Of a stretch of DNA of 53,421 bases, positions 1 through 53,421 are shown in pieces. The DNA lies in assembly GCA_032358255.1 (NCBI GenBank), contig JAULBX010026008.1, positions 1 through 53,421 on the forward strand. The letters are read 5' to 3'. The translations under genes and the position numbers were made by a program. A model generated the notes under the pieces. That model worked only from the letters and a program-made list of their open reading frames with translations. It was not told the DNA's origin and did not search any database. The DNA is from Heterotrichella gracilis (lineage: Eukaryota > Sar > Xanthophyceae > Tribonematales > Xanthonemataceae). Numbering within the stretch: position 1 is the stretch's first letter; every line of letters starts with the position of its first letter.

Positions 1-205
1 AGGCACTATCCAAAAGCCTCCTAAGTGTGAAAAGGGCATCAGCGGTGCCCCTATTGGGCCTAAACCCGCACTGCGGTACAATTAACTGTCCCTCTATCCA
101 GTCACTTAGCCTATCCAAAAGGACATAAGCAAAGGCTTTTCCTACAACACTAAGGAGACTAATTTCCCTGTAATATGGTTCCTATTTACCTTCGAATGGC
201 TTGCT
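1..205 (-). mobile_element. Non-LTR retrotransposon (LINE) reverse-transcriptase remnant
   Basis: Read on the minus strand, this stretch encodes a run typical of LINE reverse transcriptases: a KPFEGK segment, then YYREISLLSVVGKAFA, then IVPQCGFRPNRGTADALF and LRRLLDSA. This matches the NYRGISLL...CGFRxxRGTxDAIFTLRQL core of the RT finger/palm region. The frame is open except for one in-frame stop (minus-strand TAG near 181-183), so the copy is dead. It is cut by the window edge at position 1, so its full length is unknown. It lies immediately upstream of a PP2A exon and is antisense to it, probably inside an intron of that gene. Only the RT core is visible, so the LINE clade cannot be named. 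Confidence 0.8.
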
Positions 206-286
206 GGTGCCCTACATGGCATTGACATAGGACAGCAACTTGGACTATACGGGCCCCCTTATAGCGTGGGTATGTATTTGATGCAG

Positions 287-860
287 CTGTGCGAGCTCTA
301 TGAGAATGACTGCATATTCGACAAGTTCGATTGCTGCATCAATCCGAGGGGCAATGAGGTGGCCACTGGGTCCTACAGCAACATCTTCAGGGTGATTGGG
401 CGGGACCAGCCCGACAAGGGGTTGTACCTGGAGTGCACAAGGGACCCAGCTCGACGAAAAGTACCCTCGAGCAAGGTGAGCAAATGTTACAGCCTGGTCA
501 AAAAGAGCGCCCCAAAACTGCCACCTCCTGCTGTAAACTGACGGTTGATTTCTCTGTATCACTGGAGTGCATGTTAATGATTAACGCTGCAAACTCTGTG
601 TGTACCTGGTGCGCAATCAGTACACGAGACGATGGTTGCAATGCTCCTGCTGACACCGGCTGTGTGCTCATTTCCAGGGCCCCAGGTTTGGGCTGCACCG
701 GCCTGTGACCAAGCGAGCGAGCACCATGAACCCAATGTATGACGAGACCTCTGTGACCAACGACTTCTCCACCAAGCTGCTGCACTTGCAATGGCACCCT
801 GAGGAGGACGTGATTGCAGCAGCTGCCTCCAATAGCCTCTTCATGTTCTCAAAGCAATAG
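287..860 (+). CDS. PP2A regulatory subunit B55 family, C-terminal two exons
   Basis: C-terminal end of the WD40-type B subunit of protein phosphatase 2A, which directs the phosphatase to substrates. Exon 287-475 (acceptor AG at 285-286) starts LCELYENDCIFDKFDCC and continues with VATGSYSNIFRVIG, a family hallmark of the last beta-propeller blades. Intron 476-677 is GT-AG and phase 0. The last exon, 678-860, encodes TNDFSTKLLHLQWHPEEDVI and ends AAASNSLFMFSKQ then TAG, matching the conserved KLLHLAWHPxENIIAVAATNNLYIFQ ending. About 123 residues are present; the N-terminal ~300 lie upstream of the window. The intron before 287 seems to contain the LINE remnant. No other family shares this signature, so the assignment is secure. 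Confidence 0.92.
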
Positions 861-2218
861 CAGCCTGGCAGCAATGCTGCGCCTCAAAGGGGCGGGTTTT
901 TTCAACGCATGGTCCATTCGTCCAGGCAGCATTTCGCGCTGCCAGCTCTGCTGCTGCTAGGTGATCAGCACCCAGGCAGCATTGCAATCCCATCCTTGCT
1001 GCGGCAACGACTAGGCCATGTGATGTGACGCCCTTCTAAGGATCACTATTTTGTGCCGGGCAAATATACCAAGTCATGGGGGGCGGTGCATGATTACATC
1101 CTGCCCTGGGTGGGCAAACACGCTTTTATGGGCAGAGCAAGTTGGTTTAGAGACTGGATTGGCAACGACTTTCAATCGCATGTTGTACATCAGAGAGAGC
1201 GTAGATGCTTGGCCTTGGCCCGTTCATTGCCATGCACATCGAGTGTTGCGGTTGGTTCGCTTTGCAGTATCTGTGGCGCTTTTGTTGCCAACCCACCTGG
1301 CAGCAGCGGGGTTATTTTCCTAGCGTGGCCCAGCATGGGTACCCCAGGCATATTATCATCCACTGTTATGCATTGTCACATGACAGAGTAGTGTGCCATC
1401 CTTGCATCATCTGCACATTTGGGGCATGGGCGTCGTACGGTGGTAGCCACTGACATAGTGCCTGCGACTAGTAACCTCCCAAAGCAAAATGACTTATGAC
1501 AGGGTGAGTGATTGCAGCTACTTAGGGCTTAGTGCCAGGAAAGTTTTTAACGTGCAACGATTGTTTGAGTCATGTTGGACAACCCGATGCCATACGTTGC
1601 CCTGCCTGGACAGTGTTCACCTGAGCTTTCACCTGTGGGCGGTTTCCTTCCTTTTCTTTCTAAGATTTTTTCAACAGCCGTGCTGCTGCAATTGGCGGCA
1701 CGTCTGTGTATCTGCAGGCTGTTAATATGTGGCACTTGCCCAACGGGTTTGTAGCTGCACGCCCATTCCCAGTGCACCAGCATCTCAGAATGGGAGCTAT
1801 TTCGTGTGCATCTGACAAAAGTTTGTAGGCAACACTGTCCACATATGTAACATCCTTTGCATCTGCCTGCCACCCCAGTGGCAGCTTCAAAGCCTGTGCA
1901 CATGTGTCACTGGGCCACTGTTGTCTTGGGGTTTTGTAGTGGGCGAGAAGGGTTTTGCCAACTGGCAGAACTCCAAATGAATTTTGCGTCGAATGTTTTA
2001 ACATATAATATACTGTATACAATATACAAACCCCTCTAAATACTGCATCATACTGCTGCTTCTCCATCGACAAACTCTGTAACTGTTGGTTGCACGAACT
2101 TGCGCTCAAAAAGTGTGACACGAATAGTGTCAGTGCTGCAGTTGCTTCAACCTTTCCCAGTGCACAGTCCAGCGTGAATGTGTGCGGATTGATAGGCAAG
2201 CAGGATAGTACGCGTGCA
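861..2218. other. Intergenic region between PP2A B55 and USP39
   Basis: 3' flank of the PP2A gene and 5' flank of USP39. No coding exon supported by homology is seen on the plus strand. A long minus-strand open frame (1660-2409) crosses this region and USP39 exon 1, but it resembles nothing I recognise and is probably chance. Confidence 0.5.
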
Positions 2219-5200
2219 ATGAAGCGTGAGCGGGACGAAAGTGAAACAGAAGAGCCAAGCAAAAGGGCCAAGGACGTGGATGAGGGCGATGCAGGAAACG
2301 GCGTAGTCAAGAACGAGAGCGAAGACTCTGATGACGACCAACCAACCCTGCAAACCATTAAGCTTGGGAATGCAGTTCGCAGGGGCGTTGAGTGTCCGTA
2401 CCTAGACACAATCTCGCGGCAGGTGAACGATGCTCATATGCATGCCTATGCACCAATGCATTACTGATGCATGCACGGTCTGGGAAGCATCACGGCAGCC
2501 ATCAAACCCTGCCATGACAAAGAGAGTTCTGAGACGTTGTCTTGTCCACAGAACTTGGACTTTGACTTTGAAAAGTGCTGCTCAGTCTCTTTGAGCCATG
2601 TCAACGTGTACGTCTGCCTGGTGTGTGGGAAGTACTTCCAGGTAAGGAACAAAGCCTGCTCTGCGTTTTTTTTGCCTGTTCACAGTTCTTTCTGGGCACA
2701 AGTGGGGACTGGGCGTGGGCATTCCACCTGTGTCCACCTATGCGCTGAGCCATTCCTGGTGGGGCTGCAGGGGCGGGGGCGAAACACGCACGCCTACACG
2801 CACTCGCTGGAAACAGGCCACCACATGTTCATGAAGTGTGACAACGGCAAGGTGCGTGCAAACCCCACTTGTAGTTGGTCCAGAACTGAACCCTTCTTTG
2901 CATACCAACCTTGGTAGCCGAGCCATGGCGCAGGGGATTGCATTGCCATAATAGTAAAATAGCCACATGCATTCCCATAGTGTAACAGGTATGGGCCCAT
3001 GCTTGCACAAGCTGCCCCACCGGCCCCACACCCCACGCGCCTCCCCTGCCGCAGGTGTACTGCCTACCAGACATGTACGAGGTGGTGGACCGCTCGCTGA
3101 GCGACATCCAGTTTGTGCTCAACCCCACCTTCACCCCCGAGGTATGTCAACAAAGGGTGCATTCACGTACTTGTGAGGGCCCATTGCGCAGGCATATTTT
3201 CGTTATTTATGAGCAATGGTTCTCACTAGTACGGTATGTCAACAAGTGTGCAGTCGCGCTAGTGGCGTTGGCATGCAGTCCCAATGCCCATCCAATTGTC
3301 ACACCCACCTTCACCCCCACAGGAGGTGCAGCGGTTGGACTCCGATGTCACGTGGGCGCGGGCGCTGGATGGCACCGAGTACATGCCTGGCTTGGTTGGC
3401 CTCAACAACATGAAGGCCAATGACTATGTCAATGTGATCATCCAGGCGCTGGCCAGGGTGTCGCCAGTCAGGTATGTGTTTTGTATGTTATTTCTATGAT
3501 GGGGACATCTTGAACTAGGGGTTGCAAGTGGGCCGCGTGCGTTGGTTGATGGGTAAATGGAGGCGCACTGCTGCTACTCCTGGCATGCAATCACCTGGCA
3601 ATTTTGGGGCAGAGTTGCCATTGCTGCCGGCTCATGTACAGACAAATTCAGAGGGCACAATGGACTATGTTATAGCAAGTTCTGATGTGTGACGTCGCAA
3701 TATTTTGGGGATGCAGGGACTTTTTCCTGGTCCCCAGCAACTACGGCGACTGCAAGTCCCTGCTGGTGCAGCGCTTTGGCGAGCTCATGCGCAAGCTGTG
3801 GAACCCGCGCAACTTCAAGGGCCAGGTACAGAAATCCTAAACCCTAAACACTTATAAGCAGGGTGGCACTGATATGGACATGTTTTTGCATGCCACAGGT
3901 TGTGAATCATTGCATGGGGGTAGCAATGGCATTGTGGCTGGCCCTCGTGGGTAGTTTCTGGGCAACACAAATCCTTGCCTTTGATGCCGTACATCATGAT
4001 CAGTACAGCAAAGTAAAACATGGGCCACAAGCCGGGCTACCTTGTGCTTGTTCTCAGTATGCATGGCGCTGCGTGAATGGGGGTGCATTCGGGTCTTCAG
4101 GTGCGTATCTGCCTGTCGGCATGAAGGGAAAAGGTTGGAAGTCCACAAGCTGGGATGCATGTTAGGTGGGCAATGCTGCAGGTCAGCAAGGGTACCCGTT
4201 AAAATCTGGATTTGAAAGTTTTTTCTTACCCTCGAGGTTGGCGCCAGGGCATGCACAAACCAAGGTCCCATGGTGCACTGTAAAAGGTTGTTGGGATTTG
4301 AACACGAATTCGAGTGTTTCATCCGACAACCAGGTACTGGATCGGTAATGGCAAGCCGCATGTGTGCCCCTTCTCCCCGATCCCAATGGGGATCCCGCCC
4401 CCAACCCTAAACCCCCCTCCTCCCCTGCCCAGGTGTCCCCGCACGAGTTCATGCAGGCTGTGATGGTTGCCAGCAAGAAGCGATTCATCATTGACAAGCA
4501 GAGCGACCCGCTGCAGTTCCTGTCGTGGTTCCTGGACACGCTGCACAGCGATTTGACAGGTGTGTGTGGGGATTGGCGCGGTGGTGTGTGTTTTGGGGGG
4601 GGGTTGCACTGGGGTAGGGGGCTGGGCATGTGGGTGAGGTGCATAGTTCTTGGGCACATTGCATTTACAGGCTCCTGTGGGTGGAGTGCACGGAGGGGAA
4701 GAGGGGTTGTGACGGGTGGGGAAGGCTGGGTTTGGGGGGTGAGTTTGAGGTGTGGGCGAGGTTGTGGTGAGGATGTGGAACTTGGTTTTTACATTCGCGT
4801 GCACAGCAAATTGTTAGACGTGTGTGGTGTGGGGTGCGGGGGAACTGAGGCGTGGGTGAGGTACATGGTTCCACCTTGCGCAACGACCTGACAGGTGTGT
4901 GGTTTGGGAAGGGGAGGGGAGAGGAAAGTGTGGGGCAGAATCTGAACCCTAAACAAAGCCCCAAACCCTAATAATAAAACCCTCACCGTGCCCCGGCCTG
5001 ATCAGTGTGCCCCCCTTCGCGCCAGGTGGGCGTCGCAAGCGGCCTTCCATCATCACCCGCTGCTTCCAAGGGGAGCTGGAGATAACCACGCTAGCGGGGA
5101 CGGGGGCAGCGGCGGGGCAGGTGGGTTGCGGCTGGCCAATGGCGCATCCACATTTATCTTATTGATGCCGTGGCTGATCTTGATGGTGCCCCTGGGAAAG

Positions 5201-7032
5201 TGGGCATGGATGATGGGCTCGATGTGATAGTGGATTCCTTGTTGGCCATTGCGGCTCCATACAGTAACATGCGTGTCAGCCCTACAGCCAGTTCAGCAGC
5301 AGCGGCAGGTGCATACTAAGCCTTTGCTGATTGCCAGCCATGGCCTAGCGCTGCATGGCACCTACCCAGCCTATGCTACACCTTTCTAGCGGGTTTCACC
5401 TACTCGGCTGTGGTACAGATTGCAATCACTGCCCCAATAACATAAATCGCCATCCCATGTCCAGTACCCCCACCTCCAAGTTCTGTAACCCTCCTCGCCA
5501 TTTGTGCCATCTAACCCCCCTCCCCCAACCCCTCCCCAGGCTGCCGACGTGACCACCCGCGTGCCCTTCCTCATGCTGGGCCTGGACCTGCCACCCGCGC
5601 CCCTGTTCAAGGACATCATGGACAAAATCATCATCCCGCAGGTGGGTGTGGAGGTGGCGGGCGGTGGTGTGGTGGTGGGTGCGCTTGTGGAGCATGAGTG
5701 TTGTGTTTGATGAATGGCAGGGATTTAGTAGTGTAACCTGGTTGGCACAGGGAAGGGGCATCATGTGGGCACAGGGAGATGCCACTGCCCAGCAAGAGGA
5801 TCTAAACAAAAACAATTAAAATAATGCATCCCTGGCGCAGAGATGCCCATTTCAATCTGCTGAATACCCCCCTCCCACCCTTTCCTTGCAGGTCCCCATC
5901 TTTGACCTACTGACCAAGTTCAACGGGCAGCTGGTGGTGGATGACGTCAAGGCGGGGCGCAGGAGGTTCCGCGTGTCGCGCCTCCCCGACTACCTCATCC
6001 TGCATGTCAAGCGGTTCACAAAGAACAACTTCTTCGTGGAGAAGAACCCCACCATCGTCAACTTCCCAGTGAAAAACCTGGATCTGGCGCAGGTCATCCC
6101 AGTCCCCACGGGTGCGTGTGGGGGATGGGAATGGGGATGGGGGTGGGGATGCCGTGTATGCGTGTAGTGATGGGGATGTAGGGTAGCATGTGAGCGGGGA
6201 TGGGGATCGAGTGTAACCTACTTGGGTTGTTAGTGCCGTGGTGTTATATGTTCATCCCCACAACGAGGGTGGCTTGTATAGCGCCCTCCTTTATCCCCTC
6301 CCCTCCCTGCCCCACCGCAGGCCCTAGGGCAGCGTACCCCACCAAGCGTGACCTTGCCGCCACCATCTTAGTTAGGATTTACACTAAACCTACACTTTCA
6401 ACCCCATACCCTAATCCCCACAACCCCCTTACCTCCCTCACCTCCCGCCCCACCGCAGGCGCAGGCGCAGCCCCTGCCAAGTACGACCTTGCCGCCAACA
6501 TCGTGCAGGACGGCAAGCCTGGCCAGGGCGTGTACCGGCAGCACCTGCACCGCAAGGTGGAGGATGTGTGGTACGAGGTGGCTGATCTACGGGTGGTGGA
6601 CATCCTGCCGCAGATGGTCACGCTGAGCGAGACATACCTGCAGGTGAGGCTGGCACAGGCCTATCAGTAACTAGAACATGGATCCTCTAGAACCCTAGCG
6701 TGGTCTCTTTTTGTTGGCGGTGGAACCTGGATTGGTGGGCATGCTTGTACGGTAAATGTACATAGTGTTTGAGAGTGTGTGGTACGATGTGGCCGACCTG
6801 CGGGTGGTGGACATCCTGCCTCAGATGGTCACCCTCAGTGAGACGTACCTACAGGTGAGGGTGGCACCACACTGGTACCTTAGCATGGGTTTCCTTTGAC
6901 AGTGGGGATCTGGAATTTCAACGAGCGCACTTGTACGGTATTTACACCCTTCAGTGCACATATATCTGTATTTTGCATGTACAGGTGTACGAGCGGAAGG
7001 CTGTGGTGCAAGGAGGGGACAAGGGGCAATGA
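2219..7032 (+). CDS. USP39: U4/U6.U5 tri-snRNP protein USP39/Sad1 (inactive ubiquitin hydrolase fold)
   Basis: Spliceosome assembly factor that keeps the U4/U6.U5 tri-snRNP competent. Exons: 2219-2422, 2552-2641, 2771-2851, 3055-3141, 3323-3471, 3717-3825, 4433-4559, 5026-5120, possible 21-nt exon 5288-5308, 5540-5641, 5892-6111, 6459-6643, 6985-7032; all phases join, giving about 498-505 residues. Order: acidic/basic N-terminus (KRERDESETEE), ZnF-UBP (CPYLDT, NVYVCLVCGKYFQ, THAYTH, GHHMF), then the USP fold (MPGLVGLNNMKANDY, ELMRKLWNPRNF, HEFMQAV, IKRF-type LHVKRFTKNNFFVEKNP, VDILPQMVTLSETYLQ). The position of the catalytic Cys in active USPs (GNTCY) is Asp here (KANDY, about residue 188), as in USP39 elsewhere, so it is non-hydrolytic. 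The start is the first Met before the charged N-terminus; the frame is open upstream to 2090. Introns hold several exon echoes and CCCTAAA tracts. Confidence 0.93.
4796..4905 (+). repeat. Two partial echoes of USP39 exon 7 3' edge plus donor
   Basis: In the intron after exon 7 (donor at 4560), the exon-end/donor segment (CTGCACAGCGATTTGACAG then GTGTGTG) recurs twice in degraded form: around 4798-4830 (GTGCACAGCAAATTGTTAGA then CGTGTGTGG) and around 4884-4905 (CAACGACCTGACAG then GTGTGTGG). The second copy preserves a plausible donor at 4895. Both lie downstream of the parent edge, offset about 260 and 335 bases. Confidence 0.6.
6300..6368 (+). repeat. Echo of USP39 exon 11 5' edge with acceptor
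   Basis: The segment ending in CCCCACCGCAG and continuing into sequence like the start of exon 11 (parent begins 6459) is a diverged copy: both contain GACCTTGCCGCCA, preceded by related CCCTCC...CCGCAG tracts. The echo acceptor is at 6320, 138 bases upstream of the true one. It has no good donor, so it is unlikely to be spliced as an exon. Confidence 0.75.
6774..6862 (+). repeat. Echo of USP39 exon 11 3' half with donor
   Basis: This intronic stretch re-encodes the end of exon 11: TGGTACGATGTGGCCGACCT, then codons for RVVDILPQMVTLSETYLQ, followed by the same GTGAGG donor at 6855 (parent donor at 6644, offset 211). Most differences from the parent are at third codon positions, so it may have been under coding constraint for a time or may be used as an alternative 3' exon part. 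Confidence 0.85.
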
Positions 7033-8560
7033 CGGGCAAGGGACGGGGGGGGTTGGCTTGCAGGGAGGGGGGCATTGGCGGGCAAGGGAGGAGGGGATCT
7101 TCAACGGCAGAGGTGGACAAGGAGCACTGCAGGCATGGGACAGGAGAAATCTTGCAACCGCAGGCATGGGAATATCCAGGCGTGGTGCCACTTAATGGGG
7201 AAGTCCTGATGGCACGGTTGTGTTGTGAGGCGGTGGCATGGCACCAGCCAATGCTGGTGCCCAGCGCAGTACATGGTGAACAGGGATACAGCTGAGTTAA
7301 CTGGCATCCTGGAGGCGCAATGCGGCAAGTAGAGTGACACACGTAAAATCTATTAAAATTGCCTACATTGTAATGGTTACCTTTCTGCACATAACAAGCT
7401 TTCAGTGTCTGGCCAATGGGTTGCCGCCGCATGCACACATGCCGGGTACAATGCACAGTCACCTTTGCAGGCCCTGGCTGAAGGGCATTGACGCTTGTGT
7501 GTAAATTTTTTTTTGTTTCGGTCTTCATTCCAGGACAGCGACAACGCCACTACTGCCCACGAATGGCATAGGGCATTCATGAACTCGCCTTCTTGTACTT
7601 GTATCCCCCCTTGTGCAACCTGCAGGAGGGCCCCTATGTAGCGCTCTGCCGGGTCTCCCCCCCCGGCAATGGCTGCATAGGACCCCACCTACCGTGGCCT
7701 GTCAGCGCAGCGTGGGCGAGCGCACTTGGCGTCCAGTCTGCCTGCTCCGGGACCGGCATCTGCACTGGCCTGTTTGGCTTTGTGCCTTGCCTGCTACCAA
7801 TGTGCCCTGTCAGCCTTAGATTTTTCCATATACACTGCTGAGTTGCAGTTTGTCTTGTGCCCCTACTGTGGGTTCCCCCTACTGGATCAGCAGGCTGCTG
7901 ATCCTTTCCACAGAGGTTTACTGTCCGGTAGTTTTTGGGGGTTGTCGCTGGATGTATGTCGGAAGTTTGCTGTTAAGTAGCTGGTGGCTGGCAGGTGGTG
8001 TATCCTCTGGACATTTGCTTTGGCTTGGATTGAACATTTTGCTTGCTTTGCTTTGATTATTCTGTGCTGCTTTTGTTGCCCTTGCATTCATAGGGACGTT
8101 GGCCTGGTTTGCTTGGTACGGAGTGTTCTTGTTCCTGCTTTCTATGACGATAATTACTGCACGTTCCGAGGCTCCCTTTGATGGACCAATGACGAAAATT
8201 GACAGATGTTCAAAAGCTGGCTACCAGTAGGAACACCCACCTGTTGGCGGCTAGTGCCTTCCCCTGTATTCTATTGCATGAGGGTTACTAACCCCTTAGG
8301 GGTGCCTCTCTGCCTTGGCCCCGGGGTGCAGGCGGTGACCCTGCGCTCTGTGTCATTTGTCTATGGCCGTTTGACCCGGGTGTGAGGAGCCCCCGGGGAT
8401 GGCTATGGCGCTGCCGCCCTTTTAATATTCCTTCCTTCCGTCAATTGTTCTTGACTTTCAATTCAGCCTCAGCCTGTCAATATGCACACCCATAATCCAA
8501 CCTGACTTCATACTGAGCCGCGTACCGAAGCAGAGTTCTTTACTAAGGGTTGGCTTATGC

Positions 8561-8623
8561 ATGCATGCATCTTAATGCATGTTTGGGCAACCTGCATTAA
8601 GATGCATGCATGTTGCCCAAACA
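8561..8623. repeat. Interleaved (pseudoknot-order) inverted repeats
   Basis: Two perfect inverted repeats are nested in A-B-A'-B' order. Arm A, 8561-8579, is the exact reverse complement of 8593-8611 (19 bases). Arm B, 8580-8591, is the exact reverse complement of 8612-8623 (12 bases). One spacer base, 8592, separates AB from A'B'. An A stem puts B in the loop, and B can then pair with B' to form an H-type pseudoknot if transcribed. Confidence 0.9.
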
Positions 8624-8652
8624 AGGCTGTTCAAGAGATACATGACCGCGCC

Positions 8653-8668
8653 ACCCTGCACTGCTCAC
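8653..8668 (+). promoter_or_regulatory. Conserved upstream element, F-box gene A
   Basis: ACCCTGCACTGCTCAC, identical to 11703-11718 upstream of F-box gene B. It lies 209 bases before this ATG and 201 before the other. Conservation amid diverged flanks suggests a promoter element or a simple remnant of the tandem duplication. Confidence 0.45.
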
Positions 8669-8861
8669 GTTTTAGTACACGGGATCCCATCATAGAAATA
8701 GTCAACACCTCAATATATCCTTAATACCTCCTGTTCCACCAGTCCTCACCAAACCTCACCAGGACCTGCCACACAATGAGCTTCAACTCAATAAGTCGTT
8801 CATACAGCGGCATTATTGACCTGGTATCGCCGTCGAAGTCACATACCTGTGGCAGCCAACC

Positions 8862-10500
8862 ATGGGTTCTTTGAGCTCTCCTGGTGATGGGCCTCAGTCT
8901 GCCCGAGGACACATCCCAAGCCTGCCTGATGACGCCCTGGCACAGGTAGGGTATGCGTTTAAGTATGTATTGTGTGGTAGACCAGGGACGGCAGCTTGGT
9001 GTGTGCCAGGAGGTTTGGCGCGCGCCCTGGCCAATGGACCTGTTGCTAGGGTGCTCGCCGGTGGGAGGCAAACCCCAGTGCGTTGCAATGTAGCATGCTG
9101 CTGCATCAGTTGATACGTTCTCAGAAACAGCAGGGGAACAGGTTGGACGCACTGTTTTCCAGTAGTCTTCTCATGCATCCTGACGTTCCTGGGCAGTACC
9201 AGCACCCCACTTGACTGGCGACATAATAACATTGCTCCTAAACCCACAGGTGCTGCTGTGCCTATCTTCGCTTCAACGTACTCGTGCCACCATTGTGTGC
9301 AAGCGCTGGCACAACCTGCTGCTCCGCCAGGGCGTCTTGTGGGAGAGAGTGGATCGGTCCATCTCCACTTGGTGTCCAGTCAACAGGCTCCACGAGCCTC
9401 TCCATCACACAAGCGATCTTCAGCTTTCGTCAAGCAACCTTGAAGTGGGTGTGCGTTTGCTGCGTTTGATGTCGCCTGCACGAGCGCGGATGTTGCGCCT
9501 GGATCTGGATGATGGCTTGCGATCGAATGCACGCCAGCTGGAGCAGTTTGAAGAGGTTTTGGTGGCGCTTGGGCGACTGCCCGGGTTGCAGGCGTTGGAC
9601 CTGTCGATGACCTCATATTCATCTGTTTATAAACCTGGCATGCTAGGGATCGATGCTGCAGCAGACAAGGGCAGCTTGGCGGTTGCCACCGCACAACTCA
9701 GCCACCTGACAGCCCTCACCAGCCTTTCGCTTAGCCTGGCAACACTCTCAGGTCCAGCCAGGTTCCATGGGATCGTCTTCCCGTTTACCTTTTCCTATCA
9801 TTTCCCCATCCCGTTGCCTTTGCTGCCTTCTGTCAATGACAGCCACTTGTGGGTTAATGCACAAATTTTATCCAGCTTCAGGGCCCCCATTGTGTGGGAG
9901 CTTCCCCTCAGCAGCCTACCACAGCTGCGCAGCTTGAGGCTGACAGTGGAGAATGCAGAGTTCACATTGGACCTTCGCCCTGCAACCGCGCTGACCGCCC
10001 TCACCCTGTATGCAAGCAACGCTTTACTGAAGCTGCCCCACGGGGCGCCCTGGTGGCCCGCCGGCCTGGTCAAGTTCGACCTTGTTTCAATTGAAGTCTC
10101 TCCCCAAGGAACCATTCTGGCAGAGGATGATGGGGCACGCTTCCTGCCACCCGTGCGCAGCCTGGTGCTTGGTGTCTCTGCGGACATGGCAGGGCAGCTG
10201 CTACCCCATCTCCCAGCCACGCTTCACGAGCTGAGCCTGAGCATAGAAGAAGACGGCGAGGGCAGCGAGGCGTACCCTCGGCTCCCAGCTTTGCCCAAGC
10301 TTACCTCCCTACATGTTGATCGCTGCACCTGCGTGACCCTCACCGCCCCGCTGCACCCTGGTCTACAGCTTGGGGGGCGACCAGACTTATTGCAAGTGGT
10401 TGGGCCAGGGTGGGAGGTGGCAGTGGAGAGTGAGAGGATTCAGCTAGCGGAGGCGAGGGGTGGCGCGTCAGGATGGAGGAGCTGGTGGGGGAGCCGGTAG
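8862..10500 (+). CDS. F-box/leucine-rich protein A
   Basis: Probable substrate adaptor of an SCF ubiquitin ligase. Exon 1, 8862-8945, encodes the start of the F-box (HIPSLPDDALAQ). Intron 8946-9249 is phase 0. Exon 2, 9250-10500, continues VLLCLSSLQRTRATIVCKRW then HNLLL, completing the F-box at roughly residues 17-60. The rest (total 444 residues) is leucine-rich, with LRR-like runs such as LPGLQALDLS, LTALTSLSLS and LPQLRSLRLT, followed by PHGAPWWPAGL, which is also present in paralog B. Near 10460 the frame departs from paralog B: a 4-base shortfall makes this ORF stop at 10498-10500, while the homologous C-terminus (RLAALRW...WYATSC) continues in the +1 frame to 10670. ATG 8862 aligns with the paralog start. 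The adaptor role is inferred from the domains. Confidence 0.82.
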
Positions 10501-10670
10501 AGGCGGGTGCGGTGTGTGGGGGGGGCAGTGACGATGTCAGGCTAGCTGCCCTGCGATGGTTGCGGGACTACGCGGAGCAATTGTGTGGGGCCAAGGCCCA
10601 TGCGGGAGTCGTGACTCGTGCCAGTGCCAGGGGGGGTGTACGTGCAGTGTGGTATGCTACTTCGTGTTAG
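10473..10670 (+). pseudogene. Out-of-frame C-terminal segment of F-box gene A
   Basis: This frame encodes a segment homologous to the last ~60 residues of F-box gene B: RLAALRWLRDYAEQLC, VVTRASARGG and VWYATSC, against RLAALRWVQAHVDRWLC, VVTRGRARN and VCYATAC in B. In gene A it is separated from the main ORF by a frameshift, so it is translated only if frameshifting, an unseen intron or a sequencing error restores the join. Confidence 0.7.
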
Positions 10671-11903
10671 CAGGCGTGCTGCTCATTCCTGCAAGGCAGC
10701 GACTGGGAGTAGTAGCATTGCAGGTTTCGCTGTGCATTTCCTTGTGGCAGCATTGCGCACAGCTTTTTGGGTTGGGGGTGCAGTATTGTGCTTACAAGTA
10801 ACAATATGACATTGCCTGTGGTCGGTGACAAAATAATCTTGAAGGTTCAGTTCATTACATGAATTGTTCATGAATGTGGCAGTGTGTAATGCACGATTAT
10901 TTCCTGAATACAAATACATTTTGCATGGCGCAATGCCGTGTGCCACTAGTACGATCGGGTATCAATCCGCATGTTTCCCTCTGCTGGATTTATTCCCTGA
11001 CTGGCTTTTAATTGGGCCTATAAGTAGCCGCTCTTTCCTTACGTATGCCTTTTGCGTCGAGTTGGAATTATTTTCTCCTTTTCCAGCCTCGGTAGAAAAT
11101 GGGCAGTCCATGCAACATGCCACAGTTGGCGTTTCTAGCTTCCAGTCCATGCAGCCAGCGGTAAGCATATAAATCATGAGTCTTTGAATACCAATTATGT
11201 TCCTAATTACTACCTCCTCGCGCCGTCCAAATAAATGCTTAGTTCTTGAGCGGTCAGCATGCCCTTGCACTCACCATGATGGCTTTGCATGCATGCCGGG
11301 TGCACGCGTTGCAGGTTGCAGGGCCATGAGGGCGCTCGATAATTCACCACAACCACCGACATCTACACTGTTGCACATATCGTGATAATGTCCACCACTG
11401 AATGCATCCACCTACGATGGGTCTTCAACCAAGCCATCTTGATATATGCAGCCCCTATGCACTCGCCTGCAAGGGGAGCACACTTTTCCAATCAAATGTT
11501 TTTGTACCGGTAATCCAACCCAAATATATTCCAACCAGCTCACAACATGCCTAAAATCAAGTGCATATCTCGCACATAAGTCCAGAGGGTCGAACCGCGG
11601 ACCAAAGCACCGGGTCTCTCCTTGGGCAGGGATTGGCGTTCTGGATGCATGCATGCATATCTTGCAGCCATGAAGGGCTAAGGCTTGGTAAGAGCGCGCG
11701 CAACCCTGCACTGCTCACTGTCTGCAGTGCCGCCTTTTATATCGCTTGCTGCAACTGGCGCCTATGTGGACAGTCACCAAGGTATTCCTTGTGACTCATT
11801 CAAACCGAACATTTTGAAAAGCACAGCTCAGCCAGGTGTTGGTCCAGCGTATGACGTTTTCGGGTAGTTTGCCTTCAAGCTTACACATCCTAAGCAGACC
11901 GTG
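10671..11903. other. Spacer between the tandem F-box genes
   Basis: About 1.2 kb with no supported coding sequence. It contains TGCATGCA clusters (around 11286 and 11646) and the 16-base element at 11703-11718 shared with the gene A upstream region. Confidence 0.5.
11703..11718 (+). promoter_or_regulatory. Conserved upstream element, F-box gene B
   Basis: Identical 16-base copy of the element at 8653-8668, located 201 bases before the start codon of F-box gene B. Confidence 0.45.
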
Positions 11904-13715
11904 ATGGTCTCACTGATCCTCCCTGGTGCGGTGCCTCAAGGCCACGTCCACAGCCTGCCGGACGACGCCCTGGCACAGGTAGGTAGGGCTGGGCCCCACC
12001 GTGCACTTCGGGTGGTGCCTTGTGTGCTGAACCAGGAGTACAGCTGTGGGCAGATGGTTCTTCTGCGAGCTGTGCCACTTTGACGCTGCTGTTGCACAGT
12101 GGGAGGCAACCCTTTTCTTTGTGCATCCACAAGCCTGTTTGCCAACCAGCCCTGAAATGCCCGAAGAGGCACCATCGCTGCGGCCATATGGCATTAGTAG
12201 TTCTGTTTGCATGCACAACAGTGGTCCTAGATGGTGAGGTGCACCAGGGTTTACAACCCTTAAAGCAACTAGTACCAACTTGGGAGTGGCACTTTACACT
12301 TGGGGACGATCCAAAGCTGCTGCTTGCAACACCGCAGGTGCTGCTGCGCCTTGGTTTGGCTGAACGCACGCGTGCCGCCAGCGTGTGCAAGCGCTGGCAC
12401 AACCTGCTGCTCGTCCAGTGCAGGGTGTGGGGGCGGGTGAATGCATGGAGGTGGCCCCCATTTGCCAAGCTGCTGGAGCACCTGCACTACACGAGAGAGC
12501 TTCGCCTAAACTCCCCCATCTCTATTGAGGACTGCATCCGAATTGCGACTGCAATGGCGCCGGAACGAGCGCGAGTGATGCGGCGTATGGTAGTCGAGGA
12601 TCGCGAGGGTATGGGACTGCTCAAGCGCGTAGAGGCGCTCTTGGTGGTTGTTGCGCGCCTGCATCGGCTAGAGGTGTTGGACATATCTGTGACAGCATGT
12701 TCTGGCCAGGTTGGCCCACAAGGCAGCAGTGCAGCAGCGGAGTATGAGAGCTGGGTAGCTGTCACCCAACACCTCACCCGCTTGACAGCGCTCACCAGCC
12801 TTGGGTTTAATTCCAGAGACTCAGGAGAGGTACTCGGAACCCCCCGTAGGGTTTTACACCGCCTTCCCATTGCCACTCCTACCCTCAGTGCTCACCGCCG
12901 GGTTCTACGTGGGTGCGACATACAGCCGCCCCATATTCCCAGTCTCCTGGAGCCTCCCCCTCAGCAGCCTGCCCCAGCTGCGCAACTTGGCAATCAAGGT
13001 GGAGAGTGCGGAGTGGACATTGGACCTGCGGGCTGCAACCGGGGTGACAAAAATCACCCTGCGTATCAACAACTCCTCCCTGGAGCTGCCACATGGGGCG
13101 CCCTGGTGGCCCGCTGGCCTCCAGAAGCTGGACCTCCACGTCTCTGAGTCGTATGGATATGATGTGCTGTTGCTGGCAGGAGGCGATTGGGCGCGCTTGC
13201 TGCCACCTGTGCGCATCCTGGAGCTATGGCTTTCTCTGCCCGTAGCAAGGCAGCTGCTACCCCACCTTCCAGCAACCATTGAGGAGCTGCATCTGGCTAC
13301 ACATGTCGCACATGGAGAGCAGGGTGGCATTCAGATCCCTTTCCTGCCCAAGCTGACCCATCTGCGTGCCAACCAATTCTCTGGCGAGCACCTCATGACC
13401 CTCACCGCCCCCCTACACCCTGGCTTACGGTTCTGGGGCGATGCAAAACTTGTGCGGGTGGTTGGGCCGGGGTGGGAGATAGCGGTGGAGAGCCACAGCA
13501 TGCAGCTGCCGGCGAGCCAAGGGGGGCGTGTCAGGATGGAGGTGCTGGGGAGGGAGTCGAAGGGCAGTGCTAGGCTGGCTGCCCTGCGGTGGGTGCAGGC
13601 CCATGTGGACAGGTGGTTGTGCAGGCATGGCGCTACTCCCCGTGTTGTGACCCGGGGCAGGGCCAGGAACAGTGAGCAGGCATACAAAGTGGTGTGCTAT
13701 GCTACTGCATGCTAG
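11904..13715 (+). CDS. F-box/leucine-rich protein B (frame-broken tandem paralog)
   Basis: Tandem paralog of gene A with the same intron position inside the F-box. Exon 1, 11904-11978, ends VHSLPDDALAQ. Exon 2 starts at 12338 with VLLRLGLAERTRAASVCKRW then HNLLL. Homology to A runs in this frame to about 12815 (HLTRLTALTSLGFN), then resumes one base over from about 12850 (FYTAFPLPLLPSVLTAG, SWSLPLSSLPQLRNL, LPHGAPWWPAGLQKLDL) to TAG at 13713-13715. I found no GT-AG intron that reconciles the frames; a run of six C near 12840-12845 is a likely indel or error site. The C-terminus (RLAALRWVQAHVDRWLC...VVCYATAC) is intact here, unlike A. Without repair the product would truncate in the LRR region, so it is either a young pseudogene or an assembly error. 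Confidence 0.72.
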
Positions 13716-14329
13716 CGCAGCAGGTCCAATCGTGATCTTTTTTAGGAAGCAGTGGCAGTGTGCGCCGCTGGTGACCAAGTGTGATGTTATTTCATTGCAT
13801 TGCCATTGGCGGTGGTTGTTTTGTGCCTCCTGTGTGCACCTGCTCTCTCAAGTCTTTTCAGGTGATTGATATGGAATGCAGACCCAGATTGGTTACTATG
13901 CGCCTGTATGGCCCTGACAGTGCCGTTTGTGAACACCGCGTATTTGCGCATGCGAATGCCATGTACCTGTGTGCTATGGTTGCCTGGAGGCGCTGCACCT
14001 ACTCTTGTGATTTGTATGAAGCCATGCTGGTTGCAAGAACTTAGAAATTTGGAAGCATTGAGTTATTGGTTATAATAATTCTTTCATAATGTTATTACCT
14101 ATTTAATTTAATTTAAACAAATGCTAATGCATAGAAATTCCAATTAATTTTGTTCAGATAAGCGTATCCACGTGTCATGCAAGCAGCACTCGGTGCAAGC
14201 CTGGGGCTCACGATGCATTGGCATTGATACATATAGCACACAACTCTCTCCTGTCGCAGTACTTCACGCTAGGGTGCTGCACCCAGTCAACTTGTTGCTT
14301 CGAAACCGTTTGCTGAGCCACTTGAAGCC
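13716..14329. other. Intergenic region between F-box gene B and CSP41b
   Basis: Includes the F-box B 3' flank and an AT-rich patch around 14085-14155. No coding or RNA gene recognised. Confidence 0.5.
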
Positions 14330-17300
14330 ATGTTGTCCACTGGCACGGTGTCCCGTTTGGGGACCCAACCTGCCATTCGCGCTGAAGCACCACGCGCGAT
14401 GGGCTCCTTCTCTGGGCTCAGGCGCACCAACCTCGTGGACAACGTGTCTGTCATGGCAATGAAGAGCAGCTTGAAGGTGAATGCACTACACAAACTGTGC
14501 GATGGCAGCTGCAGATCGTTGCCAACTGTTAGCTTGCACCTGGCTCGTAAACTGGCAGCAAACTTGTCCTTGTCCTGTTGGGTCATGGTTCGCAACGAAA
14601 CATAAACATCATTTAAACTGCATCTAGCCTTTGTTTGATGCGAAAAGCAGTGCATGCCCTCTGCCTTGGGGTTCAGAACACTGTGCTCTATCCTTATCCA
14701 GCCTGGCCTCATGCTGGAGCTAGCTTGCTCTGAAAATGAACCCCGTACCCTTTCCAGGCACCCATCCTCAGTGCAAAGAGGGCTACATCCTCGGCCACAC
14801 GCTCTGCAGTGACGATGAGTGCCGTTGCCCCAAAGAAGATCCTCATGCTGGGTAAGTCTTGTCCATAGTAGGTTTGGTGTGCCTAGCCTGGCCCCCTCCC
14901 TCACTGCCTTGACAGTGTGCACTTTTTCACAGGTGGTACCCGTTTCATCGGTGTGTACCTTGCCCGCCAGTTGGTTGAGGCTGGGCATGAGGTCACTCTG
15001 CTCACCCGTGGGAAGAAGCTAGTGACGTTCCAGATCCCAGACGACACCGATGAGGGCTTTGCCAAGTACGCTGCGGCTGTGAAGCACATTGCTGCTGACA
15101 GGAGCGACCCAGAGCAGATCAAGGCAGCCATTGCCAACCAGGGCTTCCAGGGTAGGGTTTGCACTTGCGGGGATGGATCTGCTGGCCCAAAACCTTTATT
15201 TCGGTATCCTGACAGCGCAATGCTGGGTGCACTGCGGTATTGCAGCCTCGCATTGCCTGTCATCACAACAGTGCACTGGTGCTTGTCTGACATAGGCGTC
15301 CTCTGTCTACGGCAACCCACTGTTGCCTCCAGGCTGCCTCATCTCCAACCCTACAAATTCGCGATTGTGAAGCATCATGGTACCATCTTCGCACAAAAAA
15401 AATCACTCAGTTAACAGCGTCCAGCAATACCCGTCAAACTAGCATAAATTATCAATGAATCATTTGAATAATGTGCACGCAAGAACATCCTCGAGCACCC
15501 CTCCCGTTTCCCTGTGCAGTGGTGTATGACATGAACGGGCGTGAGGCAGTTGAGGCGGAGCCCATCCTGGAGGGTATCCCAGACATGGAGCAGTACATCT
15601 TCTGCTCCTCAGCGGGTGTGTACCTGAAGAGCGACCAGATGCCGCACAGGGAGGAGGACGCAGTGGACCCCAAGAGCAGGCACAAGGTGCGGCACCCAAA
15701 ACCCTACTCCATATACCCTACAACCCTAATACACGAACCAGGCTGTTGACACTAAAAGCAGGGAGAGGGCGCTGTGGACCTTAAGAGCAGGTTCGGGATG
15801 CAATACCATGTAAGCCTGGATCGGACATGTCAAGCCCTCGCCAGGGAGGAGTACGAATAGCTCACCAAGTAGCTACTAAATTGCCTTACCCAGCCATGCC
15901 ATCACCAACCATGCGCCCTCTCTCCACACAAACCCGTGGCATTCCCAAAAGCACTGCACACACACACCTCCACCCCTCCTGCAGGGCAAGCTCGACACTG
16001 AATCCCTGCTGGCCAGCCGGGGGGTGAACTTCACATCTGTGCGGCCCGTGTACATTTACGGCCCCCTGAACTACAACCCTGTGGAGGAGTGGTTCTTCCA
16101 CAGGCTGGCAGCCGACAGGCCTATCCCCGTGCCCGGGTCTGGGATGCAGGTAGGCTGAGGAGGATATGCTTGCATTTCCAATCCCTTTCGCATCTTTTTG
16201 TCTTCTGCAGCATGTGGGGTTGTGGTGGGGTTGGGAACAGTGGCGCCAGCTTCTTCGATTTAATGTGTGATGACTAGCTTCGGCGTGTGAAGCATCTAGT
16301 CACCATATTGTGGTCACAACCAGCTGCAATCATTGTGGATGATCTAGAGAATATACTTCATAGATTCTGTACGGTTCACACACCTATGTACCTACCAACT
16401 CATGACTCATGAGTGATCACGTGGGATCGTGGGGGCGCAGGTGACCCAGCTAGGCCATGTGAGGGACCTGGCCACCGCATTGCATTCCTTAGTTATATAT
16501 CATGGCGTGTGATCATCATTGATCACGTGTGATCATTGGCTTGCAGGTGACCCAGCTAGGCCATGTGAAGGACCTGGCCACCGCATTTGTGAAGGTGCTG
16601 GGCAACCCCAAGGCAGCCAAGCAGATCTACAACATCTCGGGGGAGAGGTGCGATGAAGCGGGTGGTGGCTGTGTGATGGGGACCCATCCTTGATGGTGAA
16701 TCACCAATGCACGGAGCGGGTGAACAGAGACTGAGGAGCTGCATAGAAGGGTTCTAAATGGATGCGCAATCACAATCATTATTGCATGTTAAGTCCATCA
16801 AAGGTGGTTGGTGCGATGCGGTGTACTTTGTGGGTACTGTAAGCATGGCTCCACGGTCCCGCGCCAGGGCTTACTGACCTGAGGGGTGGGGGGTGGGGGG
16901 ACAGATGGGTCAGCACCGGGTGATGTGCACCATGACGTGCCCTGATGCCTCCGCGCCTTCACTTTGGGCAATTTAAACCCAGCACCATCCATCGTGGTCA
17001 TGGTAATCCCCCTTGCAAACACATTGCTCCTCACTATATGCCGCAATACAGCACCCACATGCCCCTCACCCACCCCTGCAGGTACGTCACCTTTGACGGC
17101 ATTGCCAAGGCCTGCGCCGAGGCCATGGGTAAGCCCGCCCCTGAGCTCATCCACTTCAACGCCAAGGACTTTGACTTTGGCAAGGCCAAGGCCTTCCCCA
17201 TGCGCGACCAGCACTTCTTTGCATCAGTGGACAAGGTGAGAACCCTAGCAAGTCACCCGAACCCCTGGCAACGAGAAGGAGCCCTGTCAGTTATACTTAG

Positions 17301-17824
17301 GACTGATGAGGTGCTCCCCAAGCGCGGGCAGCTCATGTTTGCATCAGTAAGGACTTTGAATCATGCACACTACACGTGAGGGCCTGCATATCCACACTGG
17401 GGAGGGACTGATGTGGAGGTCAGGGGGCAAAGGTGGGGGCCAGGATTGGGGGCTAGGGTCAATGCATGGACCCAGAGGGAGCACACATGCTTGCACTTCA
17501 TTAGTTGGCGAAAATACCTGCAGCTGTGAGTAGTTGTTGACCACCCATCAGTCCCCGCCGTTCTCTCCATCTCTCCAAAGGAGGCTGTTTGTGACTGCTG
17601 TCATCGTTGCATGGGAATGGTAGTGAAAATGATTGTTTGATAGTGAAAATGATTGTTTGTTGCAGGCCATGGATGAGCTTGACTGGCAGCCCGAGTTTGG
17701 GCTGGTGGAGGGCATCCGGGACTCATACGAGAAGGACTTTGGGCGGGGCACATTTCGCAAGGCAGCTGACTTCACCACGGATGACATGATCCTGGCCAAG
17801 GTCAAGGGGGTGGCGTACGCATAA
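14330..17824 (+). CDS. CSP41B: Chloroplast stem-loop-binding protein CSP41b
   Basis: Atypical short-chain dehydrogenase-fold protein that binds and stabilises chloroplast RNAs and associates with ribosomes and transcription complexes in plants and algae. Exons: 14330-14476, 14758-14851, 14933-15151, 15520-15686, 15985-16149, 16547-16647, 17082-17235, 17666-17824; phases all join, total 401 residues. The first ~75 residues, spanning exon 1 and most of exon 2, are Ser/Ala/Arg-rich and fit a plastid transit peptide. Then MLGGTRFIGVYLARQL carries the nucleotide-binding Gly motif (about 81-87). Family blocks follow: VVYDMNGREA, FCSSAGVYLKSD, AVDPKSRHKGKL, VRPVYIYGPLNYNPVEEWFF, QLGHVKDLATAFV, KDFDFGKAKAFPMRDQHFF, DFGRGTFRKAADFTTDDMIL. 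These are very close to land-plant CSP41b. Three introns carry exon-edge echoes. Confidence 0.94.
15758..15803 (+). repeat. Echo of CSP41b exon 4 3' edge
   Basis: GGGAGAGGGCGCTGTGGACC then TTAAGAGCAGG is a diverged copy of the end of exon 4 (parent GGGAGGAGGACGCAGTGGAC then CCCAAGAGCAGG, donor at 15687). Offset about 111 bases downstream, in the adjacent intron. The donor has decayed (GATGCA instead of GGTGCG). Confidence 0.75.
16406..16487 (+). repeat. Echo of CSP41b exon 6 5' edge with acceptor
   Basis: The exon 6 start (parent 16547) is preceded, 106 bases upstream at 16441, by a near-identical copy: GTGACCCAGCTAGGCCATGT then GAGGGACCTGGCCACCGCATT, one base different from the parent over this stretch. 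The copy includes a GCAG acceptor and a GATCACGTG segment of upstream intron that is also duplicated. After about 45 bases the copy ends abruptly. Confidence 0.9.
17310..17357 (+). repeat. Echo of CSP41b exon 7 3' edge
   Basis: CTCCCCAAGCGCGGGCAGCT then CATGTTTGCATCAG followed by GTAAGG copies the exon 7 end (parent TTCCCCATGCGCGACCAGCA then CTTCTTTGCATCAG). The shared TTTGCATCAG is displaced exactly 120 bases. The copy now has its own potential donor (GTAAGG at 17347). Confidence 0.75.
17621..17660 (+). repeat. 20-bp tandem duplication at CSP41b exon 8 acceptor
   Basis: 17621-17640 and 17641-17660 are the same 20-mer (TAGTGAAAATGATTGTTTGA versus ...TTTGT), 19 of 20 bases identical, ending directly in the TTGCAG acceptor of exon 8. 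It duplicates the likely branch-point/pyrimidine region. Confidence 0.9.
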
Positions 17825-20800
17825 GCGCCAGGGGATGGCGTGGCCTGAGGGATTTGTGGTTAGGTTCAGGAGCCCTGAAACCCAGCATTTGAGAGCAGCA
17901 CAGCCAAGGTCTTATGGAGCGGTTTGTTGCAGTGCACGGGTTTTTTTCCAGGGCCTGTTACTGAGGACCCAGAATCCGGTTATGTGAGGCTCAGTGGTCC
18001 TGTGCGAAGCTGTGGGTGTCTGTTAGGGAGCTGTGGACTGGAGGAATCATTTTTTAGCAGATTGTTTGTGGTTGATATTCCTGAGCACTCGCCTTCTCTG
18101 CACAGTCCCACACTACAAACGCTCTTCTATCAAACCCTCTTTGCTAATGCTGCAACGAATTCCTACTAGGGGTGTGTGGATGTAAGGTGGAGATTGGAGT
18201 TGTTATCATTAGCTTTGATAAGCCTGGGCAAAATGGCGAGGAATGAGTGGTGTAGTAAGCAGAAGTTTACATTGAACCAGGCCTGGTTGAGGCACTTGGT
18301 GTGAACAAAGAGGCATAGCTTCAGATAAGCATAGCAGGAGATCACGCTGTCTCTACTAACACTTGGGTTGAATCTCATAACATCGGACTATTTCTGTCGC
18401 TATACAGGTCTAACTGTAATTGTGGGAATATTAAGAGAGAACGAGAGAGAAAGCTGTCACATGCTGTAACCTTGCTGAGACAAGCTTGGGATGTAATGGC
18501 ATTTTGCTGTAAATACCGTGTGATGTAAATTGTGAGAAAGATAAACAGTTGGAAATTCCTACAGGCCTGTACCATACATAAAGCTGGCCCATATACTCGC
18601 TGTAATGAGGCATGCTTGGTTGCGCTATGATTAAGACTGTGGAATAACGTTCAAGTTATAAATTGTTGGAGTATTTTGTCATGTTTGAACAGGAGGATTC
18701 TTACCCCCGCCAAAGAAAAGAGGCAGATGCTGCTGTGGGACAGTATAATGGTAAGCTTGTGTGCTGTTGCTACTGGCAAACGATTGGTAAAATATGTGGA
18801 AACGATGGAATGCGGTGAGCTAGCTGGAACAGGCCAGAAAAGCACCAACAGGGAAAATAGCTGTGTGAGGTGTCAAATGCCGAATACTGTTTTGTTACTC
18901 GACAACGCTCAACACTCAAGGTTTGCAGCTGATGCCGCAAGTAGTACTGGATATGGTGTGGTAGGGGTCAGTCACTGGTGCGCTGAGTGCGTGCTTGATG
19001 GCGGCTAAACAGCAAGGTTGCATGATGGGCACTGACGGACTGATGCTGACTGATCATGAGCCCACATCTCTGCGGCATGGCGAGATGCGGGGTGAAGGAA
19101 GGAGGCACGCACGCGTATATGGCAGTGTTGATTCAAAGCTGTCGGTGCTGCCAACAACTTGGTCCGTTGCGTGAGTAGTTGGCGGTTCGTCACGACCGTT
19201 CATGATGGCGTGGCGTGTCAGAAAACTTGTACTGGGCGAGCTTGATTGGATGCCAGGGTTGAAAACGTGGCAAGTATAAGCTTCCAATGCTGTCTGCGTC
19301 TGCCCAATTCCTACTAGAACCAGGTCTGAGAGTCGTTGAGTGACGATGCACATTATAATGGGGTGTGCCCGGGGCGGAAAGGAGCGAAAAGATGTCAACA
19401 GCCGGAGTGGGTCAGACATCTTTATTGCTTATGAAAGGGGTGTGGAAATTGCGAAGCAGTGGAGCTGGGCGCTGTTTCACGACCGTTCAAGACGATGTGG
19501 CGCCAGATATCTACTCTAAGGTGCTAGGTTTGCTGAGAGTGCCCTCCATCTCCACCAGAGATTGGGATCGAGCTAAACCTTTTTGTTAACCACAACGTTC
19601 GTTGCTAGAATCGCTGTGTGAGTGCTGTGCACCTGCCGAAACACTGTTTGGTTTGCACAAGCAAAGCAGCATAAGTGGCGAGCGCACGCAGGCAGCTGCG
19701 GCCACAGGGCACAAGCCAAGGGGTAAAATGCCCTACCCGTGTGTAGGCAGGCAGGCACCACTGTCAGGCATGGTGCTCACACAGGCTCACTACAGTGGGC
19801 CTGCACGTCGTGAGGTAATGAAAACTCAGTCCTGGGACAACAATTTTTTTTTAGCAGTGTTTTTTAGCACCTGGATGACTGCACAGTTTGCAAATGCTGT
19901 AATAAACATGCAGTTTGCGACTCAGCTTTGAAGCCTTTGTTGACAACTGCAGATAGCTGCAGCATACAATATCATGTGTGTTTCTGTCCTTGGCTCAGCC
20001 ATCATTATTGATCAACATGGTTGCCATAAATCGCGGCCGTCGACATGCAAATTGCGCAGGGCATATTGCTGCAAACCGTGCTCCCAGACTGGTTTTATTA
20101 TTATTCGACCGCAGGCACTGGCAGGCATGTTACATAATGTTACAGTAAGAGCACTGCAAGAGCAGCAAGCACCTCGAGTGCGGCGAGTACTTTGTTGACA
20201 AAAAACAATGCGTTACAATGTTATCATAGTTGCCACAGGGCCAGGCCTGAAATACTTGCTGGGAGGAAGTTAGGTAGACAAGTGGTACCAAGGGCACCCC
20301 GTGGGCAAGGGCCCAAAACCCTGTTGAACCCTAGCTGACGCTTAGGCTATGGCTGAGCTACTCACAGATGCTGCCAGCTGCGCAGCTTAAATAGGGAAGC
20401 AATGATCCAACCTACATAACATCGGTATAACGCAATATACATCGGTCAAACTATGCACGCCCCAAATTTATCCGACAAGCAGTGCAGCCGCCAAACCAAC
20501 ACCCATGCTCAGCAGTGTCCACCCGCCTGCATTCAAGCGGCCACACTGTGGCATGTCACACCAGTGTGGCGCACACTACACCTCAATGACACCTGGGTGT
20601 GCCATCCGCATGCTCTGGCAGCGCTTGAAGCACCTATATTTTCAACCGCCCCTGGTGACGTGACATGCATGGCAGCCCCTAATCAGCTGCTCCATACGGT
20701 CTGAATGCCTCCCCCAAATGGCTGCGCATCTGTGCGCGTGCCAACACCTGCAAATCAGTACGTACACTCCAGTATACTCCAAGTAAAACTCTCCAAGGTA

Positions 20801-20936
20801 GGCAACACCTCCAGACCAGTATACTCCAAGTAAAACTTTTGCGGATCCCTGGGTCCACTAACAAACTAGCAACAGTTTTTTTAGTAATTTGATATTTGTG
20901 ACAAAACAAAACAAATCTATCATGTAAAATGGAAAA
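17825..20936. other. Gene-poor stretch after CSP41b
   Basis: About 3.1 kb with only short open frames on both strands and no recognisable domain. Many TGTAA motifs (a green-algal poly(A) signal) occur at 18414-18610. A segment containing CACGACCGTTCA and GATG is repeated near 19190 and 19478. At 20750-20840 there is a local duplication. Confidence 0.45.
20769..20838. repeat. Local direct repeat
   Basis: CCAGTATACTCCAAGTAAAA then CT occurs at about 20769-20790 and again at about 20817-20838, preceded in both cases by a CAACACCT-like sequence. Tandem duplication with a unit near 48 bases in non-coding DNA. Confidence 0.85.
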
Positions 20937-20969
20937 TCCTAAACCCTAAACCCTAAACCCTAAACCCTA
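20937..20969. repeat. Interstitial telomere-type repeat (CCCTAAA)n
   Basis: Nearly five tandem copies of the plant/green-algal telomere heptamer (first unit TCCTAAA). It lies in non-coding DNA about 70 bases beyond the stop of the minus-strand exon at 21042-21083. It is too short and too internal to be a chromosome end. Confidence 0.92.
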
Positions 20970-21041
20970 CATCAGCAGCATACACAGCCATGGCCAGTGG
21001 TGCATTCACCTATGGTTTCTTCAGCTCATCTCTGAGGTGCT

Positions 21042-21356
21042 TCACTTGCGAGCTTTACGCTTTATCTCAGCCACATGCTCCTCCTGCTCAATATCAAAAC
21101 AAAATATTGTAAATACAACACGTATGTATTATCAAATAGGGCAGCCTGTCCTTGGACATGCATGTTGAGAGAGAGGATTAAAGCAACAGGAGGGCATTAC
21201 CCACATGCCCACTATGTAGCTACATACTATAGTACATGTCCCCTACCTGCTCGGTGATCAGTAAACGAATAATGCTGATCCCGGCCCACCCAAGGCAAAG
21301 GAGTAGGCCAGCCCCCAATGCACGTATAGCTCGCTCTTCTGGTAGATCCCAGGCAG
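21042..21356 (-). CDS. C-terminal exons of an unidentified small membrane protein
   Basis: Two minus-strand exons with matching splice signals: 21356-21247 (after GTGTGCAG, ending at a GTAGGG donor, phase 0) and 21083-21042 (after GAGCAG, ending AAG TGA). Joined they encode AWDLPEERAIRALGAG, then a hydrophobic segment LLLCLGWAGISIIRLLI, then TEQEEHVAEIKRKARK and stop: one likely transmembrane helix followed by a basic tail. The first exon needs an upstream exon ending in one base; I could not place it confidently. Candidates for small organellar or ER membrane subunits exist, but I do not recognise the family. Splice phase and composition are the only support. Confidence 0.4.
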
Positions 21357-21934
21357 CTGCACACATGCACAGGCAGGGAGTAGAGTGAGGCAGGCGAAAC
21401 CACCTGGTGCACCGGGTGTGCAGCAACGAGCTTTCAGAGATCGTTGTTCACACTGCGCACAGATATATGCTGCAGGTGTGGCTGCGCAGAAGGAGATCAA
21501 AAGCTACACTGCTAATGGGTGCTGGTAAGACATACAGTTATGTAAACAGCTCCAGTGAAACGTTACAAAAGACAAAAAGGCATTCCAGCTGACACCGTTT
21601 TTGCCTATCATGTGTAGCATTGAATGGCACACAAGAGGGACATCAAGTCCACGACTAGAGCTAACAAGAGGCCAGTGGTTAAGCCTAAGATGACTATCAC
21701 TGTAGTGTAAGGGCTTTTGATCACAAATATGCTCCTAGAGCAAAGTTTCACATTTGCACAGCTGCAGCTGGGTAATTGACCCCTTCCCTGCAGTGAAACC
21801 CCAATTGCAATTGGATGCAACGAACCAAGCTCAGATGCGGTGACGAACTGTGCAACGCCGAAGAAACGTGGTGGAGGGGGAGTGTGTGCAGAGGGCAACA
21901 TAGACAAAGGGTGAGTGCGTGCACCCGCAAACCA

Positions 21935-22526
21935 TCAGCGCTTGCCTTTGGGCGGTGCCGTCGCCCGCAGATATCCTCGCACAGCGTCTGCAAGGCACTC
22001 TGTTGGCGTGCTGGCCAGGTTGATCACCGTTGCGTCGTCCGCTTTCAGTAGGCGCGCAAACAGGGTCCCCTTCTCCTTACGGCTCAACCCACACATATGC
22101 ACGGTGCCCAACACCTTGAGCGCGCGTATACGAGCCGGTGCAGGCTCCCCGTTGACGAGCTCCATAAGCGCGCTGGTGTGAGGCTCTCTGCAGGTTTTGA
22201 CGGAGCAGGGTCAGCTTCTTTTTCTTGCAACTACCGCGAGCTTGCAATACACAAGCCTGGTACCATATGCACCGGTGGCACGGCAGCACCATATGGCATG
22301 TGCATCGTGCCCACTGCAGTATTGCTGGCCATGGGGGATTGACGCAGCGTGGTCAACAACAACAGTATACAGGCCTCACACACCTGAAAAACACGTAACA
22401 CAGCGTGCTGCGCCTTGGGAAAAACAGCACTGGTTTACGACAGCGGACGTGGTCCTCCTGGGCCAATGTGGTACCTGCAGCTGTCGAGCGAACTCTGGAG
22501 AAAACCGGTGGGACAGAGGCCGGGTC
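21935..22526 (-). CDS. Unidentified protein, C-terminal exons, minus strand
   Basis: Exon 22187-21935 (after CTGCAG) encodes EPHTSALMELVNGEPAPARI then RALKVLGTVHMCGL, LFARLLKADDATVI and ADAVRGYLRATAPPKGKR, then TGA. The alternation of Leu/Ala helices with PAPAR turns looks like an ARM/HEAT-type helical repeat. A possible preceding 52-base exon, 22526-22475, is flanked by ATCTCAG and GTACCA and joins in frame. I do not recognise the family. A separate gene from the membrane-protein exons is assumed because this one ends in a stop. Confidence 0.35.
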
Positions 22527-23409
22527 CTGAGATAACAAGGCCTAACTCTGTTGTTGTGGCTTAGCTTAGTTTTAGTCATATACAGGTATCAAAGTAAAGT
22601 GTCGGGAGAGTTTTGGCCCTCAAGCTTGACGGGCACTGCTCTGAGCACTTATGCATGCATGCATGTGCACAGCGTGCAGTTGAGTAAACCCCTGGGGTAA
22701 CGTGCTGCAATTGATACCTATTGGTAGCCCAACGACACTTTCCTTATTGCAACTGGTCGTGAGGTATGAGGAGCGGAGCCCTTGGGACTTTCTGCCGTCC
22801 ACTTTGGCCAAGCTTGTTGAATCAGAGTCGCCCTACCTACCTTGACAGACATTAATCGGGGCTATGCTTAGGTGCTATGCCCTTGTTACCCACGCCATGT
22901 GCCACTGGTTGCTGCCCGGCCTGTCTGTGTTGTTCAGCATTGCTGGTTGTGGTGTGCTGCCGTGTGTGGGGGCGTTTTGTTTCTTTGCTTCTTTCTTTCA
23001 ACTTCACCCCGCTGCTGAAGCTCAAGAGGTCAGTCTCTCACTGGTGAATTGCCGCGTGTGATCCTGTCGCAAAAGCTTTGCATATGTATCCTATGCTTCC
23101 CTATTCATATAACAACTTCGCTGCGCACTTAAACGACCTGAACCGCGGGAAAAACATTTTGGGGGGTGGGTATAGGGCTTGGGGAGTTGCTTGCCTTATC
23201 AACACTGCCTTGCCAACTGTCTGCTTGCCTGGTACGCATGGTTGCAAACCCTGTGTTCAATGCCTATCCTCGGCCGTCTATTTAGGGTTTGGCTATCCAA
23301 GCAAGCGCAACAAACACCATTCTTCCCTTGCCTCGAAGTGATATACGACCTGAGATCTGAGTGACTGAACACCCTTCTCTCCCAACAGGAGCTGAACTCA
23401 CACCTCAAC
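22527..23409. other. Upstream region of the 23410 gene
   Basis: No supported exon. It contains a TGCATGCATGCA cluster near 22651 and, just before 23390, a pyrimidine-rich CCCAACAG that could be the acceptor of a 5' UTR intron for the next gene. Confidence 0.4.
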
Positions 23410-24515
23410 ATGGACAGTCAGGACAGCCCCACTCCCCTCCCCGCCCCCACCCCCACCCCCACCACCGAGTACACCTCCCTCACCGCCGCCCCCTTGGACA
23501 CCGCCCACCTCCTCACCCTCCCCCCTGCCATGCTGGTGCAGCTGCTGGCACAGGCAGTTGCGGACAGGGACACGGCACAGGCGTCTGTTCCGGAGCTGCC
23601 AAGCAAGCAGCAAGGGGAAATGCAGCAAGAGGAAACGCAGCAAGAGGAAAAGCAGCAAGAGGGAAAGCAGCAAGAGGGAAAGCAGCCCTACCTTGTGCAC
23701 CCACCCTTCCTACAGGACCGCGTGGACGTCGACGAGGCTGCGCTTAAAGGCGTGACCGACAAGTGGCAGCCGCTGGCGCATGAAGAGAGGTACAGGTGCA
23801 GCTACTCGTATGAACTCGATTCCTATCCAGGGAGAGGCCCGTACCTGGAATACGATGACGACAGCCAGAGCTATGTGCTCAAGAAGCATCACGGTTGGGG
23901 TCAGGGGGGGAAGTGGACCGCCCAGCTGTATCAGGTGATGAGCAGCCCCCTGCTGCTGTACCGCCTGTGCTGCCACTTCGAGGGGCTCTAGGTAAGCAAC
24001 TACTTGCAATCTATAGCTGTAGCTGTGAAGCCAGATTAGCATGTCCGGGAATGCATATGCCTCACCCGCATAGGAGCCAGTAATTTAAGGAATAAAACTA
24101 CAAAAAATACTATTCTTTCTTTTTAGTTTTTCCTTACATTGTTTGTTGTTTGATGCTTTATGCAATGTGGCAGATGGTGGCAAACCAGTCATGCCACTCA
24201 TTAATATCGCACTTTGTGTGCTACCCATCGCTGCTTCAGGTGCGTGTGCACGGGTGGGAGGGCTACAAGAGGGTGTGGCAAACAGAGCTGAAGCACAAGG
24301 CCACAGGGTCGGTGCTTGTCTTCACAGAATACAAGGCTTCATCTACGGTGTATGCGCACATTGTGGAGGACACGCCTGGGGAGGAGTACAGTGTGGTACC
24401 CCGGGACGAGCATCCCGTGGGATTTGATGAGAATGCAGTGGAGCTGATCAATCTGCTGTTCAGCCCCAAATGCCCCCACCTGTATGATGGGGTGGTGGCA
24501 GGGAGTGTGGCGTGA
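23410..24515 (+). CDS. Unrecognised two-exon protein with low-complexity N-terminus
   Basis: Exon 1, 23410-23934 (ATG to a CAG/GTGATG donor), and exon 2, 24240-24515 (after CTTCAG, ending GCG TGA), join in phase 0 to give 266 residues. The N-terminus is Pro/Thr-rich (LPAPTPTPTTEY), then a Leu-rich stretch (LLTLPPAMLVQLLAQAVADR), then five degenerate 5-residue units of the type EEKQQ/EGKQQ from a 15-bp DNA repeat. After that comes a folded-looking region of about 165 residues rich in aromatic and charged residues: DKWQPLAHEERYRCSYSYEL, GPYLEYDDDSQSYVLKKHHG, VRVHGWEGYKRVWQTELKHK, SVLVFTEYKASSTVYAHIVE, ELINLLFSPKCPHLYDGV. I recognise no family. The intact frame through a splice junction and protein-like composition support a real gene. 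Confidence 0.65.
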
Positions 24516-25576
24516 GGGGGGGCGGCGGCGGGGAACGCGCAGGGAGGGTGGCGGGGTGGATGGTGTGAAGGCGGGGGGTGTTCAGAGCAAAACAGGATAC
24601 GGTCCCAATGATTGTGACCCATTGTCTCAATGCAGGGACCATGTTGGGGCCTCTCCCTGGCAGGGGATGCGACTGTCTGATCATTGGCCTTGTGCCATGA
24701 TTACTGGAGACGTGCAATATTAATGGATAGTATGCGTGTTGGTTGCAGCTGTGGCTGGCTGGACCACTTTCATCCTCACGACCCCATAGTGCATATGCAT
24801 AAATGTGCAGGGTAGTTGCGACAGCTTTGTGCCGGGAACTAACCTTTGTGCCTGGAAGTAGACAGATTGTCAGTGCTATTTGTAGCTTTGTTTAGCGCTG
24901 ATTGCACTTACAATCATGCTGTGGGCAACCTTGAAATCAAGCGAAATGATGCAGTTTTCACCCTTGTTTGCACCTTGAACCTGCTGGTGTACTTTGGTGA
25001 TCACTGGTGCACCCTACTTGCCTATCATCCTGTGATGGCCAGCTGGAACACACCCTGCGGGTTGTACAGGACTGTCATGGCACCCGTTTAATCGTTTAAT
25101 GGGCTGATTTTCTTTCCCTTTCCTCTGAAAATAAACCCTACTTCAGGGTTTTGCGCCCTCAAAAATCAAATCGCATCCTCGCCTGCCTGCGACCGGGTTC
25201 TTATCTGGCCAATAAACGTCGCAGGCCTTCCACACGTCAAAACTCTCAAACTCAACTTTTAGAAGGCACGATTGTTGGTATCTGCCCAGCTGCAACAGTG
25301 TTGGAAGCATCTGCTTGGAGGTGCTGAGAAAGGTCCTTGCCCAGTTGTGTCAACCGTGCCCATCGTTCGTCAGTCACCCTGTAAACCCAGCCCTTAAGCC
25401 TGGGAAAGATATACCTCTTCTGCCTGTTTTCGACGCATCCTTGGTTTCTCCCAGGCTACTTATTCATCAAAAGCAACGGTAAACCACAACTCCCGTGTGG
25501 CGAGCAACCAGGCGCGCGTGGGGTTTATGTGGTAGTGGTTGCGACAGACGGGTGCCACTCAGCACAGCGCTGCAAG
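24516..25576. other. Intergenic region upstream of MBB1
   Basis: 3' flank of the preceding gene, G-rich at 24510-24590, then the MBB1 5' flank. No supported coding or RNA gene. Confidence 0.5.
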
Positions 25577-28500
25577 ATGCAGGCCTTCACCGGAGGCCGC
25601 CTGGCCGCAGCAACAGACACCAACCACCCATGCTTCAGCGGCAGAACCCACGTGGACCGCCCATCGCTGCCAGCGTGTTCTCAGAGGCAGGATATCACCA
25701 GCCAGGCAGGTATCAAGGGCCCTCAGCAGGTCAGGGAACAGGCCTTCAAGCCCCAGGGCAGGAATGCCATGCAACGAGCCAGCGCTGCCTCCATCAACAT
25801 CGACTGGAGCCAACTGACCACCAGTGAGGAGCTTGGTGCACCAGCCATCGCCCCGGCATTGCCCCAGGACCCACCCTTTGCCCCAAGGCAGGCGCCTGCC
25901 AAGCCCCTGAAGATCAACCTGGACTTGCTGCTGGTGAGCCCTATGTGTAGCAAAAGTTATACTATGGCAGGTGCTGGTGAACGCTTCTGCGAGCAACCCT
26001 GCCAAGCCTTGTGGTGAGGTTTGGTTAGTAGTGCATGGCATCCCGCACATGCACATGCGGCGCCAAGCAGTTTTCTTCGGACGCCTCGTCAGGCTGCCCA
26101 ACTGGACAATCCACGTCATTCCCTTCACCCGTTTGCATCCCCCCTGCAGTACCGTGCCCGGCAAACCAGGATAGCAGCCAACCGCGCCGCGGACCAGGAC
26201 ACGCGGTTTGGCCTGTTCAAGGAAGCAGAGGAGTGCCTCAGGCGCTGCCTGGCGCTGGACCCCGCCGATGGCCGCTCCTATGTGTCCCTGGGCAAGCTGC
26301 TTGTGGACCAGAAGCGCAACGAGGAGGCCAGGGCGCTGTACGAGGATGGGGCAAGGGTGACAGGTGAGCGGCAGTAGTGGCTTGAATTTGCGCGGGATAG
26401 GGGCTTGCAAGTGCCCAAAAGCAGCAACGTGCAGCGGCACCGCCACGGGTGTGCATCAAACATATTGCGGTGGGTATCGCCCTGCGTGTGCACCATGGTA
26501 CTGTCTTTTGATGTGCATCATGGGTACTCGCCATGGGACCTCTATGCGTGTGCAACACCGTCCGCGGGGTTTGTCAGTCTAAGCAGTGTTTAGCAAAGAT
26601 TGCATGGTGCAATATCCCCATTCCGTCTGCTAACTCAAGCTAGCATGGGCTGGCAGCCACTCAACCAGATGCTAAACCAGTTGCTTGCAGAAAAAGCTGC
26701 CAACATTGCCAAAGCATCAGCGCTGCTCAACAGCATTTTTGGACATCGCGCACTGCGCGTCAACCCCCTGTGAAGGGCACTGACGCGTGTGCTGGTTGTG
26801 TGTGTGGCAGGGGGTGAAAACGCGTTCATCTGGACTGCCTGGGCGTACCTGGAGTCAAAGTGTGGAAACCCATCCAAGGCGCGCAAGGTACAGCCGCAGT
26901 GCATACATATGCCCATGGCGCAACCCTGCGCACTCGGCAGCGGTACCTGCACAGCGCACCGCCGCACAACATTGCAAGCAATGCGCTGTGCCGCACTACC
27001 GCCACGTGCCTGTTTCGTAACCCTGTGCATTGCATGCTGCGCTTAAGACTCGATCCATTGCCGCGCAACTTCCGGTGCACCCCTCGAGAGCATCCAGGCA
27101 CAGGTGGTAGTACACTGCACTCCCCGCCATGCGAAAGGCACACATTCCATTGCTGTGGGTGGGCTCCCTTATCACCACCACCCCACCACCCACCCACCCA
27201 ACCCCCCACCGCAGCTGTACGACGCCGCCACTGTGGCCAACCAGAAGCACGCGGCCGCCTGGCACGGGTGGGGCATGCTTGAGAAGCGCCAGGGCAATGC
27301 CCTCAGGGCTGCTGACCTGTGGATGAAGGGCATCCGCATCACGCGCGAGAACCCCAACCCCTACCTCTACCAGTCGCTGGCGGTGCTGGCGGCGGAGCTG
27401 GAACGGGTGGAGGAGGCGCGCAAGTGGTTCATGGCGGGGACGCGCACCGTGCAGGTGGGTGCGGAGGGTGGGTGGGGGCTCAAGAGGTGGTTTGCGGGGA
27501 TGGTTTGTGGGGGCTGTGGATGGAAGTGGTCGGTGGGTGGTGAGCTGGAGCTGGTGGAGCAGGCGTGCAAGTGATTCAAGGTGGGAATGCAGACCGTGCA
27601 GGGGGGTGCATCTGGGGCAAGTGGTTCATGGCGGGGGCTCGCATGTGCACTGGTGCGGGGGGCGGGTAGGGTTCAGAGGTGGTTTGCGTGGGTGCGCTGG
27701 CTTGCGCCGTACGCATGGTTTGGAGGGGTGGCGGCGTTGGCGGCGAGGTAGTACTTCATGGGCCGGGATATGCACTGCACATGTGTTGTGTGTGGGGGGG
27801 GGGTGCGTGGAGTAGTAGCAAAGCTGGGTGTGGGAGGCAACAGGCATTGAGTGCACCTGCTACGGATCAGCCGCTCCAAGCATGCATGCATCGCCACCTG
27901 ACGCATGCTTGCCATTGCACCCCACCACCACCCATTCGCCAACATCATGCAACCTGCAGGCTCTTGGCAGGCTACTCATGCATACGAGTCAGCCCACTGC
28001 CAGTTCCTCCACATACCCTCCACCCCACCATCCTTGGCAGGGCCAGGGCAACCCCTTGCACCGCTGCTGCTAGAATTACCAAACACTGAAGTCCTGAACT
28101 GTGAAACCTGAACCCTGCACCCACTACCTTTTGCAGGGGCAGGGCAGCCACGCCATCTGGCAGGCGTGGGCGCTGATGGAGGCGCGGCAGGGGGACCGCT
28201 CGGCAGTGAGGTACCTGTTCAAAAAGGGGCTGGAGGCGTCGCCAAGGTGAGGAAATGGGTTTGAACAAAGGAAGAAAGGCAGCGGAGAGGGAAGGGGAAG
28301 AGCATGATTTGCACCATATCCACGCTGTAATGTGTGTGGCGAAGTGGGACTTTGGGGGAAGACAGGGGCGAAGTGCAGGAAAACAGCATCTGCATGCTGC
28401 GATTGTTGCGGTAAAGTGGGTGGGGTGTGGGGCAGGAATACAGTACCTGTATGCTGCGATGCATGTGATAGCGCAGCTGGCATGGGGGGTGGGGAGTGGG

Positions 28501-31115
28501 CAAGTGGATGATGCCCTGGGTATGGTCAAAATCCTGAACCCTCAGCAGATTGTGGGCGTTACACCCTAAATTCTGCACTCCCTTCACCAGGTCCCGCTAC
28601 CTGTACCTGCCTTGGGCGCTGTGGGAGGGCAATTTAGATGTAAAGAAAACCCTAAATCCTCAGCAAAGCACGGGGTTCAAACCCTAAATCCTGCCCTTTC
28701 TTCCCCAGGTCTCGCTACCTGTACCTGTCCTGGGCCCTGTGGGAGAAGGAGCAGGGCAACCTTGAGACTGCCCGCAAGCTGCTGCAGAGGGGCCACCAGC
28801 TGAACAAGAGGGACGTGGCAATACTGCAGGTGGGTGGCGGGGAGGGGTGGGCGGAGGGGGGGCCATCATTGGGCATATAAGGGTGTTGCCGGGGTCATAT
28901 GTGGGTCATTACTGGGACCTGACAAATTTGGCCTAAGATTAGCTGGCGACAGGCCTTGTCATAGTGGCCCATCATGACCTGCCTTCAATTTGTAGTACTG
29001 TTATTTCAAGCGAGCAATCGCATCACACAGCATGGTGTTGTTATGGGGGAGCATCGTGAGTTGTATGGGGATCCTACTTCAACCTTGTGCTCTCACATAC
29101 CGTTTAATCCCCCTGCACCAATCACATCCGCACCCCCCACAGGCATGGGCCCTACTGGAGGAAGAGTGTGGCGACCTGGACAAGGCGCGCAATCTGTTCC
29201 AAAGAGGGGCGGAGGTGGATGCATCGCACCTGTACATCTGGCAGGTGAGGGGCCGGAATGGCCGGAATGGTTGGTCGGGTACCAAAGCTTCCCCTTTCAA
29301 GTGGCAAGGGAGAGGTCATGCCTGCAAGGTGGTCAACCTTTGCAAGTGCCGGGTCAGGGATTGCATTGGGGAATCTTTGTACGGCAGGTCTGGAGTTTGC
29401 TTATGGGAATATGTGCCTCTGGCAGGGCGTGGGATTGCAGTGCACGGTTAGTTTGTGTGGCATATGCGGTGGCATGCAGTGTGCAACCCGCTCTTGCGGC
29501 AGGTATGAGGGTAGCTTGGGTTTACCGCAAGGGACTTATAGGCTGATGGTGCGGGCTCATTACCAAACTTTCGGTGTGCAGGCGTGGGGCGTGATGGAGT
29601 ACAGCGGCGGCGACTACCAGCGCGCACTCACGATTTACCTGGTAATTGCAATTGTACGTAATCATTGCCTTAACATCCATCCACATCCGCAGGCGTGGGG
29701 CGTGATGGAGTACCGCGACGGCGACTACCAGCGCGCGCGGGAGCTGTTCCAGCAGGGCGTGTGGGCCGACCCCAACAGCAAGGACGTGTCGCTGGTGTTC
29801 CAGGCCTGGGGCGTGCTGGAGAAGGACGAGCAGAACTACAAGCTGGCAAGGGAGCTGTTCAAGTGCGCGGTTAAGGCGGACCCGCGCTCGGAGCCGTCGT
29901 GGATGGTGCGTTGGGGTTATGAGGGTGGGGAGAGGGTGTACGGTCTAGGGTTTTCAGGAGTGGGTGCAACCTGTACGGGTAGTGCATGCAGGGGTTGGGG
30001 AAGGAGGGTTTGTTATGGCTAGGGATTAGGGTTGTAAGCTGGCAGAGGAGCTGTTCATGCGTGCGGACAAGGCGGACCCGCGATCGGAGCCCTCATGGAT
30101 GGTGCTTTGGGGCTAGTGTTCGGTGTTGGGGGGGGGGTAGAGGGATGTTTTGGTTTTGGGGAGGAGGGGCCTCTCAGTGAGAATGGTCCTGGTAGCAAGA
30201 ACATAAGATTGGGGGACAGGCTGTTCAATTGCGCTGGCAAGGGCAACACGATAGGGGATGGGCGCAAAGAATATGATTTATACTTCCATATCTTTCCACA
30301 GCATAATGTATGATATCTGTTCAAAAGTTATACATTCATCCAGATTCATCCACTCGTTATTTATGCTGATTCATCCGTCATTAATTGTGATGTTTCCCCT
30401 TGCACCAGGCATGGTCCAGCCTCGAGGACGAGCTGGGCAACTACACGCGCGGCGCGGAGCTGCGGGGGTTCAGCATGCAGGAGCGCACGCAGGTGGTCAC
30501 GCCGGACAACTTCATACGCACACCTGACGCTGAGCAGATGGCCACGGCGCCGCTCATGGAGCAGATCAGCAAGTGGTTCTCAGGTGAGTGGCGGGCTTTG
30601 GGGTCGGGGGTGTGGGTGATGGGGCCGAATGGAGAGTTGCAGCATGTTACCACCATGAGTAGTCATCTGTCCTAGCCCAGCATTGATTGTGATGGCTGAA
30701 GGTCAGCACATGGTCTATGGGAATCATTGCCAAGATCTCTGGCCCAGGACGTAACTCTGGTGCTGCTGATCTGGTAGTGCTGGTGATATGCTTGCAATAA
30801 AACTTGCCATGCCTCCTTCACCGCTGCACCCCCCACATGCACCACACCTGCCGCCATCCCCTCACCCAATGTCGATCCGCTGACCTCCAAAACCCTCCCC
30901 CAGGGTTTGAGGCCGCCCAGTACAGCAAGCGCCGCAGGCTGCCCACGCGCCTGTCTGAGCTTGACAGCGACGGCACTGATGAGGTCACCCGCTCCAGCGT
31001 GCCCCTGAGCCTCAGTGAGTTCATGGCTAAGGATGGGAGCACTACCAGCATGAGCGACAGGGATGTGGAGAGCTTCATCAACTCGGTGCAGCAGCCGGGC
31101 AGGCGCTGGCAGTGA
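25577..31115 (+). CDS. MBB1: Chloroplast RNA maturation factor, Mbb1/HCF107-like (HAT/TPR repeats)
   Basis: Nucleus-encoded plastid factor; Mbb1 in Chlamydomonas and HCF107 in Arabidopsis protect and process the psbB (and psbH) mRNA 5' region by binding RNA through HAT repeats. Exons: 25577-25933, 26150-26363, 26811-26887, 27215-27454, 28137-28246, 28709-28829, 29143-29244, 29693-29905, 30409-30583, 30904-31115; phases join, 606 residues. The first ~120 residues are transit-peptide-like and linker. HAT/TPR units follow: DGRSYVSLGKLLVDQKRNEE, NAFIWTAWAYLESKCGN, HAAAWHGWGMLEKRQGNALR, HAIWQAWALMEARQGD, YLYLSWALWEKEQGNLETAR, AWALLEEECGDLDKARNLFQ, AWGVMEYRDGDYQRARELFQ, FQAWGVLEKDEQNYKLAREL. The C-terminal ~130 residues include TPDNFIRTPDAE, as in the family. 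Five exon-edge echoes lie in its introns. The RNA target here is inferred. Confidence 0.9.
27558..27655 (+). repeat. Two echoes of MBB1 exon 4 3' edge
   Basis: The exon 4 end (CAAGTGGTTCATGGCGGGGA then CGCGCACCGTGCAG, donor 27455) recurs at 27568-27601 (CAAGTGATTCAAGGTGGGAA then TGCAGACCGTGCAG, offset 147) and at 27618-27650 (CAAGTGGTTCATGGCGGGGG then CTCGCATGTGCAC, offset 197). Nearby GGTTCAGAGGTGGTTTGCG also echoes intron sequence after the parent donor. Confidence 0.85.
28535..28632 (+). repeat. Echo of MBB1 exon 6 5' edge with acceptor and telomere-like tracts
   Basis: TTCACCAG followed by GTCCCGCTACCTGTACCTGC then CTTGGGCGCTGTGGGAG (28591 on) copies the exon 6 start (parent 28709: GTCTCGCTACCTGTACCTGT...), offset 118. 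The upstream intron portion, including ACCCTAAAT and CTCAGCA pieces, is present in both copies. Confidence 0.9.
29582..29641 (+). repeat. Echo of MBB1 exon 8 5' edge; possible in-frame cassette exon
   Basis: Preceded by TGCAG and followed by GTAATT, this 60-base segment encodes AWGVMEYSGGDYQRALTIYL, nearly the same as the true exon 8 start at 29693 (AWGVMEYRDGDYQRA), offset 111. Both ends are phase 0, so inclusion would insert 20 residues without breaking the frame, giving an extra half HAT unit. Confidence 0.85.
30042..30112 (+). repeat. Echo of MBB1 exon 8 3' edge with donor
   Basis: AAGCTGGCAGAGGAGCTGTTCA-type sequence, then AAGGCGGACCCGCG, CGGAGCC, TGGATG and GTGC, copies the end of exon 8 and its donor (parent donor 29906, copy 30102, offset 196). 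A short internal deletion shifts the frame relative to the parent. Confidence 0.85.
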
Positions 31116-32385
31116 GCCGTTCAGGGGACGGGGGCGCGGTTCCAGGGTGTGGGGAGGAGGGGGTTGCTGGGGCGGGGTGTGGGTGATGCGGGCAGGGTGG
31201 ATGGGGAAATTGGAGTGGGGGGAGGAGTGGGGTTTGGAGCAGGGCAGGGGTGGAACCCTGGACCCTGAAGGATGGCGGGGGCTTTGGCAGCCACTGGGGA
31301 GGGAAGATGTGGGAAAAGGACGCTTTTTTTGCCATTTTTTTGTGGTTCAATGGAGTATTGGCTGGCGGGAAGCACTGTGGATTGGTGTTTAGGGGGTGCC
31401 GGGATTGAAGGGTAGGGGTGCTGCGGGGTTGATTGGACGTTCAATGCCGATGCCGGCACATTTCTCGAGTTGCTGTATGACAGGCGGCAGGCATTTAGGT
31501 GTTTCCATCCACGCTGTGGTGCTTCAGCTGTGTATCGATATGGGGTATGTACCAGGGTGGCTACACCCCTTGTAGGGGTGCTGTGCACTGTGTGAGAAGG
31601 GTGCCAAGTCGGGGTGCACTGCTACATTGTTGGGATTGGTTTGAGATATGCCATTTGTTAAGGAGGAGCCCGTCACTGGTTGCGGTGGGCTGCTGTATTG
31701 TATACTGTTTAGTGCTCCTATCATGTTTGGTCTGTAGTAGGGGTTGAAAAGAATGCCACAAAGTTGTAATGCACGCGCCATGGTTGTCTCGCAATGCCTG
31801 GGTGCCTCCCATCTGACGACCATATTTATCAACACCTGGTCCAAAAGGGTCTTAGAAGACTCTCAGTAATACTGTGCAGGCAGAGCTGCATGCAGCCCTT
31901 CTTGAAGCCATTCATGCATGGCTCTTGTGCCGTTGCCCTGCCAGGCTGTTGCCCAGTGGGCCCACCGCCACTCCAAAGCTGCGTGTTCCCTGGCTCCTGA
32001 TTGGGCCGCCGGAATGTTGGCGGATGTCCGCCGATGGCCACCCATCTGCAGCACCCGCACAACATGCCATCTTTCAGACGTTCTAGACTGTCCAGCACCT
32101 GTTCGTCCAACTTGAAAGCCCACGACCTCGATGGTATTAGCCTGAGCTTACCCATGCATCTTGTGGAATTGCTGTGGCACTTCTCGACGTGATCAGACCA
32201 AACGCTTTCAGATCACCGAATAGGAAAGCTGTATTGCATTGGGTAGTGAAAAAGGCAGCAAAAGCAGTAGCTTTCTTGTAACAGACAACCGTGGACTCGC
32301 CTTGGTTTGGTGACAAATTGGGTTATTTGAAGGTTGACCAGGTGTGCTGCTGGGGGGGCACCACCAACTGGGGAGTCTGACGGCC
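31116..32385. other. Intergenic region between MBB1 and the Hsp170 gene
   Basis: G-rich MBB1 3' flank to about 31450, then the 5' flank of the next gene. No supported exon. The antisense frames here are unremarkable. Confidence 0.5.
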
Positions 32386-35300
32386 ATGGGCACCATGGAT
32401 GGAGTGGCCAATCGGGCACATAGACCCGCCAGGGCTGTCCTTGCGCTCCTGGTGTGCTGCCTGGCAGTGCATCATGCAACTGCGGCCCTCATGGCGGTGG
32501 ATCTGGGCAGCGAGAACCTCAAGATAGCGGTGGTGAAGCCTGGCAAGATCCCCATATCAATTGTGAACAACGAGATGAGCAAGAGGAAGACGTCAGCACA
32601 GGTGGCGTTCATCAACGGAGAGCGGCTCCTGGGCGAGGAGGCAGCTGCCCTGGGGCCAAGGTACCCTGATAGGGTTTACCAGAAGTCCAGGGAGCTGCTG
32701 GGCAAGTTTGCCTTGCACCCCTCAGTCACCCAGCTGCTCAAGGCATCCTACCTGCCATACACTGTGGTTGAGGACCCACTGAGGAAGACGATAAAGATCA
32801 AGACGGACAAGGGGGACCAGCACTCGGTGGAGGAGATAGTGGTAGGTGCAACTCGCCACACTGTACTGAGTGGACTATTGGGCAATCAAGCTGCATTGCA
32901 TGCGCTCTGGACACTGTGGCAATGGGCACATGCATACAGTGCAAACGTTCAACCTGTCTTGGTGTCTGCGAGACCCAGCCAGACCTTGATGCATTCTATA
33001 CGTACTGCTCGTATTGAGCACGTTGCCTTCTCTGCACACTGCTGCCACCAGGCCATTGCATATAATGCCATGCTGCACCACCTGCAGGCCAGCCTCCTGG
33101 AGTACGCGCTCCACCTCACCAAGGCAGCCGCCGACGGCCAGCCCGTCACAGACTGTGTGATCACAGTCCCCACCTTCTTCGGCCAGTCCCAGCGCCAGGC
33201 CCTGAGGGACGCGGCCGAGATAGCTGGGCTCAACCTGGTCAGCCTGGTCGATAACACAGTGGCTGCGGGCCTGCAGTACGGCATCGAGCGCGACTTCAGC
33301 AACAAGTCTGAGAACGTGCTCATCTACGACCTGGGTGCCTCCAGCGCCGAAATCGCGCTCATCACCTTCACCGGGGGCCCTGTCAAGAAGGGCGCCAAGG
33401 GGGGAAGTTACGCGCAGTTCAAGGTGGTGGACACCATGTGGCTCGAGAACTTTGGGGCCCAGGACCTGGACATGCTGCTGGTGGAGCACTTTGCGGATGA
33501 GTTCAACAAGAAGCTGACAGGTGGCGTGGACATCAGGGACCACCCTAAGTCCATGGCTAAATTGAAGAAGCAGGTGAAGCGCACCAAGGAGATCCTGAGC
33601 GCAAACACCGAGGCGCCGCTGAGCGTGGAGGAGATCTACGATGGCATGTAAGCACCGCACATCCAGTCATTTACACATCACAGTGGGTCATGGCAGCCAG
33701 TGTTGCATACCAGGTGTTCATTATCATGGACCATGGAATGTAAGCGCCGCACGCCCAATCTCATGGGCACATAACAGTGGGTTCTGGCAGCCAGTGTTGC
33801 ATACCAGGTATCCATTATCATGGACCGTAGCTAGTCAGGTAATTGCATGCGTTCCTGCAATACATTCAGGTTACCAGTTTGGCCTTGCACAAGCAGCATC
33901 AAGCCGATCTTCCCTGGCACTGTTCATCCTATGCATGGGCCATGCTGGGGACTGTCCACACAACCTTCAGCGGTTGCCAATGCATTGCAACAAGGCTGAC
34001 TGTGTGACAAATGGCCACGTGCAGCGATTTCCGGGCGAGCATGAAGCGGGGCTACTTTGAGGAGCTTGCAGGGGACTTCTTTGACAGGGCAGCCGCACCA
34101 TTGGTCCAAATCTTGGAAAGGAATGGCATGACAGTGGATGACATCACCAGCGTGGAGCTGATCGGCGGGGGCTCGCGCATCCCCAAGTTCAAGCGGGCGG
34201 TATCTGAGGCCCTTGGGGGGCGCGCTGTAGACCTGTGAGTGGACTCCTGTGATGTGGGGATTGGGGGGCTGTATAAATGCTTGCCAGGGCCTACCGTATG
34301 TATGGTTACAACGTTAGTATTCCGTAGTTGCCAGTCATGTGTGTGTTCCTGCATGCTGCACATGTGGTAATGCACTTACTGACTGAGCTATTCCTGACAC
34401 GCCATGGTTGTCATGCTGGCACTTGATTCCCTCGGCCTGCTTGGCCTGATGTTATTCCACCCCCCTTTAATCCTTGCTGTTTGGGCCCTCTGAAGGCACC
34501 TTGATGCTGATGAAGCTGTGGTGCTGGGAGCTGCCTACGTGGCGGCCAACATGAGCACAATCTTCAGGCTGCGCGACATCCGCATGGTCAATGGCGCTAC
34601 CTACGGGATCAAGTTCCAGGTAGGATGCCGCGCCTGATTGCATCTGCCATGCTATGTTTGCCATGCAGAACACACACTGAATTTGGTGTCAACTGTGTTA
34701 AAATCCACCAGCAGGTGTACATGCTACAGTAGGAAATGCAGCTAAGTTCAGCATTGTTTTGGCTCCCTGGGAGGAGGCCTGGATTTAAATTTTGCACTTA
34801 AATCCATTTTCAAGTTTTAAATTCAAATAAATTCCATTTCAAATTTCATTGCAATTTCAATCTTCGGTATTGTAGTTGAAATGCAATATGTGCTTCCCAA
34901 AACAACCACTTGGTGAGTAAGACCATTCACAAAGGCATTTTCTGTTGGCAGGTGGAAGATGAAGCTCCCACCGTGACAACCCCTCCAACAGAGGCTCAGC
35001 TGCAGCACGCCGTAGAGGCTGCCACCAACACCGCCAAGGCGCTGCTCCCCAGGATGAAGCGCCTGCCCTCAAAGCGGGTGGTGCACCTCCACAACATCAC
35101 CGCTGACTCCCTCCCCTTCAGCCTGTTCTATGACACCAACCAGAGCCAGCCCCTGCCCAGCGGCGTCTACTCGACCCTGATCGCAACCTATGATTTGTCC
35201 GGCATCGGCAACGTCACTGCAAAGTACAACGAGTCTGGCAAGATCAGCATCCACTTCAGGGCGGACAGCAGTGGCATCATTGTGGCTGATAAGGCAGAGA

Positions 35301-37607
35301 GCACTCTTGAGGTCACGGAGCTGGTAGCAGACAAGCCGCCTCCAACAAACTCCACCAAGGTATGGCTGCACTGCAATGGCAGGGCAAGCGGCAATGGCAG
35401 GGACGCAGCTTCCACGCACTGGCTTTGTGTTGAACAGGAAAAAATGCATTGGTGGAACCATGGGGTTGTACAGCACATGGTACATGTCACATGCGCGGAA
35501 CTAGATGCAGAGGAAAATTTTGCAAAAAAAATGCAAAAATAAATTATTGAGCCTGTCTTTGGACAGGCATGCATGGTGGTAACACCATACGACTTTTTAT
35601 TTTATTTTTCACCATGGGTCTGCACATCAGTTGTCGCAAGGGCAAGGAATCAAGTGCGACGGAAGTGAGTTGTGCACATCTGTTTATCTGCAGGCTGAGA
35701 ATGCTACCCAGGCTGATGCCAATGCCACAGCTGCTGATGGTTCACCAGGTGAGCCTGCGGCTGCCAACAAGACAGCACAGGAGCCCAAAATGAAGCTGGT
35801 GAAGAAGACAGTGAAGGTCCAATTGAAGATTGGCGGCCATGGCCACGTCATTCCTCCATTGGTGTTTGAGCAGATAATGGTGAGTAAAGTTTGAGTAAAA
35901 TGTGTTGCAATCACAATCTGGACAACATAAAGGTCAGGAAACAAATAATTTCATTGAATCGCTATGCCTGAAGGTCACGATGTGCAGAGTTGCAGCCATG
36001 TCCTAGCTGGCCAACTAATCCACCCCTCGAGATTGAGATTATGGCTGGTAGCATACTATTCAATCACAGTAGCTTGTTCAAGGCTGATCACATACCTGGC
36101 AGCATTGCTGGAATGCTGAGATTGACTAGCCGGGCATCAGAGCAGGAAATTCTTGTAAACTGTAATTTTTGTAATTGTAATGCAATTGTACTTTAATTGT
36201 ACTTGTAGTCGTACTCAAAATTGATTGCAATGTTGCAGGCATCCAAGCGGCAGATGACCACCTGGCGGCGGAAGGATGAGGACAAGAAGGAGGCGGCCAA
36301 GTCCAAGAACGACCTTGAGGGCTTCATCATCAGCTTCCGGGACAAGCTGAACGAGGACGAGGGCATCGAGAAGGTGACCAGCGAGGGTGAGCGCAGCGAT
36401 TTCAAGGAGAAGCTGATGGACATGGAGGACTGGCTGTTCTCGGATGGGGACAGGCAGCCAGCTGCGGAGTTCAGGTACGCTTGGACTCAATTACTTTAGC
36501 TTGGCTAGTTTGGCAAGTTTGTACTTTTATATTGAAAGGGAAAAAGGAGGTTGGGAGTGTTTCAAGTATTGCTCCTGCCAGCCTTGCCCTGCTTATATCA
36601 TTGCTGCCCTGGCGATTTCAACACTGTCAAATCCCAAAAAGACGGATATTATGGCTCTGAACATGCAAATGATTGAGCTGCAATGGGAATTATTGGTGAG
36701 CCAGGCATTATGGTTTGCAGGAAACGGTTGCGGGAGCTGCAGAAGCAGGCAGATCCCATTGTCCTGCGGTTATCTGAGATCACAAAGCGGCCCAAGGGCA
36801 TCAAGGAGGCTCAGGCCTTCATTGATCTGTCAACAAAGATGATGAACACATGGGACACAATAAAGCCATGGATCAACGCAACGGACAAAGAGGATATGCA
36901 GAAAAAGGTACGTGCATTTGTTTCCATCCTCTGTGGGTCTTGGTAGAGATTTAAGTTCTAAAACACGTGCAGCCACACCACTTCAAATTTGGAACAGGAG
37001 TGAGGAGTTGCATGCATTACAGCAGCAAAGTAATTAATCAACACAGCCGGAATTTGTTTTCATAAACGTGCATTGCCCCTGTACAGCCAAATCAGCAATG
37101 ATGGTGACCACAATGTGTGCCTGCGTTCAGTTTGTAGAGTTTGAGGCCTGGTTGAATGAGAAGATTGAGGAGCAGAAGGCCAAGAAGGACCATGAGGACC
37201 CTGTGCTCACCAGCAAGGACATCAGCACGCAGATGAATGCCTTGAAAAAGGTGTTCAACAAGCTGAAGAACAAGCGGAAGCCCAAGCCACCCCCTGCACC
37301 CAAGGTCAATGCCACAGCAGGCAACGACACTGAGACTAACAGCACAGAATCCGGCTCAAGTAAGTACATTGGCATCAGTGTCTCAGCAAACTCACTTCCT
37401 CGTGTTTACTAGCAGAAATTTTCAATGTGGCAGCACTTTGAACACACATGCCACTTCCCTGAGCATGGTGGTACCAAAGCTACACTTTTTGCCATTATTC
37501 TTGTTGTCTGTCCAGTGGCTGACGTTGCTGCCACATGTGCAGATGATGACGCCGATGAAGGCGCTGCAGGGGATGAGCAATCGGAGGAATCAAAGGATGA
37601 GCTGTGA
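32386..37607 (+). CDS. HYOU1: ER-lumen Hsp170/Grp170-type chaperone (HYOU1/Hsp70-17)
   Basis: Large Hsp70-family protein of the ER lumen that acts in folding and as nucleotide-exchange factor for BiP. Exons: 32386-32841, 33088-33647, 34025-34234, 34496-34619, 34952-35359, 35694-35879, 36239-36474, 36721-36907, 37131-37359, 37516-37607; phases join, 895 residues. Signal peptide at about residues 15-34 (AVLALLVCCLAVHHATA). ATPase motifs: VDLGSENLKIAVV (phosphate 1, about 38-50), VITVPTFFGQSQRQALRDAA, IYDLGASSAEIAL (phosphate 2, about 231), VELIGGGSRIPKFKRAV (adenosine). A long acidic C-terminal region with several NxS/T sequons ends ESKDEL, a perfect ER-retrieval signal. A second in-frame Met at 32395 is an alternative start. 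Intron 1 (246 bases) is a multiple of three and lacks stops. Confidence 0.94.
33644..33829 (+). repeat. ~92-bp tandem duplication across the Hsp170 exon 2 donor
   Basis: 33644-33736 and 33737-33829 are diverged copies: both contain ATGTAAGC, CGCAC, GGCAGCCAGTGTTGCATACC then AGGT, and ATTATCATGGACC. The unit spans the exon 2 donor (33648), which is repeated 92 bases on at 33740. Confidence 0.9.
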
Positions 37608-38836
37608 GAGTGTATATAGTAGGGATGACAGGGATTGGGAGCTGGGTCAATAAAAATATTGGGGTTTGGGACGGGGGGGGAGGTGGCTGAGTCAAAACCC
37701 GGTGTAAGAATCACACTAGCGTTTCAGAATCTGTGGGTTTCATGATTGTGATCAGCAGTGTTTGACTCATACCACATCTTCATTCACGGGGCCCTGTGGG
37801 GGGGCATATCACGCTTGCCTTATCCTCAGATTGATAGACATCATCTGCACTGACATGCACCAACTGCAGTCGATTTGTCATGATTGTCATGGTGATTGTA
37901 AATTACAATCTGATTCTGTGCTGATCAGCATTAATTGTGCACAACGAAGTCTTGGCAGCGGGGTGCTCGTGACTGATACTGTAACAGTTCTGATCCACTT
38001 TGATCTATTGGAAGTGACACTGACATTTACTGTCAGACCCTGTCTAGATAAGATAAGAGAATGAAATATAAAACGGTTTGTAATGTATTATTAATCTGAT
38101 TCAGCGGCCAGTGGCACGCACAGTCATCCTTGCAATATAATACAATAATTGTCATGACTCATTGACAATGGACTTAGTCTACCGCGGTGCAGCGCCACCT
38201 GCGTCTAATTGCCACACTGATTCACTCTGGAAAGGTAACTATCCAACCAGAAGTACCTTCACGGGATATATCGGTCATGGAAGAGCCACGGTCCTGGATG
38301 GCTTTGCCCTAGGAGGTGATGGGGATTGGACACGCTTGCGGGTAACATCCTGCATACATGTCATGTGTAACTGTCACTTCACACAGCGTGAACTTTGGAC
38401 CATGTTGAAATACAAGATGAGTTTGCATGGGGTGGTACACACCTCATGGCGGTCCCCCTTGGGTTGTCCATTGATGAGGGAGGATTTTGAGCAGTGCGCA
38501 TTTGTTGAAGCTGGTAGGGCGCGATTGGTGTTCCATCTTTGGCTTGGTCCCTGGCAGCGGCTTCCGCGGGATTAAGTACTGTGAGCATGGAACAGCCATG
38601 GTTGAATGCGCGCTCCAGGTGGGATTATGGGATTAATCCAACAAAAGTGGCCACAAATCATGCAATCCTGTTTTTCACATGCCGCTGGCAAGCCTGGTAA
38701 GGCCTCAATGCATATACGGGTGGGGGTATGGCTGTGATGGGATGCAGGTGAGTACACGCAGATAAAATGTACAAAAACAATGGTAAGCCCTCTGGTGTGA
38801 CAGACCCTAGCCTAGGGTAACAATGCAGGTGTGAGG
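37608..38836. other. Intergenic region after Hsp170
   Basis: 3' flank, with AT-rich and TGTAA-containing sequence around 38070-38150. An open plus frame at 38162-38575 has no recognisable domain and is not annotated. Confidence 0.45.
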
Positions 38837-39361
38837 TCAGCAATCAGCAGAGGAGATCACCTTCTCCAAGAGTCGCTCTGTTGCTGATAGTGGCCGAAGT
38901 GGGGTGGGGGGCTGTGTAGCCTTGAAGGCGCTGTATGTCATGGACAAGTCATATGCTTTGCGCAAGTTTTCTGCCAGGTGTGCATCCTCCATGTTACTCG
39001 AGCTGGCGCCCACCACTGCGCAGGATGCCGGGGTAGCCATCCTCAACACCGTGGTGCCAAACTTGACAAAACCCCTTCTGGCCCTAGGGTCACCGCACGC
39101 TATGGCGAATTTTTCCACATCGGTGAAGTCACCGAGTATGACGATGTATTTGCACATCCCAGTGTGTGGGTGGCGGCTAACGAGTATGACTTCCTTGATG
39201 GTGATGCCATGTTTGGAGCGCAGGTCGGTCAACAGGGGTGTGACCAGGCTGGAGTAGGACAATGGAACGCCCAGCAGGATTACTTTGAATTGTGGTGGTA
39301 CAGCCGAGCTATTGGTGGCCCTGAGGTGTGTCATGTGGCACATGACAACCACCCTGTGCAC
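38837..39361 (-). CDS. Unidentified 174-residue ORF, minus strand
   Basis: Uninterrupted minus-strand frame. The central part, FKVILLGVPLSYSSLVTPLL then KEVILVSRHPHTGMCKYIVI and RGFVKFGTTVLRM, has the beta-alpha-beta rhythm of an RRM-like domain such as occurs in some LINE/gag-like ORF1 proteins. The C-terminus (NLRKAYDLSMTYSAFKATQP) is helical. The translation begins at 39361 with an initiator or alternative start; an internal ATG is also possible. I do not recognise a family. It could be a remnant of a retroelement ORF1 or a lineage-specific gene. A shorter antisense frame covers the same bases. Confidence 0.35.
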   Translation of the reverse strand: MHRVVVMCHMTHLRATNSSAVPPQFKVILLGVPLSYSSLVTPLLTDLRSKHGITIKEVILVSRHPHTGMCKYIVILGDFTDVEKFAIACGDPRARRGFVKFGTTVLRMATPASCAVVGASSSNMEDAHLAENLRKAYDLSMTYSAFKATQPPTPLRPLSATERLLEKVISSADC

Positions 39362-40364
39362 TGTGTGAATGGTTTAGGACTTCAAGTGCACGGATGGCCA
39401 CAGCAGCAGCAGCTGGTGCAGTTCCAGGTCAACGAATGCTACAGCCAGTGAGGAAGGCAAGGAATGGCAAAAGGACTGCCTGCACTGCTTTTGCTACTAT
39501 ACTCCTCGATCGCCTTAGCATACAGCTAACTGCAAATTCTACGTTGGCTGTATGTCTGGAACGAATGTAACCAAACAGAGGATTACGGGTCAACGCTGAT
39601 GGTTGAACGGTTAAAGCAGCACGTCGCAAGTGGGTAGAAGCAAAAAGCGTTGTGATGTGACTGTAAGTGGGTTATGGTCAAAGAGGCCTGTGCTGATAAG
39701 GTCGTGCAGCACTTCACTATACCGGTACTGAGGTGGGCGGATGCCTTGCATGCATGCATCCACAGAATCATGCATGCATTTGCACTGCAACTGATGCATA
39801 CAATTGTGTATCAGCCATCCGCGGGGAGTTTTGAGCAGCTGTTGCCGACCTAGCCGGCAAGTCAATCAACACCCGGTCCGCCTTGGCTTAAGTAGGGGTG
39901 GTTCTGAGCGTACACACGTATTTATTGGTACCACTTTATTGGTAACCCAATGTCGACCCCTATGACTTTTTGGCACTGGGATATCGCTTGCATGCAGTAA
40001 AAGTAATACCCAGTCTCATTTGACGAAGATACTTAAATCTCCACCGGGAAACCAGTTGCATGCATATGCAGCTACACAAATTCCCCAAGCCCAGATTGGG
40101 AACCCTATCACTGATACTTTCAGCGCGGTGCAAACAGGTATACCTCCACCATATCTATGCACGCAAGTTGTATTATAGAGCCTTCAAGTGGTCCACTGCC
40201 ACCTTTTATTGTTCCTTTATCGGACAATTGTCGTGCAGGTGTTTTGCTAAGGCCAATTACCCATTGCCTAATCCATCAGCGGTGCACTTCTACCGCCCAA
40301 CTTGGCCATTCACATCAACACCAGATAGTGGCAGGTGCTACCTCTTACATGTTGGCTTGGCGCG
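39362..40364. other. Upstream region of BTB gene 1
   Basis: Non-coding. It contains two TGCATGCA clusters (39748 and 39772), another at 40056, and, within 90 bases of the ATG, CAGCGGTGCA and ATAGTGGCAGGTG elements shared with BTB gene 2. Confidence 0.5.
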
Positions 40365-41852
40365 ATGGCTTCAGCACCACCACCAGCCTCTCCACCCGTC
40401 ACACCAGGCTATTTCACCTTCCCACCAGCCCCGCAACCCTCCCCAGCAGCGCTCTCAGTAGCAGCTGGGGAACAGCTCCAAAAGCAGCTCCTACTTGCGG
40501 TACGGCAATCGCTATCGCACAACGATATCTCCTTCAACTGCAAGGACGGTGTCAAGGTGCCCGCCAACAGGGCGTTCCTGGCAGCATGGTGCCCCTACTT
40601 TGAGCGCCTGCTGTTTGGAGGCATGAGGGAGGCTGGCATGAGCGAGATACCCTTGCCAGAAGCATCCAGCAGCGCTTTCAGAATCGTGCTGGACTCGCTT
40701 TACACAGGGAAAGTGGACGGCATCCACGCGGACGCCACTGCTGTGGAGGCACATTGCTTGGCAGCACAGTACGGCATCGACGCGCTGCGCTGGGCGATTG
40801 AGCTGGCCATCACTCGGCTTGTGACACCAGCCACAGTAGGGGATGTCCTCACAGCTGCATTGGAGCGCAACTCAGAGGCCCTACAGGCTGTTGCTCTGAA
40901 AGCTTTCGTGACCATGGACGGCAGTGCGGTCACCTTTTCTGGGTTTTCCCTGGCAGCGTTGCACTGGCTGCTGCAAGGCAAACGTGCAGCAAGATTGCCC
41001 ATGACCCAGGAGGAGCTGGTGGTGCAGCTGGTACAGTGGGGCAAGGACCAGGCTGGTCATCTTACTGGGAGCGCATCTATTTGCGGTTCGCATCCAAGTA
41101 TAGCAGAGCTACTGCAGCCCTTTAGGGATGCAGTAGACTTCACGCAAGTGCAGCCACAGGTGGTGGCGGAGCAGCTGGAAGCGAGTGGGCTTGCAAGCCA
41201 GGAGCAGCTGCTGCGTGTGTACAGGCAGCAGGCAGTAGCGATGGCCAAGGGTGTGAGCGGTTTTGTTGGGAACGGGGCTATGATCAGCAGCGGAGCAAGT
41301 GCAATGACTATGGATGTGGTGCAGCAAGCCCCCACTGCACAGCATTGCTCGGTCAGGATAGGGCAGGGCATCACAAGCGGGGTGCATGCCTGGGAGTGCA
41401 CCTTCACGCTTGACCCAACCTTGGCAAAGCCCGCTACCTTGCCTAATGCAGCACAGGAGGTCAGCCTCGGATATGTTGTCCATGACTGTGTCAGCATGGA
41501 GGGGTTCCTTCCCGGTGCCCCTGGAGCCGTCATGATGGGCAGCAATGGCTCATGGAGGGTAAGGGGTGTGTCATACGTGGGTTCCCTGGGCACTTGGACA
41601 TTCCCCTGCAAGGTGGTGATGGTGGCAGACATGAACAAGAGGGAGTTCATTGTGCGGCGTGGTATGACGGGGGACACCCTGTTTGGCGCGCCGCCCTCGG
41701 GAATCAGGAATGTGCCCAGCACCATTTACCCCGCAATCAGCTTGAGGTATCCTGGGGCTGCGGTGTCCGTTCGGCGCATAGCTGTGCAAGAATGCGCTTT
41801 TGGCACATGCAAGTGCTGGTTCTTGGACAAAATACCGAGTCTCCTTTCATAG
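40365..41852 (+). CDS. BTB-BACK-SPRY protein 1
   Basis: Probable CUL3 ubiquitin-ligase adaptor, 495 residues in one exon. The first ATG, 40365, is in a favourable context and matches the paralog start; the frame is open slightly upstream. The Pro/Ala-rich N-terminus is followed by a BTB domain at about residues 45-145 (HNDISFNCKDGVKVPANRAF, LAAWCPYFERLLFGGMREAG, LVLDSLYTG-like), a BACK-like helical region to about 240 (LVTPATVGDVLTAALERNSE, LAALHWLLQGKRAARLPMTQ), and a SPRY-like domain at about 320-475 (ITSGVHAWECTFTL, VVMVADMNKREFIV, IYPAISLRYPGAAVSVRRI). The last ~20 residues (CAFGTCKCWFLDKIPSLLS) differ from the paralog. Intronless, unlike most genes here, so the locus may have arisen by retroposition before duplicating. 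Adaptor role is inferred from domains. Confidence 0.85.
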   Translation: MASAPPPASPPVTPGYFTFPPAPQPSPAALSVAAGEQLQKQLLLAVRQSLSHNDISFNCKDGVKVPANRAFLAAWCPYFERLLFGGMREAGMSEIPLPEASSSAFRIVLDSLYTGKVDGIHADATAVEAHCLAAQYGIDALRWAIELAITRLVTPATVGDVLTAALERNSEALQAVALKAFVTMDGSAVTFSGFSLAALHWLLQGKRAARLPMTQEELVVQLVQWGKDQAGHLTGSASICGSHPSIAELLQPFRDAVDFTQVQPQVVAEQLEASGLASQEQLLRVYRQQAVAMAKGVSGFVGNGAMISSGASAMTMDVVQQAPTAQHCSVRIGQGITSGVHAWECTFTLDPTLAKPATLPNAAQEVSLGYVVHDCVSMEGFLPGAPGAVMMGSNGSWRVRGVSYVGSLGTWTFPCKVVMVADMNKREFIVRRGMTGDTLFGAPPSGIRNVPSTIYPAISLRYPGAAVSVRRIAVQECAFGTCKCWFLDKIPSLLS

Positions 41853-43300
41853 GGTGGGGGCAGCGCAGCAAAGATGTGTGTAGTCACCGCCGTGGGGGCC
41901 TTAGGGGAGCTCGATGTATGTAGGGTCTTTGCAGGAAGTTTGGCATGGAACGCTGTTGGGGGCAAGTTGCGTTGAACGCAATATGTTGTACGATATAGGA
42001 GTACAGGTTGGTCGCAGAGCAGCTGATGTGTGCATTGCATGGACTTGCCATATGGTAGCGTGTGTATGTCAGGAGCACATGCATGTGTGCTGGGGTCAAC
42101 TTTGGCTTTGCTGGGATTGCCTTTCCCCAATTCAACAGCCAAGGCTTATCGCACCTCATTTACACAGACATGCTTTCAAGTCTTTAGTTTAAGGCCTGAT
42201 CATGATCTTACCCACGCCATTGTCATGCATGGGTATGTAGCAATATTTGTAATCTGTGCTGGACACCAATATAGTGTCACTGAGTGTTGTCAGTCCAAAC
42301 TCTAAGGCTGACGTCAGTACAGTACTGCGGCGGCAGATACAAAAATTGTGATTCATAGTGGTTGATTCAGCATTCCTAGCATCCTACCTCAAGCTGTAAT
42401 AAACTTCATGGTACCATACCCTTATAAGTAATTACCTACTGGGTATGATAAGTTGAAGTATTTGACCAGCCGTTCTGGCTGGTGTGGTGCCCTGGTGCGA
42501 GCCAGTGGCCCCCTCACTACGCCACAGAGTCTGTGCGTTCCCTTTCTTTCTTTCTTTCTAGTCACTTTATTAAGTTTTTGAGTCAGGATATAGCTATGCT
42601 GATATTCTTCTGCAGTCTGAGTGGTCACCATGGCTTGAGATGGAAAAATAGCGAAAATATCGCTGTAATCTTAAAAAATGTTATTTTGGGCAGTCTGAGA
42701 AAGTCTTTCAATGCTTTTTGACTCAGATTGGGGATCCCGAGATTTTGGGCCCAATGGCCATGTGGCACAATTTTGTCAGACGCGAGTCTGCATGGCATTG
42801 CGTAAGAGATTACAAGCGCCTGTCAGTGACAAGCCCCAGCTCTTAGAAGTACATGAAGAGTTTTTACGCAGGAAGTGTGAAATGATCGGTTTGCCATATA
42901 CATGCGAGATTGGGTACTTCAGAGATACAGGGTCTGCAGCTGGTGGTGTATTTGGGACCTGTTCTACCCGAAGGTATGCATACAAGTGGTGCACTATGTG
43001 CACACGAAAGGTATAGAAGTACCTTTGCACACCTGTGCAAAGAAGTGCCCAGGTGCCCAGTAGTCTGCAGCCTTGCACACCTGGTGGGTCAACTTTCAAC
43101 CGTTCCTAAAGCGAGGTTTCGTCTGTTGTTGTGCAGCTGAACCCCAGCGGCCACTGCTGAGGTGTATTGGAGGCCAACTTCCCACTGCCTTATTCAAGCT
43201 GGTCCAGCGGTGCATTTCTAACTCCATAGCCAGTCTATGCCCAATAGTGGCAGGTGATAAACTCCTGTCTACGTAGTATACTACAGTGCTGGGTTGGACT
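41853..43300. other. Spacer between the tandem BTB genes
   Basis: About 1.4 kb. It includes a TTTC microsatellite near 42545 and an open plus frame at 42711-43016 (FLRRKCEMIGLPYTCEIGYF) that I cannot assign. A GGGGATCCC-centred segment near 42731 also occurs in inverted form near 45298. The last 100 bases share motifs with the BTB gene 1 upstream region. Confidence 0.45.
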
Positions 43301-44731
43301 ATGGCTTCCTCAGCCCCATCAGACCTCCTCTCCCAAATTGGAGCAATGCTGAAGGTGACACCCGAGCAGGAGCTCCAGCAACAGCTCCTGGCTGCAGTAC
43401 AGTACTCAGTCTCCCACAATGACGTCTCCTTCACATGCAAGGATGGAGTCAAGGTGCCTGCCAACAGGGCGTTCCTGGCAGCATGGTGCCCCTACTTCGA
43501 GCGCCTGTTGTTTGGAGGCATGAAGGAGGCTGGCATGAGCGAGATACCCCTGCCAGAGGCATCCAGCAGCGCTTTCAGGCTGGTATTGGACTCACTCTAC
43601 ACAGGGAAAGTGGACGGCATCCAGGCCAACGGCACTGCTGTGGAGGCGCACTGCTTGGCAGCACAGTACGGCATTGACGCGCTGTGCAAGGCAATTGAGC
43701 GTGCTGTCAGTCAGCTTGTGACACCAGCCACAGTCGGGGGTGTTCTCACAGCTGCCTTGGAGCGCAATGCAGAGCCGCTGCAGAACGTCGCGCTGAAGGC
43801 TATCCAAACCATGGAGAGCAGTGCGTTCACCTTCACCGGATTCTCCCTGGCAGCTGTGCAGTGGCTGCTGCAAGGCAGACGTGCATCAAGATTGGCCATG
43901 GCCCAGGAGCAGCTGGTGGTGCAGCTGGTAAGGTGGGGCAAGCAGCAGAGTATTCGCAAGCGTTCTGCATCTGGGTCACAAACTGCCAGTATGATAATCG
44001 CACAGCAACTGCAGCCCCTGTGGGACCTCGTAGACTTCACGCAAGTACAGCCACAGGTGGTGGCGGAACAGCTGGAAGCAAATGGGCTTATGAGTCGTAA
44101 GCAGTTGCTGCGTGTCTACAAGCAGCAGGCCATGGCTGCGGCACACAATCTGAGTGAGGATGATCTGTTGGGGAGCAAAGCAACGCTTGCCAGTGGAGCA
44201 AATCGACTGAATGTGGTGCAGCAGGCACCTTCTGCACAGCACTGCTCAGCCAAGGCAGGGTACCGCATCACAAGCGGGGTGCATGCCTGGGAGTGCACCT
44301 TCACCCTTGGCTCAGGGGTGACCGCTGCCTTGCGCAATGCGCCCACACAGCTGCTGGCGGCAGGTTATGTTGTTGATGACTCTGTCAGCATGGAGAGCTT
44401 CCTTCCAGGTGCTGATGGGGCTGACATGATCTGCAGCAACGGGTCAGTATGGATCAAAGGCATCGAATCACAAAGCTACTTGGGCAGGTGGATGTCCTTC
44501 TCCAGCGCGCCTGCATGCAAGGTGGTGCTGGTGGTGGACATGACCAGGCGAGAGCTGTTTGCTCGCTTTGGTGACAGTGGGCGCCTCTCTTTGGAAGTCA
44601 TCAATCTGCCAAGAACCGTTTACCCCGCTGTCAGCCTGAGGCATCCCGGGGCTGCAGTCTCCATGCGGCGCATAGCTGTGGATGAAGACATGATCAAGCA
44701 GATGGCGGACTTTGAGAGGAGCCATGCATAA
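43301..44731 (+). CDS. BTB-BACK-SPRY protein 2 (tandem paralog)
   Basis: Second intronless copy, 476 residues, same domain order as gene 1: BTB (HNDVSFTCKDGVKVPANRAF, LAAWCPYFERLLFGGMKEAG), BACK (LVTPATVGGVLTAALERNAE, LAAVQWLLQGRRASRLAMAQ) and SPRY-like (ITSGVHAWECTFTL, VVLVVDMTRRELFARF, VYPAVSLRHPGAAVSMRRI). The BTB region is almost unchanged from gene 1, whereas the linker before SPRY, the SPRY loops and the C-terminus (DEDMIKQMADFERSHA) diverge. That pattern fits a constrained cullin-binding surface and a freely evolving substrate-binding end. ATG 43301 sits 57 bases after an AATAGTGGCAGGTG element also found before gene 1. Confidence 0.86.
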   Translation: MASSAPSDLLSQIGAMLKVTPEQELQQQLLAAVQYSVSHNDVSFTCKDGVKVPANRAFLAAWCPYFERLLFGGMKEAGMSEIPLPEASSSAFRLVLDSLYTGKVDGIQANGTAVEAHCLAAQYGIDALCKAIERAVSQLVTPATVGGVLTAALERNAEPLQNVALKAIQTMESSAFTFTGFSLAAVQWLLQGRRASRLAMAQEQLVVQLVRWGKQQSIRKRSASGSQTASMIIAQQLQPLWDLVDFTQVQPQVVAEQLEANGLMSRKQLLRVYKQQAMAAAHNLSEDDLLGSKATLASGANRLNVVQQAPSAQHCSAKAGYRITSGVHAWECTFTLGSGVTAALRNAPTQLLAAGYVVDDSVSMESFLPGADGADMICSNGSVWIKGIESQSYLGRWMSFSSAPACKVVLVVDMTRRELFARFGDSGRLSLEVINLPRTVYPAVSLRHPGAAVSMRRIAVDEDMIKQMADFERSHA

Positions 44732-46038
44732 ACGGCAACTTGAGGGCAATAGCCGCATAGCACGAGGTGCATGACGTGAGCACCTGGCTCAAGACGTTCT
44801 GTTGTTGATGCACAAAGCTTGAGCAATTGCAAATGAACGTAATGGATACGGCGGTCGAGTGTGGCTTGATAAATCAGCAACTTTGCTGCTGGCCAGTGAC
44901 TGTCGCCAAATGATGTATATGATAATCACTTTAAGCACTTTTTCTGTGGACTGTGCTGGCTTTGGACACTTGCAAGTAGGACTAAGTCTTTGTGCACAAC
45001 CGCTACCGCCGTTACCCTGTAGGTCAGATGTCAGACTGTTCTTTTATGTGTAAGCTGGGTTGCTTTGCCGCCTCAGAACATGTAATGTGATTCTCGCCAA
45101 GAGTAATTGCCAATGGATATATGTTTTACATGCATGCATACGTCTACAAATTGAATATCTACCAGCTGAAGCATGACTCATTGTGCACAAATCATTTTAA
45201 TACAACCATTATGGCTACAAATGAGCAGTCAGTCCTGACAGCGCGAAATGACAATTTTTTTAATCCAAACTTCTATAACATTAGTAAATTTATCTGGGAT
45301 CCCCAATTTTGGGCTCCAAGTTAGCCCATGCATTGTGCCGCTCTATCAAAGCATATTGCAAAGCATAACAGCAGTTTGAACAGAGGAAGACGCTTCTAAG
45401 CCTTATACTAAAGTTGCACCAACCGCAATCCGTGGGCAGCAAACGACTCTTTTGAAGGACTTGAAGTCCACCTGTGTCGAACACTCCCCTCTGGGAGTGC
45501 ACGGTGCAACCAAGAGCTTCAAGCCCAGAAGGCACCAGATATCTAGGCTCGGATAGGGCTTGCATGTCGCCTGTAACCTCGTCGATAACTCACACAGTGG
45601 CTTTGGTTTGACTGCACTATTGCACTCAGTGATTGCACAAGCGTATTCCAACAAGTTGAACCCTGCAATTTTTTGGGAAGAGAGCTGAGGTACTGCCAGG
45701 CTTTGTTACGTACACAGTTTATTGTATACACTCGGTACTGCTTTAAAAGTCGATACCCCGCCCCTAACACCCCCGAAGTCTTGAGGTATTGAATTTCCTG
45801 CACGGCGTCCAACCTGGTGTGTCTGCCTCTGAGTACCAAGCACAGTGAGCACATGGGGCATTGTAGGCACAGCTTGGTTGCATGGAACAAAGGTTGTCCC
45901 AAAGAAAATCCCTTTGACCACAGGCCTTGTGACTCTTGGGCACGCCGCAATGGTGGATATTGAAGAAGTGGTGGAGGTGTCACCAGAGCAAGTGCGCCGT
46001 GCGCGGGCAAGTCTGCTAAGGAAGCTTTGCAAGAGATC

Positions 46039-46078
46039 ACTGGCCAAAACAACTGGCCAAAACAACTGGCCAAAACGA
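46039..46078 (+). repeat. 13-bp tandem repeat, about three copies
   Basis: ACTGGCCAAAACA recurs about three times (two full units and a partial third ending CGAG). Each unit is 13 bases, so copy-number change shifts the reading frame of the coding-like sequence around it. Confidence 0.85.
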
Positions 46079-46651
46079 GTTTTTTGCAGCTGACATTCAG
46101 CAGTGGGAGCACCTCCACCCTGCAGCTTTCTCACCCAATCCAACACCTTCGGATGTGTACCGGCTCCTGAGGGAACTGCTGAGGGTGCGAGCGCACCATT
46201 GGTTGGCAACTAGTTATAGGTGCATCTCCATACACTAGCTGTGGGGAGTTGTACCATAGGAGGTTGTTACAGCATGATCATATCGATATTGTGGTGTATT
46301 ACATGATGAATGGCATACTTGCGTGCATGTCAATTTGATGTCTGAAACCCCCCTCCATGGACATTGTAACCCATGGTGGTGGCATATGCCCAGGATGTTC
46401 ATCAAGCATGCTGCAGAAGAATGCGCATCAATTATTGCACTTAATTATTGTGCATGGCTACCTGATAATATATTCATGCCCCAAGAGACTGCGCATCAGT
46501 TATTGCACATTTTGGCGCATGGCAGCTGTGTAGATCATGTGCGCATGGGCATGAGCTGCGTACACATACTTAGTCAGTCAAATCTGCTGAAGTTATAGCC
46601 ACTGGCCAGATTAGCAGGCACGATCATTGCACAGCTTTCCGTTGGCTGGGC

Positions 46652-46672
46652 TTAGGGTTTAGGGTTAGGGTT
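46652..46672. repeat. Interstitial telomere-type repeat, TTTAGGG orientation
   Basis: TTAGGGTTTAGGGTTAGGGT then T: three units, one of them the shortened TTAGGG form. It is the only clear tract in the window with the G-rich strand on the plus strand. Confidence 0.9.
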
Positions 46673-46742
46673 GACCGTTTGGTTCCTATGCATCCAAGTG
46701 AACTCATCCAAAATTCACACATGTGACTATTCTTGCGCCCAG

Positions 46743-47185
46743 GTAAAAGGCGTCATGTTGGAAGCACCTGGCGTGAAGGCCACACTGGCTGATCTGGTGC
46801 TGGCAGCAGCCAATGCAGAGCCACCGCCTGACCAGCAGTTTCTGGTGTGTGAGCTCCCATGCTGTTATTTGTTTCTGCTTTGCTCTCTGTCTGACATGAC
46901 TCATCTTTTTTAGGCGTTGACGGAATAAGCATGGTCATCTTTCATGGATATTATCTCGACATAATTTAGTTGTAGGTGTACAGGAAAGGTCTTACATGGG
47001 ATGCAGGCAGGCAACCTAGGTCTTGGATTTACCAAAACATATTAGCTATTAGCATATATATTTAATGCAGAGCGCTTGTCTCTATTTTCCAAGGCTCCTT
47101 GGTACACTGCCTGTGCAGATGGTGTTGCAGAACGCGGCACAACTATTGCAACCCAAATCCTCAGCCGCGGGGGCGGCTTTTTGGC
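46743..47185 (+). CDS. Candidate exons of an unidentified gene
   Basis: Two exon-like segments join in phase 0. 46743-46844 follows GCGCCCAG and ends at GTGTGT, encoding VKGVMLEAPGVKATLADLVL then AAANAEPPPDQQFL. The second starts at 47119 after CTGTGCAG and runs to about 47188 before GTACCA, encoding MVLQNAAQLLQPKSSAAGAA then FWQ. Both are Ala/Leu/Gln-rich and helical. Neither start nor end of the gene is clear. Support comes only from splice-site and phase agreement. Confidence 0.3.
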
Positions 47186-47585
47186 AAGGTACCAGGAAGC
47201 ATTCCGTCAAGCAGGCTGGTAATGGGGACTGGCAGAGCAAGGGGTGGTGGCATTGGCTGCAATCGGCTGCGTGGGGAGTGGTGGGTGCACCTCTGGCTGC
47301 GGTGTTGAGATGGTTTGTCCCCTCAGGAACTTCGAGGTAATTGTGATTATTTTACCAAGTACATGGTCTGATGGAATTCCTACAAGGATGGCTGGTTCGC
47401 GGTGATCATGCTGTGATTGTCTACAGCATGGCATTGCCCTGTTTTGCCAGCAGCTGCACGGGCAGAAGTTAGTAATGCTCTGGTGGCTGCTGAAGTGAAC
47501 TGGCTCCTCAACCCTGAAGGTGCAAGATGGCAGCTTGTTGGTATTGCAATGCGCCACTGCATCTGCTGCCACTGCCACTGCCCCT

Positions 47586-47640
47586 GCCACCACCACCACC
47601 ACCACCACCACCACCACCACCGCCACCACCGCCACCACCT
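47586..47640. repeat. (CCA)n trinucleotide microsatellite
   Basis: About 18 consecutive CCA/CAC units with occasional CCG. Depending on frame it would read as poly-Pro, poly-His or poly-Thr; flanking frames give no recognisable protein. Confidence 0.9.
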
Positions 47641-48415
47641 GTCGCTGCTAACCGCACCACCATTGCGCACGTACATGAGCCACATGGGCCACACGAAATT
47701 CACCAGCATGTATGTGCACACCATGTACCCCGCAGGCTACAAATCCTATTATGTAGCCACGAAAGTCTAACCGGCGCCGCAACTTGTTTGCCACATGCTG
47801 CGAGATTTGCCATTCACCCTCTGGACTAGGCTTCCCTACCACATCAGGACCGCGCGCATCTTCAACCAACCTCCTGATCCGGAAGTGCACGCCAGCCCTC
47901 ACTGGCCGCTGCGTTGACATCAACCTCCAACCACTGCCTCGACCATGGCTATGACAGTGACGGTATGGGGAGAGTGCGCAGGGCACAAAAAACGTGCTGG
48001 CAAACCATCTAAGTGCCACATTGTTATCTTCCTTGTTGTTATCATTATCATTCCTCCTTACGATTGCTTAATGATTCTTTTGCACCGGTTGCCTCATTGT
48101 ACATACTCCTCCTGTACAAGAATAATTAGATACAATATTGATAAAAAGCATAATTTGCATATTTATTCCAGTTTTCCTTTAAGCACCCATGCCAGAAATG
48201 GCTTGCCAGCGCCAAAATGACTGCTGCGTTGACTCACTGGCATGTCACATCTATCTCTGCCTGATGCCATTGGTGCAACCATGGCTACGGCAATGAAGTG
48301 CCCACTGATTTCCCTCACCGACACCACCAGACACCCATACTTTATAAGGTCCTTGTCCTGGATAAAGAAGGGAGCAATACATTAAAAAAATCAAAGAGCC
48401 ATTTTGCAAGCGCAG

Positions 48416-50539
48416 GCAAGTGCACCGGGGCCAGCCCGCTCCACGACATCCCCCAGTGGCGCCTGGAGCAGCTCGTGGGCATGGCCATCACCCGCCCTGG
48501 CCTGTACCGGCAAGCGCTCACTGCCAAGTGTGTCCTGCGGGGGGAGTATACCGTCTCGCATTCCATGGAGCGCCTACAGCTGCTGGGAAATGCGGTGCTG
48601 GCTGTCATTGTGCACCAGGATCTGTACCAGCGCTACCCCAACAACGATGAGGTGTGTGTGTGGGGGGGGGGGATTGTGCAGTGGTGTGGTGGAATGGGGG
48701 CAAGTGCTCAATTCGAGTATTTTCTGCGGCATGAATGAGTAATTTCATTGAGTGCAGATGAGCAGCAGTGGGAGAATGAGGATGAGCTGGAGGCAGGCGG
48801 CCACCTGCGGTAAAATCCTAAACCCTAAACCATGGAACTCGGTGTGTGCATACCTATCTAGGGCCAGGTGACGGTAAACCGTAGACCCCAAACAATACAT
48901 TCCAGTGTGTCTACGTAGCCCTAGCTAGGGGCTTGATGTGCTGGGAAAGCCTTGGTATGCTGCTGGTGGAGGGAGCAGCAGTGGATCACTGGGGTGCGGA
49001 GGGTGCATGTGATGCCTCACACCATGCATGGCAGGCGGTACATGGCACACCCGCACCACGAAATTGCAAGCCCAAAATCTTGTACCCTAACAGCCTTTTC
49101 CTGAAGGGTGCGCTGTCCCAGGGTGCCGTTCATCTGATCAGCGCAAAGGCAATTCTGTACCCTAAACCCTAGGGTCGACCCTTGTTGCAGGGCGCGCTGT
49201 CTCAGGGTGCCGCTTTTGTGATCAGTGGCAAAGCGGCAGTGAGTTTGCTGAGCGGCTGCAGCTGCGGCGCTACGTGGCGGTCAACCTGCATGCAGTGGAG
49301 GATGAAGGTGGGGTTTGTCTCGAGCTGGATCCTAGGTTCCAGAAATTGGGGTTTATGATTTAGGGGAGCTGCCGCGTAAGCCCTGCATTGTGGTCAACCT
49401 GCACATGAAGGACAAAAGAGGTAAGCAATCTTACTTCTGACACGATACGTTTGCCACCCCTGATCTGCAAAGACCCTGAAACAAGTTTTGCAACCCTAAA
49501 CCCTAAACCCCATAGGTTTCCCTTTTAATTGCTTTTTGCTTGCCGCGTGCACTTAGCAACGCTTTTGAGGTCCTTACTGCAGCAGTCAACCTGGATAGGG
49601 GCCTCGGCGCATGCCGCCGCTTTGTGCTGCGCTTGATCGCCAACAGCATGGACACCAAACCTTCACCCTCCAAACACAGTGTGCTGGCCGCATGCGCTGG
49701 GCGATCCTAAACCCTAAACCCTAAACCCTCCTTGCACAGGGCGCTGGCCGCGCACTCTGGGCAACGCTTTTGATGCCTTCATTGCCGCAGTCTACCTGGA
49801 TAGGGGCCTCAGCGCATGCCGTCGCTTTGTGCTGCGCGTGATAGGCCAAACCTTGGACCCGGATGATGTCGTGGCTGAAAAGAATTTCAAGGATCGAGTG
49901 AAGTCATGGTGCCAGTCCCGGGGATTGGATGTGCCAAACTACACCAGATACGGGTACCGGAGGGCGGCTGGGAAGGACAAAGGGGGGGTGAAGGTGGGTG
50001 GGATGAATGCACCTCTTATGGAAGATGGGAGGGGGATGTCATTGACTGATTTAAACTTTAATATGGCTGGCAGCAGGCTGCTGTGCATCGTGCAGTGCGT
50101 TTGATATCTGTGTGATGTATTCAATAACTTATGAGGGGCGTGCACCTGACTAAATATCATCTGTCACACATGGAGGTGGTGGACACCGCTGTTTGCCGCC
50201 ACGCAGCAGGCTCACTTGGCATGTGGCACAATACCCATCTGCATGTGTGTGCCAGTGCCATCCGCATGCCATAGGTGGATAACCAGCACATGCCATGGCA
50301 ATGACGCATGTAGCCATGGTCATATGCGCCTGCAATTTGCACCTGACTTGCCCGTGGCTTTGATCCGGATGCCTCCCCTGCAGCGCATGGAGTGGGCCGT
50401 GACAGTGGTGATAGCTGGGGAGGAGGTGGGGCACGGCATGGGCCGGACCAAGACAGATGCGGAGATGAGCGCCGCACAGGACGCCTGGAACAGCGTGCTG
50501 CAGGGCGCGTTATCTGATGCGCATGCTGCACAAGTGTAG
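48416..50539 (+). CDS. Degenerate RNase III-like protein with C-terminal dsRNA-binding domain
   Basis: Exons recognised: 48416-48651, 49191-49307, 49740-49993, 50384-50539 (stop). RNase III features: WRLEQLVGMAITRPGLYRQA, SMERLQLLGNAVLAVIVHQD then LYQRYPNNDE, GALSQGAAFVISGKA, ERLQLRRYVAV, TLGNAFDAFIAAVYLDRGLS. A dsRBD follows: NFKDRVKSWCQSRGLDVPNY then EWAVTVVIAGEEVGHGMGRT and SAAQDAWNSVLQGAL. The usual signature ERLEFLGDA reads ERLQLLGNA and the second metal site (LADTxEA) reads LGNAFDA, so most catalytic acids are replaced; RNA binding without cleavage is likely, as in RNC1 or mL44-type proteins. Exon 2 is one base short for its flanking phases (frame change near 49240), so this may be a pseudogene. 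The 5' exon was not found. Four exon echoes and four telomere-type tracts lie in its introns. Confidence 0.68.
48816..48830 (+). repeat. Intronic telomere-type repeat
   Basis: TCCTAAACCCTAAAC, two units, in the first recognised intron of the RNase III-like gene, on the sense strand. Confidence 0.8.
49104..49172 (+). repeat. Echo of RNase III-like exon 2 5' edge, followed by a telomere-type tract
   Basis: GAAG then GGTGCGCTGTCCCAGGGTGC copies the exon 2 start (parent 49191: GGCGCGCTGTCTCAGGGTGC), offset 84. Between copy and parent lies ACCCTAAACCCTAG (49159-49172). Confidence 0.85.
49370..49420 (+). repeat. Echo of RNase III-like exon 2 3' edge
   Basis: TGGTCAACCTGCACATGAAG then GACAAAAGAG/GTAAGC copies the exon 2 end (parent GCGGTCAACCTGCATGCAGT then GGAGGATGAAG), offset about 113, with a usable-looking GTAAGC donor. 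Confidence 0.75.
49492..49510 (+). repeat. Intronic telomere-type repeat
   Basis: AACCCTAAACCCTAAACCC, sense orientation, about 30 bases upstream of the large exon 3 echo. Confidence 0.88.
49541..49660 (+). repeat. Long echo of RNase III-like exon 3
   Basis: About 115 bases copy exon 3 from GCAACGCTTTTGA through CCTGGATAGGGGCCTC, GCATGCCG, CGCTTTGTGCTGCGC to GACACCAAACC; the parent equivalent begins at 49761 (offset 205). The copy encodes a variant of the same helix (LSNAFEVLTAAVNLDRGLGA); its active-site position reads Glu where the parent has Asp. Confidence 0.9.
49679..49729 (+). repeat. Short echo of exon 3 start joined to a telomere-type tract
   Basis: GTGCTGGCCGCATGCGCTGG then GCGAT (49681 on) copies the exon 3 start (parent 49741), offset 60, and runs directly into TCCTAAA followed by CCCTAAA units (49705-49729). 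The telomere tract is fused to the duplicated exon edge. Confidence 0.88.
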
Positions 50540-50575
50540 AGGTGAATGGCGAGCATGGCTGGAGACGAGCGTCGA

Positions 50576-50806
50576 GCTGTACATTTTGGCTGATGCAGTA
50601 ACAAGAGTTGCCAGTAGCATGAATAGAGTTCGCAGGCTCAGGCATGTGGTCCTACCATGGCTGGAGGAAGGGTTGAACGGCACTTGAGATCATCTTGAGA
50701 TCAACTTGAGGATTCAGCATGGACTGTACATCCCTGTTGATGCAGTAACAAGAGTAGCTACTGGCAGGTATAGAGTTTGCGCCTGAGGCATGTGGTCCTA
50801 CCAATG
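50576..50806. repeat. Tandem duplication downstream of the RNase III-like gene
   Basis: TGATGCAGTAACAAGAG, ATAGAGTT and GGCATGTGGTCCTACCA occur in the same order twice, starting near 50591 and 50738. Unit length is 147 bases, in the 3' flank. Confidence 0.85.
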
Positions 50807-51508
50807 GTATAGCATGGCATGGCATGGTAGCCAACAGTTGCCGTCTGCTGCTGAATGGCATGCGTCACAGGGAGTTTGGGTGACTTGTTTCTTCTGTTGC
50901 AGTGGATCTGAGCACTTTCTGCCGCTGCGGAGAATTTTTTGCAGACGAGCGTACTTTAAATCCAACCTGGGATAAGGATAATTTGCAATCAAATTATCTC
51001 TGAGGCTTGAGGTGGAAACGGCAAGCCAAGCTATCACAGATGATACAGGCTCACTTTGGCAAGGCAAAATTCAGTTGTGCATTATTGCCCAATAATTGTT
51101 TCGCCACAAAAGATACATTCCAGAGTGGGTGAACCTGCAGCTGGCCTGCTGTTTACAAACTCCTACAAAATTTGCCATTCTTGCTACTTTTTATACTATC
51201 ACTTGCCTAGTATACCGCCTAGTATACACCGCCAATGTTGATCACCTCCAGGGGTGCAATGAACCTCTGGAACACCATCAGCACAATTGGCGCATGCAAT
51301 GCAGGTATATAACTAGATGGGGTGGCAACATCCCAAAGCAAGGCACTTCCTGAGTCAGACGAGGCTTGTGGCTTGGCAGTGCAAGCAACTCGTTTACAGA
51401 TTAAGACATGGTTGAAGAAACTAGTGAAAATGCCAACGAGTGTACCCATGTGGTCAACTGTTGGAAGGACAGCCCAAACCATTGCCATGACGCAACCGCT
51501 GCACCCGA
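50807..51508. other. Intergenic region between convergent genes
   Basis: Between the plus-strand RNase III-like gene and the minus-strand cysteine-rich gene. No supported exon. Confidence 0.5.
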
Positions 51509-53346
51509 CTACGCCGCCACGCACATCATGAGTGACACTGCCTGATCTGAGGTGGGAGGCCCACTGACAGCAAAAGGGGGGGACATGAGAAGGAGTTGCT
51601 CAGCAGGCGCCAGCTTCTTGCCAGGAGAGCACGTCGTGCAGCCCTTGGTGGGGTGGCACCCCTGGCAGTCCAGGTACAGAGGGCAGCTGGCACATAGTAT
51701 GACTTTATTGTCATTCCAGTCGCTGCTCAATGACTCAAAGAAGTTTGGTGAACATCCGGTGCAGCCCTTGCCATCCACGCACTTTGCACAGCCGGTGGGG
51801 CAGGAGGCGCACCGTGTGGGTGTGTCTGAGGTCTTGTAGTACCCCTTGGGACAGGTCTTGCAGCCCTGGACAAGCAAACAAACGCGAGTTAAACATTAAC
51901 TGACGAGTTTCAAACCTGGGGCAATATCCATGCAGTGCATGTTGTTCGGATTTATTAATGGGATTAACCATGTGGAGCAGACGTCTCTCGTAATCCATTC
52001 TGCACGCAAAACCTTTTTTTGCCAGCTCTGCCAGGCATGAGGTGGGTTTGGTATTGACAGAGATCTCAAGGTACATTGACCAGAGCCACATTTAGAAACA
52101 CTCAAGTAGCACCGGATGCAACTAAACAATGTAACAATGTAATAACAGACATTTAGAATGACATACAAAGCCTCACTGGATAGATTACTTGCATTTCTCA
52201 ACAAAAAAAGGAGGTATGAAGCTAGACTTGCATAATGAAATTGTGAACCTTTTCTATAGGGATGTGCAATGGCGGGGCAGGCGCACCTTGATGGCATCGC
52301 AGTCGGTGCAGCCCATGTCTAGTATGGTGCATTTGGTGCAGGAGGGAGGATTAGGTGGCTCTGCGGGAGTGGACACGGTTCCTGCCGGGCACTTGCTGCA
52401 GCCCTTCTTGTCCACACACCCCAGCGCCGCGCAGTCCGCTGCAGTAGTGATTGGCGCAGATGGACTGGCATTGCAAGGCATGCACAGAGCTGGGTTCTCG
52501 TACCCCTCCCACCTGGAATGGAAATATTCCGACGTTCAGTGGGCGTTTTTGCATGCATGTCACTGCTAGGAGGTAGTTAAATGAGAGTCATGACGGTGGT
52601 CTTACAACATGTGTGTCACGGGATTCTAGCTATATACCCGCAGCCCAGCTACTACTACTACTACTACAACTATTATTATTAGTATTATTATTATACCCTC
52701 AGCCCAGCTACTATATGCAGCCAGATTAGCATTCACTATGCAATCACCCTTCCGGTGGCCACAGCTGACTCACCTAGTTCCATCCTGCCACACATTCCAC
52801 CCGAGACAGTCAAACGCAACGGTACTGAGGAAGCATTACACATGCAAGGTGTACACAAAAGTTGGCACCTGCTGCTCTCCAGCACCAACAGTGCACCAAC
52901 AGCGTTTTGGAGATGAGCCCCAGAAAGAAAATGTAAATGTGAAGGGAGTGTGCAGTGCAATGAGGAGAAGAAAATCATGCAGTGAGTGCAGCAGGTGCGC
53001 CTTCTGGCGTTACCCTTCAAGTTGTGCTCCGTCAGTTGCATTCAAATTTTTTCTCCCCTTCTCAAAGGCTGAAGCAGTACAAGCGCATGGCAGCGGCCAT
53101 GGCAATCGGCTGTCGTGAAATGATCTGCTGCACTCACCTGTAGTATCCTGGCTTGCAGGTGGTGCAGCCGTCTTCCTTGGTGCAAGTGGCACAGCCACCT
53201 GTCTTTTGGTAGCCGATCGGGAATGGGCTCTCTTCGCCCCAGGAATAGCTGGGGGTGTAAATTTTGCACGAGGAACAGGTGGAATAGGTGCTGCTGTACT
53301 GAACCTGCCATGGGGAGGCCTGTCCTGGATTGGCAAAGGAGCCGGC
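51509..53346 (-). CDS. Cysteine-rich repeat (furin-like/GCC-type) protein, C-terminal part
   Basis: Minus-strand gene extending beyond the window at its 5' side. Exons seen: 53346-53138 (phase 2 at its end), 52512-52287, 51865-51509 (TAG). The protein is built of CxxC-type repeats: CSSCKIY, GGCATCTKEDGCTTCKPGYY, LCMPCNAS, GCVDKKGCSKCPAGTVST, SCTKCTILDMGCTDCD, GCKTCPKGYYKT, CASCPTGCAKCVDGKGCTGC, LCASCPLYLDCQGC, GCTTCSPGKKL. This spacing resembles furin-like and growth-factor-receptor Cys-rich modules, expected to be secreted or extracellular with disulfides; no signal peptide is visible because the start is outside. The C-terminus after the last repeat is plain (LLLMSPPFAVSGPPTSDQAV then SLMMCVAA). 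Function unknown. Confidence 0.8.
52636..52712. repeat. Compound trinucleotide microsatellite between direct repeats
   Basis: (CTA)n, then (TTA/TAT)n, bounded on both sides by CAGCCCAGCTACTA. It lies in the intron between the first two visible exons of the cysteine-rich gene. Confidence 0.85.
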
Positions 53347-53421
53347 CTGCGGTAGGAACAAACATCACATTGCGTCCAGTAAACGAAGAACAAAAGATTG
53401 ATCAATTAAAATATATATATA

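Follow-up and report, generated by a model that had tools for sequence, protein, structure and literature searches.

Partial copies of exon edges in algal introns, often parted from their parent by telomere repeat, as probable scars of staggered-break repair

In the window, the whole 53,421-nucleotide stretch of DNA that we analysed (positions 1-53421 of one contig of a 68.5-Mb assembly of 903 contigs), and in further stretches of the same genome, the edges of exons recur as partial copies inside the neighboring introns. Copy and parent form two arms around a filler, and much of this filler is telomeric. We consider it probable that each such exon echo is the second arm of a target duplication which arose when a staggered DNA break was repaired in an error-prone manner.

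The sample consisted of the window and 17 fetched 10-kb algal stretches (223 kb, 256 introns); these were picked by contig number and not at random, and 3 of the 20 stretches fetched were excluded as non-algal (GC <0.45). The assembly also contains low-GC contigs, and the ORFs of two of these look bacterial. Low-GC contigs L002, L011, and L014 gave 0, 0, and 3 local pairs (E<=1e-3), respectively, and no telomere runs were found in them. The best protein match of the USP39 model was from Myrmecia bisecta (75% identical over 91%). Myrmecia is a member of the Trebouxiophyceae, and on that match and class membership the source DNA was taken for a green alga, from the Trebouxiophyceae or near. The names CSP41b, MBB1, and Hsp170 are labels of the first-pass annotation: the CSP41b product was modeled with an epimerase fold and is without a relative among solved structures at E<=1e-10, the MBB1 product was modeled as a HAT/TPR-repeat protein, the Hsp170 gene has an HSP70 match, and the RNase III match of the RNase III-like gene falls below the Pfam cut-off. 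Exon boundaries beyond three hand-built genes are predictions, made without RNA evidence, of our own small and largely unsupervised gene finder, which was trained on 29 hand-placed exons of three genes together with two single-exon window genes and then on its own predictions; its recovery of 29/29 training exons is not an independent test. A genome search with two introns as queries matched each to its own locus only.

The first-pass annotation had listed 17 exon-edge copies in five multi-exon genes of the window, and all 17 are present at or near the offsets it gave, 14 of them strong and 3 weak. Self-comparison of the window (E<=0.01) returned 18 direct repeats with an offset <=500, spaced 59-218, and none at offsets of 500-1500. 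Thirteen of the 17 offsets are among these repeats (138/139, 211, 111/112, 106, 120, 147, 197, 118, 111, 196, 92, 84, and 205); a fourteenth copy, at offset 60 in the RNase III-like gene, belongs to repeat family D17 and was upheld on rescoring, and the weak copies (USP39 +260 and +335, RNase III-like +113) are short and above chance, with <=0.002 of random window places or shuffles scoring equally high. Most can be described, as they had been, as the copy of an exon edge together with its splice site, except that the CSP41b +111 and +120 matches end before the splice site. The Hsp170 +92 repeat likewise exists, as a full-length tandem duplication that is almost entirely intronic, and local direct repeats lie outside predicted multi-exon genes as well (46407/46475 and 50577/50724). 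The features are as follows.

4542-4569, +: USP39 exon 7 donor edge, parent
4800-4827, +: USP39 exon 7 donor, weak copy (+260)
4877-4901, +: USP39 exon 7 donor, weak copy (+335)
6296-6367, +: USP39 exon 11 acceptor copy, upstream; 79% over 72 nt
6386-6418, +: degenerate telomere-like filler between this copy and its parent
6435-6502, +: USP39 exon 11 acceptor edge, parent, from self-comparison; junction 6458/6459
6565-6656, +: USP39 exon 11 donor edge, parent; junction 6643/6644
6776-6867, +: USP39 exon 11 donor copy, downstream; exonic differences in the match all at third codon positions (0/52 at first and second, 10/27 at third)
15647-15680, +: end of CSP41b-like third exon (our model), parent
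15694-15720, +: degenerate telomere-like filler between this parent and its copy
15759-15791, +: CSP41b-like third-exon copy; splice site unrecognisable
16407-16481, +: CSP41b-like fifth-exon acceptor copy; 88%
16513-16587, +: CSP41b-like fifth exon acceptor edge, parent; junction 16546/16547
17195-17228, +: end of CSP41b-like sixth exon, parent
17315-17348, +: CSP41b-like sixth-exon copy; match ends before the splice site
27395-27462, +: MBB1 (HAT/TPR gene) exon 4 donor edge, parent; junction 27454/27455
27542-27609, +: MBB1 exon 4 donor copy (+147); TGA in the parent's frame
27617-27694, +: MBB1 copy (+197)
28528-28627, +: MBB1 exon 6 acceptor copy; 79% over 100 nt of the 118-nt offset
28646-28745, +: MBB1 exon 6 acceptor edge, parent; junction 28708/28709; telomere-like runs at 28647-28660 and 28679-28692
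29578-29625, +: MBB1 exon 8 acceptor copy; 96% over 48 nt, then 63 nt of unrelated filler to the parent
29689-29736, +: MBB1 exon 8 acceptor edge, parent; junction 29692/29693
29840-29919, +: MBB1 exon 8 donor edge, parent; junction 29905/29906
29933-30033, +: MBB1 exon 8 donor spacer; telomere-like runs near both ends (29933-29953 and 30020-30033)
30036-30115, +: MBB1 exon 8 donor copy; 85%
33638-33826, +: full-length tandem duplication in the Hsp170 intron; unit of ~92 nt, including only the last exon bases
49102-49148, +: RNase III-like acceptor copy; 81%
49159-49171, +: telomere repeat ACCCTAAACCCTA between this copy and its parent
49186-49233, +: RNase III-like acceptor edge, parent
49346-49365, +: RNase III-like telomere-like filler ahead of the +113 copy; at the equivalent place the L024 paralogue carries a canonical telomere run
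49392-49420, +: RNase III-like weak donor-edge copy (+113), common to the L024 paralogue
49538-49653, +: RNase III-like copy (+205), open in the parent's frame
49657-49702, +: RNase III-like second acceptor-edge copy, offset 60
49706-49729, +: telomere repeat, three units, between this second copy and the parent
49743-49858, +: RNase III-like exon, parent

The gene finder calls the MBB1 copy region 29582-29641 an in-frame 60-nt exon, and so mistook one copy for an exon.

That the process reaches well beyond the window, as had been supposed, was borne out by the sample. Of 512 exon edges in the window and the 17 stretches, 495 were covered by our edge test, and 55 of these (28 acceptors and 27 donors) have a strong copy in the adjacent intron (score >=34); 51 of 251 introns, or about one in five, carry a strong copy of a neighboring exon edge. 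As a control, pieces of the exon interior, beginning 60 nt inside the edge, had a copy in 6 of 352 cases (Fisher p 2e-8), and comparison of the exon edges with the reverse complement of the adjacent intron resulted in 0/495 strong copies. The self-alignment against mismatched exon-intron pairings which the first-pass annotation had proposed, run here on the 223-kb sample, showed the own intron outscoring each of ~57 foreign introns for 87 of the 495 edges, where 8.5 were expected. We also examined the placement of 92 of 102 local pairs with an offset <=500, ten array-like pairs being excluded. Pairs of a junction-spanning copy and an intron copy numbered 48, compared to 16.5+-3.5 under random placement, and pairs with both copies junction-spanning numbered 7 (4.0 under random placement); the corresponding values were 8 and 12.9 for exon-interior plus intron pairs, 13 and 21.9 for intron-intron pairs, and 6 and 21.2 for intergenic pairs. 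Exon-edge pairs exceed intron-only pairs by more than preservation accounts for in the simulation (bias of ~1.35; 0.226 vs. 0.167), which counts against the break-repair reading. Local inverted copies at offsets <=260 numbered 11, all of them self-palindromes, with no others found. 

An assembly artefact was judged an unlikely source of the copies, given that parent and copy differ by 10-20% in a neutral/constrained pattern and that one event is common to a paralogue.

The two members of a pair have had different fates. Acceptor copies were expected upstream of the parent edge and donor copies downstream, and 46 of 47 junction-spanning pairs lie on the expected side. The parent is constrained and the intronic copy decays neutrally: among the 61 of 92 pairs with one copy exonic and the other not, differences were found at 99/1003 first, 108/1014 second, and 195/1012 third codon positions (9.9, 10.7, and 19.3%, respectively), and at 220 of 1337 sites in the intron parts of the same pairs. 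Both results agree with the earlier proposal that maintenance is limited to the copy contiguous with the exon body. A codon-phase test made without gene models was near null (228 vs. 219+-6 over 40 ungapped pairs) and is too blunt. Divergence at first and second codon positions spans 0 to 24% in the 49 pairs with >=20 such sites, and this spread of ages speaks for a continuing process, as the first-pass annotation had suggested. The decoy splice sites it foresaw are mostly kept, with GT or GC in 16 of 21 donor copies and AG in 23 of 26 acceptor copies. Signs that copies have seeded new introns are weak: when the donor flank was compared with the acceptor flank of the same intron, the mean was 7.57 vs. 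6.19, and the highest value, for USP39 intron 3142-3322, was 23 vs. a control maximum of 22.

Arrays of (CCCTAAA)n, 42 nt in length, start on the plus strand no more than 7 bases into six contigs and end on the minus strand no more than 14 bases short of the end of five contigs; this right orientation at contig ends identifies CCCTAAA as the telomere repeat of this genome. A few 42-nt arrays are internal to contigs. Exact telomere-repeat 17-mers have 2437 placements in the genome, overlaps included, whereas a scrambled 7-mer has 2. Within the sample, telomere-like runs were found 101 times in introns, 13 times in intergenic DNA, and 0 times in exons, with 1 in shuffled sequence, making them 8-fold denser in introns than in intergenic DNA (p 6e-19), and 18 of 21 held-out telomere sites were likewise intronic. 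The spacers between copy and parent are themselves enriched, at 3.49 telomere-like runs per kb vs. 0.94 per kb in other intron DNA (3.7 times), and a run lies within 25 of 83 spacers. Telomere similarity reached a gapped score >=18 in 28 of the 63 intronic spacers measuring 15-200 nt, compared to 94 of 1260 length-matched intron pieces. The insert is thus the organism's own telomere repeat for part of the spacers only, and the 35 of 63 that show no clear similarity to it at score 18 call for other filler or for decay.

Viewed from the telomere runs, the same structure was recovered. Direct repeats flank 37 of the 101 intronic runs vs. 131 of 2020 points matched for splice-site distance. A direct duplication of the target with both arms <=12 nt from the run, as on the two sides of the join in fill-in tandem duplication, was present in 18 of 148 intronic clusters vs. 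11 of 2160 points placed at random in introns (Fisher p 2e-15; control points pooled over sample and held-out loci). The held-out loci, which were fetched afterwards by telomere pattern, account for 7/50 clusters within the 18/148. For the 21 sites that brought these loci in, taken alone, the figures were 9/21 at score 26 and 5/21 at score 36, with 51/380 and 40/380, respectively, for intron points of the same loci (p 0.002 by rank test), a weaker result than the pooled one because the intron points of those loci score high (40/380). Arm length ranged from 15 to 134 nt, and one arm is exonic in 23 of 27 clusters with arms <=25 nt from the run. Clean arm-telomere-arm cases include:

L044 1371-1397: 64-nt arms, gaps 0/0
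L047 1501-1529: 15-nt arms
L034 1498-1523
L018 2405-2422
L008 3080-3116

The held-out locus L024 contains a paralogue of the RNase III-like gene, in which the donor-edge copy (+113) recurs next to a canonical TAGGGTTTAGGGTTT run, the window run being degenerate. The +205 copy was not found in this paralogue; the window parent and copy both match its single exon (83% and 82%, respectively) and each other at 81%.

These observations could be explained by the following sequence of events, in which we infer staggered nicks, fill-in, and joining from known repair. Two offset nicks ~15-134 nt apart, one exonic and one intronic, would open the break; both overhangs would be filled in, turning the stretch B between the nicks into two arms; and the ends would be joined around a filler X to give the B-X-B' structure that is observed, with X in many cases a short stretch of the alga's telomere repeat. 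Where B lies across a splice junction, the exon-joined arm would be conserved and the intronic arm would decay neutrally, as the codon positions display, and where B lies entirely inside an exon the gene would presumably be broken and lost. Loss of exon-internal duplications and survival of junction-spanning ones would together leave copies at exon edges, acceptor copies upstream and donor copies downstream. Vaughn and Bennetzen in 2014 and Schiml in 2016 are said to have described small tandem duplications from fill-in of staggered breaks. Telomeric filler may have been added in place by telomerase or captured as telomeric fragments. Telomerase acting directly on the arms predicts a strand or side bias of the runs relative to the arms, and none was evident. 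The intron-over-intergenic bias of the runs (8-fold) counts against break repair, inasmuch as random break repair does not predict it; transcription-linked breaks would fit as the cause of this preference.

The first-pass annotation had attributed the copies to short tandem duplications, in which a unit as long as the offset is duplicated across a splice junction and its intron half decays. The geometry (46/47) and the neutral decay fit such a history equally well, and the length of the matches decides against it as the general one. We aged 700 units per class in a simulation, with mutation and indel rates of our own choice, and applied the same search. Whole-unit tandem duplication gave a median ratio of match to offset of 1.00, and exon-edge units had a 10th percentile of 0.60 (0.96 for those at >=90% identity), whereas the observed median was 0.51 over the 80 of 92 pairs with an offset <=260, and 0.33 for the 18 pairs at >=90% identity. 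Compared like for like, the 55 exon-edge pairs have a median of 0.51, with 4 reaching 0.9, and the 12 of them at >=90% identity a median of 0.30. Ratios this far below 1 mean that most copies are shorter than the offset and are separated from the parent by unrelated sequence, so that the mechanism is not supported in the form given; telomeric filler, of which the first-pass annotation made no mention, is, moreover, far commoner between the arms than at control points. We therefore regard plain tandem duplication as an unlikely general explanation. It may nevertheless account for some pairs, judging by those which are full-length or nearly so (33638/33730 and 28528/28646; 10 of 92 local pairs at a ratio >=0.9) and by the homology of the spacer to the outer flank in 31 of 83 pairs (83 of 111 pairs used).

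Were the telomere runs there first, mispairing or unequal exchange between two flanking runs could have duplicated the segment and left one run between the copies. A telomere-like 8-mer does lie <=15 nt outside an arm in 11 of 27 armed clusters, vs. a background of 3.7% per side, but unequal exchange needs runs on both outer sides, which 1 of 27 has within 15 nt, and the outer breakpoint of an exon-edge copy is exonic, where no runs were found; this order of events appears improbable. An introner-like or other mobile element with telomere-like sequence and target-site duplications would also place direct arms around an insert, and dispersed repeats do occur in these introns, 10 of 256 whole introns having a non-telomeric match to another sampled locus (one of 95% over 86 nt). 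However, only 6 of 74 spacers match another locus in a sample of ~0.3 Mb, which would miss rare families, five of them through telomere repeats only and the sixth telomere-like; arms of 15-134 nt are unlike a fixed target duplication, and the runs vary in length and strand, leaving such an element very improbable. Just as little credence is given to tandem exon duplications retained as mutually exclusive alternatives. In a few pairs nearly all differences fall at third codon positions, as in the USP39 donor copy (0/52 vs. 10/27) and L010 3031/3210 (0/48 vs. 6/24), and the gene finder's in-frame exon at MBB1 29582-29641 would suit this reading, but over 61 pairs the first and second positions diverge at half the third-position rate, as if one copy were constrained, and the majority of copies are only fragments of an exon; in a few single pairs both copies may be under coding constraint.

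Staggered-break repair, the reading that we prefer, has counterparts in other systems. Rodents, primates, and horse carry short interstitial telomeric sequences that were inserted when double-strand breaks were repaired, as described in the relevant passages of PMC2246262 and PMC7215372. Like those, the algal sites are short runs of the species' own repeat at internal positions and outside exons (none is recorded in human exons in the sections cited), and some of the mammalian sites have direct target duplications that are ascribed to staggered breaks (PMC2246262, PMC7215372). Direct duplication is rare there, at 4.6% in rodent, 16% in primate, and 4.5% in horse according to the same passages, whereas the algal sites have long arms and place exon-edge copies in about one-fifth of introns. 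Furthermore, human sites are given as 31% intronic, which fits random insertion (PMC7215372, in the part cited), in contrast to 101 of 114 sampled algal runs. As outlined in PMC8355091, CST-Pol alpha-primase, which also fills in telomere ends, produces fill-in duplications at breaks with 3' overhangs; the likeness lies in the duplication by fill-in of the sequence between offset nicks, and the difference is that those duplications are described as plain, whereas the algal arms are separated by filler, often telomeric. Intron-gain cases, in the portion of the review PMC3488318 that bears on them, similarly involve local exon duplication into intron sequence and direct repeats beside introns, but they yield a new intron, while in the alga it is introns already present that acquire a copy of the exon edge beside them. 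Introner elements, as portrayed in the passages used from PMC7789003, are likewise intron-confined insertions with direct repeats; unlike them, the sampled spacers have no common insert family except telomere repeats, and the arms are long and variable. The components, telomeric insertions at repaired breaks in mammals and fill-in duplications, are each known; in one library of open-access full-text papers we found no report of telomeric insertion and fill-in duplication combined, concentrated in introns, and marking about one-fifth of those sampled.

Exon-edge duplications can now be counted as scars, with a filler that points to a repair process, and gene annotation of genomes such as this one is affected by the copies. 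The arm-filler-arm scars constitute a concrete source of intron growth and of ready-made decoy splice sites. We suggest, more tentatively and at somewhat less than even chances, that the telomere machinery (telomerase and/or telomere fill-in) may be a main repair route for breaks in transcribed genes of this organism, one which would grow introns by telomeric filler, duplicate exon edges, and supply decoy splice sites, some of which may become alternative exons or introns.

In the USP39 gene, comparison of the donor copy of exon 11 (6776-6867; a copy here being a diverged partial duplicate of an exon edge in the adjacent intron) with its parent edge showed that, within the match, none of 52 first and second codon positions differed while 10 of 27 third positions did, a pattern that could be due to chance given that this copy was one among 61 pairs compared. 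Read from the sequence, differences confined to third positions appear as if both copies had once been coding, and the copy is possibly an alternative exon.

Copies and repeats were also observed at other multi-exon genes. An MBB1 acceptor copy (29582-29641) was read as an in-frame exon of 60 nt by the gene finder, and a perfect 20-nt tandem repeat (17621-17659) lies directly 5' of the final CSP41b acceptor. A paralogue of the RNase III-like gene, located at 2205-2960 of another stretch of the genome (L024), carries its own donor-edge copy, which is filled with telomere repeat, (CCCTAAA)n. Self-comparison of the window returned an 81-nt direct repeat with an offset of 147 immediately 3' of the RNase III-like gene (50577-50803), and another, outside predicted genes, at 46407/46475 (offset 68); a near-perfect 36-nt telomere run (20934-20969) also lies outside predicted genes. 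Two neighbouring genes are likely tandem paralogues, and the same self-comparison found no local direct repeat for them:

40365-41852, predicted intronless BTB-domain gene
43301-44731, predicted intronless BTB-domain gene

Three further stretches are low-GC contigs of the assembly:

L002, L011 and L014 (contigs C1, C100 and C180), GC 0.33-0.37

The ORFs listed for L002 and L011 appear bacterial; L014 was separated on GC alone.

Non-telomeric matches to another sampled locus occurred in 10 of 256 introns (best, 95% over 86 nt), for example between L013 303-1073 and both L016 and L045; judged by sequence similarity, these are dispersed repeats. When the donor flank of each intron was compared with its acceptor flank, as a sign of intron birth, USP39 intron 4 (3142-3322) gave the top score (23; control maximum, 22). 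This intron ends in a copy of the exon 4 tail (CCCACCTTCACCCCC), and may have been born by duplication.
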